From Branchiostoma floridae (lineage: Eukaryota > Chordata > Leptocardii > Amphioxiformes > Branchiostomatidae): DNA of 64,000 nucleotides. Position numbers and translations under genes: made by a program. Under the pieces are notes generated by a model. It worked only from the letters and a program-made list of their open reading frames with translations, had not been told where the DNA came from and searched no databases. Positions 1 to 64,000 of this stretch are shown here, piece after piece; positions within the stretch are counted from its first letter, which is position 1; each line of letters begins with the position of its first letter. The stretch is from assembly GCF_000003815.2 (NCBI RefSeq), contig NC_049983.1:23579639-23643638 (forward strand), in the 5' to 3' direction.

Positions 1-1118
1 ATAATTGTGTTTCATGTGACTGTGTTTCAGTGATTCTTCTTAAATTTCACAAAATATGAGCAGCTCTAATATCGCACCACAATAAAAGTCAGGATGCTAA
101 AAAACAGAAGTCGATTGCACTGTTTAATGAATCTGGCATGGCTGTTTTGTCAACAATATTAGCTACAGCTTCATTGTGCCCACAGGGCTACAAATTGCGT
201 ATTTGTGTTTATGTTTGGCCATGACTCGAACGTTCCTGTCCACTGACCATTGGTAAGCTAAAGTAATGTTTGTAGAACTTGATACTAGTATACATCAGAA
301 CCTCGTTTTTACACAAAGCTTCAAGAATGGCAATTATTCAATGTGTGAAAATACAATAATGGCAACCAAAATAATTCTATCCAGTTTAGAAGTTTCACTA
401 ATAGCTATCTGTCTATACAAATAGACAATGCTGGGGCATTCTTCTAATGATCAGACCACTAAATGTTCCAGTTAGGATGTTTATCAAAACTGCTGTCCTT
501 CATGGCAAGAATCGACAGAAATGTTACACGTCACTGTATCACTACTAATGTGCCTCTCTCAGTATTAAACGCTTAACAAACATCATGTATAATGATCATC
601 ATGATACAAAAACACTAGGCCAAGCTACCCTACCATTGTCACATTACATTCAAATGGTACCTTGAAAATAAGGTGAACAAATATTATGTACATGTCACAA
701 AAGTTAGTGTGTACAATGAAACAGAGTTACAGTCACCTGACAGGTAAATAATATCAAAACCAATCGCTTTGTCTATGTACAAGTTTACATTTATACAAAT
801 TATGTTGTACATATTCACATGACACAGATTGGGATTCAGTGCAAGAAACAGAAGTGTGCGGTAATTCGTTGTGTGATTAACTGGCTTCTACTGTACAATG
901 GATACTACATTGATCTATGTATCTGTTTGAATACCAGCTTAACATAATTATGTGGTGTGACTATGAACCAGACTATCTTGATTTTTCTCATTTGAGCAGA
1001 ATTCAAGGGAATAGGACCAGTTCAAAAACTGCCCTGACAAAACTGTGCAAAGTGATCAGAACACTGAACTTGTTATTGCCATTTCTTCGTTCATCACGCC
1101 AACTGTTTTCCTCAATCT
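1..1118. other. 3' flank of the large minus-strand gene
   Basis: No coding sequence is supported here. The part nearest the stop codon (about 917-1110) resembles the sequence beyond the stop of the second glycosyltransferase copy (about 63170-63361): both carry a shared stretch around 'TTTGAATACCAG' and a later 'CCTGACAAAA'. This suggests a 3' UTR that was duplicated together with the gene. A possible minus-strand poly(A) signal (ATTAAA) lies near 122-127, but that is weak. The rest is AT-rich and shows nothing else recognisable. Confidence 0.5.
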
Positions 1119-1261
1119 CTACTGATCTGCTGCTCCAGCCGGGATGCCACAGGCCTGCAGAAGGGTTTGGTCAGATTTGAACCGGCCAGCAGCTTTCTCG
1201 ACCTCTGAGTCACTGTTCTTGAGGATGTCCACAATCTTGCTAGGCCAACTCCTTGCATCTC
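1119..1261 (-). CDS. Terminal exon: second copy of the glycosyltransferase C-terminal tail
   Basis: The acceptor follows CTCCTGCAG, and phase 1 matches the donor at 1547. The 47 encoded residues end in ACGIPAGAADQ and a TAG. They repeat the pattern that ends the preceding exon (W..KI...L, then LLKACGIT): here W.SKIVDIL and LLQACGIPAG. So the tail helices occur twice in tandem at the end of the protein. The other glycosyltransferase copy in this window (63.4 kb) carries the tail once, with the same ACGIPAGAAD ending. The function of the tail is unknown. Confidence 0.7.
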
Positions 1262-4200
1262 CTGCAGGAGTGGTGTCATCTCCATTCATCTTCAAGATGT
1301 CATGACGTCACACGTGCAGAAATCACATGTACTGCACTGTGAAGTCAGATCGCTGAAAATGACCGAGAGAATCGGTAAAAAATTCCAGTGAGTGAAATGA
1401 GTTGGAAAATTTTTATTTTGATGTTGTTCTCTGGACAAGATTAGAAAACACCACAGAGCGTAAATTGTAAAGTTCTCAAATATGTGCGTAAAAGTAATCG
1501 TTATGATAAAAAAACAAAATATCATGAAGCGTCAAAGAAAGATGTACCTGTGATACCGCAGGCTTTTAGGAGCTCTCTCTGGGAGTCCACCCAGTACTCG
1601 GACTTCAGAAGTGCATCTTTGAACTTTTTTGCATTGTTGAATGCCGTCTCAGGGTCAAGCAGAGTTTCCCTGATTTTGCCCGCCCAGGTTTGGGCATTTG
1701 CCTCCATATCACTGTCTCGCACGCTGGTCTTCACGATTCTGTTCAGGAGGCCCCTTGGGAACTTCTCTTCGTTAACGAACTTCGTGATCATGTCCGCCAG
1801 TCCTGACTGGTCAGAGATGAGAACAGGCACACCAGCGGCAATGGCCTCCAGGCCAACTAGCCCAAACGGCTCAGAGCGGGACGGCATCAGGACCAGGTGG
1901 GCCGACATCATGTCGTTCCTGATGTCCTGATGTGTTCCGTACGTTCGGAGGATGGGAATCAGGTCGCTGCTGTCCAGGTTGTCTTCCAGGATCTTCTTGC
2001 TTCTCTCATAGTCATCCTTGCTGCTGCCGCGGGTGACCCATCGCACGTTCTTCAGATCGCTTGCGGTCATGCTGATGGATCTTGCTGCAAGATTGTAACC
2101 TTTCAGATGCTCAACATTCGTCACTCTTCCAATTGAAAGGATGACCTTTACTCCATCACCATTATCAGGTGTGATGTTGGCTTCTTCAAATATCCTGGAC
2201 GGCCTTGGGAGGAACAAGAAGTGTTCTTTTGGTTTCTTCCCTATCCTGTACTTGTTCTTGAACTGGTTGTAGATCCGCGGGCCCACCGAGAAAGCTGCCT
2301 TTGCGTTGTTGACTTTATCAAGCATATTCTTCACTTTCTCAGAAGCTTCAGTAGCCTTCTGGGTTCCCTTGAAGTGATCAGTGTCCTCAGGTAAGGCGTG
2401 AGTGAACATGATCAGGTCTGCCTCCTCGTAGTACGCATCCTTGATGTTTCGCGCAGCTGTATCTGTGATGTGAGCATGGCCAATAATGACGTCAACATGT
2501 GGCGGGAACTTCGACTTCGGGTAGTAGGTCAGGTATTGAAACGTCAGCCAGTCCGTGGATGGCTCTGTCTTGTCCTCTAATGCTTGATGGGGTTTGATAA
2601 GCCGGATACCGTCATTGCCTGCTGCCTCTTGGTCTTCTTTCGTCACACGCAGGACTGTACAATAAACGACTGCCTTGAATGCGGCCAGAGTTTGTCCCAC
2701 CCTGCTGTTGATGGTAGAAAGTCCCCCCTTGGAGGTCCCATACTCGTCATTGATTAACAAGACTACTGGTACTTTGGAACCTTGGGAAAAGAGATAAAAA
2801 CAAAGACGGTATTAAATGATTAGCAAACTCGTTGTACACACCTGGTACATGTAGCTTGGAGACATTGCTAACTATAAAAAGAAATCTATCTACACCAGAA
2901 CATATGTGATATATGTAGTGACCGCTCTCTTATCTTTGTCAGGTAATAAATCTTACACTTACAAATAAATTACCGGTATCAAACACTCCAATGGTACCCA
3001 AAATCAGAGCTGCTGCCTGGCATGTCCATGTATCATATTGCTGCAATTCATCAAAATGAAATAAATGTTTCAAATATGTAAGCTTTTGCACGATGCTCAC
3101 AGTATTCTGCAGACAGTTATTTGCTGATTTAACTCTTTGCATGAAGGAAGATAGTAGTAGTCCACTGTGTCCTGCTGCTGCAGTGGTCTGGACACCTCAG
3201 TCTTTCTTCAACTCTTTCCACTTCGTCCTGTTCATTGCGAGCTTCCTGAGCTCCCTAAGTTTCCTTTCTGACCGTAATGAGTCCTCTTTCTTTGAGGTCT
3301 GCCCTTAGTAAGCCCAGAAGGTTCTTGCAGTGCCTTCCTTTTCGGGCTTTGTAGGTGTTGGAGCCAATCAAGGCAAATTCCAAGGAAGATACCTTTATGA
3401 TATATCAATCAAGTATTTATGTATTACCTTGACAGCTCAAGGAAGAATCAGCATTGCTTCCATGTGCAGCCCCAGTGCTGCCTCCATGTGCGGCCTCAGG
3501 GCTGCCTCCATCTGGAGCCCCAGGGCTGCCTCCATGTGCGGCCTCAGTGTTGCCTCCATGTGGAGCCTCAGGACTGCCTCCATGTGGAGCCTCAGTGCTG
3601 CCTCCATGTGGAGCCTCAGTGTTGCCTCCATGTGGAGCCTCAGTGTTGCCTCCATGTGGAGCCTCAGTGTTGCCTCCATGTGGAGCCTCAGTGCTGCCTC
3701 CATGTGGAGCCTCAGTGTTGCCTCCATGTGGAGCCTCAGTGCTGCCTCCATGTGGAGCCTCAGTGTTGCCTCCATGTGGAGCCTCAGTGTTGCCTCCATG
3801 TGGAGCCTCAGTGCTGCCTCCATGTGGAGCCTCAGTGCTGCCTCCATGTGGAGCCTCAGTGCTGCCTCCATGTGGAGCCTCAGTGCTGCCCCCATGTGGA
3901 GCCTCAGTGCTGCCTCCATGTGGAGCTTCTGTGCTGCCTCCATGTGGAGCCTCAGGGCTGCCTCCATTTGTCATGGCATTCTGTTGAGATGTCTGTAACG
4001 TTAGATGGCTGACTTGCCCCGCACCTCTGCTGGGTGGCACAGCTGCACCTGCAAGACAAAAATGTCAAAATGTCAAAATGCAAGATTACCTCTCAGACTG
4101 GTGGGTGATTCACTCAGCTATGCTGTGGAATGAAAAATGAATAATGGATTATCTTGTTTACTTCTTCCCACATGAATAAGTTCCAATCATGTTTTAATTG

Positions 4201-7200
4201 TTTTTCATGTGATGCTGCTTTGGCTCTCACGACATTCTTAGCAACTTTCTACTCATTAGTGAAGAGAACTTAGCACTTTTTGAATGCCAATGGGTACTCC
4301 CTGAGTTATATATGTCTGAAATGAATTGATGGTTATGCAATTAATAACAGCTGCTTTAACATGGTTATTTTTGTTCTGGTAACATTGATTTTGCCACAGT
4401 ATTCTTGATGTAAATCAGTCATAGGACTTCTTCAAGAACATAATTAAAAGCAGCGACAGCGTTTCAAGTTTTTTAAAAAAATCATTCCGATGAACCACAG
4501 AGCATCCCAGAATGCGCCCTAGGTTCACTCTAATTGTTACTGAAGTTTACTGAAGTCCCAGTGAAGCTCCAAAGATCTGCGACCGCAACGGTCAATTCGG
4601 AAATCTTGGACTGACTTACTTCCGGTAGGCAACCCGGAAGAAAGTGGATTTGGTTGCGGCTTACAACGGTATAAATGTGAAAAAATGACGCCGATGTGTT
4701 GAGAATAAGTTATAAATATCAATCTGACTGGAGGTTTTAAAGTTCAGAACATTTGATATTTTGGCGCCAAAAATCTTATAACCTAAAGTTTTCCCTTTAA
4801 CAAAATTCCCCGGAAATTATCTCATTTAAAAAGAAAATTAAAAGAATGTACACATGTACTCACAGGTTGGTATGTCTCCTTTCTGAAACAAGAAAAACAA
4901 ATAACGTGATTTTTGCATTTCTTCTGCAAGTTTAAGTTAGACCACTTTTTCCCAATGGTCCCAAAATCAGGGGCCAAACTTAAATCACTTACTCACTGCC
5001 CCAAGACCTATCTACTACGGTACCAAAAATCATGAACCTGGTACTTCCAGAAAATTTGACCTCCAGCTTTGACGCTCTAGGTAACTGGAAATCATATCTC
5101 GCGTACTGAACAAAGAAGCTTTACCAGTGTGCCTATAGCATGAAAGTAACTTGTAGGCAGAGTTAAATCTTACCTCATTGAATACATGCTGACACACAGT
5201 TTCGTCTTGTGGTGTCTTGATGGTAACTTTGCCATTGACACGTCTACCATTAGGCCTATTAAGCAACATTTGAACATTCTGGCCTTTTCTGGCACGGCAG
5301 AGAGTTGCTCGTAGGGTCATGTGCTCTATCTCTTCCTGGCCTCCATTGACAGCTACAGCAACAGCAATTTTCTCACCATGATAAAGGTCGAACATTGCAT
5401 CGTTGTGTCCACATCTGGTGAAGCCTTCGCGGTACTCATCCGTTTCTACGCTTGTGTCTCTGCAGACAACGTGGAATTCCACGTGATCTACGTCGGGATT
5501 GATGTACGATACAAACCGACAATTCAAAGTCATTGCCGACAGTGCATCTTGCATGACCTTTCTCACAGTAATAGATCTGGTCCAAAACACGAAAAGGGGA
5601 CAGAAGGTCAGCAGAAGTATGGACAGTTTGTCCAAATGTATCTGATGCATGGTTGAAGCTGTGATGTCTGCCCAGCCTTCTCCATCAAAATGCTTCAGCA
5701 GAACACATTGCATGTCTTCAGAACCAGGAGGTCGCCTCATCTGAAGTTCCATGGGTCCAACAGGCTGTGCACCATGTAGGTTGACGTGAACAGCCGGGGA
5801 GAACAGCACCTGATCCAGTAGCTCACGTGGACAGGTGTCCTCATCCAGGGACCAGGGATAGCCAGAGATCCAGCTGAAGCCTTCTTCACCCCTTAAGATA
5901 CCAGGAATGTCTACGATGGAGATGCTTACAGCTGTGTCTTGCTGAAGGATTCCTGGTGGCACAACAAGCTTGACAAAACCAGAAATCTCAATCTCCCCTC
6001 CTGTTGGTCCGACAAAGGCCTTTGTTGTCTTTGCATAGTGTAACTCATTGGGTACTCCTAAACAAATAAATTTCAAAGTATTGGTATTAATACGTGCTTG
6101 ATATGTGTTATTGGTAACACCTGACTGTCTTCCCAGTTCAGAACACATTATGAAAAGAAACATAACCTAAATGCAAGCAAAACAGAGCATCAAATTTTGG
6201 GATGGACGGCGGAATTTGAAGCTAAATTGTCCGCATGATTATAATATGCTTTATCTCAAATCTATTTTGTATCTTAGGACACGGAAGCTTAAATGATACC
6301 AAATGTATTGCTCTTGATTATGCATTAGTTTTCATGTGCTGACAAATGATGACATTGAAGATATAAGTCAGGATACACGTTTAAGGGAGTAAAAAGTAAT
6401 TGCATTGTTGCTTTGCTCATGCAGTTAATATACATCATATATACATAATATACATCTGTTGTAAGAATCTGATTTGAAACCTACCTGGAATGTCTCGCAC
6501 AACAGCAGTGAGGCTGATCCCGGCTGCCATCATGTCCTTCTCCAGCATTCTGAGGTTACCTAACATTTAAAATAAGCCTGATTTGGTAACATGGCAAAAT
6601 GCATAGAAATATGTCCATTGTGCAAATAAAAATTTAAAAAAAGAGAGAAAACTTCAATGATCAATCAGTAATGGTAAAAACTGTATGATGATATCAAGTC
6701 TACCCAAGGGCAGTATTCAGTCCCAAGTCTACCTTGATCATTGTGGTGAATATTTGTCACATGGAATTGCAAATTTGATTTTGAAAGTAAAGGTTTTTTG
6801 AAGAGAATGTAGGTCAATAATTTATGTAGCAAATGCAGCAATGGGTGTGGGAATGCAGTTAGTACTAACCGGTTGAGATGTGCCCACGCTTCATTGTCCT
6901 GATGATGTCATGTGGCGTCTCTGTTCCTGCAGTTTCCTTTTGCCCAGTACGCGCTGACCACACCCGCTGAAGTAGCCTTATATCTGTCTCGTCAAGCCGG
7001 CTGAGAATGCTTCCTAACATCTGCTGGAAATCTATGGGGATCACAAATGATATTTTTGGCATTACTGTCAGTTGAATACTTTGGGAAATTTTAAAACATA
7101 AAATACGTAATATAATAATTCTAGGAAGACTTAATAAGCTACTTTAGGAAGACTTAAGCTTTGCATCTTAAAACAACTGCTTGGTTTTGTCAACTCTACC

Positions 7201-10200
7201 TCAATGTGATGAAGTAGAATCTGAGTTAAACACTGAATGTGATGGCATTAGGAGTCTTCTGTAAGTGCTGTATGCTAATAATATGTTAACTGATTATGGT
7301 AATACGATAATAAACTCACCCTTTTCCTCATCTGTCATGATCTGAAAAACATAAACCAATACGTTGAAAGATGTGGAGAAAACCTTCAATTGAAAACCTT
7401 CATATATTCCCACAGGCAAACTTTGATTGAGATTTTAAGATCATTATAAAACAAAACCTTGACTGGGTAACTTCCAACAATAAGCCAAATTTTTAACTGT
7501 TCAACTGTCTTTGTCAAGCAATGGACGATCCACTGCTTCTGTGACATCACAATATGTAAGATAGCACACTTATCAATTATTATAGTACTGTTAGATTTTT
7601 GTGTTGGAAGTTAAAGTTTATCATTATCCAGAATGACTTCTACCAACACAGATGAACTTTCAAGTTAAGCGTAACTACCTTGTTCATGATTCTGTGCAGC
7701 CTCTCTTGTGACACAACTGCCCCATCCATCTCTATCTCCTCACGTTCCAGGCTGCACAGAACAGGAGCCCGCTGCTGGAGCACCCGGACCATCCTGTCTC
7801 TGGAGCCCGATGGGTACAGCAGGATCGGCAGCAGGAGCTTGTCGTTCCGAACTGGGAACTCGTAGTCGAGGTTTGACCAGTGCCTGTGATGTAGGGTCTG
7901 GGGACTGATGACCAGGGCAACCATTCTGTTGTTTGTGTTGAGCAGGAGCTCCACTGTTTTCTCTGTAATTGATACAGTAGGCTGGATGTTCTCTGTGTCA
8001 CAGGATATCCCGGATTCAGAATCAGGCTTGATGTTCTCCGTGTGACAGGACACGCCGGATTCAGATGCGGCTGTCTGGAGAGGCGAGATGAACTCTTCCG
8101 TGTAGTCGTCTGTATGGAGAATTACACTTAGCTCTTTTCCTGAAATAGAATGAGTGACAAATGACTCAAAATGTTTGATGTTTTCGTAAAGGCTGTACCA
8201 GCGTAATGAAGGATTTGGTTTACAAATATATAGGTTGGGTAATACCCGTAACATTTGGCGAAAATTGATGAGACGGCAATTCTGCGGCAATCGCCCGAGC
8301 CTCACTTATGATAATAGCTTTATTGCAGAACGATTGTACAAGGTACAGAGTATGGCTCATATGTGACAGGGACGGTTTTCAGTAGCACTTGCAGGAAAAT
8401 GTAGTCTCAAAGTGTCCATGATCAATAATAACGCACCTCGTTTCTCCCTCAAGAAGCAATCCGCAAACTCTGGACAGCACATCTCCACCGCGGCTCCCAG
8501 CTGGTAACGGTTTTCTACATTTTGTACTAGCTTCACCAGGTTGTTGACCCTATCTTTGGGCGTCAGCTGGCTTCTAGTATTGTCACACTGGTCCAGTGAC
8601 AATCGTCTCCCAAGCTCCATCGTGTCCAACACCGGGCCGATCGTTCGCATGTTGCTGGGGGCTCTCTTTGGCAGTATCACTTTGCAGTCCCCTCCTGAGT
8701 TCTCTGTGCAATTCAGATTTCAGATAACATTGTGAATTAAAAGAGTAACATCATAAGAACGCATGTCATACCATCGTATGGATACAACAGAGGTGCATAT
8801 CCATGTCTGGTACTACATGTATGTTAGATAGCTTCAAATAGCAATGTAGTAAAATCATTCTTTATTCATAGTAAAGAAAGGTACACAGAGCCCAGGACAC
8901 GATGGTCATTGCTGACCAAACATGCAGGGGGACATAGGACATAGGACATAACATAAATAGTATTGCACAGTGTCGGTATTGCTTATTATTACTTTAAAAC
9001 ATTATATTTAGTTTAGTTCGGTTTTAAATTGTCTAAATTTGATTTAAAATCACAACATTTCAGTCATCAATATTGTCCATATAAGTGCTCTACATTTATT
9101 AGCCTTGTAGGTTTTTACAATAGCGTTTCCGATTTCCAATGTGGTTCGTGGCGTGAGTTCCAAATAGCATATGACGACAGCATTGCAATGCGGCTTACAT
9201 CAGTAAACAGAGTCTTCGGTGGTTTAGCTTTAACTATTTTGAACAGTGTTCTAAGCCTGGTCTTGTTCTCTGGCGTGACGAGTCCCCTTGATCCGACCTC
9301 AAAGCAGGTTAGCGTAACGGAAATGCCTGCATTTTTTAAATCTTCCGCTAGGTCGCTGTATTTATTGACTTTTCGGTCATGACTTGTTTTGATGTTCTTT
9401 TCAAACGGTACAGTCAGTTCGTGGATGTGGAGGGTCTTCTGTTCTGGCAAATAGATGACCAAATCTGGTTTCTGGGTAGTGGGTATTGTATGGACCGGGA
9501 TGGTACCTCCGTTAGTTGTGTAACCTTGTACATGTATGTCCGCATAGATGGTGGCGTTGATCCGAGAGGGGTCAATGGACTCTATGATGGTGTCCGTTAT
9601 GTGCTTCAATACCGAGTTGTGTCGGAATGTGTATCGTCCTTGTTGGAGAGCGACACCGCAGTGGTTCAGAACGTGGTGGAGACTGTTTCCCGGTTGCCAC
9701 ACAGTTTACATCTGTCAGTGGTACGTTTTCCCCAAGTGGTCAGGTTACAGAGTGTGGGGAGGGCGTCGATGGAGGCACGCACAGCGAAACTGAGGATGCC
9801 CCTCGGCAGGTCGTACATAGCGGACCGCCATGTCAGGTCGCATTTTTCTTCCTCAAGCAGTTGTAGCATCTGCCCTTGCTGTAGAAGGTTTTCCTGATGT
9901 TTACTCCAGACGTCATGACGCATATCTGTGACTTGTTGTTTGACATGTTTACGTATTGATGTCCATTCTGAGTCCTTTGCCGCATGGATGGCTTGCTGGT
10001 GGATGGTGTGACACTTTCCAATACCCCATTTCTGCATTTTCCTAGTCCATTGCGATTCGCGGTCCAGTTTGGCTTGTAAAGCGTGTTTCACCTTCTCATC
10101 GGCTTTGAGGACTAACTACTGTAGGCCAGAGCGTGGGCTTCTAGGTACAAGTCTGAGATGCTTTTGAAATTGAGACCCCTTGTGTTATACAGAATTGCAT

Positions 10201-13200
10201 TTATTGCACTAGGTTGCATTCTGAGCCATGTTTTGATCGCCTTTGTGTGGGTAGAATCAAGTTTTTGTAGCTGGGTGTCTGTCAGGTCGTGCACCATCAG
10301 CATGTACCTCCAAGATGGGAAGGCGTACTCCATGTATACCCCCAAATAGCAATAATTGGTTTTGATATAAATAATTAAGGTGTACTGCATTCCAGTAAAA
10401 AGTTTGTACGTTTACACAGAGGTGGCCAATTCACATTAAAATTCAGAAGGTCAGCATCAAGCAAACGTTTCATGTAATTGTCATAATCATAAAAATTAGG
10501 AACAAGTTTAGTTTCTAACAAAATTATGCCTTGTACAATATGTAACCTAATAAGTGGAATTACCTGTTCGATGAGCTTGCGAGATCCCAGTCATCCAAAC
10601 CTTGCGAAACTCAGATGGTACTCTGAAAAGAAAACGGTGCATGGAATCAGTTACTCTACCAGTCTACGTTATTTTCAACTTCCAAATGTATCCTGCTGAA
10701 GATGTTAGTTTCCATTGTTTTCTAATCACTTTTAATTTAGACTATCAGGAAGCAATATGCATCTGATTCGGCACTTGGGAATTGCAAGTATGACCTCAAA
10801 GATGAAGCTAAGTTTATCTCTTTTAATCTACACAATAGTCCAAAATTTAATGTAAATTGCCAAAGATGGCGTAGATCAATAGATTGAGTACTTTACTTCA
10901 TAGATGATGTCATACACCTTACCCTGAATCCTGTTCCACTGGCGAATCACCTGTTGGCAATGCCTGAAATTCAGGTTCACTTCCTTCCTCTGGTGGTGTA
11001 GAGCAGAACATGAGCTTGTACTGGATGCAGGGGATCCACTTCTCTTTGATCTCAAACAAGGCACTACTGAGGAACTTCCTGACTCGCAGACCTTCTGTGA
11101 AGACTTTGGAGGACGACAGAAGCACCACCTTCAAGTAGTGGTTGACTTTGGTGACCACAAATGTTTGCTGCTCTTCGTCTGTAGGGAAGCGAGCACAACC
11201 GGCAAACACACGGGACTCCTCCAGTCCGAACCTACGCACACACAAGGCTTGCAGACGGCAGAACATGCCACTGGGTAGAAACTTCTCATTGAACTCGAAG
11301 TAGAGTGGATGCGGACAGACATGCATGTTGCTGGGATACAGCTTGGTGTTGTCCCCATGACAGCTGAGGAGTGCAGGTACGAAATAGATCTCTTCTTGCT
11401 GGGCTTTCTCATTGGCATCATCTACAGCTGCAGCTGTGGCATTGCAAATGAGATAGAACTTCTCCATGAGCGCCTTCAGGAAGGACTTGCGTTGAAGCAG
11501 AGCCTTCTTTTCCCAGATCCTTGTGAGCAACTTGTCGCTTAGGATTCCCTCTTGTTCCAGCCTCTCCCACATCTTTTTCACTTCGGGATCTGTCTCTCTA
11601 TCCAGTTGGTACTCACGAACTGTGATGATGGTCTTAAAGGCATCAATCATCACCTGTGGCTGTAGGGTGACGTCATCACGGAGACTGGGCTCATCAAAGA
11701 AGATGATATCACCACGATCGTGGAGGAAGGTGAGAACCATGGCGAGGGTGTGCCTGTCTGTGATGCTGATGTCAGGATCTCGGGCGAGTTCCACTACTTC
11801 TTGGAACGTGCAAAACGGACCGTCGTCTTTCCTCTTGGTCTTCAGCCTGGAGTTAAGATGAAGCCATTTGATGGGGATTTCCTCGCCTATGTGTGGCAGA
11901 TGTGTTGCCACCTCTCGTATGTAGTCACGAATCTCGTCAACTGCTGCGTCCTCAGTTGTGTTATCCACTGCAAATATCTTTGGCATGACCAGCTTGCCTG
12001 CCGCCTTCCCTTCAATGTGGCTCCGTATCTCTTCTTTATATTTTTCAATGTATTCCTGTAGAACACATCCAATAAAGTACAGTTGTTATCATCAATTACT
12101 ACTAGTACTCTTTGCAGAAACAATACAACTGTTACAGATTAAAAACGTGTCACTGAAATGCACAATGCATGATATATAATAATAGAAAAGTTTGATATGC
12201 AGTTGAATTAAGTCCTATTCAGCTGTTTGGCAAGCTAATCTACAATATAACATGTTTAATGTGTTTTGCCTACCAAACAAATGAGAAAACCTAAGGCAGA
12301 GACTTTATCTCCTGGGGAATAAAAACAACCACACCTTGGAGACCATGTCCTTGTGGGTGAGGGCGATGATGATTGGAGGGCGTACTGTGTTGTGCTGAGT
12401 GTGGGAGCAAATAGAGTTGAGCCAGTGGTCCAGGTAGTCTGTTTTAAAAAAGACACTAATGAATACAAGACAGTACTCTTCCAGAATCAGTGTCATGAAA
12501 TATTTTAATGACACTATTATGATGTGACAAATTGCATTTAATTCCTTTAAACAAAATGTATCTTCTTGACCTTAATAGCATCTGATTCAGTAGCATCATT
12601 TGGTCAACACAGAAGTGTGTACAATTGTGTTAGTACAATTAGTAGTTACTGTAGCTTTTTCTTTCTTTTTTTTTCTATTTCAAAACCAGGTTGACGTACC
12701 TCCTCCCGTTCTCAGGTTGTCCACAGATGCCATGTTGTCCGGATCTGGTACAGGGTCCGACAGTTTCTGCAGCAGAGACATGACGAGGATGTAGACTCCC
12801 AGGTGGGTGATGAAGCAGTGGTGGGTCCCGTAGTAAGTCGCCTGGCCGCCGAAATCCCAGAAGGACAGACGTGGATGTGTGGCAGTGCCAAGTTCATCTT
12901 GAGTAATACCCGCCTTCCACTGTCTCTCTGCAGATTCAAGTACATTGTCTGGAATGATACCAGTATGGTGTTTTTCTGAGGTGCCTTTTGACATTGTCTC
13001 AGCAATGTTAGACTGCTCGTTGCTTGACCAGCTTGGTTGAGTTTGATCCTGATTTTCGTTGCTTAGTAACACTGGGTGGGTTTGCTTCTTAACTTCCCCG
13101 CTAGGAAAGCTTGGCTCAGTTTGCATCTGATGCTCCTCACTTTGCAACTCTGGCTCGGTTTGGTCCTGATGCTCCTCACTTTGCAACTCTGGCTCGGTTT

Positions 13201-16200
13201 GGTCCTGATGCTCCTCACTTGAAAAGGCTGGCTGACTTTGTTCCTCAGGATCCATTTTCTGCCCTGCAAAGCATGCAACAGTGTTATCTGTAAAAAGATT
13301 TAATCTTGGCCAGTAAGGCCAAAATCTAACAGACACAGGGATGCTATTGTCTCGCCTGGCCTGACAATATTTAAAAAGGAATATTTTCATATCAGATTCT
13401 GTAAAAAATGAATGAATGAACATAATTTTTACTAGTCAATTGAAAGCTAAATTAACATACATGTACCTGTCAATTTAAGTGAAACATATTCTGAATATCT
13501 TCTAAATGCAATACAGGCTTTGTATTTGAGAATGCTAGCAATTGGATGAAAATTCTTACCAAAGTGGATGCTGGACAATTTGGCACCAGTCATTTTCTGC
13601 AGTCATTTTGTGTATGTATACTAAGCAATGTACTAATTAATCTAAAACATTTGATTGTAGCAATCATCCCTCCAAATGATTTAAAAAAACAACAACAAAG
13701 AAATAGATAATGCCAAAAGATAATGTGGTATCAAGCCACTGTTTTGAACCAAATGTCTTTTAATAATGCAAGCATACTTTAATTTAATCCATTGCTTACT
13801 GTATGTTTGATTTCAATGTTTTGATTTTGAGAACCGAAATGCTACAATCATGACAGTTTTGAAATTACTAGTTTTGTATGTTGTGACAACCACTTCCAAC
13901 TCTTTCAGTTATACATCAAAATGTAAAATAAGGTGCCAAATTGTCCAGGGCCTTCTCTCAAATTGTCCTGGACCTGGTGCCAAATTGTCCTGACACCTAC
14001 CAAATGAAATCAATTGTCATTACAACACCTGTAGTCTCATGAACTAACCTTCCGATGTCTGCATTGGTGCCTCTTTTGTCTCCTGTTGTGACTGTAAGTT
14101 CTCATGTTTGTCTTCTGCCAAAAGACACAAAATAAATGTTCATCATTATATGACTGAAAGTATCTAATAATCTGAAATAAATAAATTAAAGTAAGATAAA
14201 AGTAGCCCTGACTTGACTAAGTTAATATTATATTCAGTAGTTTAGTTTGGTTTCAATTGGTTTGTCTATCATATAGAATGATGATATCATGCAGTCCCAA
14301 AATGGACCACTTGTACTAGTTTGGACTAGTCCAGGGTCATAACTTAGTTCATCATCCGCCGGACCACCAGCGGTTCGATGGCTGGAGGTCCGAACTAATC
14401 CGGGACTTGTCCAGACTAGTTGAAAAACTAGTTCCACGAACACATACCTTTGCCAAATAAACCAGGTTTGTTACATAGAATGATGTTTGTAGACATAAAT
14501 GTGTTACTCATTACATTTTACATTATTACCTGGAGTTGGTTCATAAAATTTTGCCATTGATTATACAAATTAGATTGCAATTTACATAAGTAATATCAAA
14601 TTGTATCAAGCATTACTTAAGCTATCAGCATACCAAAAATCATGATGATCGTTTCATGCCTTCTTCACTTATTCTCTTTCAAAGTCTGAAACTAAACCGG
14701 CTCCTGCAGTTTCAAAAAGACATTAGGGGACCCAAACATACACCGCTTACTCTCTGCCCTCTTTCTCAGTTACATATGTGACAAGTTTGAAAGTCCTAGC
14801 ATGGAATGCAGTGGATTTATGAACTTTCATCATTAATTAATTATGTAAATTAGTTGTTAATTTGCATGATTAGTATCTCATTATGTAAGTTTTCACTTAG
14901 GCTATCTTTATACAAAAGATCTTGACGTTTCATCAAAACGTTCATATTTTCTCATTAATTATGCACATAATGATCTCATTTGCATAATTAAAATGTATTG
15001 ACATTTCTCTCTTTCTCAGCTACATATGTAACATGTTTGAAAGTCCTATCAGGGAATGCAGAGGATTTATTAACTTTCCTCATTAATTATGCAAATTAGC
15101 TGTTAATTTGCATAATTAGTATTTCATTATATAGGTCTTCACTTTGGCTATCTACATACCAAAAATTATGACGATCCGTCAACACATTCAAAATTTCTCA
15201 TTAATTCATTAATTATGCAAATGAGGTCGTCATTTGCATAATTGATAAATCTATCAACATTTCTCTCCTTCCCAGCTACATATTTGACAAGTTTGAGAGT
15301 CCTATCATGGAATGCAGTGGATTTATAAACTTTCCTCATTAATTATGCAAATTAGCTTTTAATTTGCATAATCAGTATCTCATTATGTAAATCATCACTC
15401 ATTTTATCTACATACTAGAAATCATGACGATCTGTCTTCTTGAGCTATGCTCATCCAAAGTTTGAAAGGAAACCGGCACCTGCAGTTCTAATAGAGCTGC
15501 TAGGGGGCTCAAACTCACAGCAATTACTCTCTGTCCCAAGGGCTATCTACCACTCAAAAATCATGACCACAGCATGTCCAGAACATGAGATATTAAAAAT
15601 TGAGGTTCTGCTGCAGTACCATAGCAAGCCGCTAGGGGGCCCTTTATCGAACTTGACCTTCCTTTTCCCGACCCCTACCCACCTTCCAAATATCATTAGC
15701 GTCTATCCAAGGCTTCTCGAGTTATACTGTTCACAGATAGATAGACAGACAGACGTACGAGCCTAAAACATAACGTTGCCATTCTGGCAAAGGTAACAAC
15801 AGTTTTTTACAGTGAGATTAATATTAAGTTTCACCTGTTGAGGTCTCTGTCCGGAGCAAAGGTCCTGCTAACTCGTCTATCTCCTCTACAGAGTGAAGGG
15901 GAGTGGAGTAGAATTAATGTTTTGATAACCTAAAACATTTATGAAAACAAGGGATATAATGAATATGGAGGAAAGGGTCCAACAGAGAACAGAAACAAAA
16001 AGAACACGGTCTATCTCCAAACCTGGTGACTTCTTCCACGTCTTGGTTTGGACATCTGAAATGATGTGGATTCCATCCGTGATGGGTTCCTCCTCATCCT
16101 TACTGACTACTTCTCCCATCAGCCTCTTGATGAAGCAGCTCTTCCCTGATCTGTACTGACCCACCACCGGAACCCGTGTGCTGTGCACAGGCAGCGACCC

Positions 16201-19200
16201 CTGGTCCCTGGCTTTGGAGTAAAGTCTTGCCATCTCTGGCCCTCGCAGAAGGATCTCAATAGGCACATCAGGGTCACCTGGATGACAGAGCAAAGTGAGG
16301 CATGTATTCCACTTTGTTACTGGTTGATGACAGTCACCCTGTGCTCGATCTCCAAATTTATTTTTCTGCAGACAGGTTTGGCAACAACACCCTCACTTAC
16401 AATGATACAATTTGAAAACAACCCAAAATTTCCAAAAACTTTAGGAAGAAGTATTGTGATTAAAACATCACAACTAGTGTAACTGTAAGACAGTAAATGT
16501 GACACCGTTGGCCTTCAGCAATGTTAAAATTGTTCCTTTGTCTGAAACGTCTAACCGTTCCAAAATAATTGCCATTTGGTACGTCTCTATCTCATCTGGT
16601 ATGTGTCATAACCAGTGAGTGTCATCACAATCCTTCCTTGTGACTACGGGTGGGTACTGGTACAGAAAACTCACTACAGGTACAGGTCTGGTTCAGGTCC
16701 AGAAGATTAGGTCCAGCTCTGAACATGGTCCAATGATATTTTTTTCTGGTCTGTTTTATTTGGACCAGTCCAACAAGCTTAAGCGAAATGTTTTGTACTG
16801 GTACGATGTGACAGTGAGATGGAGTGGCGCAGCGGCAGCGTGTTTGGCTCAGGACAGAGAGGTCTCGACTTTGAATCCTGCTGTGTTACCGATCTTGTGC
16901 CCTTGGGAAAGGCACTTAACGTGGCTTTCCTCACTTTACTCAGGCGAAAATGAGTAGTACTACCTAGCTTCAGCTAGGGCCAACCCTTGGATAGAACGTT
17001 AAATGGAGTTCCCGTGTTTGCATGGGGAGAGCCACACCTCAAGCATGCTAAAGAACCCACCACACGTGCGATGATGCGGTGTGTGATGGAGCAAACTATT
17101 CTGTCTGGAGTTGGAGATTCACTACAAATCATCCGGATGGAGGCCTGGCAAACCTCCATCTTGTATCAGCAATACGGTGCTTTACATCATTCACCATGCC
17201 CTGGAGAGGACATAGGTGCTGCCAGGGTACTAGATGCCTATTGAGACAGCATAACAAGTTGTGCTGCCCTTACGGCTGATTAAAAAACTAGACTGGTAAA
17301 GATGATGATGAATGATGATGTGATGGTACTCGCCCCTACTAGTAACAATTGAAAAAGACATACCCTCAAGCCCCAGATCCTCTCTACGTATACACAGCAG
17401 GTCACTGATGTCTTCTGTGAACCCAAGCCAGGGATGAGCTAATACACCACCAGCTTCCCTTGCCTTGCTAATCTCCTCCATGTCATAGGAGTAGAATTCG
17501 TCCCTGTGTTCTTTCAGTGCTCGAGCGCTGAGCACCTTCTCTACTATGCCTGTTCCTGAGCTGTACTCACAGAGCACATCAGCGACGACGTTCTCCAGCT
17601 GCTGTAGCATCTTGCCACACTGACCCTTGTCACCCTGTGCACTCCGGACACAGATGTTGACTGCACGGCCGTCCGGAGAGAGTTTGATCAGACCTTCCAC
17701 ATCCCTGTCCGCACACTTTGCACCATCTCTCCACAGCTGTGGGGGATTCTCCAGCTCCCTCATCAGGTGGGTTTGTACTCGGGAGAAGAACCCGGCGGAA
17801 AACATGTCAGTGGAGTCGGCACACTGGACTTGCTTCCCAAAGTAGACCACCTTTGGTTCTGTTGTCGGTTGCCACACCTCGTCAAGCATGGTTTGTGTCA
17901 GCAGCCCTGGGATGATGTAGGTCTGTTTGTCAAAGGTGTGGCAGAGCTGGAACTCTTGGAGCAGGGTGATCACAAGATCCACGTCAGCAACATCTTGGAA
18001 GACTCGCTGTAGCTCCTCCCTGGTTACATAGTCGTCACTTGTCCTGTTTAGGTGATTGTCGAAGTTGTTGGGTGCCATGACTCGACCGAAGACGTCTGTG
18101 CCGAGCCAGCTAGGCTTCAGGACAAGAATGGGGTCACAAGTGCCTGGACTGATGAACAAAAGCTGAAAAAATGAAAAAGAAAAATTATTGCTGGGCTGAC
18201 ATACTCCCTTGTTTCTGTTTATATATGCATAATGGGAAGATGCTTGAATGTGCGTGTCTGTGTTTCCGGATATTCGGTGTAGGATTTGTTACCATAGCAA
18301 CTAGTTTTGCAACTGGAGGGTTGATTTGTCTGTTGCTTAAAAGAGATAACTTAACAAAAGAACAACAGACTGTTATATAACTTATAATGATATTCAACAT
18401 GAAGGTACACATGTAGCTTAGACAGAGAGAAAGTTACATGATAGAATGCAAATCATATTTACAAAAGTACAGATACCTTTGTTTGACCTCCTTCTAGTAC
18501 TAACATGTGTACCTTATGTAATGTTGAATATGTACATGTAGCTGCCAGTTGTAGATTCAGGGATTATATACTGGTCCATTGGTCTGTATCTATAATCTGT
18601 TTAGGCATTGATTTGAGGCCATTGTGTGGTTCGCCATATAGCTCCCGAGTCTCTTCTCTCCTCTTTGCAATTAGAAAAGGAGAGAAGAGACTCGGGAGCT
18701 ACATTGTATATTACGGCTGGATACCAGGCTAGATCGAACGCCATATCGAACAAATAGAACCAGGTAGAACCCCCTATTCTATGTCAGATACCTCCGTCAA
18801 AAACAGCCCCAGTGGGACAGAAATGGCCAAAGAAAAATGCTATCATGCTATTCTTTGTTGAAGACTACACCGTGACCGAGTATTGTTGTTTTGGGAGGCA
18901 GAGCCACTGCATAGCATCACATTGTTGGTGGGCTGGATGCACGTGTAGAGCAGGGTATGTATAAGACACAGGACTCTGCACTAGCAAACTTTGTCTACTA
19001 GAAGGATCCTATTAGCTGGTGTAGTACAAGCTACTCCTCCATGAGTGCCCGAGCTACTTTCTTCTTAATTTCGTTTTTGTCATGAGCAATGCATGCAATA
19101 TAATGCATGCAACAAACGCAGTAGAAACCCTTGCACAGATATATGTACCCACTAGGTTTCACGTGCATCAACCGCATATCTAAAACCGGGCACTCCTGCC

Positions 19201-22200
19201 CAACAACAAGGTAATGCTATGCGGTGCCTCCCGCTTCCGCTTTGACTGAAATTACAACACCCTTACCGCAATCATATCCGCCCCCTCCTCAAACTACTGC
19301 ACCCAATGGATGTAGCCGTAAACGAAGAAGGAAGTGCATTTTTTTTAGGGCCAAAAAAACCTATACCGAAGTCAGTCGTTTTTATCAGCTAAACATCAGC
19401 GGCGGCCAATTCTGTCCGACAAGCTCTGTTTTGACGGAGGTGTTCGAAATAGAACATGATCGAACAGGGGGCGGGGCTTCAGGATCGGTCCATTATACAC
19501 CAGTCAAGGGTTTCAAATCGAATTAACTGAGGCTGGCTGTTCATGTCTCCATTCATTGCATCATTGTCTATAATGAAAGGCAATTGGAAGAATACAACAA
19601 CATGTAAGTACAGCATAATAACTGTACCTCTCCCAAATGATGCAAGAACCATGTAGATTTCTCGAGAAAGTCCACGGTCAGAAGCTTGTCAAGCTTCCTG
19701 ACTTCCTCCAAGTACTCAGGCCACCTCATCACGGGGCACTTCGGGTTGGTTCTAGTCCACTTTGGAATCAACTCCATGATCTTTGCGCACAGTTTGGGCA
19801 TGTCTTGTTGGTGCTATGGAAATATGAATGGTAAAAGAACTATTGCATCCGGTATCTGTTGCTTCCTTATACAATGCAATGAATGCATAGATAATGCCAC
19901 GCCTTAAAAATTTCTTAAAAATCATTTTGAAATAAGCTTTTACTGCAGCTTTAGTTTTCATTACTAAAAGTCTTGAAGAGTTTTCAGTGCCTTAACATAC
20001 AGTAAAATGCAAAATCGTAAGACAATTAATACTAAGCAATCATGTAAACGTTGTTACAACTAGAAGTTCGGACTATGTGGGCAGGTCTCTATCTCTATAC
20101 TCACTTGCAGCAAGACCTCTCTTATTCTGACCAGAGTAGTCTTCAATTGGTCCATCTCAGGTGTCCGAGTCCTCCTACAGTCCATCAGGATCACTTCATC
20201 TACGATACAGAGGTGGTCTTTGAACCGTGCTTGCATTATGTGAAGAATATGGGCTGCTCGGCGTTGTCCTGGTGGAAACAAGAAATATTTCCTAACTAGA
20301 AAGGCTGACATTTGCTTGAGAGCAAATACAGCATATTTCAGCCATCTCCCTCATGCAACAATAGGCCTTGAGGTCGTTGACCCCTTTGGCCATTGGAAAA
20401 TGACCAAAAAAATCCCAAATATATAATTTTAAAGTGGTCCATGCCAAAAATTATACATGTGTCATTTGAATAAATATCCAGAGCACCCCTTTACCAATTT
20501 ACGGGTCATTTGGTTGTAAATCGAGGGAACAGGAGCCAAAAATATCCAATTTTTGTCAAAAAATGGCCATAAAATCGCAAAATTAAGCATTTTGTTGTAT
20601 TGTATGGGAAAACTTTTATTAAATTTATGTGCACATAATTGAAGGGCACTTTTATACCAAATTTCAGGTCATTTGGTTGTAAAACGAGGCTACAAGAGCC
20701 AAAAATGTCCCTTTTTGGTCATAAATTGGCCAAAAATCGCAAAATTAAGCATTTTGTTGTACCGTATGCCAAAACTGTTATTGAATCTAGGTGAGCATAT
20801 GATCAAGGCACCTCTGTACCAAATTTTATGTCATTCGGCTGTAATACCAGGGTACAGGAGCCCGAAATATACATAAAAATTGACAAAAGCCTCAATAAAA
20901 TCATTTTAAAGGCAGATATGAAAAAAATGAAAAAAACACCTAAGGGTTTTGGCTTACTCTACCCTTGTGCCAAATTTCAAGTCAATCGGTCCAGAAACGG
21001 CGGAGTTGATTCGATTTGAAGATTTGACAGGAGAAAGAAGAAACTTTAAGAAAGAAACATTACGAATACAATATATTTCACCATACCTATGGTATGGCTG
21101 AAATATAAATAGAGCTGGCCAGGAGGTATCATTCATACGTACATTAACCATATCATTGGGACCGTTTGCTCAATGCATCATCAGTGACCGTTCGCTGGTC
21201 TTAAGTTTAAAAAAATGTCAGTAAATAGAAACTAAAGCGGGAAAAATGTTCGCCAAATATCAATACAATTTCACATCAGTTCTGGTAACTTCTACCTTTT
21301 ACAAGATCCAGACAGGAACATAAATCCAAAAATTACATAGTCTAAGACTTTGATTATTTTTACCTGCAGATAATGCCACTTGGTCTGCATGGCTGGCCAC
21401 CAAGATGACGTCAGGCTGCCGGTCCGGGTTGCAGGACTTGATGAAACACAACCACCAGTGAACCTGTAGGGCAGATATGGCTTTTCTTAAACCAACATGT
21501 AGTTCAATATTATATGTATTTTGAGCATTGCAAGGTGTTTTGCTGGAAGCAAGTCAAGGGAGCTCAAGAACCTGTTATATTAGAACTTACCAGCATCCGC
21601 AAAATGTTTTGCGGAAAACATGAGGACATGCGGGTGTCGTTACAAAAATATCAGCTACATTTATATCAGCGAAAACCTAATACAAATTGTTGTCACGCAG
21701 CAGAAGATCAATATCAAAGCTGTACTTTTCCCTTAAGCCCACAATATTAGCATTAAGTCAAGCATCTGCACTTGTAACTTTGTCTTTTATCTTTAACTGG
21801 TTATTGTACCTGTTTTTCTTGGGTGTTTTCACTGTCCGTGATGTTGTACAGCACAATGAAGACGGTGTTCTCTGCATCCATGAACATATTGTGGGTCACC
21901 GCGTACTCTGACTGACCAGCAAAATCCCACACACTGATCTCCCCCACCCCTGGAACATGGAACGTTCCAATATCCACCCCTGGGGTGGGGTCGTGAGGTT
22001 GGCTCAATGGCCGTCGGGAGAGTCTTTGGATCAGTGCAGACAGCAGGCCCTGGTGTGCAACATTTTAGTAAAAGTAAGAATAAAAAAATGTGTTTCTCCA
22101 TGAAATAGAGTTAATTAGGATTTGACCGATCATGGATAAAGTAAATTAGCTTACCTTTGTGAGACTTTGTTTTAGAGTGGACTTCCCAGTTGTCTCATTC

Positions 22201-25200
22201 CCTCCTATGAACACCTTAAACCTGTTGACCTTCATCCCGCCTGACTGCTGCAGCAGCTCGTGGTAGGATTTTTCTTGCTTTAGCTTTTTCTCGAAATTCT
22301 AAAGGTGACAAATGTATGATTATCAATGATCATGGCGTACTATGTTTCCGAACTTGTCGCAGAACAAACATTAAATGCATTTGATATTTGTACAGGATAC
22401 CTGGCGATACTATTCAAAAGGCTATTATCAATAGTACAAAGCTAAACTCTCTTCCTATACAAAAGTACACGCAGATCAAATTTTCAGCGACCACTGTTGC
22501 CTTCTTCAGGATCAATACTGATGACCAATCACTTCAGAACGTAAAATCGTGGATACGTGACATAATCTATTGGTCGTACGTGCCATGAAGTTTATAACGC
22601 CCACCGTCTCTGTTCAATGATGGCTGGACTACCCTGATGTATATGACCTCCTTTCTACCTCTTACAAAGTAGTCCTGTTCAGTGTCTAGTATTCAAAAGG
22701 CCGTTGATCAGATGTCAAGAAATGTACACTATGAAAATGGATCAAGAAAAGTTGTGTTGGCAGCTTTTCATTTACCTTCAAATGCAGTCGAGTCTTCGAA
22801 TCCTGTGTGTAATTCAAGGGAGTCTTTCCCTCCTGTAGTGGAAAACATGAAAGATATGTAATATCTTGCTGTTACGGTCTGCACACACACTGTGTCGCAA
22901 GTGTGCAGACCGTAGGCACTTTCCTTCTAACAACACGGAACCTGTGACCTGCACTGAGCCAAAGGATGCAATCGGAAGTTCTGCAAACTCGATCCATGTT
23001 AGCTCCTCCCACCGAAAGGTAAACAATGCTGCTCACCCCGCCCATGATGACGAACTGGGAAGCAACGTTAGCGGCGAATGCCATGACAAGCGTCACAGTG
23101 AGAATGAACAAATCGAATGTGAAAGATGCCAAAAATGGATGTGTGCACCGTGTATGAAGATGCCTAAGGCTATGCTTAATGCACTCATCAAGCACCGATC
23201 TCTACACTGGTATTGCTCCACCTGCGAGCCACTAGCAGTGGAAGGAGCACGATCCGGTGCAGAGACAGAGAACGGATTTGACGAGCCGACGATAGCATCA
23301 ATCGCGCAAAAGACAGCCACAGCCATAGCTGCCTGCATCGAAAGCAAACTGCAAAACTTTCCGCCAACCAGTTCCAGCAATGATACTCAGGGTCAGGGGC
23401 AAAAGCAATCCTATGCAGATGTAGCCAGAAACCTCAGCCGCTTCACAGGCACCATCAATAAGATTGTTGCAGGCACTACTACACCCCAGTCATCCTCTCT
23501 CAATCCTCAGGAACCCAGGGAAGTGGTCCAGTTGGTGGACGAGTACATCGAGCGGGAAAAGAGGCGAAAGAACCTCGTAGTTTTCAATGTTCCAGAGGAT
23601 TTAAAGGACTCGACCGGCAGCACGCTGAGTGATACAAAGGTCTTCACAGACATCACTAAAGAAGAATTCAACCTCGTCCCCAAGGTACAAGCAGCCTACA
23701 GACTGGGAAGGAGGAACCCTGAGAAGCCAAGACCACTCCTGATCAAAATAGACAATGACGACACTTTGAGCAGGGCCTTGATCCTCAGGAGAGCAAAAGA
23801 CTTGAGAAACAGCACTCGGTGGTGTAGAGTGTACATTGTGCCCGATATGACGCCAAAAGAGAGGGAAGTGGATAAAAAGTTGCGACAGGAGCTCAAATCT
23901 CGACGAGAAGCAGGAGAAGCAAACCTGGTCATCAGACGCGGACGAATAGTGTGCACACAGACAACTGGAGAATCACAGCCGCCGGACGGCAACAACGACC
24001 AATCCCAGGCCTGACTCGACAACCACAACCATCTATCATGTAGCAACAGGAAGGAGGAGAGTAAACTGAACATTATGTACACAAACATTGATCAACTTCC
24101 AAACAAAAGGGACGACCTGACGTTAGCCATATCAACAAAAAAGCCTGATGTGATAATTCTAACGGAAGCGATCCCCAAGGCTCAGAGATTACCTATTGGA
24201 GCAGCTAGAATCACCATCCCCGGGTTCACAGCTCACATGAACTTTGACCCTGACCAAGGAAATCTTGGAACACTGGGAAAGCGAGGGATTGTGATCTACA
24301 CAGCAGACTACATTGATGCAACCGAAGTCTCCTACAGTGACATTGAGTTCCAGGAGCACCTGTGGGTGCAAGTACGTTTGAGAGGACGCGATAAACTATT
24401 AATAGGAGGCATCTACAGAAGCCAGTCTTCTGACCCAAAGTCGTCAACTGAACACTTGGCACAACTTCTACAAGTAGTCACGGGGACTAGTCCTACGCAC
24501 CTCGTAATCGCTGGTGATTTCAACTATCCTGAAATCGACTGGGAACAAGCAACCTCATGTGCAAATGACGCTCACCCATCCCACCTTTTTCTTCGTTGTG
24601 TGCATAAAAACCTTCTGTACCAACATGTCTTCAAGCCCACTAGATACAGACCCGGTGAGTTACCGAACATTCTCGATCTAGTTCTGACAAATGAAGATGG
24701 AATGGTGGAAAACATTGAGTACAGTGTACCTACCTGGTATTGGACATAGTGACCATATAAGGCTGCAGTTTGAAACCAGACTATACTCCGAGAGAAAGGA
24801 CAATCCAACGCCAAGACTCAGCCTATACCGCGGTGACTACGTCAATATGGCTGCAGACTTATCTGGTATTGACTGGGACACCAGGCTCATGGACAAGTCC
24901 TTCGACGAGGCGTACAGTGATTTCATTAGCATTCTACAAACCAGTATTACTTCAAATATCCCTCTGACGAGCAAGAAATCATGTAAGAAGAACTTGTACT
25001 CCACCCCAGCAGTCAAGAGTCTCAGCAAGAAAAAGCGGAGTAGTTGGGACCGTTACACTGCATCTGGAGACGAGGTGGATTACGCCCGATATGCTGCTCT
25101 GCGGAATGACCTCAGAAAGCTCACCAGGAAGCTCCGATATGAGTTTGAGTCTAACCTTGTTCGAGACGTAAAACGGAACCCTAAGTCTTTTTGGAAATAC

Positions 25201-28200
25201 GTTAACTCTCGTCTCAAGACCAAATCTGTAATCGGAGACCTGAAGATGGCGGATGGTACCATGACGACTAGCAGCAAGGAGAAGGCAGACACCTTGAACC
25301 AGTTCTTCTGCAGTGTGTTTACGAGAGAAGAAACTGGCCGCATGCCCAGAATGGAAGCTAAGTACTACGGACCCAACCTGGAGGACATCACAATTACTCC
25401 TGAAGGTATTCTGAAAAAACTGAAAAAGCTCAAGAAGGATAAGTCCCCCGGTCCAGATGGTCTGCATCCCAAGATACTAGCAGAAGTCGCGGAAGCCGTA
25501 GCCAGACCGCTTGCTATTCTCTTCCGAAAGTCGCTGAACGAAGGCCGGCTGGCAGAGGAATGGAGACTTGCCCACATAACTGCCATACACAAGAAGGGAC
25601 CGAAGAACGAACCTGGGAACTTCCGCCCTATTTGTCTTATGTCTGTCATTGTGAAACTGTTCGAGTCTGTTATTAGGGACGCTCTTGCAGACCACATGAT
25701 GGTGAACGAACTCTTCTGTGACCAGCAGCACGGCTTTGTGCCCGGAAGATCGTGCATGGTTGGATTCAGGCCTTTTTAACAGACAGAAGACAGCGTGTTT
25801 GCGTTGATGGTGAATTGTCAGAATGGGCCACGGTTTCAAGTGGAATTCCCCAAGGATCTGTGCTTGGACCAATTCTCTTTGTTATTTTCATTAACGACAT
25901 GCCAAGCACTATCGAAAGTGCCTGTCGCCTCTTTGCAGACGACACCAAGGTGTTCCGTCGAGTGAGTTCTCCAGAGGAGGTTGCCACCTTAATTACAAGC
26001 AGACATCGACAATTTGGCAGATTGGTCTAAGGACTGGCAGCTCAGCTTCAACATCACGAAATGTAAACGCATGCATATAGGATATGGTAACCCATGCCAA
26101 CAATACGAGATGCAAGGCCTCACCTTGGAAGAAACCAGTGAGGAGCGGGATCTGGGTGTAATTGTCGACCAGAAACTGAAATTCCATGCGCATTGTACCA
26201 CCACCGCCGGCAAGGCATTCCGAACCCTGGGGCTAATCAGGAAGAGTTTTCAACGGCTCGATGAGACAACTGTGCCCATATTGTACAAGACTATGGTTCG
26301 CCCTATACTAGAGTATGGAAACGTCATTTGGGGTCCTCACTTCAAAGGTGACCAGCAACTGCTCGATAGAGTACAACATAAGGCGACGCGACTTATACCT
26401 GGTTTTGGTGAACTTACCTACGAGGATAGACTGCGCCGCCTCAGGCTCCCCACCCTTGAACACCGCCGTAAGAGAGGCGACATGATACAGCTATTTAAGA
26501 TCGTCAAGGGGTTTGACCGCATTGACCCTAACCGCCTTTTCAAATTCAATGTTGATGGACGTACGAGAGGACACTCCTTCAAGATTGTGAAACCCCTAGC
26601 CAAAAAGTCAGCTCGGTCCAATTTCTTCAGCGTTAGGGTCATCAATGCATGGAACGATCTTCCCGCGGATGTAGTGGCTGCTGACTCTGTAAACATTTTC
26701 AAATCGAAGCTGGACAGTTATAGTAATTACTGGGGGGGCATTGAGTACACGCCTAGCCCAACATAAACTCTATATTGTTATTACAGTCTCTTTTCACAAA
26801 CTCTGGATTCTAGCTTTTAATTGTTAATTGTTGAATAAAATGGACACTAGTTTTTAATTGTTAATTGTTAGATAAAATGGAAACTAGTTTTTAATTGTAA
26901 TCGTTAGAAGCGGATTTCATAGGCAAACTGCCTCCTATCCGATGATGTGATATGATATGATATGATATGATACTAATTAATCTCCCATGGTCACTTTCAG
27001 ACCAAAGGAGGCAAAAAACAGCTTGCCAACCAACAAACTTCAGTAAGTCAAAATAACTGCAGGGTATGTATCTCGTGAAAGGTGTGTGATTGGGTAGCGT
27101 AATCGGAAGTGTACTGGGCTCAGGCAAAAATACCGGGTTCGATTCCTGCCGTGCCATTGGGAAAGTCACGACCTTTCTTCACTTCACTCAGATGAAAATG
27201 AGAACCTAGCTTTGGTTAGTGCCGTCTCTCAGATAGGACGTTAAATTGAGGCACCATGTTTGATGTGAGACACACCCCACGTACGTGCATGTTTAAGAGC
27301 GCACCATACCTTTCGAAAAAGAGTAGGAACATGCCCCGGTGTGCAACGGTGCAAACCATCCATGTTGTTGACTATGATTGTTACATGATGCAGTGTTCTT
27401 GTGTAGGCTTCAATGTACAATAACAGCAGACATGTGTACAGATATTACGTCCATAGAGTCTTGTGAGGTCTACATGAAACAAGTAACTAATACCTTATTC
27501 TTCACCATAACATCAGCTCCAGAACGAATTAGAAGCTCACAAGTCCCGGTGTGGCCCCGAGCAGCAGCCTCGTGTAAGGGTGTGTCCTGGTCCTGTACAG
27601 TGAGGACAGACATGGTATTAGACTCAGTAATAATATAAATGTTAATGACATAACATAGCCAATGCCCAACTTAAGGTCTCATTGATGAGTTTCTTCTTCC
27701 CATAGACTTCTATGTTGTAATTCGTGCTTTACATGGTCGCGTTCATAATGAAGCTACATGAAATGTCAGCAGATTTTTCATTCTATGTTGAGCAAATGTA
27801 CTCTATATAATTGAAAAAATTGCCAATGACTAGAATCCATAGGTTTGTTGTTTATAGCAATTACAAGGTACAATTAGTCAATCCCCGCAAAAGGCACTTT
27901 TTCACTGCTAGTGTACAACCGCACCACTCAGAACCCAGGACTGTGTACCTCCGACTCAGCGCGCGGCTGTCAAACTTTACCTGCTAATTTTTCAGTCACA
28001 AGCAGGCTTTCACCAATCTAACTTTTGATATCAGTTCGGCTGGCTAAAAGGGAATTTCTCACCGCTAAAAACATGCGTCCATGCAGCCGTTTGGTTTTTG
28101 GCTCGGATATCTTTTAGGGTACCCACTCGGAGTAATACATCAATCACATTTTATTGAGTTTAGATTATCCTTGTCTCGTCGTGGCCCCCAGAAGCATCGT

Positions 28201-31200
28201 TATGCAGGTGTTGTGTTGTGTTCCTTGACTCAATGTAGTGCTCTGTTGACTACGATTGATGACCATATGTAGATTTTGATTGTTATGATGCAATGCTCTT
28301 GACCGTGCAGTCTTAGATTCAAAGTTACTGCGAAGGAAGATTGCATACATTTGAGATCTTGTTAAGTCTATTTCAAAGAAGTTTGTTTCACCTTATTCTG
28401 GACCATAACGCCAGCCCCCAAACTTATCAGAAGCTCACAAGTCTCGGTGTCGCCCCTTCCAGCCGCCCGATGCAGGAGTGTGTTCTGGTCCTGTACAGGG
28501 AGGATGGGCAGTGTTTAGCTTTTTTAATAAGCAAAGTATTATATAAATAAACAAGGACAGATGATAAAGCAAATAGGGACAGAGTTAGTTAATAATAAAA
28601 TACAACGTATGTTAGCGCCGCCATTGAACAAAAACAGACTTTAAAGTAACAAACATGTTTCTAACACGTTTATAATTAGCAGTTGCACATAGTACAACAT
28701 AACATCATCAATGCCTAATTTTAATTTCATGTAATATTCAAATGTTCCTTTAAAGCAAATGTATATCACCCTATCTATGGCTGTGTCAACGTCTGCACCA
28801 GAGCGAATCAGAAGCACACAAGTCCCGTTGTGGCCCCGAGCAGCAGCTTTATGGAGGGGAGTGGCCTGGTCCTGTACAGGGAGGACGAACATGGTAAGTA
28901 GCCACTTTAATGTCATAACATTGCCAATGCCCAACTTGATAACATGTATTCAGAGTTTATTGAATTAATGAGTTTAGATTATCCATGTTGTTTTTGAGTC
29001 AGTGTTATTGTTACATAATTGTATTGTTACATGATGCATTTTTCTTGAATGTGTAAACTTCAACGTAACATTACAGAATACGACAATTACATCCATATAT
29101 GAATCTAATAAAGTCCATTTAAGTTAAGCTATGTTTTGTTGCATCCTGCGTTATAACATCAGCTCCAGAGCAAAACAGACGTTCAGTGTGCCGTCCAGCA
29201 GCAGCCAAATGCAAGGGTGAGGACTGGTACTACATGTATTCATAGAAAAAATATATGATAAAGGTCAGTTGAAACAAATATAAATCACCTCATCTTTGGT
29301 CGTAACGTCAGCCCCAGAACGAATCAGAAGCTCACAAGTCCCGGTGTGGCCCCCAGCAGCAGCTTTATGGAGGGGAGTCTCCTGGTACTATACAGAGAAA
29401 AGTGATAAAGGTGGTCTGTGTAACACAAAATGTTTCTCCCTGTTCAGGCTCATTCATTAAGAGGTTGACCTGGTGGTAATGGTGATTGCATTTTGTCAAA
29501 ATGTGTCATCACTGTAAAGAGAGGAAAAAATAGATATCACACGGTAAAGAATTTGTTTATTTGTTTATTCAAACGATCTCCATTTGTCAGTACAATGTAA
29601 ATACAAAAGACTGGTGCCCTTCAGTCGAAAATTTGGGTGAGTCCAATTTTGTGTTGGATATTACAGTTTAAGTAGCTCAATAATGACTTCTACCAACACA
29701 GATGAATTTTCAAGTTAAGTAAATTCAATGTCTACCTGGAGTCATAAGACAAACACGTTACATACATGTGAAACAACACAGTACATTGAGACTATTTCCA
29801 CTTAAACCAATTGTTTGCAAAATGTAACCCATAACCTTGGAGTGGCCTTCGAGTCTTGTAAAGAAGACTTGTTACTTGATAACCATTATGTAAATAAAAA
29901 AAACACTTCAGAATCTGTAATGCCTTTAGTGGTAAAATATGGAAGACTCATTCACGTAGCATATAATACTATCTACCACACTGACTTGATTTGATGGGTG
30001 ACATCTACACAGGCGACTTGGTAAGTGAAAGTAAAACAGTGAATTCATGGGGGAAGTTTGTACAACTGAAACTCTCAATTTGAAAATAGATCATTTTACT
30101 ACTCTAATACAGTTGTGAACCTAATAATAATAACCTTTATTGCAAATTCATGCCCGAGGGCTAATCGCATACAAAGTAAAGTAGTAGTGGTATACATATT
30201 AATGATCATACTTAACAAAGAAGGAAAATGACAATCATGGATAAATCAAAAGGGAATAACGTCTAATCTAAATCTATTTCTACTTAAGCTATTTGATGTG
30301 TTTGACTTCTTTTCCATATGCCGTAGGAGATGAATTGTCTAACATTTTCATATATAAAGGGGTCGGACGACTTAAGCAAGAAAATTGATTTTTATTGGTC
30401 GGTGAGGTGATAAAAGCTTGGGAAAGTTTTGCAAATTTTAAGAAAAAGTTTGTTTCTTTCGGAAATGTAATGTGAACATTGACAAATGAAATGTAGTTCA
30501 TCTTCCACTGCTTTCCCTGAACAGTATTTACATGTGATTATTGTTCTCTCGTCAACGGGCAGTTTTTTTGTACCTGCCCCTCTCTATTTCTTGTGAATGA
30601 GCACTTATCCTTATTCTACATAAAGCGGATATGTGTGTGCCAGGGGTAGGTCCCGGAGCAGGGTACAAAACTCCCATACAAAAGAAACTCAGTGACAAAA
30701 TGCATTTTTGCAAGTCATTTACACCTGCTCCAGAACTAAGCGTCAAGGCTATCTCTGAATGAGACTTGTTGGAAGGGATAATTAGTAGATTCAATTTGAT
30801 ATTAATGTTGTGAGTATTGTGACAGGGGTACCATGGGCACCTTTGTCCAGGTACAGGTCAGTAGAAAGGAGGGCAGGGTTATAGCTACTTACTCTATCCC
30901 TCGCCTCCAGGTCAGCCCCATTTTTTATCAAAAGCTCTGCTACCTCAGTCTGCCCGTTCACGCTGGCCACATGCAGGGATGTCTGGCGACGCTGGATAGA
31001 ACAACAGTTGGGACAACAACTGGTTACAACATGACTGCCAAGAGACAAGAATACTGTCATAAAATGCTATGAAAAACTGCAAACGTGGACTGAAATGAAT
31101 ACAAATATAATTTTTTTATCACTTCAAATGTTAGAGATCATATCAAAAGTATTTCTAATTATTGGTTTGATAAAATAAGGTAGATGGCAGAGAGTACTTA

Positions 31201-34200
31201 ACTTATATAGTATTTGTTTTCTTCTGTGTAAAATTTTAAGTGTAGCCCTTTGAAGCATGCAGCAGAGGTTAGCGCATGGGGAGTGCGAAAAGAACATATG
31301 ATAAAAAGGTCACAATCGTCTGCACCAGCCGCTGCGTGCATACATTGTAGTTGATAGTAAATCATGGAATAGTCATTCATGTAGCCTTAGTATTACGTAA
31401 CTGTTTACTATATTGCAACACTGACTTGGATGACATCCACATGCACAACTGGCTAGTAGGTGAAAGTCAAAAACCGTAGGTTCATGTGTGAAGAAAGTGT
31501 GTCCATTTTTAACATTTGAAACAGGTGCCTTTACTATTATTCTGCAATATAGCAACATTTGGGAATGATTATGTACATTATGCACATTCAAGTAGTAAGT
31601 CTATGTGTGTTGGTCGGGAAGCCACAGAAGGAATATTTATTCATTTGTTTATAGAATATGAAAAAAAAAACTCAGTGACAAAATGCCTTTATATACAAGT
31701 TATTTAAACTTACCATTGTCCCAGTGCAGGTCAGGAAAAATGAGAGCAGGGTTATAGCTACTTACCCTGTCCCTCGCCTCCAGGTCAGCCCCCTTTTTTA
31801 TCAGAAGCTCTGCTACCTCAGTCTGCCCGCACTCGCTGGCCACATGCAGGGATGTCTGGTTTCCCTAGATAGAGCAAAAGTTGGGACAGTAACCGGTTAC
31901 AAATGACGGTCCACAGACAAACAATATTATGATAGGATGCTAAGAATAAGGGCCATCGTGCAACCAAATCAATAGACGAAATGTGACGGATTATCATTTT
32001 AAAACTTAGTTAGAGATAACTATGTTTGTTGGAAGGGACAATAAGTAGATACTAAGTAACTAATAACATTGAGAGTGTTATGACACTGGGGTACCATGGG
32101 CACCATTGTCCAGGTACAGGTCAGTAGAAAGGAGGGTATGGTTATAGCTACTTACTCCATTCCTCGCCTCCAGGTTAGCCCCATTTTTTATCAAAAGCTC
32201 TGCTACCTCAGTCTGCCTGTTCACGCTGGCCACATGCAGGGATGTTCGGTCAAACTGGATAGAACAACAGTTCGGACAGTAACCGGTTACAATATGACTG
32301 CCAAGAGACAAGTATACTGTCATAAAATGCTAAAAGCGCAAACGTGGACTGAAATGAATACAAAAATAATTTTCTTTTATCACTTCAAATGTTAGAGATC
32401 ATATCAAAAGTATTTCTAATTATTGGTTTGATAAAATAAGGTAGATGGCAGAGAGTACTTAACTTAGTATTTGTTTTCTTCTGTGTGAAATTTTAAGTGT
32501 GGCCCTTTGAAGCATGCAGCAGAGGTTAGCGCATGGGGAGTGCAAAAAGAACATGATAAAAAGGTCACAATCTTCTGCACCGACCGCTACGTGCATACAT
32601 TGTAGATGATAGTAAATCATGGAATAGTCATTCATGTAGCCTTAGTATTACGTTTACTATATTGCAACACTGACATGGATGGCATCCACATGCACAACTG
32701 GCTAGTAGGTGAAAGTCAAAAACCGTAGGTTCATGTCTGAAGAAAGTGTGTCCATCTTTATCATTTGAAACAGGTGCTTTTACTATTATTCTGCAATATA
32801 GCAACGTTTGGGAATGATAATGTACATTATGCACAAGTAGTAAGCTGTTACATCCTAGAATGTCGTCTATCCTAAAAGCGCTTTTAGGATAGAAGCGCTT
32901 TTAGGATAGACCGGCATCCAAAATGTGCTTCTATCCTAAAAGCGCTTATGGGATATCCAGAACACGTCGCAAGCGAGGAGCGCATTCTGGATATCCTGAA
33001 TGCGCTTCTGTCGGAGCGCATTCAGGATAAGCCGGCGTGTTCATCCAGAACGTGCACTTGTGGGAGAAACTTAGTGTCTTAGGAGGCGGAGACTATCTTG
33101 TATGTGATTTTTCGTAGTCAACCTGAGGCCGCCATCTTTGTTCTCCCACGAGATCACTTCCGGGTTTGATTGTGATAGAAGATCGCATATAATTACACCA
33201 AATCAACGTAGTTTGCATAAACCAAGTCATTTTTGGGGACTCCGTGGCCCGATCTAACCCTCACATAATCACGTAAAATCTAGGTTCAGCACTTGCTTTA
33301 TAAACTGCGTATTTCCATCACTTAGATTACGGCAGGTGTCGCGAGGTCGAACTAAATATGGAAACTTTGGTGTAAACAATCGCCAGAAGTGACCGCTGCC
33401 ATTTTCTCGTGACGTGTTGACTGCATGGACCCAACACACCGAGGTAGTATCGCTATCTCCGCTTCGATAGTTCGAAACAAAACCAGAAGCTGAAATTCAG
33501 CAAACCATTAACAAAGTCAACCTGCACAGGAGAAGACAGATGTCGGCCGCCTTCGACAGGAGCGCATTCAGGATATCCAGAATGCGCTTCGTCGCTTGCG
33601 ACGTGTTCTGGATATCCTAGAAGTGCTTTTAGGATTTTGGAACGCAGATTTTGGATGCAGATCTATCCCAAATGTGCTTCTATCCCAAAAGCGCTTCTAG
33701 GATATCCAGAATGCGCTCCTTCGCTTGCGACGTATTCTGGATATCCCAGAAGCGCTTTTGGGATAAAGCACATTTTATCCCAGAAGCGCTTTTTAGGATA
33801 GACGACAAGATACTTTTCTTGTTAGACAAACATCTGCTTCTATCCCAGAAGCACTTTTGCGATAGAATACAACCTGGGAACTGAATGGTTTGGGGAATCG
33901 ATCAATGTGCAGCTGGACGTTTTCACTGACTGTCATCATGTTTTATTATGGTACATTTTGTAATACATTTTATATGGTACATTTTGTAGTACATCTTGGG
34001 ATGCACTATTGAGAATTGCTTTCTGTGTCTTCCATGCACAATCAGATTGATGAAAATCATATAGTGAGAATCAAAAGTACAAAATAGTGTTTAATCTGCA
34101 TGGAATTAAGTTTGATAAATGTCCCATTATCAGTGTACACTGTATACATATTGTATTCAGCAGTGTATAATTACCTCTGTGCATTAACTTGCAATAAAGA

Positions 34201-37200
34201 TAACTTCCATTAGAAGATTTGTCATCTTTTCTTTTCATATCCATGAAGGAGAAATAAAAGCTACTATACAGTACGACAGGGCTTTGAGAAATTTCATCAC
34301 TAACTAAAAAGACTGTTGCAGATATATATCATCACATGCAGTCCCTCCATGCTTTTATTTCAGAAACAAGATGTCTTGAATAAATGACTCTAAATGGTGG
34401 GGTTCGCACATCAGCCAGCATTCTCGCGATCGCAAGGTCGAACCAAATATGGAAACAATCACCGCTTGCGGTCCTGTCAATCACCATGATTGACGGCGAC
34501 AAAGAAGCGCGTCTGGGATATCCAGGATGCGCTCTGGCTTAGGGCGCTTTTAGAATAGAAGCACATTTAGGATGCAGGCTTATCCCAGAAGTGCTTCTAT
34601 CCTAAAAGCGCTTTTGGGATAGAGCACATTTGGGATAGTACAACAATCTACTATTTTAGACGAACATCTAGAGGCTCCACAATAAGTTTGGAATTCCACT
34701 TTTCCCATTTTGAAATGGGCTTATATTTTCAATATAAAAGCACTTGGTGAAAAGTCTTTACATATGATTGACAAGTATGATGTACAGTTGTGAAATATGA
34801 TAATAACTTTCATGAATATTCATTTTGAAAATTTTCTTCCTGCAGGAATTTCTGCAGGAATTCCTGCAGGAAGCGTTTTTCCTGCAGGAATTCCTGCAGG
34901 AAAAACTTTTTCCTGCAGGAATTCCTGCAGAAATTTCCTGCAGGACAAAGGTAAATTCCTGCAGGAAGAATGTTTTCTGCAGGAATTTCTGCAGGAATTC
35001 CTGCAGAAATGACCTTAAAATTAATATCTAAAGCAATGACAGGAAGAGTTCTGTATGCATTTGATTTTGTTTTGAAACTGTTAAACTGTGCCAATTTCAT
35101 TAGCTGTTTTAGCCTTGACTTTCAATGTCTAAAATAGATATATATTGGAGGCATTGTTTATTGTTTCATTTTCCTAGTTTTATTGATTATGTTGCCGGAG
35201 ATGCCTGAGGCATTAGAAAAAAAAACTGCCCTATGAATTAACTTGTCTTCAACAAAATGCCTGTCCTGCAATGGTTACTCATATTTTTTCAGAGGTACTC
35301 ATATTTTTCAGAGGTACGGAAGCTGTGGCAATTACTATTAGTTACCTCTTCTATTTTTTCTTTAACCTCAATACTGACGTTTTATGAGTATCTAAGCCAA
35401 TTTGAGTGCCCAAGAACTATCCATTTAGCATCCATAAGCTAAGTAAAAACATTTAAAGGATCAAAAGTCAGCAAAGAAATGGATCTACATTATTTTTTGT
35501 AGTACCTCCATTAGCACCTGTACCATGCATAAGATAGAGTTTAAGCACTGAAATTGCCAATATGCATGCTGACGAAATTGTTACCGCAGCAAGAGGATGA
35601 TGGTTTCTACATGTTTTTGTGTAATATTCGGTGAGGCAGCGATCGCCCTCTACCCACAGTTCCTATAATACTGATCACAAAAAAATTAGTACCTTATTCT
35701 CAGTTTGACGCAGAACCGGACGGACAAACCACCCTGGCATGGCACGTACAACAATCCTAGCATTGTACGAAAGGATTGCGCGTTTTGCTTTGCAACTCCT
35801 CCTGAATTTACCGTTAAGCATTACCAGCCCTCCTGAATTTATCGTTAAACGCTACTCCGCCTTCTGAATTCACCGTTAAGCATTACCTATAAAGACAACC
35901 CCCTCTCTTGCAGACCCTCATGTAAGGGGGCCCACATTAACAAGAAAACTTGAACTTCTCAGAATGCTACTGACACTTTTTCTAGATGAAAGGATTTGAA
36001 CTCCTATCCTATGGTCTACCAACCTGATGAAATTATTTTGGGGACTTCCAGTAACTATTTACTGAATTCTAAACTATAGTAAAAAATTTTGCTCATCTTC
36101 TGGACAAGTAAATCATGAACCACTTTGTTAGCCATGCTGATCGCTGGTATCTTTGGGTTAATATAGAAATCAACCAGGCTTTAAAATAAACCCCTCAGGG
36201 TGCAACATTGATCATCTATTATCATATGTGGCATTGACCTGTCATGCGATGCCATAACACATAGAAGTGTCCCGATCCGGGTACGTGGACACCTAGAATT
36301 AATTTTAAACAGCTGTTTTTAATGCATTTCTAGGTGTCTAATTGAAATGATATATCACCCATCACCTTCGTCTTCGGAACGACACACATCTACAAGTCCC
36401 GTACTGCCGAACCACCACGTACAAGAACAGTTTTGTCCCCTACAGCACACGACTCTGGAATAGTCTTCCCAGGGAAGTAAAGGAAGCCACATCTTACAAC
36501 CAGTTCAAAAAGAAGTGCAGAGATCACATGCTGTCTTCCCGTCAACACCAGAAGTTTCGTAGACTTGGAAATCGCCAGAGCAACATCCTTACTACCAGAC
36601 TACGTCTTGGCTGGTGTCAGCTCAACTCTACGTTGGCCAGGTTCAACATCACAACCCGGAGCTGTGCTTGCGGTGCTACGTCCGAGACGGTTGCACACTT
36701 TCTACTTCACTGTCCTCTGCACACGGCTGCACGGCAAACCCTAGCTTCTTCAGTGCTCCAACTTGTCGGCCAGTCTCTCTCAACCGGAGTCCTCCTTAAT
36801 GGTTCTCCAGGTCAAAACTCTGCTACAAACCAAAAACTCTCAGACGCTCTGCATTCATTTTTAACATCAACAAACCGATTTACAGCACCTTCCATCTGCT
36901 CCTCATAGCTTACGTAGCCTATGTGGCCTATTATGTACATATGTGTAATTTAGATTTGTTTGTTGTATCTTTGTGGGTCAGCCGTCATCAGCTTGAATAG
37001 ACTGCCTAGGCTGGCCCAGTGTAATGACTTGTTGTCATTTTCAATAAATAAAATAAAGAAGTAAACTAAGTTTACCCAAGGAGGTTTAACTTCCTTCCTT
37101 TACCTTGCATATCACAAAGGAGTTTTAAAGCTCTGAACTCACTGACCTAACCTAGATTTTCCAACAGCAACCTAATGGAATAGATTTTTAGTCTTTACTA

Positions 37201-40200
37201 TTTGCCTTTGGTAATCTTTACTCTTGACTACCCCAGGCCTAGGTCTACTTGTGATTTTATTGATAAAAGCTCCTTGGTTTAAGACAAAAAAAATTCCTGA
37301 TCATTTAGATGTTGATAGGTTTGAAGGCTGATATCAAATACTGATAGCCAGAATAAAGCTACCAAACCAGAATGGCTGTCACATCAAAATATATGCCACA
37401 GGCCTTCTACTACTTAGAATAATAAGAATAATTTGCCACTGCAGTCCGCATAGGGTATTGATTGGTGAAATTTGGGGTCCTGGCCTATGGACTATCTTGC
37501 AGGTGCTAGCATTATAATGCTATAGAGAGGTGTTGAAAAGCTGAAAGGCCGACAAAGTAACAACAAACTTTTTGATAACCAAACTTAATGATAACCTGGG
37601 TTTTGATCTGGTACAAAGTACAGTTATCTTTTGGACCATTAACAATTTAACATGAAGCCATGAATGCCATGAAGCTGTTACTAGTGATTCATATGAATAG
37701 AAACATCAGGCAAAAGTTTGTTCCAGAGATTATTTGTCAGTTTAGGTTCCAAATCCTACTACATGGGCAGGCTGTATATAAGGCGCTTACCTTCCTCTTT
37801 TTGGTAATTATGCACATTGTTATGCGGGTTGAAAGGAGGTCAGTTATTGTAAAGGCATGCTCCCAAATTAGCAAGTTATTAGCAAGTCCCACAGGGACCT
37901 TCCCAAAACAATGTGAAATTTCTATACACAACTGCTTTATAGAGCTGTGGCCTGTATACTCCTCTGCCGGCTACACTCCTTCCCATTTGCCACAGCAAGA
38001 TCTGCTTGGAGATTACCTGGTGGCAGTCAGGCCAAGCAAGGAGGTTGTCCTACAAGCCTCAGAGCCTCAGTAGATCCTAGCTGCATGCCGTCTTCCGGTG
38101 CCGGATTCAAGTCAGATCNNNNNNNNNNNNNNNNNNNNNNNNNNNNNNNNNNNNNNNNNNNNNNNNNNNNNNNNNNNNNNNNNNNNNNNNNNNNNNNNNN
38201 NNNNNNNNNNNNNNNNNNNNNNNNNNNNNNNAAATTAGGCAGTTCTGTGCACAGCACTATAGCCAGACAACTTCTCACTTTATTATATACCATTAAAGCT
38301 TGGATCCAGGTTACATCCAGGTACGTGGGGTCATACTTTGTGGCGTCACTGAGGAAAGTGAACGTTTTCAGACATGAATCTGATATTTCAGCCACGTTTC
38401 TGAATCATAAAATCTTTTTTTTTTCCTGGCAGCCAAGTCTTGATATATATTTGGGATGATCAGGGGATCCAGAGGAAACTTAGTGGCAATATTAAGAAAC
38501 ATGATGTGTTTGAAGGCATTTGAAAGTCCATGAAGGAATGCAGCTTCAGTAAGACAGTCTAACATGGTCTGGTTTGTCACCTTTTAGCCTGAGTGGTTAG
38601 TGTGTTAGGTTCGTGAGCTGGTGGGCCCGGGTTAAAATCCTGGGAGCCAGGAGACTACTACTTGCCTCTTGTGTTTCAAAAGTGCAAGATTGTGAAGGAC
38701 CTTGCACTTCTGTGTCAGTGGGAAAGATGGCCTCAAGCCGACTTCTTCCAAGCCAATCCTCACGATGTGGTTCAGCATGTGAGAAGGTGTGTTAACCTTT
38801 ACTGCCTCCTCAAGACATTTAAGATTCATTGTTTGACATTGCCTGGGCCAGACCCTATAGAAGAATATCATACATCCAACATCTGCCGAAACTTTACCCA
38901 GCAGACGTGCTTTAGGCGTTTTTGTCAAACTTCCTATTTTGCACTTTTTTTTCGCGCAAATGGACAGGAGGAACACAGTATAAATTAAAAGCCAAACAAA
39001 AAGTTGAAAAATGCCTAAATTGTAGCCCAACCTCTGCTTGGAGAGTAACTGGCGTGACACAGAGATTTTATCTTTCATACTCTCCAAGCAGAGGTTCAGC
39101 TCTAGCTGTTTTTGATGTGTTAAAGGCCTTGGCCAGCAGACATGAAGGAAACGGTACAATATTGAAATAGAAAACTTGACAAAAATGCCTAAAAGCATGC
39201 AAGAAGGTTGAAAACAACCTCCTTGAAGCATGTTAAAAACAGCCGAGAGCCAAACCTCTGCTTGGAGAGCAATCTTTCCATGTGCCACTTTTTGTTGGCT
39301 CTATGCAAATCAAGACAATTCACACCTTGTTCATATCCACAAAGTCGGGTCTGGTACCATGAATGCTGACCGAAGGGGGTCTGATAGACACCAACTGACC
39401 AAGCAGTTGTTAATCTGTGCTGGTTGAAAAGACACAGCTTAAACTTTAAAGGGCTTGTTGGCAAGTGACAGATGGATATTCCACTATGGCTTACAACCAT
39501 GCCTTTTTTTTGCTTGTTGACCCTCCTTTTAGGTGATTTTGTCAGGCCAGAGAGAAAAATCCTCAAGTAATTATTGTTATGCAGGTTCAAACAAGGTCAG
39601 CTTTTGTCCTTAATACAATTGCAAAGGATACATGTGCAATTATCAAGTATCCCACAGGGACTGTCCAAGAACCCCAGGTGGTGACTTTCTTCCTAACACG
39701 TGTCTTGCTCAGAGATAGGTCCTGGGCTTCAGTCAGCACAAGGAGGGTTTATCTACTCTCCAAGCAGAGGTTAGGCTCCGTCTGTTTTTTGACGTTTCAC
39801 TTAAGTCATTTTTATTGAGCTTTCTATTTTGTCATGTTTCTTGAAGTACGCCAGCCAAACAATACAAGATACAATACAAAATAGAAAGCCCAATAAAAAT
39901 GACTAAAAAAAAAACGTTAAAAAAACAGCCGGAGCCAAACCTCTGCTTGTACTAAGTTGTAGAGTGGCTTTATCATGACAACCTTCCTTACTTGGTCAGT
40001 GGTATTTCAGAATGACAGAAACCTGAAAATTTACTTTTGGGATGGATTACCTTGCTCAGATGAGTCCCATTCTTCTAAATCTTCTTGAGAACTACATGTA
40101 GAATATTAAAAAAGAGACATTTTGATTTACGATAATTATCTAAGTCTGGCACTCCCTCCCAAACCAATCAATGTTCAAACCAAACTGGCCGGCCCAGCGT

Positions 40201-43200
40201 TAGTCAGAAAACAGTAACTGTATGTAATAATGATTAGCTTGTTGTACAGCACTCAGAGCACTGTCATTTTCAACACATCCCTACAAGTAATCTCCACGCG
40301 TGGCCAATTTACTCCTCTGCCAGCTAAACTCCTTCCCCCAGCTTATGTGCTGCCTTATGCCATGCAGCATCTGCTTGGAGATAACCTTTCATGTAGAGCC
40401 TCCTCTATATCTAGGGCAGGGCCTAGGGTGACAACCCTTCCATGGCAAACTCACTTGAGTCACTTCCCTGGCATTTACAAAATAGGGAGTTTGGCAACTT
40501 TGAAACTAGCATAGCAGTCCCACAACTAGAAGGACCAGCTTTTATTTTCGAGCGCTCGGGTTTGATTTTATCATGGTCATTACTGACAGAAGGGGGTCTG
40601 ATAGCCAGCAGCAGTTGTTTACTTTTAACACAGCTTGAAGGGCAAACTGGCAGCAAGGCACAGCTGGATTGAAAAGGCACAGAGGTGCTGACTTCATTCC
40701 TAAACCTCCTTGGTTTGAGCAGTCTATTAGCTAAAGTGGACATATTTTTAAGCTCTTTAAAAGGACCATCAAATTTTCACAAAACTTTAAGAAACATTGT
40801 TCATAGTTTAGCCCTAAATTGAAGACAACCTTGATTTACCCTACTGGTTTAACCATTTTAAATTCAAATATTAGTGTTATAGTGAACTTAGGTTTCTGAA
40901 ATTCTGTAATTCTTCTGAAATTTCTTCTATTAATAATGGACCTCTGAGTTCCAGAGTTCGAATCTCTTTGAAAATTGAAGGCCTTTGATCCTCAGCACTA
41001 CAAGTTACAGGTAGCCTGGACCTGGATTCTTGCTAATTGTTAATTGGACACCAGCATCATTTGCATATCTTTAGAACAATAGCTGACCTTACTTTGAACC
41101 CGCATTACAATAGCGCATACTTACTTGAATTTTCAACTAGAGGAAGCAAGCTCCTGGCTAATGTTACAAGGCCCAATTTTAGATTATGAAATATTCTCTG
41201 GAACAAACTTGCCAATGAAGCATAACAACTTCATGGCATTCCATCCCATTTATACTCAAGTGTTAATATCTTATGATGATCAAAAGATGACCAACCAGAT
41301 CAAGGAGGTTGAAAAGAGGGACCAGAATGAGATCAAACAAATCTCAGGTTGCGGGTTGGCGGAAACGGCTGCCCGGTCGGTCGGCGGAAACCGCTGCCCG
41401 GTCCGGTCCGGAGGTTGGTTTGGGGGGTTATGAGTGTACCAAATGTAAACAACATGGCTAAGCAATGCTGTCGCAACAGTAATTCAGGTGCATTTCTCGT
41501 GTAGGCTGACCCTACGTTCAACAGTAGCACTAATATCGTAAACATTACCGTAATTACCGTAATAGCGGCGTAATTTCGATCTTATACACGTTTACGGTAA
41601 ACACCAGATTTCGTTGATGCCAGCTCATTAACGTTTATAAGGTCGATAACGAGCCGCGTGTCCTCACCGTAAGAACTGATTAGCGCCTTGATTTTGTTAA
41701 TTTCGAAAATGTTGTCCCCAACACTAGTTTTGTATCTATATACTCTGAAACAAGAAAACTGTATGTTGGATTGATTGGGTTGTGTAATTACAATTAAATG
41801 ATTAAAATTCATCGAAGGTTTTCGGCATTCCATGCGGCGCACATTAGGTCGTTGACCCCGAAATACGCAGCGTGTGTAGACACGTGGATATGTGTGACAT
41901 GAGGCGCTTCTAATAGGGAACGGTAGTAAACTTTATCATTACTTGCTCTTCGGAATAGCTTTAGACAAATATGATGTGGGCATTGATCAGAGTATGAGTC
42001 ATTCGTGTTAATGAAATTAATTGCTAATTAAAAAAAATTCTCGAGCCAACCATGGCCACGTTGTTTATCGCGGTGTTATTTGGGCCGCCCTGAGACTGGA
42101 GGCGATTCTGCTGACTTTTTAGTGCTTTGGCCACGAACACATTTGTTAAATCTTTATTACCGGTATCTTCATTTCCGTCATGTGAGAAAATAGTATCGTG
42201 ATCAAAGAATTGCAGTTTCAGGCTGTTTGATTAATGATTAATTATGTTCTCATTAATATTCCGTCTACACGGTATTCAAAAGATGAATATTATTAATATT
42301 ACCGACCGCTCTCCACGTGATAGCGCCCCGTAATCACGATCGGATTTACAGCATGTACACGATTACGCTCGTCGTAATTTAGATACAGAATACTACCAGC
42401 CGTTTTCCAACCAAAACCCCGTCCAAAATTCCAACCAAAACCCCGACACGGTTTTGTATACGTTTATTCTACGATGAGTGTATGTTTGATATTGAGATTA
42501 CAACACTTTCTGCTGCAAGGAGACGCAGCTGCACTAGATACCTTACTCTGCTGCATGCAATACTCTAAACCCCCCCCCCCCAAACCAACCTCCGGACCGG
42601 ACCGGGCAGGGGTTTCCGCCGACCGACCGGGCAGCCGTTTCCGCCAACCCCTCAGGTTGCTGACCAAGGACCTTTCATCCTTGGCCACGTTGGTACTGTA
42701 TTTCAATGCATGCATGAAAGGAGCATTCAAACAAAGGAGTTCATTTAATGAAAACACCACAGCCGTGTAAGCACAACATAGGCTGTTAAACATGTCATGG
42801 CCAACTGACTCATACTTTGTGTGTAACACATTTGTTGAAACCAAGTTCTAGTTGCCTCTTCTCATGCAGGCATTGTTATGGCCGGTGTGGGAATTCCTAC
42901 CAGAAAATTCTTCTTGGCTGGGAGTGCTTTTAAGTTTTGTATTGAAAATGTTAGCACTTGACAAAATGGCAAAAGTAGACTTGTAAACTTCAACTGAAGA
43001 AATTGTTTATATATTGAAGGCAGTATACAATGTAATTATGGGGAGGGCACCCTAACATGCCAGGCTTTTTCATGCCCTTGAAGTTTAGTTCCCAGAGAGT
43101 TGTCAAGTTCAGAATGTGATTCAATGAATTCTTAACACATTCATCCATGGAACATACTTGGATAAAAAAATGGATTTATCTTGTTCATGCCCTGCGGATA

Positions 43201-46200
43201 CAAGGCCCTCTATTATGTATGAATATATTTCACTATATATTCACAGTCAGGTCTGATAAACAACTAATGCAATAGGCACAGTTTAACAGTTTCAAAAGAA
43301 ATTAAAAAAATCAAATTGATAAGAACTCCTTAGTGTTATTGCTTTAGATATGAATTATAAGGTCATTTCTGCAGGAATTCCTGCAGAAATTCCTGCAGAA
43401 AACATTCTTCCTGCAGGAATTTACCTTTGTCCTGCAGGAAATTTCTGCAGGAATTCCTGCAGGAAAAAGTTTTTCCTGCAGGAATTCCTGCAGGAAAAAT
43501 GCTTCCTGCAGGAATTCCTGCAGGACTTCCTGCAGGAAGAAAATTTTCAAAATGAATATTCATGAAAGTTATTATCATATTTCACAACTGTACATCATAC
43601 TTGTCAATCATATGTAAAGACTTTTCACCAAGTGCTTTTATATTGAAAATATAAGCCCATTTCAAAATGGGAAAAGTGGAATTCCAAAGTTATTGTGGAG
43701 CCTCTTCTCAGGCTTCTATCCCAGAAGCACTTTTGCGATAGAATACAACCTGGGAACTGAATGGCTTGGGGACTTGATCAATGTGCAGCTGGACGTTTTC
43801 ATTGACTGTCATGTTTTATGGTACATTTTGTAGTACTTTTTATGGTACATTTTGTAGTACATCTTGGGATGCACTATTGAGATATGCTTTCTGTGTTTCC
43901 TTGCACAATTAGAGGGATAAAACTCATATAGTTGCAATCAAAAGGACAAAATAGTGTTTAATCTGCATGGGATTAAGTTTGGTAAAATTTCCCATTATCT
44001 GTGTACACTGTATACATATCGTATTCAGCAGTGAGCAATTACCTCTGTGTAATAAACTTGCAATAAATATAACTTTTATTATAAGATTTGTCATCTTTTC
44101 TTTGCCTGATAAATAGATTTATCCATGAAAGAGAAATAAAAGTTACAAATATACAGTACGACAGGGCTTTGAAAAATTTTATCACTAACTAAAAGGATTG
44201 TTGCAGATATATATAATTTCATTCAGTTCCTCCATGCTTTTATTTCAGAAACAAGATGTCTTAGATAAATGACTGGGCCAATATCATTTCAAACATTTAA
44301 TAAACCTTCAAAACAGTATGTTTAGGTTCAACCAGATAGTTGAACATTTGTCAACAAGACAATTGTTCAACATACTTTCAACATTCCCGCACCTCCTGCG
44401 TCAAAGTTGAACACTACAGTACTGTACTCTGAAAATGCTCTGAACACAAGGGCACTCTTTCGAGATGAATGAGCATTTTGCTCCATGAAATCTAACTTGT
44501 GAAACATGTTACACAAAAATATTGTGTGTTAGAATATCTCGTGTGTAAGAATATAAGCTCCTGACTGCACTTTTTATGTGCACGTTTTTGATTGCCATCA
44601 AGAACAAAAAGTGAAGTCAACATCTTACATATGTGGGTGACATTTTTTAAAAGGCCAAGATGATTAAACAGCACTAAACAGAAAATAGTATTATCTTACA
44701 GACCAGTAATACGGACTTTCAAGAGATGTAACACCTGCTTTGTGAATAAAAGAATTAATGCAATAAAATACCATACTCAATGATGAGGGATATAAAGGAA
44801 GGCACTTTTTTTAAACTTCAGAAATCTTATTAACTGTGCTTGTGTCAAATGAGGAATGCAGCAACAGACTGCAACAGGTCAAAGTTCAACTCTAGTCTAC
44901 TCTGAAAATGCTCTCAACATCAAGACAAGGGCACTCTTTCCAGATGAATGAGCATTTTGCTCCATTAAATCTAACTTGTAAAACATGTTACACAAGAAAT
45001 ATTGTGTGTTTACTTAATATACTAATCACGAACTCCTGCTTTCCGGACACAATCCCTAGCCTCCTGCAGGCAGGGTGGCGGTGCCTTTGTGCTGCTGGTA
45101 GCTAAGGCTTCAGGAAGAACTACCATCACACCACACTCCAACCGCTGTAGCCAAAAGAAAGAGGTTGTTAAAATGTGTGTTCTTTCTTTCAACATTATCC
45201 TCACGTGTACTGTAATGGGCAGCTACGTTGCATATCTTATTTGGATTAGAAGAGGGATTTAGTTGTTTGATTCAAATATTACATACATTGTAACATATAG
45301 AGTATGGCCTAATAGTTTTGCAATGAATACAAATTTTTGTTCAACCTTAGTCAATCTTATATGCACATGAGCAGAAGATGGTGGCTAACCGATGGGTGAT
45401 GTACTCAACTAGTAATTAAGGAGAAGTAAAATAGTTAATAAAAACCCCAAGGATAGTGATGATGATCAAAAAGTCATAAAATTTTCAGCAAATTTGTGTT
45501 GTTCAACAGTTCCTTGTAACTTGCCTAGCATGCAAAATGAGATAAAGTTAAAGAATATGCAAGCACAGCACTATTAGGCTTCAAATGCAGGATCAGAGTC
45601 TGTTGTCTGTTCCTGATGGTTACAACAACGTCTTACCATTTCGTACTGAAGAGGAATATCCACCTCTTCAATCACGCACTTGTCCACGAGGTTTGCTTGG
45701 TCCTCTGTGAAGGCCCCTGAGTGCTGCACATCCCGTAGTTTTTCTTTATTGAAGGACAAGGTTTCAATGAGTTAGAGCTGTATGTGCAAGTAGAGAGAGA
45801 GACATGTACATTGAGCATGCATCACACAAGCCAACTGAGTTTTCTGCTCAGGAAAAGATACAGAAAACACGCATCTTAGTGTGTATTATAATTTCCCCAT
45901 ATGTATCTGTCTGATTACACTACAAGGATTGCTTTACTGATCGGCACTTGAAAACAAAAACAAAACTTGTAGATGGATGTAGAGTAGTGTTTAAGATTGC
46001 CTCCGCCCCCCTCCCACTATAATATTTACTAAAAGTAAAAACATGAATATCGACGTCTAAGAGAAACACTCAAATTTCCAAGCTCCATTCTGACTTCTGC
46101 TAGAGGGACTCATAAGCATCATACACAAATGGTTCGCAGGAAATATACAAAAGAAAACAACGACAACAAAAAAGGATCTTACTTGCGGTGGTGGAATTCG

Positions 46201-49200
46201 CACAACATCAGCCAGCATTCAGCGCAAGAGAAGTTCTGTCGAAATTTTTAAACTCTCGCAAGTAGACTCTCTCGACGTCTTGCGATCGCGAGGTCGAACC
46301 AAAAATGGAAAAATGGGCGTAAACAATCGCCGCTTGCAGTCCAGTCAATCACCATGATTGACGGCGACAAAGAAGCGCGTCTGGGATATCCAGGATGCGC
46401 TCTGGTTTAGAGCGCTTTTAGAATAGAAGCACATTTAGGATGCAGGCCTATCCCAGAAGTGCTTCTATCCTAAAAGCGCTTTTAGGATAGAGCACATTTG
46501 GGATAGTACATAAGTCTATGTGTGTTGGTCAGCAAGCCACAGAAGGAATATTTATTCATTTATTGAATATGAAAAAAAACTCAGTGACAAAATGCCTTCA
46601 TATAGAAGTTATTTATATAAACTTACCTTACTCCAGAACAATAGCGCCAATCTATCTCTGAATGAGACTTTTTCTTGGAAGGGATCATTTAAGTTAGTAG
46701 ATGACTATCAATGTTGTGAGTGTTGTGACATCATCATGGGTACCATTGTCCCGGTACAGGTCAGGAAAAATGAGGGCAGGGTTACAGCTACTTACCAGGT
46801 CCCTCGCCTCCAGGTTAGCCCCATTTTTTATCAGAAGCTCTGCTACCTCAGTCTGCCCGTACTTGCTGGCCACATGCAGGGATGTCTGGTTTCGCTGGAT
46901 AGAACAACAGTTTGGACAGTAACTGAATACAACATGACTGCCAAGAGACAAGTATACTGTCATAAAATGCTATGAAAAAACGCAAACGTGGACTGAAATG
47001 AATACAAATATAATTTTTTTTATCACTTCAAATGTTAGAGATCATATCAAAAGTATTTCTAATTATTGGTTTGATAAAATAAGGTAGATGGCAGAGAGTA
47101 CTTAACTTATATAGTATTTGTTTTCTTCTGTGTAAAATTTTAAGTGTGGCCCTTTGAAGCATGCAGCAGAGGTTAGCGCATGGGGAGTGCGAAAAGAACC
47201 TAATATGATAAAAAGTTCACAATCTTCTGCACCAACCGCTGCGTGCATACATGATTGTAGATGATAGTAAATCATGGAATAGTCATTCATGTAGCCTTAG
47301 TATTACGTTTACTATATTGCGACACTGACTTGGATGACATCCACATGCACATCTGGCTAGTAGGTGAAAGTCAAAAACCGTCTACTAGGTTCATGACTGA
47401 AGAAAGTGTGTCCATTTATAACATTTGAAACAGGTGCTTTTACTATTATTCTGCAATATAGCGATGTTTGGGAATGATTATGTACATTATGCACATTCAA
47501 TTAGTAAGTCTATTGTGTGTTGGTCGGGAAGCCACAGAAGGAATATTAATTTTATTCATTTATTTATTTATAGAATATGAAAAAAAACTCAGTGACAAAA
47601 TGCCTTTATATAAAAGTTATTTAAACTTACCTTACTCCAGAACAATAGCGTCAATCTATCTCTGAATGAGACTTTTTCTTGGAAGGGATCATTTCATTTA
47701 GTAGATGACTATCAATGTTGTGAGTGTTGTGACATCATCATGGTCACCATTGTCCCGGTACAGGTCAGGAAAAATGAGAGCAGGGTTATAGCTACTTACC
47801 TCGTCCCATGCCTCCAGGTCAGCCCCATTTTGGATCAGAAGCTCTGCTACCTCAGTCTGCCCACACTCGCTGGCCACATGCAGGGATGTCTGGTCAAGCT
47901 GGATAGAACAACAGTTGAGACAGTAACTGGTTACAACATGACTGCCAAGAGACAAGTATACTGTCATAAAATGCTATGAAAAACTGCAAACGTGGACTGA
48001 AATGAATACAAATATAATTTTTTTGATCACTTCAAATGTTAGAGATCATATCAAAAGTATTTCTAATTATTGGTTTGATAAAATAAGGTAGATGGCAGAG
48101 AGTACTTAACTTAGTATTTGTTTTCTTCTGTGTAAAATTTTAAGTGTGGCCCTTTGAAGCATGCAGCAGAGGTTGGCACATGGGGAGTGCGAAAAGAAAA
48201 TATGATAAAAAGGTCACAATCTTCTGCACCAACCGCTGCGTGCATACATTGTAGATGATAGTAAATAATGGAATAGTCATTCATGTAGCCTTAGTATTAC
48301 GTTTACTATATTGCAACACTGACTTGGATGACATCCACATGCACAACTGGCTAGTAGGTGAAAGTCAAAAACCGTCTACTAGGTTCATGACTGAAGAAAG
48401 TGTGTCCATTTTTAACATTTGAAACAGGTGCTTTTACTATTATTCTGCAATATAGCGATGTTTGGGAATGATTATGTACATTATGCACATTCAATTAGTA
48501 AGCCTATGTGTGTTGGTCGGGAAGCCACAGAAGGAATATTAATTTTATTCATTTATTTATTTATAGAATATGAAAAAAAACTCAGTGACAAAATGCCTTT
48601 ATATACAAGTTATTTAAACTTACCTTACTCCGGAACAATAGCGTATCTCTGAATGAGACTTTTTCTTGGAAGGGATCATTTAATTTAGTAGATGACTATC
48701 AATGTTGTAAGTGTTGTGACATCATCATGGTCACCATTGTCCAGGTACAGGACAGGAAAAATAAGAGCAGGGTTAAAGCTACTTACCCAGTCCCTCGCCT
48801 CCAGATCAGCCCCATTTTTTATCAGAAGCTCTGCTACCTCAGTCTGCCCGTTCCAGCTGGCCACATGCAGGGATGTCTGGTTTCCCTGGATAGAACAAAA
48901 GTTGGGACTGTCACAATAACTTAGGGTTACAAGATGTCTGCCCACAGACAGTCAGTATACTGTAATAAAATGCTATGAAAAAGTACAAACGTGTCATCAA
49001 ATAGCACTTAGTTTCTCATTTCAAAAGTTAGAGATAATTTTCAAAATGTCTTTGAATAATGGTTCATTTATACCTTTCTTCCTGTTAATGAAGAGCTCAT
49101 ATATGTTGTATCAATGTGAAAGGCTCAAAATAATTAACTAAGTTATGTCCATCATTGTGACCTTTAACAAATTTAACCCTGCTGTAAAAGTCATGCCTGA

Positions 49201-49807
49201 ATGCTATCAGTGTCACAAAATGTTTTATGTGAATATCAGTGGCGTTGTGCCATGTCACATTCACTCAGATTAACCATGGGTCAGGCACAGTAAATCTCAT
49301 TTGGGTATGTCTGAAATAATTTCTGCTTTGTTTGTTGACATTAAATTTCTGCATAGAGATGCTCTCACTCTAAACCATATCATATCTTACAAATCTGCAG
49401 TTTCCTCTCAGAATTACATTTATTACACTGCTGAATATAGGCAGTTTGGCTCGAATTACTGTTTTTTTGTAACATGGTACATTGAAATTATAGTTTTTCA
49501 GCAGTTGACATATCATCAAGTCATCAATTGTCAACATTGAGAACAGTACGTATGCACTACAAAATATTGTGCAGATAAAAAAGCCAAAATAACTTGTTGC
49601 TGCTAGTTCATTACCATTCCATCAAAATGCTAATCACATTAATTAACATTGATGTATCAGAACTCCCACCTTTAGTTTGATCAATGAAAATCAGCATCCT
49701 TACCCAATCACTCTTGGTGTTGACATCCACCCCAGCCTCCAGTCCCCTCCTTACAGTCTGCACGTCACCTTTCTGCACAGCCCTGAAGAACGTGTCCAGG
49801 TCCATTA
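1119..49807 (-). CDS. Giant Ank - Roc-COR - Roc-COR - death fold - TIR - DED - ZU5/UPA - GT4 protein (35 exons)
   Basis: This is the overall model; the blocks below describe its parts. Exons were joined by reading GT/AG sites on the minus strand. Every junction has matching phase, and the coding sum from the ATG at 49803-49805 to the TAG at 1119-1121 is 8,904 nt, exactly 2,968 codons. Approximate residues: ankyrin repeats 1-384, Roc1 385-600, COR1 601-928, Roc2 929-1275 with a polar insert, COR2 1276-1653, death-fold-like 1673-1761, TIR 1762-1915, DED-like 1916-2002, ZU5/UPA 2002-2296, linker 2297-2510, GT4 2510-2920, tail to 2967. No signal peptide or membrane segment is evident, so a cytoplasmic immune sensor or scaffold is inferred. 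It resembles DAPK1 in its Ank-Roc-COR order but has no kinase. Alternative: two or three neighbouring genes that happen to keep phase. Upstream exons may add about 94 or more residues. Confidence 0.8.
1548..2780 (-). CDS. GT4-type glycosyltransferase domain (GT-B fold), C-terminal module
   Basis: A single 1,233-nt exon, phase 1 at both ends, encodes about 411 residues, the full length of a two-domain GT-B glycosyltransferase. The N-terminal half starts with a strand (VPVVLLI), followed by a glycine-rich loop SKGGLSTIN typical of the acceptor-side domain in GT4 enzymes. The C-terminal half starts near VKVILSIGRV and carries PSRSEPFGLVGLEAIAAG, which contains the E-x7-E signature that binds the nucleotide-sugar donor in this family. 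Both glutamates are present, so activity is plausible; donor and acceptor are unknown. Position: it follows the repeat linker and ends the protein. Similar domains are known fused to NACHT receptors in corals, so an immune role is inferred from architecture, not proven. No frameshifts are seen, unlike the copy at 63.4 kb. Confidence 0.88.
2781..3427. other. Intron with a relic LINE 3' end
   Basis: Intron between the linker exon and the glycosyltransferase exon. Minus-strand sequence around 3197-3290 reads KLRELRKLAMNRTKWKELKK then a stop, which resembles the extreme C-terminus of RTE/L1-like LINE polymerases. It is very short and 5' truncated. Nothing else is recognised in the intron. Confidence 0.4.
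3428..4048 (-). CDS. Linker exon made of 8-residue repeats
   Basis: A 621-nt exon, phase 1 in and out. The acceptor after TCTTGCAG and the donor CAAG|GTAATAC are both good. It encodes about 207 residues. After a short unique start (QVSHLTLQTSQQNAMTN) it is almost entirely the octapeptide GGSTEAPH (variants N for S, P for T), ending in a unique DSSLSCQG. The composition predicts an extended, flexible, O-glycosylatable tether between the ZU5/UPA module and the glycosyltransferase. Because the unit is 24 bp, copy-number change keeps the frame. Confidence 0.75.
3455..3975 (+). repeat. 24-bp minisatellite (about 21 copies), coding on the minus strand
   Basis: The plus-strand unit is CCTCCATGTGGAGCCTCAGT plus GCTG or GTTG, repeated with few differences; the low-coordinate end is more diverged. 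No stop occurs in several frames on both strands, which creates long spurious reading frames; only the minus-strand GGSTEAPH frame is joined to flanking exons in phase. Confidence 0.95.
4049..4863. other. Intron, no recognised content
   Basis: AT-rich intron between the linker exon and the 19-nt micro-exon. I see no coding, RNA or clear mobile element. A short CpG-containing stretch near 4545-4680 stands out in composition only. Confidence 0.5.
4864..4882 (-). CDS. 19-nt micro-exon
   Basis: The sequence is flanked by TTTCAG and GTGAGT. It enters in phase 0 after the ZU5/UPA exon and leaves in phase 1, exactly what the linker exon needs. It encodes KGDIPT plus one base. It is the only candidate found that repairs the phase difference between its neighbours, which supports it although it is tiny. 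Confidence 0.6.
5174..6057 (-). CDS. ZU5 plus UPA domains
   Basis: An 884-nt exon encoding about 295 residues. The start shows the ZU5 signature: VGPTGGEIEISGFVKLVVPP, i.e. the conserved GG-x-(I/L) strand followed by hydrophobic-PPG. The second half (from ITVRKVMQDAL to HGEKIAVAV) fits the UPA domain that follows ZU5 in PIDD, UNC5 and ankyrins. In those proteins ZU5-UPA packs against a death domain and can autoinhibit it or autoproteolyse. I do not see a clear HFS-type cleavage site, so autoproteolysis is not claimed. It lies between the DED-like exons and the repeat linker. ZU5 is secure; UPA is likely. Confidence 0.82.
6485..7031 (-). CDS. DED-like death-fold domain (two exons)
   Basis: Exons 6870-7031 and 6485-6559 (162 and 75 nt), joined in phase 1. 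The first encodes a helix with FQQMLGSILSRLDETDIRLL and later DIIRTMKRGHIST. The second continues GNLRMLEKDMMAAGIS. The spacing of hydrophobics and the motif 'G-x-I-x-x-x-N-L-x-x-L-x-x-x-(M/L)' near the C-terminus match helices 4-6 of death effector domains (FADD, caspase-8). DEDs form homotypic filaments upstream of caspases or related effectors. A CARD or DD is possible; the fold call is moderate and based on pattern only. Confidence 0.62.
7320..7341 (-). CDS. 22-nt micro-exon between TIR and DED-like exons
   Basis: The sequence is flanked by GTTTTTCAG and GTGAGT. It reads IMTDEEK plus one base, entering in phase 0 after the TIR exon and leaving in phase 1 for the DED-like exon. It supplies the phase change needed, as the 19-nt micro-exon does further downstream. 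Confidence 0.6.
7342..7678. repeat. Intron with a dispersed repeat (solo terminal-repeat type)
   Basis: The intron carries a repeat that also occurs near 29580-29720, 58325-58515 and 60900-60930. Shared words are CTTCTACCAACACAGATGAA and a following CTTTCAAGTT. Because the 60.9-kb copy abuts the Penelope-like element, these may be solo terminal repeats of that class. The orientation at 58.3 kb is opposite. Confidence 0.5.
7679..8139 (-). CDS. TIR domain
   Basis: A 461-nt exon encoding about 154 residues. The order fits TIR: a first strand ELSVILHTDDYTEEF, box-2-like region, then MVALVISPQTLHHRHW and NLDYEFPVRNDKLLLPILLY. The glutamate of DYEF sits where NAD+-cleaving TIRs such as SARM1 keep their catalytic Glu, so enzymatic activity is possible but untested. 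Odd point: a short internal duplication, SESGVSCHTENIKPD then SESGISCDTENIQPT, lies in the loop after the first helix. TIRs mediate homotypic signalling or NAD+ hydrolysis. The acceptor (TTCTATTTCAG) and donor (AAG|GTAGTT) are good. Confidence 0.82.
8437..8703 (-). CDS. Death-fold-like segment (CARD-like?)
   Basis: A 267-nt exon, phase 1 on both sides, encoding about 89 residues. It is helical in pattern: IGPVLDTMELGRRLSLDQCD, then DRVNNLVKLVQ, then FADCFLRE. The 'qC-x-x-I/R-x(n)-D-R-V-x-x-L-v-x-x-(L/V)' arrangement recalls CARD helices 2-4. It sits immediately before TIR, as death-fold domains often do. I cannot assign the subfamily; other helical folds remain possible. Confidence 0.45.
8850..10390 (-). 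mobile_element. 5'-truncated non-LTR retrotransposon with restriction-like endonuclease (dead)
   Basis: Lies in an intron, same strand as the host gene. Three overlapping frames (10112-10390, 9666-10091, 9115-9702) together give the C-terminal part of a LINE polymerase. It shows a C-x-x-C zinc-knuckle region (DRCKLCGNRET, then H..L..C) followed by KPDLVIYLPEQKTLHIHELT, which carries the PD-(D/E)xK-like core of RLE-type LINEs such as the R2/NeSL groups. The frames are split by indels near 9670-9700 and 10100, and there is a stop. The reverse-transcriptase core is missing. The 3' end near 8930-8960 has GGACATA repeats. Confidence 0.7.
10564..10622 (-). CDS. Short linker exon after COR2
   Basis: A 59-nt exon, phase 2 in and phase 1 out, both matching its neighbours. 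It encodes VPSEFRKVWMTGISQAHRT. No domain is recognised. It joins COR2 to the death-fold-like exon across the intron that holds the RLE-type LINE. Confidence 0.65.
10923..12055 (-). CDS. COR domain 2 (with the end of Roc2)
   Basis: A 1,133-nt exon encoding about 378 residues. The beginning (EEIRSHIEGKAAGKLVMPKI) fits the last Roc helix and strand. The COR hallmark is clear: LTFLHDRGDIIFFDEP, then LRDDVTLQPQVMIDAFKTII, i.e. 'L-x-x-x-G-x-I-x-(Y/F)-F' followed by 'L-x-P-x-(W/V)-(L/M)-x-x-x-F-x-x-(I/V)-I'. The second COR half continues to CVRRFGLEESRVFAG. In ROCO proteins COR dimerises and couples GTP state to output. Donor GG|GTAAGG, phase 2. Confidence 0.85.
12335..12438 (-). CDS. Roc2 G4 exon
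   Basis: A 104-nt exon encoding a helix and the strand PPIIIALTHKDMVSK. THKD is the G4 guanine-specificity motif ([N/T]KxD type). Phase 1 in, phase 0 out; both match. Confidence 0.8.
12700..13263 (-). CDS. Roc2 G3 exon with long polar repeat insert
   Basis: A 564-nt exon, phase 1 in and out, 188 residues. The second half carries G3: SFWDFGGQATYYGTHHCFI, followed by VYILVMSLLQK. The first half, inserted between the P-loop exon and G3, is a low-complexity acidic/polar stretch. It includes three near-perfect tandem 13-mers (EEHQDQTEPELQS, 39-bp unit at about 13110-13240) and degenerate continuations. Such a long insertion between G1 and G3 is unusual for a Roc domain and may be an extended switch-I-side loop. 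Confidence 0.8.
13264..14048. other. Intron, no recognised content
   Basis: AT-rich intron of the Roc2 region. The phrase CAAATTGTCC recurs three times near 13935-14000. No coding or RNA gene is seen. Confidence 0.5.
14049..14114 (-). CDS. Short polar exon in the Roc2 insert
   Basis: A 66-nt exon, phase 1 in and out, flanked by TTTTGGCAG and GTTAGT. It encodes EDKHENLQSQQETKEAP and a little more, glutamine/glutamate-rich like the following exon. It is therefore part of the same disordered insert between Roc2 G1 and G3. Confidence 0.65.
14230..14450. repeat. Dispersed element with inverted ACTAGT-containing ends
   Basis: The stretch carries CTAGTTTGGACTAGTCCAGG on one side and TTGTCCAGACTAGTTGAAAA on the other, which are imperfect inverted copies. 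It is probably a short non-autonomous element in the intron. The boundaries are not defined. Confidence 0.35.
14650..15780. repeat. Intronic tandem repeat rich in ATGCAAAT octamer palindromes
   Basis: About three diverged copies of a unit of roughly 240-270 bp. Each includes CAGCTACATATGTAACA-like sequence, 'CATGGAATGCAGTGGATTTAT' variants, and an inverted pair TTAATTATGCAAATTA / TAATTTGCATAATTA. The block ends in a GACAGACAGAC-like run near 15740. It is noncoding. Confidence 0.7.
15835..15885 (-). CDS. Short linker exon
   Basis: A 51-nt exon, phase 1 in and out, encoding EEIDELAGPLLRTETST. It follows the Roc2 P-loop exon (donor CCAG|GTTTGG) and is flanked by CACTCTGTAG and GTGAAA. No domain is recognised; it begins the polar insert. 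Confidence 0.65.
16023..16277 (-). CDS. Roc2 P-loop (G1) exon
   Basis: A 255-nt exon, phase 1 in and out. After a helical start (DVPIEILLRGPEMARLYSKA) it reads RVPVVGQYRSGKSCFIKRLM. GQYRSGKS is a Walker A / G1 motif (G-x4-G-K-S). The next part, EEPITDGIHI, contains the conserved T of switch I with the T-x-G-I pattern typical of Roc domains. The exon is in phase with the end of COR1, which argues that both Roc-COR units belong to one protein. Confidence 0.82.
16810..17325 (+). mobile_element. tRNA-derived SINE (copy 1)
   Basis: The head has an RNA polymerase III A-box-like TGGCGCAGCGGCAGCG and a degraded B box. The body GGGAAAGGCACTTAACGTGG, GAAAATGAGTA, GTTAAAGAACCCACCACACG-like is shared with four other copies in this window. 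It ends in a GAT/ATG simple repeat (to about 17325). It lies antisense in the intron between COR1 and the Roc2 P-loop exon. Confidence 0.8.
17364..18162 (-). CDS. COR domain 1, main exon
   Basis: A 799-nt exon, phase 0 in and phase 1 out, 266 residues. It starts LLFISPGTCDPILVLKPSWL, the COR 'L-x-P-x-W-L' signature, followed by a winged-helix-like region (REELQRVFQDVADVDLVITL) and then the second COR half (FFSRVQTHLMREL, later QGDKGQCGKMLQQLENVV). Order and length resemble the COR part of DAPK1-like ROCO proteins. GTP-dependent dimerisation is the family role. Confidence 0.82.
18640..18700. repeat. Perfect 23-bp inverted repeat (hairpin)
   Basis: Arms 18640-18662 and 18678-18700 (AGCTCCCGAGTCTCTTCTCT... 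and its exact complement) are separated by a 15-nt loop. It lies in a COR1 intron. It could be a MITE end or a transcribed hairpin; no function is assigned. Confidence 0.85.
18720..19500. mobile_element. Possible non-autonomous element with inverted ends
   Basis: Sequence near 18755-18810 (CCTCCGTCAAAAACAG with an upstream AATAGAAC) is found inverted near 19425-19470 (CTGTTTTGACGGAGGTGTTC with AATAGAAC). The interior is noncoding and locally more CpG-rich than its surroundings. The ends and target duplication were not resolved. Confidence 0.4.
19628..20268 (-). CDS. Roc1 C-terminus and start of COR1 (two exons)
   Basis: Exons 20105-20268 (164 nt) and 19628-19813 (186 nt). The first encodes the strand/helix region after G4: QRRAAHILHIMQARFKDHLC, then MDCRRTRTPEMDQL, where the short aspartate/cysteine strand is in the G5 position. 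The second encodes MRWPEYLEEVRKLDKLLTVD, a typical Roc-to-COR transition ('P-x-x-W ... W-x-x-(F/Y)'). Donors are GTGAGT and GTACAG. Phases 1-0 and 0-0 match. Confidence 0.75.
20333..21106. mobile_element. About 770-bp element with 13-bp terminal inverted repeats and internal tandem copies
   Basis: The left end ATATTTCAGCCAT (20333-20345) and right end ATGGCTGAAATAT (21094-21106) are exact inverse complements. The interior has about three diverged copies of a roughly 180-bp unit containing CAAAATTAAGCATTTTGTTGT. The noncoding interior suggests a MITE. It sits in an intron of Roc1. Confidence 0.65.
21364..22298 (-). CDS. Roc1 GTPase core (three exons)
   Basis: Exons 22155-22298 (144 nt), 21810-22049 (240 nt) and 21364-21463 (100 nt). 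G1: FKVFIGGNETTGKSTLKQSL, a P-loop G-x4-GKS/T. Switch I: PTPGVDIGTF with the conserved T and G-x-D/E-I. G3: SVWDFAGQSEYAVTH, followed by VFIVLYNITD. G4: PDVILVASHADQ, with SHAD in place of [N/T]KxD. Roc domains with TH/SH-x-D are known (LRRK2 has THLD), so nucleotide binding is plausible. The phases 0-0, 0-0 and 0-1 join cleanly. This first Roc follows the ankyrin repeats directly, as in DAPK1. Confidence 0.85.
22470..22700 (-). mobile_element. Relic Penelope-like fragment
   Basis: The stretch resembles the region at 59.97-60.19 kb: TTTTCAGCGACCACTGTTGC / TTCTTCAGGA, then CACCGTCTCTGTTCAATG, then ATGACCTCCTTTCTACC and TACAAAGTAGTCCTGTTCAG. It is diverged and short, and lies in the intron between the last ankyrin half-exon and the Roc1 P-loop exon. 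Confidence 0.5.
22776..22832 (-). CDS. Half ankyrin repeat linking to Roc1
   Basis: A 57-nt exon, phase 0 in and out. It reads EGKTPLNYTQDSKTRLHLK, the first half of an ankyrin unit (G-x-TPL) that breaks off into the basic linker before the Roc1 P-loop exon. Confidence 0.7.
22866..24014 (+). CDS. LINE ORF1: PHD-finger plus nucleic-acid-binding protein
   Basis: Open for about 382 codons; no ATG lies near the 5' end, so the true start is uncertain. It contains a PHD/RING-like zinc finger, CERCQKWMCAPCMKM with a later H and WYCSTCEP. A coiled region EYIEREKRRKNLVVFNVPED begins the RRM/ORF1-like domain that CR1-group ORF1 proteins carry. It ends 60 bp before the next ORF. Confidence 0.75.
   Translation: MLLRSAHTLCRKCADRRHFPSNNTEPVTCTEPKDAIGSSANSIHVSSSHRKVNNAAHPAHDDELGSNVSGECHDKRHSENEQIECERCQKWMCAPCMKMPKAMLNALIKHRSLHWYCSTCEPLAVEGARSGAETENGFDEPTIASIAQKTATAIAACIESKLQNFPPTSSSNDTQGQGQKQSYADVARNLSRFTGTINKIVAGTTTPQSSSLNPQEPREVVQLVDEYIEREKRRKNLVVFNVPEDLKDSTGSTLSDTKVFTDITKEEFNLVPKVQAAYRLGRRNPEKPRPLLIKIDNDDTLSRALILRRAKDLRNSTRWCRVYIVPDMTPKEREVDKKLRQELKSRREAGEANLVIRRGRIVCTQTTGESQPPDGNNDQSQA
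24075..26766 (+). pseudogene. LINE ORF2: AP endonuclease and reverse transcriptase, broken
   Basis: The endonuclease start MYTNIDQLPNKRDDL and the motif HLVIAGDFNYPEIDW are clear. The RT motifs SPGPDGLHPKILAEV, SSGIPQGSVLGPILFVIFIN and FADDTKVFRRV are present. Breaks: a frameshift near 24730-24750; an internal deletion at about 25755 that removes the RT segment between GRSCM and WIQAFL, including the usual first catalytic-aspartate block; and a 4-bp insertion near 25993 that shifts frame again. The C-terminal thumb and tail (26014-26766) are otherwise open. It cannot be autonomous. Confidence 0.85.
27088..27365 (+). mobile_element. tRNA-derived SINE (copy 2)
   Basis: The head TGGGTAGCGTAATCGGAAGT and a good B box CGGGTTCGATTCC (about 27126) are followed by the shared body (GGGAAAGTCACGACC, GATGAAAATGAGAACCTAGC, GATAGGACGTTAAA, GTGTGCAACGGTGCAAACC). 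It is diverged and lies directly downstream of the CR1-like element. Confidence 0.75.
27494..29387 (-). CDS. Ankyrin exons of the 'PLHxAA' type (four exons)
   Basis: Exons 29289-29387, 28770-28871, 28392-28490 and 27494-27592, each phase 0-0 and each one repeat (33, 34, 33 and 33 residues). Examples: TPLHKAAAGGHTGTCELLI, TPLHEAAARGHTGTCELLI. Each acceptor is CTGTACAG or similar and each donor GTGATT, GTGATA, GTGAAA or GTATTA. They are closer to one another than to the SLHVAS-type exons upstream, so the array expanded in two phases. Ankyrin repeats bind protein partners; the ligand is unknown. Confidence 0.82.
27680..28140. repeat. Dispersed repeat, paralogous to 55.24-55.93 kb
   Basis: Shared words include CCCATAGACTTCTA, TTTACATGGTCGC, GAAATGTCAGCAGATTTT, CTTTCACCAATCTAAC, GGGAATTTCTCACCGCTAAA and CATGCAGCCGTTT. 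This copy lacks the MITE that interrupts the other one. Confidence 0.7.
29135..29229 (-). pseudogene. Decayed ankyrin exon
   Basis: The sequence reads SSPLHLAAAGRHTERLFCSG, clearly a 'PLHxAA' repeat, but three residues of the central helix are deleted and no GT donor is found at the expected end. An acceptor ATGTAG is still present. I left it out of the gene model. Confidence 0.6.
29388..30892. other. Large intron between the two ankyrin exon classes
   Basis: Holds the dispersed repeat with CTTCTACCAACACAGATGAA near 29688-29717, the LINE relic at 30.1-30.6 kb, and otherwise AT-rich sequence with no coding signal. Confidence 0.5.
30120..30570 (-). mobile_element. 3' end of a non-LTR retrotransposon
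   Basis: Minus strand gives CKYCSGKAVEDELHFICQCS then HYISERNKLF, the usual C-terminal zinc-knuckle region of LINE polymerases (C-x-x-C...E-x-x-H-F-x-x-x-C). A stop interrupts it shortly afterwards. The 3' end at 30120-30135 is AATAAAGGTTATTATTATTA (minus strand), a tail typical of such elements. Confidence 0.65.
30790..32836. repeat. Tandem units containing ankyrin exons (low-coordinate block)
   Basis: Units of roughly 0.9-1.0 kb share both the exon and the intron (for example GCAAACGTGGACTGAAATGA, GGTAGATGGCAGAGAGTACT, GAAGCATGCAGCAGAGGTT). The same units occur at 46.51-48.96 kb. One unit near 31.72-32.06 kb is shortened. The block is interrupted at 32836 by the composite insertion. Confidence 0.9.
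30893..32254 (-). CDS. Ankyrin exons of the 'SLHVAS' type, low-coordinate group (three exons)
   Basis: Exons 32156-32254, 31766-31864 and 30893-30991, each 99 nt, phase 0-0. Each encodes a single repeat of the form QTSLHVAS....QTEVAELLIKNGA then (D/N)LEARxx. Donors are GTAAGT in all three. Small differences (R for G at position 13, KK for KN) show mild divergence. Together with the three copies at 46.8-48.9 kb they form one recently amplified series. Confidence 0.85.
32862..33880. repeat. Hairpin-rich arrays (AAAAGCGCTTTT and GGATATCC words)
   Basis: Repeated near-perfect palindromes built on TATCC(T/C)AAAAGCGCTT with complement, interleaved with GGATATCCAGAA and GCGCATTCTGGATATCC, in both orientations. 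A more complex stretch (about 33050-33540) lies between two such arrays. Similar arrays recur at 34.50-34.65 and 46.38-46.51 kb, so these are probably terminal modules of one element family. Confidence 0.8.
33832..34660 (+). repeat. Deletion derivative of the element at 43.71-46.51 kb
   Basis: 33832-34380 matches 43710-44270 in direct orientation (for example CGATAGAATACAACCTGGGA, TGCAGCTGGACGTTTTCA). 34395-34650 then matches 46190-46510 (AATCACCATGATTGACGGCG, GAAGCGCGTCTGGGATATCC). The 1.9 kb between these parts in the longer copy is missing here. Confidence 0.8.
35093..36340. other. Interior of the 9-kb element, no gene
   Basis: AT-rich sequence without coding signal. About three tandem copies of a roughly 31-bp word (CTCCTGAATTTACCGTTAAG and following bases) lie at about 35800-35887. 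Confidence 0.5.
36350..37064 (+). mobile_element. 5'-truncated non-LTR retrotransposon, 3' end
   Basis: The frame TSPVLPNHHVQEQF is overtaken by the frame YSTRLWNSLPREVKEATSYN and then LRLGWCQLNSTLARFNI and RSCACGATSETVAHFLLHCP. The last is the C-terminal C-x-C-G...E-x-x-x-H-x-L-x-x-C-P motif of LINE polymerases. It stops at TAG (36906-36908). The 3' end is CAATAAATAAAATAAAG. The final 90 bp resemble the tail of the SINE at 51.5 kb. Confidence 0.75.
37065..38830. other. No gene; contains the assembly gap
   Basis: AT-rich sequence without supported coding exons. Ambiguous bases occupy 38119-38231 (113 nt, probably a gap of estimated size). Open frames that cross the gap are artefacts. Confidence 0.6.
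39029..39096. repeat. 19-bp inverted repeat pair (MITE-end type)
   Basis: AACCTCTGCTTGGAGAGTA (39029-39047) and its exact complement (39078-39096) enclose 30 bp. The same end word recurs near 39255 and in the fold-back element at 39754-39953, so several copies of one MITE family lie side by side. Confidence 0.8.
39754..39953. mobile_element. 200-bp fold-back MITE
   Basis: Starts TACTCTCCAAGCAGAGGTTA and ends with the imperfect complement; the inner part GTCATTTTTATTGAGCTTTC is mirrored as GAAAGCCCAATAAAAATGAC. Almost the whole element can fold back on itself. Confidence 0.75.
40000..41340. other. No gene recognised
   Basis: Interior of the 9-kb element between the fold-back MITE and the MULE-like element. 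I see no convincing exon, RNA gene or repeat structure here. Confidence 0.5.
41343..42660. mobile_element. 1,298-bp MULE-like element with exact 10-bp target duplication
   Basis: CTCAGGTTGC occurs at 41343-41352 and 42651-42660. Between them the element begins GGGTTGGCGGAAACGGCTGC and ends with the complement ending CCGCCAACCC; the inverted repeats extend about 80 bp (to about 41430 and from about 42570). A 9-11-bp target duplication with long inverted repeats fits Mutator-like elements. No transposase is present. The interior includes an exon-like piece (41605-41744). Confidence 0.8.
41605..41744 (-). other. Exon-like fragment inside the MULE-like element
   Basis: Minus strand shows a strong acceptor TTCTTGTTTCAG followed by an open 140-nt stretch (YRYKTSVGDNIFEINKIKAL, then YGEDTRLVIDLINVNELAST) and a GT. 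The amphipathic, non-repetitive composition looks like real protein. It may be a host exon captured by the element. I do not recognise the gene. Confidence 0.4.
43705..46508 (+). mobile_element. Longer member of the hairpin-ended element family
   Basis: The first 560 bp match 33832-34380 and the last 320 bp match 34395-34650. The middle (44.28-46.19 kb) is unique in this window and contains a minus-strand two-exon coding fragment. It ends at the junction with the ankyrin-array unit. Confidence 0.65.
45022..45745 (-). CDS. Unidentified two-exon coding fragment within mobile DNA
   Basis: The upper exon (45637 to about 45745) encodes LRDVQHSGAFTEDQANLVDK and CVIEEVDIPLQYEM, with a strong donor ATG|GTAAGACG. 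The lower exon (45022-45144) follows TTTTGGCTACAG in the same phase 0 and encodes RLECGVMVVLPEALATSSTK, then CLQEARDCVRKAGVRD and a TAG. The upper exon's acceptor is weak, so more exons may lie upstream or be lost. I do not recognise the family. It lies on the same strand as the giant gene but ends in a stop, so it is not one of its constitutive exons. Confidence 0.45.
46509..48960. repeat. Tandem units containing ankyrin exons (high-coordinate block)
   Basis: Three units with about 1.0-kb period (exon starts 46796, 47800, 48787). They carry the same intronic words as 30.79-32.84 kb. Similarity is high across introns as well as exons, which points to recent unequal crossing-over rather than selection on the exon alone. 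Confidence 0.9.
46796..48885 (-). CDS. Ankyrin exons of the 'SLHVAS' type, high-coordinate group (three exons)
   Basis: Exons 48787-48885, 47800-47898 and 46796-46894, each 99 nt and one 33-residue repeat, phase 0-0, with GTAAGT donors and TCTATCCAG-type acceptors. Encoded variation sits at the surface positions typical of ligand contact: GNQ, LDQ or RNQ at the start, SWNG, SECG or SKYG in the loop, and ARDW, AWDE or ARDL at the end. The core is nearly constant. Confidence 0.85.
48961..49703. other. Intron 3' of the first ankyrin exon
   Basis: AT-rich; I see no coding or mobile element here. Confidence 0.5.
49704..49807 (-). CDS. First ankyrin exon with possible start codon
   Basis: A 104-nt exon: acceptor TTGCCCACAG, then TA and ATG. 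It encodes MDLDTFFRAVQKGDVQTVRR, then GLEAGVDVNTKSDW, a typical capping ankyrin repeat. The ATG (49803-49805) could be the start, but phase 1 at the acceptor also fits the exon at 50.5 kb, which would make it internal. Donor GTAAGG. Confidence 0.75.
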
Positions 49808-50480
49808 CTGTGGGCAACACAGAATGGAAAACATGTCAGATCTAGAGTCACAGGGTGTCTAGATGTCTTCTTTGCTTTTTTACAAACAGATCATGGATGA
49901 TATAAATAAATTAGCAATACTTGAAAAATGCTATTGACAATGCTGTTAAGTTACTGATGCCACTGTCTAATTGTATACTTGAGAAAATGAGACGATCAAA
50001 CTACTGTTCAAAGTTTAACAGTCAATGCACTAGACAATACTGTCAGTCTCATAAAAATCCAGTAAACAGTGGTTTGATCTGGTACATGACGGGATTGACA
50101 TGCAAATACAACATGATGGTAAGGGACTGCAGGATATTCAGAGTGTGGGATGGAGGAGAAAAATAGCAAAGGGACAACCATTTAGCCAGCTGGGGCCTAC
50201 GTCAGGACCTTCAACCATGTCTTCACTTTAAGTGTTTAAAAATAGTATACGTAGGTCCAGGGAAAATGTTGACCCTCTGAGATGTTGACCCTCTGAGATG
50301 ACTTTCTATACTTTGATGGACAAATTTTGCTGGCGTGCTAAGCTTCTCTAAAAATGGCCATCCCCCAGCTCAAAAAGTTTGTCAATGGCCCTCCCCCATT
50401 AAAAACATCTTAATGACCCTCCCTACCAGTGCGCCAGCCCTCCCCCTAGTAAGTATAATGTACAATCCCTAAGACCATAC
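49808..50480. other. Intron, no recognised content
   Basis: Only a short direct duplication, TGTTGACCCTCTGAGATG (about 50268-50301), stands out. Otherwise no coding or element signal. Confidence 0.5.
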
Positions 50481-50541
50481 CTGGGCTGTAGTCGTAGTTA
50501 GCAGACAAGTATTTCTTGGATCCCTGATGGTGTTTAGGTGT
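50481..50541 (-). CDS. Candidate upstream exon
   Basis: A 61-nt exon between ATATGACAG and GTATGG, phase 0 in and phase 1 out. It encodes TPKHHQGSKKYLSANYDYSP. Its two phases fit the donor at 52367 and the acceptor of the first ankyrin exon, so it bridges them without a stop. No domain is recognised. Confidence 0.55.
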
Positions 50542-50879
50542 CTGTCATATTATACCAAAGACAGGAAAATCCAAAATTCCAACATGGCTGACTGATTGCC
50601 ACATCAGCAAGCAAACAGGTGCAAACATGCAGACTGGGACTTTGACCCTTGACTCATCACCAGATGTGTAGGTTCACAGTCCACATGGGAGCCACTTCAA
50701 CTCAGGGGTGAATATTTGTATAACTATTGATCTTCAAAACTGTTTTGAATATCGCTGACATGGAGCCAGGGATCAGTTAACATTTATTGATAAACTTCTG
50801 CCTTATGTGAAAATAATACGCACACACGAACGCACACACTCAATTTCACTGTCACTCACTTTTAGTTTTACTTAACTAT

Positions 50880-51150
50880 CACCCACTCTCACTCAGTCAG
50901 CATCAAATAAGCCCACCATAGAGCTACTTAAGTATAGCCTTCATGGCTGCCTTTGGTCTCTGATTTGACTGACAGCGCTCAGAGTCAATTGACTGTGCTC
51001 TGACTTGTTACAGACTGGGTTTTTGATAAGTAACAGAAGGCCAGTTCTTAACAAGCAGGAGACATAACTAATAGTATATATATTATAATATTGTACTGAG
51101 GCTATGATCCCTCAAAAAATCCTTGAATTCTGAAAATTCAGCATAGAGGC
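50880..51150. other. Intron, no recognised content
   Basis: AT-rich sequence with short CACT-rich runs near 50840-50900. Nothing coding is supported between the 50.5-kb exon and the SINE pair. Confidence 0.4.
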
Positions 51151-51159
51151 TGAACGTGG

Positions 51160-51565
51160 GACCGCGTAGCGCAGCGGGACCATGTTCGCCCCGTGACCGA
51201 GAGGTTGCGGGTTCGAATCCGCCTGCCGTGTTACCGATCTTGTGCCCTTGGGAAAGGCACTTTACACGGCTTTCCTCACTATACTCAGGTGAAAATGAGT
51301 ACCTACAGTAGCTTCGGCTCACGGTGATTTACATCATTCACCCGGACGGGAGACCTGGCGCATATGAAAGGGTATGTCACCCCGTAAGGGGCGGTATAAC
51401 CCCGTCGTGTGTAAACATGTGCGAACATGTGCGATCACGTCGACCGATGATGTATGTTCGTCTGTATCTCTGTGGATCTGCCGCTACCAGCCCAAAGCTG
51501 CCTAGGTAGATCCGTGTAATGAGTTGTATCATTGGCAAATAAATAAATAAATAAATAAATAAAGA
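51160..51565 (+). mobile_element. tRNA-derived SINE (copy 3) with LINE-like tail
   Basis: Best-preserved copy. It has A-box CGTAGCGCAGCGGGACC, B-box GCGGGTTCGAATCCGCC (about 51206), body GGGAAAGGCACTTTACACGG, and an AAAT-repeat end (51538-51562). Its last 90 bp (CTGCCTAGG...GTGTAATGAGTTGT...AAATAAATAAA) resemble the 3' end of the LINE at 36.35-37.06 kb. Confidence 0.85.
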
Positions 51566-51639
51566 GGCTAATCACAGTATAGGGGGCTTTTACCTGATAA
51601 AACTTCCAAATATGCTAGCTAGAAAATTAACGTTTTGAC

Positions 51640-52180
51640 ATTTCATCATCATCATCATCATCTCTCGACGTGATCACACATGTTCGCACATGTTTACACA
51701 CGACAGGGTTATACCACCCCTTATGGGGTGACATACCCTTTCGCTGGCTAATTACAAGACGGGGATGCGCCAGGTCTCCCGTCCGGGTGAATGATGTAAA
51801 TCACTGTGTGGCTGATACGGTATGGAGGTTCGGCAGGACTCCAACCGGGTGATTTGAAGTGAATCACCAACTCAAGACAGAAGGGTTTGCTCCATCTCAC
51901 ACCGCACCATCACACGTGTGGGGGTTCTTTAATGTGCATAGGGTGTGTTGACTATCCCCATACATGGGACCTCTATTTAACGTCCTATCCGAGGGACGGC
52001 CCTAGCCGAAGCTAGGTACTCATTTTCACCTGAGGAGAATGAGGAAAGCTGTGTAAAGTGCCTTTCTCAAGGGCACAAGATTGGTAACACGGCAGCTGGA
52101 TTCAAACCTGCAACCTCTCGGTCATGAGACGAACACACTGCCACTGTGTTATGCGGTCCTATGTTGCTAAGCGGTCCCAT
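51640..52180 (-). mobile_element. tRNA-derived SINE (copy 4), inverted relative to copy 3
   Basis: Reads from about 52180 (degraded A-box region) down through the B-box-like CAGGTTTGAATCCAGC and the shared body to a CATCATCATC run at 51645. It forms a head-out pair with copy 3 that can fold into a long hairpin in RNA. Confidence 0.8.
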
Positions 52181-52367
52181 GTTTGGGACTGCATCTGTTA
52201 CTGTAATCTGATTTACACCTAGAGCTGCATTACCAGACAGCCACCGAAATACCACCTTGGGTGTGAATAAAGCAATGGATGTGTAAGAAGAGTTTCTTTT
52301 TTTCACTAACATGTAATCTACATCTAGTTGAAAGCACATGTTAGTGCATCTAAGATTGCCCACTTAC

Positions 52368-53819
52368 CATTGAATACAGCCAGCACATAAAGCACTCAGA
52401 GTCACGCTTTTTAAGTTGGATCCCATGATTCCCATCCATCCATTCCAGAAGACACACTTGACTCCTGTCATTGTCAACTTGATTCCTGTCATTGTCCATC
52501 TTGATGACATTGCAGTCTTCCATGAAGATTTTGATGTTCCAGCGGAATGATTGGTGAGAGGTGACAGGTGATGCCACACTCCCCATGGAGCGGTACTGGG
52601 TAGGTGAGAGGAGAGGTGACAGGTGATGCCACACTCCCCATGGAGCGGTACTGGGTAGGTGAGAGGAGAGGTGACAGGTGATGCCACACTCCCCGTGGAG
52701 CGGTACTGGGCAGGTGAGAGGAGAGGTGACAGGTGATGCCACACTCCCCGTGGAACGGTAGGTGAGAGGAGAGGTGACAGGTGATGCCACACTCCCCATG
52801 GAGCGGTACTGGGTAGGTGAGAGGAGAGGTGACAGGTGATGCCACACTCCCCGTGGAACGGTAGGTGAGAGGAGAGGTGACAGGTGATGCCACACTCCCC
52901 ATGGAGCGGTACTGGGTAGGTGAGAGGAGAGGTGACAGGTGATGCCACACTCCCCGTGGAACGGTAGGTGAGAGGAGAGGTGACAGGTGATGCCACACTC
53001 CCCGTGGAACGGTAGGTGAGAGGAGAGGTGACAGGTGATGCCACACTCCCCATGGAGCGGTACTGGGTAGGTGAGAGGAGAGGTGACAGGTGATGCCACA
53101 CTCCCCGTGGAACGGTAGGTGAGAGGAGAGGTGACAGGTGATGCCACACTCCCCATGGAGCGGTACTGGGTAGGTGAGAGGAGAGGTGACAGGTGATGCC
53201 ACACTCCCCGTGGAACGGTAGGTGAGAGGAGAGGTGACAGGTGATGCCACACTCCCCATGGAGCGGTACTGGGTAGGTGAGAGGAGAGGTGACAGGTGAT
53301 GCCACACTCCCCGTGGAACGGTAGGTGAGAGGAGAGGTGACAGGTGATGCCACACTCCCCATGGAGCGGTACTGGGTAGGTGAGAGGAGAGGTGACAGGT
53401 GATGCCACACTCCCCGTGGAACAGTAGGTGAGAGGAGAGGTGACAGGTGATGCCACACTCCCCATGGAGCGGTACTGGGTAGGTGAGAGGAGAGGTGACA
53501 GGTGATGCCACACTCCCCATGGAGCGGTACTGGGTAGGTGAGAGGAGAGGTGACAGGTGATGCCACACTCCCCGTGGAGCGGTACTGGGTAGGTGAGAGG
53601 AGAGGTGACAGGTGATGCCACACTCCCCGTGGAGCGGTACTGGGCAGGTGAGAGGAGAGGTGACAGGTGATGCCACACTCCCCGTGGAGCCTGTGTTCCT
53701 CTGCACTACTGAAGTCCTGGTCATTGAAGTCCTGGTCGTCTGTAGTGGGCTCTGTGTCCTCCATCTTGGGTCGTGTGAGCTTCACAAACACACACTGGAG
53801 GTAGACAGATCCAGTTGTG
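52368..53819 (-). CDS. Candidate upstream exon carrying a minisatellite; frame interrupted
   Basis: The high-coordinate end has a strong acceptor (CTTCACTCTTCTGCAG) and reads TTGSVYLQCVFVKLTRPKME, then DTEPTTDDQDFNDQDFSSAE. The low-coordinate end reads SFRWNIKIFMEDCNVIKMDN, later VCLLEWMDGNHGIQLKKRDS and CFMCWLYSM, with a strong donor GTAAGTG in phase 0. Between them lies the 55/48-bp minisatellite, which is open in all three minus frames. The two unique ends are in different frames in this assembly. Either copy number or assembly error broke the frame, or translation starts inside the array (an in-frame ATG lies at 52584-52586), or a splice removes part of it. No domain is recognised. Confidence 0.5.
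52552..53692. repeat. 55/48-bp minisatellite, about 21 units
   Basis: The unit begins GGTGAGAGGAGAGGTGACAG and ends GGAGCGGTACTGGGTA (55 bp) or, in the short variant, GGAACGGTA (48 bp). Long and short units largely alternate in the middle, giving a higher-order period of about 103 bp. On the minus strand each long unit contains CACCTACCCAG, a good splice-acceptor-like word. Confidence 0.95.
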
Positions 53820-55072
53820 CTGCAGAAGAGTGAAGGACCATCAAGGTAGATTTTGTACTGTCATCTATACTGGGATCAACTTAGGAAGGAATATCAAACC
53901 CTATAGGTTCAAGTCAAATTTTGTTTGGCCATCTATATTGGGCTCAGAGTGTGACACTTACTCACTCACTTACACATCAAAATAACACAGCATGGAAGAC
54001 ACTTTGCTCTGCGTCCTCCATGTTGGGTTGTGTTATGTCTAATAACTTCCCACACATTAACAGTGGTGCAAAACAGGGAAAGGAAAAAATGAATCTTAAG
54101 TAGAGAGATTTAGACACTCAGGTCACCATGGCCAGAAGCTTGATAGGTGTAATATACATAATATATTGAACAAACTCCACGTGTGCCAAGTGCGCGGCAC
54201 AGTCAAAAATTTGAAAACTGGATTCAGACGTTGGAATTGCTATTTTTGGTTTGAGGACACCAAATTTTGTCAACTTCTGGTGCAATCCACATTGAAATGT
54301 GTATTTTCTCCAGTAGGTATGACATACATTGCACAATGTAGATATTAAAATACAAAACGGTGTATTATAAAAATTTATATTCCGCATCGCCCTCAGTCCC
54401 AGCCCACCTGCAGGTCGGAGCGCCCTCCGGCCTCCTACCCGTGGTCAGGCTGGTAACTCGGAAGATACAGAATACACCGTGTTGTAATCTTACACAAACC
54501 GACTGACGGAGGCCACCTGTATCATCGAGACAACTGTTTACAAGTCAGGACCTTCACCTTTGAGTTTGACCTGTGCATGAGCACTTGGACCCATGAATGA
54601 GCTTATAAAATAAAAGCCCTTTCACAGAGATCAGAATGCACGTGCGGCAGGGCTCGAAACCCAAAATTGGAGCTGTGTACCCAGTTTTTTCTGCGGGTGC
54701 ACATAATCTCTATCCCATCAAAATCTGCAAGCAAAAAATTCCAAATCCGCATCTCTAAGAGATTTGACTGCAAACAAATTACATAAAAGTACAGCCACAA
54801 TTTTGACTAATCTTGGTGACATTTATCAGTTAAGAACTGGTATTTTTGGGGTGAAAAAGTCAGAAGGAGAAAACTTTATCTTTGCCCCCCCACCCACGTA
54901 TAAACAAACTGACATGCCTAAAAGTAAAAACTAATTATAAGATACATAAGTTCCATACACTGTCATGCCAGTTTCATAACTATGGGTAGCCTTAACATAC
55001 GTTTCATTATCCCATCGGAAATTAACGACAACTTCAAACAGAACGGAATAATAAACTTCTGAATCAACATAC
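53820..55072. other. Intron, no recognised gene
   Basis: AT-rich, with a more GC-rich patch at 54380-54500. No supported exon or repeat structure. Confidence 0.5.
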
Positions 55073-55119
55073 CTGAAGTTTGTAAACTTTCCGTCTGGAA
55101 TAACCTCTGACCTTTCAGA
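55073..55119 (-). CDS. Candidate further upstream exon
   Basis: A 47-nt stretch between GAGTGGTACAG and GTATGT, phase 0 in and phase 2 out. It reads SERSEVIPDGKFTNF plus two bases. The phase fits the TTGSVYL frame of the next exon. Short and without domain, so tentative. Confidence 0.4.
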
Positions 55120-55235
55120 CTGTACCACTCAGGATGAGGGGGTAGATCAGACTACCAGTCACATGTTTTTGTAGAGAGCTCTGAGAAGCACTGCCGTCTA
55201 GCGATTAGTACAGGTATTGGCATTGAGCTATAGGT

Positions 55236-55930
55236 CTTTTTCTTCCCATAGACTTCTACAGTCAAACCTGTATTAGGGGCCACCTCTACAGAGGGGCCAC
55301 CTGTCCATAGTGGCCACTTTTTGTCGGTCCCTTGGGTATTTTATCTACAAGTTACCACCTCTATACAGAGGCCACCTGTCTATACAGTCAAACCTGTATT
55401 AGGGGCCACCTCTACAGAGGGGCCACCTGTCCATAGTGGCCACTTTTTGTCGGTCCCTTGGGTATTTTATCTACAAGTTACCACCTCTATACAGAGGCCA
55501 CCTGTCTATAGTGGCCAAATTTGTCCGGTCCCTTGAGTGGCCGCTATAGACAGGTTTGACTGTAGTGGCCAAATTTGTCCGGTCCCTTGAGTGGCCGCTA
55601 TAGACAGGTTTGACTGTATATTATAATACGTGTTTTACATGGTCGCTATATGAAATGTCAGCAGATTTTCCATTCTTTGTTGAGCATATCTAATCTAATC
55701 TAAATCTCAGTCAGGTTTTATCTTGATAAAACCCTTGGGAAATCCGACCTAGATCGCGGCTGCCAAATTTTGCCTACTACTTTCTATACAAACTTTCACC
55801 AATCTAACTCTTGAGATCAGTTTGGCTGGCTGAAAGGGAATTTCTCACCGCTAAAATCACGCGTCCATATCATGCAGCCGTTTATTTATTTTTTGGCTCG
55901 GATCTATTTTTAAATAATAGGAGTAATACA
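55236..55930. repeat. Dispersed repeat (second copy), interrupted by a MITE
   Basis: Matches 27.68-28.14 kb on both sides of the MITE at 55259-55616, which gives a direct filled-site/empty-site comparison. Confidence 0.7.
55259..55616. mobile_element. TA-flanked MITE with CAGTCAAACCTGT inverted ends
   Basis: Left end CAGTCAAACCTGTATT, right end GACAGGTTTGACTG, each bordered by TA (55257-55258 and 55617-55618). The interior has two tandem copies of a roughly 125-bp unit (GGGGCCACCTCTACAGAGGG) and two copies of a roughly 54-bp unit in the other orientation. TA duplication fits Tc1/mariner-like or ISL2EU-like DNA elements. Confidence 0.8.
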
Positions 55931-56009
55931 CGAATGAGACCTTAACTTTAATGTATTGATAAAAAAATCTATCAAACGGAAAAACGATATCTTCTTCATA
56001 TCCCTTAAA

Positions 56010-56038
56010 GTAACTCACTCACTCACTCACTCACTCAG
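56010..56038 (+). repeat. ACTC simple repeat
   Basis: A run of about seven ACTC units upstream of the small membrane-protein gene. No function is assigned. Confidence 0.7.
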
Positions 56039-56282
56039 GTCCGCATGCTCCGGGATGGAGCGTAGCGCCTGCACACACGGATCTCCACATAGGTCTGTTG
56101 AGGGGCAGCACCCAGGCGGTGGTAAGGTCGAGGCCGGCAGCTCTCGGGTCGTCCCTTAAAGAAAGGACGCAAATAATGATTCAAGCCAATCCTCTATGAA
56201 GTAGACATATCTGGGTGTTTGGCGAAACACGATCACGCGTCGTCATGGAAACAACCTGTCACAGAACGGTAGGATGAGACGC

Positions 56283-56296
56283 GTCGCCATGGCAAC
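56283..56296 (+). promoter_or_regulatory. RFX-type X-box
   Basis: GTCGCCATGGCAAC fits GTNRCC-N2-RGYAAC exactly. It lies about 105 bp upstream of the TATA box of the plus-strand gene. RFX factors bind such sites in ciliary and some immune promoters. A single motif is only suggestive. Confidence 0.5.
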
Positions 56297-56400
56297 CGCC
56301 CGTCAAAGTGCACGTTTAGACGAACAGGGGGCGTGGCTTGTTGACTCATGGGCGTGGTGTTTTTTAGTGTAAACGTCCTACCGGTCGTATTTGCCGTGGG

Positions 56401-56408
56401 TATATAAG
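56401..56408 (+). promoter_or_regulatory. TATA box of the small membrane-protein gene
   Basis: GGGTATATAAGAACC, 120 bp upstream of the ATG at 56521. Transcription would start around 56430, giving a 5' UTR of about 90 nt with no upstream ATG close to the start. Confidence 0.7.
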
Positions 56409-56520
56409 AACCATGCAAACTCTTCCCGGATACTGCCAGGTGAATCCACGCACAGCTGAAGGAACTACCGACCGAGTTTGCTGACAAACAGGACTACTCA
56501 CTCAGATAAGACGAGGAAAA

Positions 56521-59094
56521 ATGGCCTCTGCGTTGCGTTGTACCCACCCACTCCTTGTGATAGCAGCCCTGATGGTGCTGATCCAGCTGGCGTTCTCTAT
56601 GACTATCGGTGAGTTACAGTCCTCCTACGATAATTTGCGACATCACGTTAAAGGTACTCTCAGCATAGTCGTACAAAATTACATTTTCTTGTGACGGAGA
56701 GGGAAGCTTGCCATCCAGAACCTTGTCTACACTCGGTCCTGTAACATGTTTTGCCGTTTGTGACAATCGCAGGTGAGAATAGTCGCGGTCACGCGATCGA
56801 CAAAGGAGGATGACGATCGCCTGCATGGTGGTGGTGGTGGTGGGGGGTTGTTGGGGGGTTGTTGGGGGTCCAGAAAACGATTAACGCTGAATTCAGAAGC
56901 TTCCCCTACGTATTACGCTAACTCAAGGAAAGCAATTACGCCAAATTTGGACACCTTGCTACAAATTACGTAGATAGGTATTTGAAAGCCAACAGCTCTT
57001 TCTAGGTGTGGGAATTTGAATACCTTAGAAGGCAGAGACTTGGAAGCCAGGTAGATAACTTAATCGTATTAAGTGTTTTTTTTTCTTATTTTATTGGGAC
57101 TGCAAACAATGCATGTATATATAATTCAGTGTTTATAATAGTATGCAACGTCTTTTACACCAGGAACAGGTGAGATTATAATGATGAAACTGTGTAAAAA
57201 AAACACAAGAAAGTCGAGACGGAAAGAATACTGGCAAACGACCTCTAGGTCGTAATGGGACCGAGGCGATTCTCTCAGGGCATTGGGGCGTATCTTTTGT
57301 TCTGTATTACGCAAATTTTTTTGGCTCGGGACCAAGAGGTCTGAAATTCGAATCCTGCCGTGTCACCGACCTTCCGCCCTTGGGAAAGGCACTTAACACG
57401 GCTTTCCTTACTTTATCCTCGCAGAGGGTTTTGTTCAGTATTTGATTGAGACTGAGATTACTCAGGTGAAAATGAGTACCTAGCTTCGTCTAGGCCTATA
57501 GGCTATAGGGCCGTCCCTCGGATAGGACGTAAATGTAGGTGCCGTGTTTGGGGAGAAGCCACACCCCATGCACGTTAAAGAACCCACCACACGTGCGATA
57601 TGCGGTGGGCGATGGTGCAAATCATTCCTTCTAGAGTTGGTGATTCTCTACAAATCCCAATGACTCCAAGGAAGAATTGATAAGTGACATATCAGTCACT
57701 AATGGAGATCTGTATCAAACCAAATCAAACCAAGGTAATAATTGATTTGTATGTTAGACGATGTTTTCAGTTATTGCATTGTTCCAGTATGAGAATCAAT
57801 CTTACTTTTTTGATTGACGTTTTGTAAGCAATCATTATAATCATAATAACGCTGTTGAACATATCTATTCCAGCTCCTAACGGTACAACAACACCAGTAT
57901 GATAATCAATCTTACTCAGCGAAGGGCGAAGCTGATGTGTTACGCCGAAGGGCGGTTATATCGGCTATATAGATATAGATACAGATGCTTAATATCAAGC
58001 AATTAGTATAGTACGATAACGCTGTTAAACATATCTATTCCAGCTCCTAACGGTACAACAACGTCACCTCCTGTGTCGACTGCTCCTCCAAGTTCAGGTG
58101 GGTGTGTTGAACGTTTCTATCCTGACCCAGACACAAAAAATTGGCTTTTATTTCATTATTTCATAACTATTGAAACTGTCTACACAAATTAGCCGATGTT
58201 GTTTCCTGATATGGTTATCAAATGTATGATGATTGAATACTCTTATTAAGTAAACCTACAACCATAGTGTCATGTATCAGAGGTACATGTATATAGGGTC
58301 ACCGGGTTAATTACTAACATGGGATCAACTTAACTTGAAAGTTCATCTGTGTTGGTAGAAATCATTCATGAAATAGTTGAACTGTAATTTCTGACACAAA
58401 AATTGGACTCGCCCAAATTTTCGACTGCACAGCATCAGTCTTTGTCAAGGAATGAACAATCCACTGCTGTCGTGACGTCACGTTATGCAGATAGAACACG
58501 TGACTTCCTGCAACCTATGATCTACTGCTCACTGAGTCACGTGTTCTATGTTTTTGAAACTCTATTTTCCGTTCCTTTGTAGGACCTTCAGGCGCGCAAA
58601 TCGGAGGGATTATAGGAGGTCTGAGTGGCGTCATTGTCGTTATTATTGTTGTTGTTGTAACTTCGTCAAATTGGCATCGCAAGAAAAAAGGTGAGATCTT
58701 CTAAATTGACATTTTTATTCGCAAGTGTGTAATAAGGCCACAGTCATCACATATGCATGAGTCATTTATTGTATGTTAATTTTCTGTTTGTATGTCACAA
58801 TATGTACATGTAGCATTTCAATTTATGTAGTGCAGGGCCCCACTGCAAAGTAGTGTAAATCGCCAAGTGGGCCAAAATGGGTAAAAATGACAGAAATAAA
58901 TAAGTTTCAAATATATTGTTTAATTGCAGCCAGTAACAGTGAATATATGATGTTCGTAGATATTTACAGTGAATGTTTTTTGGCTGATTTTTGTCAAATA
59001 GAATCAATGCAAATAACCTCTACTATGCAAAATTGATTGATAAGTTTACTCTTTGATTGCAGCCGAGCGTGAGCGTGCAGCAGGGAAGTGCTGA
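56521..59094 (+). CDS. Small mucin-like type I membrane protein, 93 residues, four exons
   Basis: Exons 56521-56608, 58044-58097, 58583-58690 and 59063-59094, all joined in phase 1; total 282 nt including TGA. Exon 1 is a signal peptide (MASALRCTHPLLVIAALMVL, then IQLAFS). Exon 2 is a Thr/Ser/Pro ectodomain with one N-glycosylation site (APNGTTTSPPVSTAPPSS). Exon 3 is a transmembrane helix (IGGIIGGLSGVIVVIIVVVV) followed by a basic stop-transfer NWHRKKK. Exon 4 gives a charged cytosolic tail ending AGKC. Good splice sites at all introns. An ATTAAA poly(A)-type signal lies near 59900. The start context is ..GGAAAAATGG. The family is unknown; it could be a stalk or adaptor-like protein. It points toward the giant gene's upstream exons from the other strand and may lie in an intron of it or next to its promoter. 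Confidence 0.75.
57305..57690 (+). mobile_element. tRNA-derived SINE (copy 5), 5' truncated
   Basis: Starts within the tRNA-like head (B-box-like AAATTCGAATCCTGCC) and continues through the shared body (GGGAAAGGCACTTAACACGG, CGATATGCGGTGGGCGATGG). It lies in intron 1 of the small membrane-protein gene. Confidence 0.8.
57874..57896 (+). pseudogene. Duplicated start of exon 2 (decoy exon)
   Basis: The intron end ATATCTATTCCAG and the exon start CTCCTAACGGTACAACAAC occur here and again at 58031-58062. Here the copy breaks off at CCA|GTATGA after 23 nt, which would shift the frame. It looks like a partial tandem duplication of the acceptor region. Confidence 0.6.
58325..58520 (-). repeat. Dispersed repeat (solo terminal-repeat type)
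   Basis: Inverse of the repeats at 7.5-7.67 and 29.58-29.72 kb (AACTTGAAAGTTCATCTGTG, TTGTCAAGGAATGAACAATCC). It is in intron 2 of the small membrane-protein gene. Confidence 0.6.
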
Positions 59095-59931
59095 ACACCA
59101 TTGTTCGCCAGTGTCTGCAAGAAGAAGGCAGAGAATACGCGAATCACTGTAAACTGTATATACTAAGTAAATCACCTTTTAGATTGGCGTAATGTATAGG
59201 TAAAATGCAGTGTCCCCTGGTATTATCGAAATTACTGTTTATAGATAGTGGTTGTGATTGTCATTCAAATACCCATGATGTGTTTTTTCCTGTGATAGAA
59301 GGTTCTAGATATGTCACCTCATGGAGCAGGTCAAAACTCTAAGACAATGTATGTAAGCTTAAGATACTTAAAGGGCTTGTGATATATGTTCTATGTCTAC
59401 TGATGATTTGTACATACCTAATTCTCCTAGACCGTAGTCTATATGTTTGTAATTTGTTACACATGACAATGACAATGTGAGACATATGGCTATTCTTAGT
59501 GAAAACATGTTCGGGTTGACTTTTTTTGCCAGCAGTACTAGTGGACAAGGAAAGGTCCAACTTGTCATATAATCAGTAATTCTAGGTTCTTTGATATTGA
59601 GAGAGGTGATAAGTTTTTCCAACAGTGAACATGGCAGCATTGTGATGCAATTTGGTGACAATATTTAGTTTGAAACGCTCAATTCTTACATGATGTTTTT
59701 GTCAAAAACACGAAATATTTTTCCGAAGAACTTAAAGGAAGAGAGATGAAATGTCTTTTGTCGCCCAAAGTTGTTGATATAATTTATTTACAAATCGTGT
59801 AGTAGAGCAAAGCAGATATAGTGAATGTAGTCTGTTTACATTACCAACATCTATTCACTAATCAATTGCTTCCATTTTCTTTTGTGTACAGTGCATTGTA
59901 TTAAAGTTTGAAATATACTGCATATTGTATG

Positions 59932-60899
59932 ATATTGAAGTTTTTCCACTGTAGTACAACACAAATTATTCTCACCTCGAATTTTCAGTCGCTCTTCCGT
60001 CGACCTTCTTCAGGAGTGACGATTCAGTTACTCTGATCACGTGACTTAGAGACACGTGATTCGAGTAACGAATCATAAATGCCTGGCAGACGATATCGGC
60101 CCCCGTCTCTGTTGAGTGTCGGCTGATGTGCTCTTATGTAGATGGCCTCCTTTACCCCCCTCGCAAAGTAATCCGATTCGGTGTCCAATATTTGTACTTT
60201 GTCCAAGCTGATGAAATGTCCCGGTGACTCAATATGAATGTGTTGTGATACCTCCGACGAGGCCGAACTCTTTCTCCTGTGCTCCAAGAACCTAGTCTTG
60301 AGCGAGCGCTCAGTTTCCCCAATGTATGATTCTTGGCAGGGACCACGGGTATTTCTTCCCTGACACGGGATGTGGTATATCACGCCACACTTGTCCTCCT
60401 TCTTTGTTTTGTCTTTTGGTGCCACCAGTGACTGTCGTAGGGTTCGCGTAGGTCTAAAACAGGTTTGTATGTTGTGGCTCGCGAAAATCCTACGGAGGTC
60501 TTCCGAGACGCCCTTCACATAGGGCAGGACGACAAACCCTCTGTTGTTCTGGCGCGTGGCAGGGTTCGGGTTGTGGTCACGGGGAACAGTGGACCTGGGT
60601 GTCGTGGCTTTGTTTATAGCCCAAGACGGGTATCCACACTGCTTAAGTGCTTGTGTTATGTGTAATGTTTCTTTTTGTCTGTTGAGCGGGTCAGTGATGA
60701 TAGTATTGGTACGGTGTAAAAGTGTTCTGACTATATATCGTCTGCCAGGCATTTATGATTCGTTACTCGAATCACGTGTCTCTAAGTCACGTGATCAGAG
60801 TAACTGAATCGTCACTCCTGAAGAAGGTCGACGGAAGAGCGACTGAAAATTCGAGGTGAGAATAATTTGTGTTGTACTACAGTGGAAAAACTTCAATAT
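59932..60899 (-). mobile_element. Truncated Penelope-like element with long inverted terminal repeats
   Basis: Two 165-bp arms (59932-60096 and 60735-60899) are inverse complements and enclose the 3' part of a Penelope-like coding region. Inverted pseudo-LTRs are characteristic of this class. Each arm contains CCTGAAGA ... GTCG ... CGACTGAAA, reminiscent of hammerhead ribozyme core boxes. Confidence 0.8.
60024..60752 (-). CDS. Penelope-like polymerase C-terminus with GIY-YIG endonuclease
   Basis: About 242 codons without interruption, but the RT core is absent. The linker region (YPSWAINKATT, later GFVVLPYVKGVSEDLRRIFA) and the GIY-YIG domain CGVIYHIPC..., YIGETERSLKTRFLEHRRKS are typical of Penelope-like elements. 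The catalytic Tyr, Arg and a downstream Glu (GVKEAIYI) are present. The reading frame runs into the inverted repeat. Confidence 0.85.
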   Translation of the reverse strand: MPGRRYIVRTLLHRTNTIITDPLNRQKETLHITQALKQCGYPSWAINKATTPRSTVPRDHNPNPATRQNNRGFVVLPYVKGVSEDLRRIFASHNIQTCFRPTRTLRQSLVAPKDKTKKEDKCGVIYHIPCQGRNTRGPCQESYIGETERSLKTRFLEHRRKSSASSEVSQHIHIESPGHFISLDKVQILDTESDYFARGVKEAIYIRAHQPTLNRDGGRYRLPGIYDSLLESRVSKSRDQSN

Positions 60900-61339
60900 G
60901 TATTCTATCAACACAGATGAGCTTTCATGCTCATATTGTATGATGTATGCATCTCATACAACCAATATGATTTGGTCCTGGTAAGTGAGAGGACGAAAAT
61001 GGATTCGTAATGACCATGACCATGTACACTAGTAGACTGACACACTAGTACTACTAGACTTAGATTAACTGGTGACGCAATTTAGACTTTGATTATAACT
61101 AATGGGAGTTTATCTATCTATTTGAATAGACATCTATTTCTGACGACTTTTTATATTAATACAAAAAATTGGAATATCTTAACAAAGAGCGCAGTATCAC
61201 CAAAAAAGGTAACCGGTGATACCACCGTCATTTACAAATATTATGTCAATTTCACTACATACCATAACTACCTAAACCTACCCCATTTTTGCAATGATGC
61301 ACTTTCCCTATGCGTGTTTTACAATGCACCTATAAAAAA

Positions 61340-62725
61340 ACAAAGCAATTCAGCACCAGGGACGGTACTGTGTGACTGCAATTCGGCACCAGGGACGGTA
61401 TTGTTAGTGTGATTGTAATTCAGCACCAGTGATGGTACTGTTAGTGTGACTGCAATTCAGCACCAGGGACGGTACTGTTAGTGTAACTGCAATTCAGACC
61501 AGGGACGGTACTGTTAGTGTGGCCGCAATTCAGCACCAGGAACGGTACTGTTAGTGTGACTGCCATTCAGCACCAGGGAAGGTACTGTTAGTGTGATTGC
61601 AATTCAGCACCAGGGACGGTACTGTTAGTGTGACTGCAATTCAGCACCAGTGATGGTACTGTTGGTGTGACTGCAATTCTGCATCAGGGACGGTACTGTT
61701 AGTGTGACTGCAATTCAGGACTAGGGACAGCACTGTTAGTGTGACTGCAATTCAGCACCAGGGGAGGTACTGTTATTGTGACTGCAATTCAGCACCAGAG
61801 ACTGTACGGTTAGTGTGACTGCAAATTCAGCACCAGGGACGGTAATTTGAGTGTAACTGCATTTCAGCAATAGGGACGGTACTGTTAGTATGACTGCAAT
61901 TCAGCACGAGGGACGGCACTGTTAGTGTGACTGCAATTCAGCAAAAGGGATGGTAGTTAGTGTGGCTGCAATTCAGCATCAGGGACGGTACTGTTAGTGT
62001 GACTGCAATTCTGCACCAGGGACGGCACTGTTAGTGTGACTGCAATTCAGCATCAGGGACGGTACTGTAAGTGTGACTGCAATTCAGCACCAGGGACGGT
62101 AGTTAGTGTGGCTGCAATTCAGCATCAGGGACGGCACTGTTAGTGTGACTGCAATTCAGCACCAGGGACGGCACTGTTAGTGTGACTGCAATTCTGCACC
62201 AGGGACGGCACTGTTATTGTGACTGCAATTCAGTACCAGGGACGGTACTGTAAGTGTGACTGCAATTCAGCACCAGGGACGGTAGTTAGTGTGGCTGCAA
62301 TTCAGCATCAGGGACGGCACTGTTAGTGTGCCTGCAATTCTGCACCAGGGACGGCACTGTTAGTGTGACTGCAATTCAGCACCAGGGACGGCACTGTTAT
62401 TGTGACTACAATTCAGCATCAGGGATAGTACTGGTAGTGTGTATGCAATTCAGTATCAGGGACGGTACTGTTAGTGTGACTGCAATTCTGCATCAAGGAC
62501 GGTACTGTTAGTGTCACTGCAATTCTGCACCAATGACGGTACTCTTATTATGGCCGCAATTCAGCACCAGGGACGGTACTGTTGGTGTGACTGCAATTCA
62601 GCACCAGAAACAGTACTGTTAGTGTGACTGTAATTCAGCACTAAGGGGAGTGCTGTTAGAGTGACTGCAATGTAGCACTAGCGACTGTACTGTTAGTGTA
62701 ACTGCAATTCAGTACTAAGGACAAC
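61340..62725 (+). repeat. 37-bp minisatellite, about 37 copies
   Basis: Unit of the type CAGCACCAGGGACGGTACTG followed by TTAGTGTGACTGCAATT. Copies differ by a few bases and occasional short deletions (for example TAGTTAGTGTGGCTG units). It is noncoding; the open frames in it are repeat artefacts. Confidence 0.95.
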
Positions 62726-63361
62726 ACTTTACAGCAGATATTTACAGTCATGTTTAACAAAAAAATATTTATACAATGCAAAAAGTATTTACACATGGAT
62801 GCAATCAGCAGTCCTTCACTAGTTACAAGACAGCAGACAAATTTACACCATATCATTTACAAGTGCTTTGTAAACATTTGCTATGCTTATGAAGCTCACT
62901 TATAATTATCTCCTTTTGCATGTTAAGGAGGCACACAATCCAAAATTACTTTTGAAAATGTTTTGCATCTTATTTCTATATGGCAACGACTGTGTCCTGT
63001 CATCCTACAAAGCTGGAGTAGCAACTTTAGAGTCGCTGCATCTGTAGACTTATGCACTGGCAAGTTACCACCGTATGACACAGTAGCAACTTTAGAGTCG
63101 CCGCATTTACACACTTGCTACCATATGATACCATGGATGCTACTTTGGTCCATGTACCAGTTTGAATACCAGTACATGGTATGAATCCAAACCTTATAAT
63201 CTCGATTTTTCACATTTGAGCGGAAAGGAGGGGATGAGAGAAGTTGAACAACTGTCCTGACAAAAACAATCCTTTACTGCACAAAATGGTAGAATTAACC
63301 AAAGTTTGCCATTGCCGTTAACGTTGCTTTGTCTGTCGCGTCCAATGTTGCCCCTTGACCT
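62726..63361. other. 3' flank of the second glycosyltransferase copy
   Basis: No gene seen. A direct repeat AGCAACTTTAGAGTCG(C) occurs at about 63017 and 63085. The part from 63170 to 63361 resembles the 3' flank of the giant gene. Confidence 0.5.
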
Positions 63362-64000
63362 CTACAGGTCTGCTGCTCCAGCCGGGATACCGCAGGCCTG
63401 CAGGAAGGTGCGGTGGGATTCCTTCCAGTACCTGGACTCCACCAGCTCCTGCTTGAACTTGGCAGTATTCTTAAACTCTGCATCACTGTGCTTGAGGACA
63501 TCCTTGATTTCTTTTGCATCTCCAGCCAGATCAAAGTCGTTCACGTTCGTCTTCATGATGACACCTCTGGCTCTTTACCTGATTGATCAGGTCCTTGATC
63601 ATCTCTGCCAGGCCAGTCTTGTCGGAGATGAGGACGGGGATGCCCGCTGCGATGGCCTCAAGGCCGACCAGTCCGAACGGCTCGGAGCGGGACGGCATCA
63701 GGACCACGTTGTCCCCGATGTCCCCTTGTATTCCGTACGGCAGGACGGTTGGATTGAGGTCTCCGCTTTTCAGGTCGTCCTCCAAGATCGTCTTGCTGGA
63801 CTTGACATCATCCTCGCTGATGCCGCGCACGCGCAATTGGACGTTCTTGATCCTCTTTACACTTCCCCCATGGACTGTGCTGCGAGGTCATGACCTTTCA
63901 GTTTCTCTCCCTGCCGTTTGACAGGACAACTTTCTGCTGTCCCCCAGGTCGCACGGTGGTGGCCAGGAACATCTCGGATGGCTTCAGTGCACCTCTACTG
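63362..64000 (-). pseudogene. Second GT4 glycosyltransferase copy, 3' part, frameshifted
   Basis: Runs off the window end. It keeps the donor-binding motif PSRSEPFGLVGLEAIAAGIP and the tail HRTFLQACGIPAGAAD with a TAG at 63362-63364. At least three single- or double-base frame breaks are visible: near 63905 (after LSNGRE), near 63855 (an in-frame TAA) and near 63570 (between the Rossmann end and the tail). The last exon type is fused to the catalytic exon here, unlike in the giant gene where an intron separates a second tail. Either a decayed tandem paralogue or poor sequence quality. Confidence 0.75.

What the first reader, a model, noticed from the sequence alone, without database searches (positions are those of the whole stretch)
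1119..55119. One giant immune-type gene: ankyrin - two Roc-COR switches - death fold - TIR - DED - ZU5/UPA - glycosyltransferase
Seen: 35 minus-strand exons with GT/AG borders whose phases agree at every junction and whose lengths sum to a multiple of three (8,904 nt from the ankyrin ATG to the TAG). Known: each module is separately used in metazoan immunity or cell-death signalling; DAPK1 links Ank-Roc-COR to a death domain. Inference: the combination, with two GTPase modules, TIR, DED and an enzymatic GT4 end in one chain, is an architecture I do not know as a described protein.
Basis: partly seen in the sequence, partly recalled or inferred. Interest (0 to 1): 0.92.

Follow-up and report, generated by a model that had tools for sequence, protein, structure and literature searches.

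The report
Lancelet double-Roco glycosyltransferase giant gene
This stretch of a lancelet chromosome most likely holds one very large gene that joins sensor repeats, two GTPase switches, cell-death adaptor domains and a sugar-transferring enzyme; it sits in a tandem family of related genes, some of which share a predicted self-cutting site that could release the enzyme.

Summary
The gene is real in outline. I rebuilt 32 minus-strand coding exons (8,730 nt, 2,909 aa, no stop, 31 of 31 introns GT-AG, phases agreeing), not 35 exons and 8,904 nt. Pfam confirms ankyrin, Roc twice, COR-A of COR2 and GT4 (PF20706, E 6e-76). COR1 falls just under cut-off; DED, ZU5 and TIR are sub-threshold; the "death fold" is CARD-like.

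One gene or two? A gap-free sibling (A2) has its own ankyrin start and can be read as ankyrin-CARD-CARD-Roc2-COR2-CARD-TIR-DED-ZU5-UPA-GT4; others run ankyrin-Roc1-COR1-GT4. A conserved 5' region precedes 6 of 7 ankyrin starts in the joined stretch, with no copy inside the window gene. Among listed matches this double Roc occurs only here. No transcript was seen.

A new variant of known kinds: Roco, GT4 effector, ZU5-UPA. New here: 10 of 10 ZU5-UPA exons read have Phe-Ser or Phe-Cys (window TF|C) where PIDD, NLRP1 and CARD8 self-cleave (PMC3210808). I propose an NLRP1-like protein releasing UPA-GT4. Main rival: two adjacent genes.

The parts
   Evidence: blastn finds 5 other copies in the C5 array, each 4-9 kb upstream of an ankyrin start exon; none inside the gene. 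Transcription not tested.
49704..49805 (-). start exon, ATG at 49805, first ankyrin-type repeat (MDLDTFFRAVQKGDVQ...)
   Evidence: 47 matches in the genome
46796..48885 (-). ankyrin exons 2-4 (48787-48885, 47800-47898, 46796-46894), one repeat per 99-nt exon, phase 0-0
38119..38231 (.). 113-base N run inside the intron between ankyrin exons 4 and 5
27494..32254 (-). ankyrin exons 5-11 (32156-32254, 31766-31864, 30893-30991, 29289-29387, 28770-28871, 28392-28490, 27494-27592)
20105..22298 (-). Roc1 GTPase, 4 exons (22155-22298 P-loop GGNETTGKST; 21810-22049 WDFAGQ; 21364-21463 SHAD; 20105-20268)
   Evidence: Pfam Roc 1.7e-11
17364..19813 (-). COR1, 2 exons (19628-19813, 17364-18162), phase-1 donor at 17363
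   Evidence: Pfam COR-A 34.5 bits (cut-off 35.3), COR-B 20.8 (cut-off 27); donor context shared by eye with siblings B, D and A2
12335..16277 (-). Roc2 GTPase, 3 exons (16023-16277 P-loop GQYRSGKS; 12700-13263 WDFGGQ with 39-nt acidic repeats; 12335-12438 THKD)
   Evidence: Pfam Roc 1e-9; phase-1 acceptor also in A2, G and C17
10923..12055 (-). COR2
   Evidence: Pfam COR-A 4.6e-14; 41 matches in the genome
10564..10622 (-). 59-nt exon, phase 2-1
   Evidence: exon and flanks conserved with A2
8437..8703 (-). CARD-like death-fold exon
   Evidence: no Pfam hit; E 2e-6 two-sequence BLASTP to a Pfam CARD exon of sibling A2
7679..8139 (-). TIR-like exon
   Evidence: 17 matches in the genome, 16 of them 0.8-2.8 kb 3' of a COR2 match; sub-threshold TIR hits in 3 of 5 further paralogues; two best PDB profile hits are 7uwg (Tir) and 8g83 (AbTIR), E 0.12 and 0.2
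7320..7341 (-). 22-nt micro-exon
   Evidence: conserved in A2
6485..7031 (-). DED-like, 2 exons (6870-7031, 6485-6559)
   Evidence: Pfam DED E 0.0025, 18.4 bits against cut-off 35.9
5174..6057 (-). ZU5-UPA-like exon; TF|C motif, Cys codon 5600-5602 (F2095|C2096)
   Evidence: Pfam ZU5 E 0.074; F then S or C in 10 of 10 exons read, window included
4864..4882 (-). 19-nt micro-exon
   Evidence: 19-nt counterpart at the same place in A2
3428..4048 (-). linker exon with 24-nt coding minisatellite (EAPHGGS)n
   Evidence: TRF 21.4 copies; similar linker follows COR1 directly in siblings B, D and E (by eye)
1548..2780 (-). GT4 glycosyltransferase exon, EX7E motif intact
   Evidence: PF20706 6e-76, 256.3 bits; 103 matches, fragments included, in the genome
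1119..1261 (-). terminal exon and TAG

Best explanation
It is one lancelet gene of the Roco class, in a tandem family on contig C5, encoding a cytosolic immune-type protein. Ankyrin repeats (one per exon) sense or dock; two Roc-COR modules act as GTP-dependent dimerisation switches; CARD-like, TIR-like and DED-like domains recruit partners; a ZU5-UPA module cuts itself at TF|C, as PIDD, NLRP1 and CARD8 do at HF/S or SF/S, leaving the two halves bound; the C-terminal half is UPA-linker-GT4. On activation the N-terminal half lets go, UPA oligomerises, and the GT4 enzyme adds sugar to an invader or host target. The gene was built by phase-1 exon shuffling: the Roc2-to-UPA block is a 1-1 phase cassette sitting in the COR1-linker intron of a simpler Ank-Roc-COR-linker-GT4 gene. 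Shown: exons, frames, Pfam domains, paralogue orders, constraint, motif conservation. Inferred: single transcript, self-cleavage, activation, enzyme activity, immune role. The confidence given is for one gene built this way; the release mechanism by itself is rated in the section on the most novel reading.
For: Open 32-exon chain. Exons ahead of Roc2 vary but join in phase 1: COR1 here, CARD-CARD in A2, TPR in C17. A2 reads from ankyrin start to GT4 with no N. Ankyrin start followed by COR2 without a COR1 match between at three other places: A2, H, C6:472083. 5' region copies upstream of 6 of 7 ankyrin starts in the joined stretch, none between COR1 and Roc2. COR1 and linker in one open frame followed by GT4 in E. 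TIR exon near COR2 in 16 of 17 places. dN/dS 0.13-0.47 in 12 comparisons. F-[SC] in 10 of 10. Lancelet exon shuffling is biased to 1-1 phase (PMC4284660, passages). GT4 as effector with STAND NTPases, and with AP-GTPase-COR in bacteria (PMC8195603 section 15).
Against: No transcript or protein data. The order start-COR1-COR2 without another start or GT4 between was listed at this locus only (lists are lower bounds). At G, Roc2-to-GT4 has no listed ankyrin start after F's GT4, so the block can sit without one. A1 and C end in a stop in the COR1 exon after CARD-like repeats. The N run lies inside the gene. TIR, DED, ZU5 are below Pfam cut-offs; the PDB profile search found no ZU5 structure. The TIR catalytic Glu position appears to be Asp or Gly (role recalled). 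PF20706 rings over its cut-off in 14 of 14 control prokaryotes, so the name alone does not prove a conflict role. The GT4 tree puts the window with C231, in neither sibling type. My DP gene finder also merged a neighbouring GT4 fragment, so its single-gene output is not evidence.
Confidence: 0.55

Rival explanations
1. Two neighbouring genes: Ank-Roc1-COR1 (ending in a read-through of the COR1 donor to TAA 17230, or in another exon) and a separate Roc2-COR2-CARD-TIR-DED-ZU5-UPA-linker-GT4 gene with its own start in the 1.1-kb interval.
For: Both halves exist apart: COR1 without COR2 after 11 of 12 ankyrin starts on C6, and COR2 matches on C17 and C18, where no COR1 match was listed. Double Roc listed only here. 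Lancelet models suffer false fusions (PMC4967905). Two poly(A)-like hexamers lie in the interval, and six short phase-1 ATG-to-donor candidates with donor scores 4.1-6.2, against 7.6 for the COR1 donor.
Against: No conserved start, stop or 5' region was found in the interval. The read-through tail after the COR1 donor differs from that of siblings B and D. The COR1 donor is of the sibling type that leads to a further exon. A2 can be read with the Roc2 block inside an ankyrin-start gene.
Confidence: 0.3
2. A type I gene Ank-Roc1-COR1-linker-GT4 with a Roc2-to-UPA unit nested in its COR1-linker intron; the main product skips the nested unit. (Not exclusive of the best explanation: both forms could be made.)
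For: COR1 donor and linker exon resemble type I siblings B, D, E; a COR1-to-linker skip is in frame, phase 1 to 1.
Against: Roc2 acceptor, two micro-exons and most block exons are conserved, and those compared are constrained; no own start or stop was found for the block.
Confidence: 0.12
3. Assembly artefact or private recombinant: two sibling genes joined by a mis-assembly or a recent deletion.
For: Tandem array with a near-identical stretch (89% over 521 columns including introns), an N run inside the gene, a reverse-transcriptase-like stretch between COR2 and CARD that A2 lacks, and reported presence-absence variation of lancelet genes with death and TIR domains (PMC12373286, passages).
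Against: No N in the COR1-Roc2 interval; no stop or frameshift in 32 exons.
Confidence: 0.1

Closest known systems
Bacterial AP-GTPase (Roc)-COR conflict proteins with GT4 effector (PMC8195603, section 15)
   Same: repeat sensor, Roc-COR GTPase switch, C-terminal GT4 in the effector place
   Different: bacterial N-terminus is LRR; here ankyrin, two Roc-COR units, and CARD/TIR/DED/ZU5-UPA modules between switch and GT4
Metazoan GT4 expansions (coral NACHT/NB-ARC + glycosyl transferase group 1, PMC4083563; GT4-TRADD-N in cnidarians, cephalochordates, hemichordates and over 500 GT4 paralogues in Acropora, PMC8195603)
   Same: GT4 in lineage-specific immune-type expansions
   Different: switch is Roc-COR, not NACHT/NB-ARC; GT4 is last, after UPA; no TRADD-N hit appeared
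NLRP1 / CARD8 / PIDD (ZU5-UPA autoproteolysis, PMC3210808; UPA oligomerisation, PMC7794386)
   Same: ZU5-UPA-like module with F-[SC] at the place of HF/S or SF/S; effector C-terminal of UPA
   Different: nucleophile Cys in the window; effector is an enzyme, not CARD or death domain; no NACHT or LRR hit
Other animal Roco proteins with immune-type domains (Aplysia ROC-COR with TIR or in MyD88-like proteins, PMC9334734; Trichoplax ROCOs with TPR, CARD, death domains, told in PMC11378527)
   Same: Roc-COR joined to TIR, CARD, TPR or death-type domains
   Different: no glycosyltransferase was mentioned in the passages I saw ('glycosyl' has 0 occurrences in PMC9334734)
DAPK1
   Different: no kinase found; GT4, TIR-like, DED-like and ZU5-UPA-like modules present
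Brown-algal ROCO candidate immune receptors (PMC11378527)
   Same: Roc-COR behind repeats encoded one per exon
   Different: LRR exons of 72 bp in phase 2 there, ankyrin in phase 0 here; only LRR-ROC-COR there

Membership tests
Roco proteins | Roc domain directly followed by COR | tested here: met
   Roc 44.8 and 39.1 bits (cut-off 27); COR-A of COR2 53 bits (cut-off 35.3), COR-A of COR1 34.5 bits, just under cut-off. The Roc profile also rings in 8 of 14 control prokaryotes
Roco proteins | G1, G3, G4 nucleotide-binding motifs | tested here: met
   Roc1 GGNETTGKST, WDFAGQ, SHAD; Roc2 GQYRSGKS, WDFGGQ, THKD in the translation; motif definitions recalled
GT4-conflict (PF20706) | match above the curated cut-off | tested here: met
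   256.3 bits against 26, profile 1-384 of 385; but 14 of 14 control prokaryotes also pass the cut-off, so the cut-off is not specific
GT4-conflict (PF20706) | EX7E catalytic motif | tested here: met
   E303 and E311 (exon numbering) invariant in 8 of 8 aligned rows, window included; role of the motif recalled
ZU5-UPA / FIIND | ZU5 profile match | tested here: inconclusive
   E 0.074, 13.8 bits against 21; no ZU5 hit in the PDB
ZU5-UPA / FIIND | HF/S or SF/S-type cleavage motif | tested here: met
   F then S (5) or C (5) in 10 of 10 fragments; window TF|C, so Cys not Ser; residue before F is T in 8, S in 1, R in 1
ZU5-UPA / FIIND | actual self-cleavage | not testable with these tools
   needs expression
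TIR | profile match | tested here: inconclusive
   0 of 2 close copies and 3 of 5 further copies hit TIR models, none above cut-off; AbTIR E 0.2
DED | profile match | tested here: inconclusive
   18.4 bits against 35.9, E 0.0025
CARD | profile match | tested here: not met
   no Pfam hit for the window exon or its A2 copy; likeness rests only
DAPK | protein kinase domain | tested here: not met
   no kinase family among Pfam hits of 4 pieces that cover all but the linker and last exon
NLR (NLRP1 type) | NACHT or NB-ARC ATPase | tested here: not met
   no such hit
Bacterial AP-GTPase-GT4 system | N-terminal LRR | tested here: not met
   ankyrin repeats instead

The most novel reading that the evidence does not exclude
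A chordate self-cleaving sensor whose released fragment is a UPA-armed glycosyltransferase: an NLRP1-style trigger wired to a bacterial-type GT4 effector and gated by two Roc-COR GTPases. It would be an animal immune system in which ZU5-UPA autoproteolysis deploys an enzyme, with Ser and Cys nucleophiles interchanging among paralogues, and a family in which one phase-1 intron has been the socket for swapping sensors and switches.
Probability: 0.3. Interest if true: 0.85.

Novelty: new variant of a known kind. Interest (0 to 1): 0.62.

Why it matters
If right, it gives an animal counterpart to the bacterial AP-GTPase-COR-GT4 conflict proteins, ties Roco GTPases (the class of LRRK2 and DAPK1) to enzyme-based immunity, and offers a self-cleavage release step that can be tested with one point mutant. 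It also shows, in one tandem array, how a chordate may build immune-type genes by swapping phase-1 cassettes.

Tried and rejected
My Viterbi gene finder over-predicted tiny exons and, with a weak new-gene cost, merged a neighbouring GT4 fragment with the gene; I kept only exons backed by homology, Pfam or sibling conservation. A 30-nt exon (2842-2871) was dropped: the matching siblings' DNA shows no splice signals there (by eye). The short ankyrin repeat 29143-29226 was dropped for want of a donor. A repeat shared by the COR1-Roc2 interval and many places on C5 looked at first like a conserved gene part; its spread fits a dispersed repeat, perhaps a tRNA-derived SINE (label recalled), so I draw nothing from it. 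The GT4 tree did not tell which sibling type gave the window its GT4. The closest GT4 copy, on C231, shows in the 1.5 kb upstream only a 128-nt likeness at the GT4 start, and no linker or UPA match. A genome-contig scan for prokaryotic relatives of the GT4 gave 62 pattern hits and 0 confirmed; a second scan was not used. PDB profile search with ZU5-UPA gave only chance-level hits, 3 at E 1.3-1.8; with two TIR rows, none. A search for papers with 'GT4-conflict' found 0. In the listings I saw none that describes an animal Roc-COR-GT4 protein; figures and source data of PMC8195603 were not seen and may list some. PMC2575513 (amphioxus TIR and NACHT combinations; passages) holds no 'Roc', 'ZU5' or 'glycos' terms.
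Full report
WHERE IT IS. The window is contig C5:23579639-23643638 of a 513,431,437-base genome in 431 contigs. Size and content fit the Florida lancelet Branchiostoma floridae; that name is my inference, the handles bear none. 'Joined' coordinates below are window coordinates continued into the next 200 kb of C5 (7,762 N in that 200 kb).

THE CHAIN. From the minus strand I assembled 32 coding exons, ATG at 49805 to TAG at 1119: 8,730 nt, 2,909 aa, no internal stop, GT and AG at 31 of 31 introns, phases agreeing at every junction. At 20 junctions free phases would agree with chance (1/3)^20, 3e-10; splice sites were partly chosen with the frame in view, so this overstates the case. Ankyrin exons are 99-102 nt, phase 0-0, one repeat each; most junctions 3' of COR1 are phase 1.

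DOMAINS. Pfam: ankyrin 6.5e-90; Roc1 1.7e-11; COR1 COR-A 2.2e-8 (34.5 bits, cut-off 35.3) and COR-B 3.5e-4 (below cut-off); Roc2 1e-9; COR2 COR-A 4.6e-14; GT4 PF20706 'GT4-conflict' 6e-76. Below cut-off: DED 0.0025 and ZU5 0.074 (the A2 copy had no ZU5 hit). The window TIR exon and its A2 copy hit no TIR model; of five further copies, 36-63% identical, three hit TIR or TIR_2 at 0.0088, 0.0016 and 0.057 and two did not. With a 7-row profile the two best PDB hits were 'Molecular chaperone Tir' (7uwg, E 0.12) and 'NAD(+) hydrolase AbTIR' (8g83, E 0.2); with three IL1RAPL chains (TIR proteins, recalled) 5 of 13 hits are TIR, the other 8 are unrelated, and all 13 lie above E 0.1. In that alignment the residue four after the conserved Trp is Asp or Gly in our rows where the bacterial enzyme has Glu; that this Glu is catalytic is recalled, so a non-enzymatic TIR is a lead only. 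The 'death fold' exon matched no Pfam family but aligns to a Pfam CARD exon of sibling A2, 26% over 42 aa, E 2e-6 for that single comparison. Controls: Roc rings in 8 of 14 control prokaryotes, over cut-off in 5; PF20706 rings over its cut-off in 14 of 14, so its name alone does not prove a conflict role.

THE FAMILY. The GT4 exon has 103 matches in this genome, fragments included (100 of 109 candidates scored); PF20706 as a profile gives 57 (57 of 102 candidates scored). COR2 has 41 matches, COR1 60, the ZU5-UPA exon 13, the TIR exon 17, the ankyrin start exon 47. The tool calls such counts lower bounds. TIR lies 0.8-2.8 kb 3' of a COR2 match on the same strand in 16 of 17 places; the exception, on C4, is 24 kb away.

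ORDER ON C5 (23.58-24.04 Mb; S = ankyrin start, 11 in this stretch). Window: S-COR1-COR2-TIR-ZU5-GT4. A1: S-COR1, then two CARD-like repeats (by eye) and a stop in the same open frame. A2: S-CARD-CARD-COR2-TIR-ZU5-GT4. B, D, E, F: S-COR1-GT4; B's COR1 and GT4 match in broken pieces, so B may be damaged. C: S-COR1 with CARD-like repeats and stop. S 23834273: no COR found before the next S. G: COR2-TIR-ZU5-GT4 with no S listed after F's GT4. H: S-COR2-TIR-GT4. S 23991839: COR1. On C6, of 12 S, 11 lead to COR1 and one (472083) to COR2-TIR-ZU5 with no GT4 match. So S leads to COR2 without COR1 at three other places, S-COR1-COR2 was listed only in the window, and G shows the block without a recognisable start.

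ONE GENE OR TWO. For one gene: (i) the exon before Roc2 varies but joins in phase 1: COR1 in the window; a CARD-CARD exon in A2 whose donor shares, by eye, flanking intron sequence with that of D's COR1; a TPR exon in C17. For G no upstream exon was identified. (ii) A2, with no N from start to GT4, gives a single open model from its ankyrin start to a GT4 stop, 2,320 or 2,393 aa by penalty. Homology hits were fed to that finder, and the A2 ankyrin-to-CARD acceptor is weak (score about 1), so this shows the chain is possible, not that it is made. (iii) The window's 55001-55257 region has copies 4-9 kb upstream of five of the other six ankyrin starts of the joined stretch (A1 has none at E 1e-3) and none inside the window gene. 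(iv) The window-A2 alignment keeps exons and the 22-nt micro-exon, and the 19-nt micro-exon has a 19-nt counterpart. (v) dN/dS is 0.13-0.47 in 12 comparisons over Roc1b, COR1b, Roc2a, COR2, CARD-like, TIR, ZU5-UPA and GT4; a 13th, DED, was not computed. Against: no RNA, a junction seen once, the N run between ankyrin exons 4 and 5, two poly(A)-like hexamers and six short start candidates in the COR1-Roc2 interval, and the published warning that lancelet domain fusions are often prediction errors (PMC4967905: abstract and section 12 read).

ORIGIN. In B and D the COR1 exon is followed by a linker exon and GT4; in E, COR1, an acidic tail and the same GGSPEAPHGGS repeat are one open frame, then GT4. 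The window's linker resembles this type, and its COR1 donor matches B and D. So the Roc2-to-UPA block lies inside what is elsewhere the COR1-linker intron, and it is symmetrical, phase 1 to 1. Lancelet exon shuffling is reported to favour 1-1 phase, with transposase and retrotranscriptase fragments enriched at translocations (PMC4284660, passages). The GT4 tree does not settle which sibling supplied the GT4 (window with C231, 100/100).

HOW IT WOULD WORK. Roco proteins are proposed to cycle between monomer and dimer with nucleotide state (PMC6337361, passages). UPA promotes oligomerisation of NLRP1 and CARD8 C-terminal fragments (PMC7794386, abstract). CARD8 and NLRP1 cut themselves at SF/S and PIDD at HF/S; Ser, Thr or Cys can start such reactions (PMC3210808, abstract and passages). 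In the ZU5-UPA exons I read (window, A2, G, C6, two on C19, C8, C172, C17, C9) the residue before the site is Phe in 10 of 10 and the next is Ser in 5 and Cys in 5; of the 13 ZU5-UPA matches, three partial ones (two pieces on C3, one on C9) were not read. In the window the cut would fall between F2095 and C2096, freeing an 814-aa UPA-linker-GT4 piece. PMC8195603 (sections 14-16 read, passages elsewhere) proposes GT4 as an immune effector, describes bacterial AP-GTPase-COR proteins with GT4, and predicts ZU5/FIIND autoproteolysis for TRADD-N proteins. My step beyond it is the combination in one lancelet gene and the conserved F-[SC] site. Activity, trigger and target are inference.

NOVELTY. 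The parts, bacterial Roc-COR with GT4, and animal Roc-COR with TIR, CARD, TPR or death domains (PMC9334734 passages; PMC11378527 passages) are in print. The full chain, an animal Roc-COR-GT4 family and the UPA-GT4 release idea I did not see in the listings; most of those papers I saw only as listings. New variant of a known kind.

Noticed in passing
window 22851-26766 (+): Long ORFs that look like a non-LTR retrotransposon (endonuclease and reverse-transcriptase-like), inside the intron between ankyrin exon 11 and Roc1 (label by eye).
   Followed up: no
window 9115-10411 (-): Reverse-transcriptase-like ORFs in the COR2-CARD intron, absent at the matching place of sibling A2 (label by eye).
   Followed up: partly
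window 52490-53705 (-): A 48/55-nt minisatellite open in all three minus-strand frames (ORFs of 430-498 aa) with an ATG ahead of it, between the conserved 5' region and the ankyrin start.
   Followed up: no
joined C5 64007-65224 and window 63386-63851 (-): A GT4 copy without a listed Roc or COR nearby, followed 3' by a partial second copy; several other GT4 loci also carry partial copies just 3'.
   Followed up: no
window 46550-48903 and 30710-32835: Tandem units of about 1 kb, each with one ankyrin exon, with related copies near 31-33 kb; recent local exon duplication.
   Followed up: partly
window 29143-29226 (-): Short ankyrin-like repeat without a donor, yet similar repeats are present in siblings A2 and B.
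   Followed up: partly
L042 3839-5665: C17: a 609-aa open stretch of TPR repeats ahead of Roc2 with a phase-1 donor.
   Followed up: partly
L041 about 287-560: SH2-like ORF 6-7 kb upstream of Roc2 at locus G (by eye).
   Followed up: no
window 60024-60752 (-): ORF resembling the GIY-YIG end of a Penelope-like element (label recalled).
   Followed up: no
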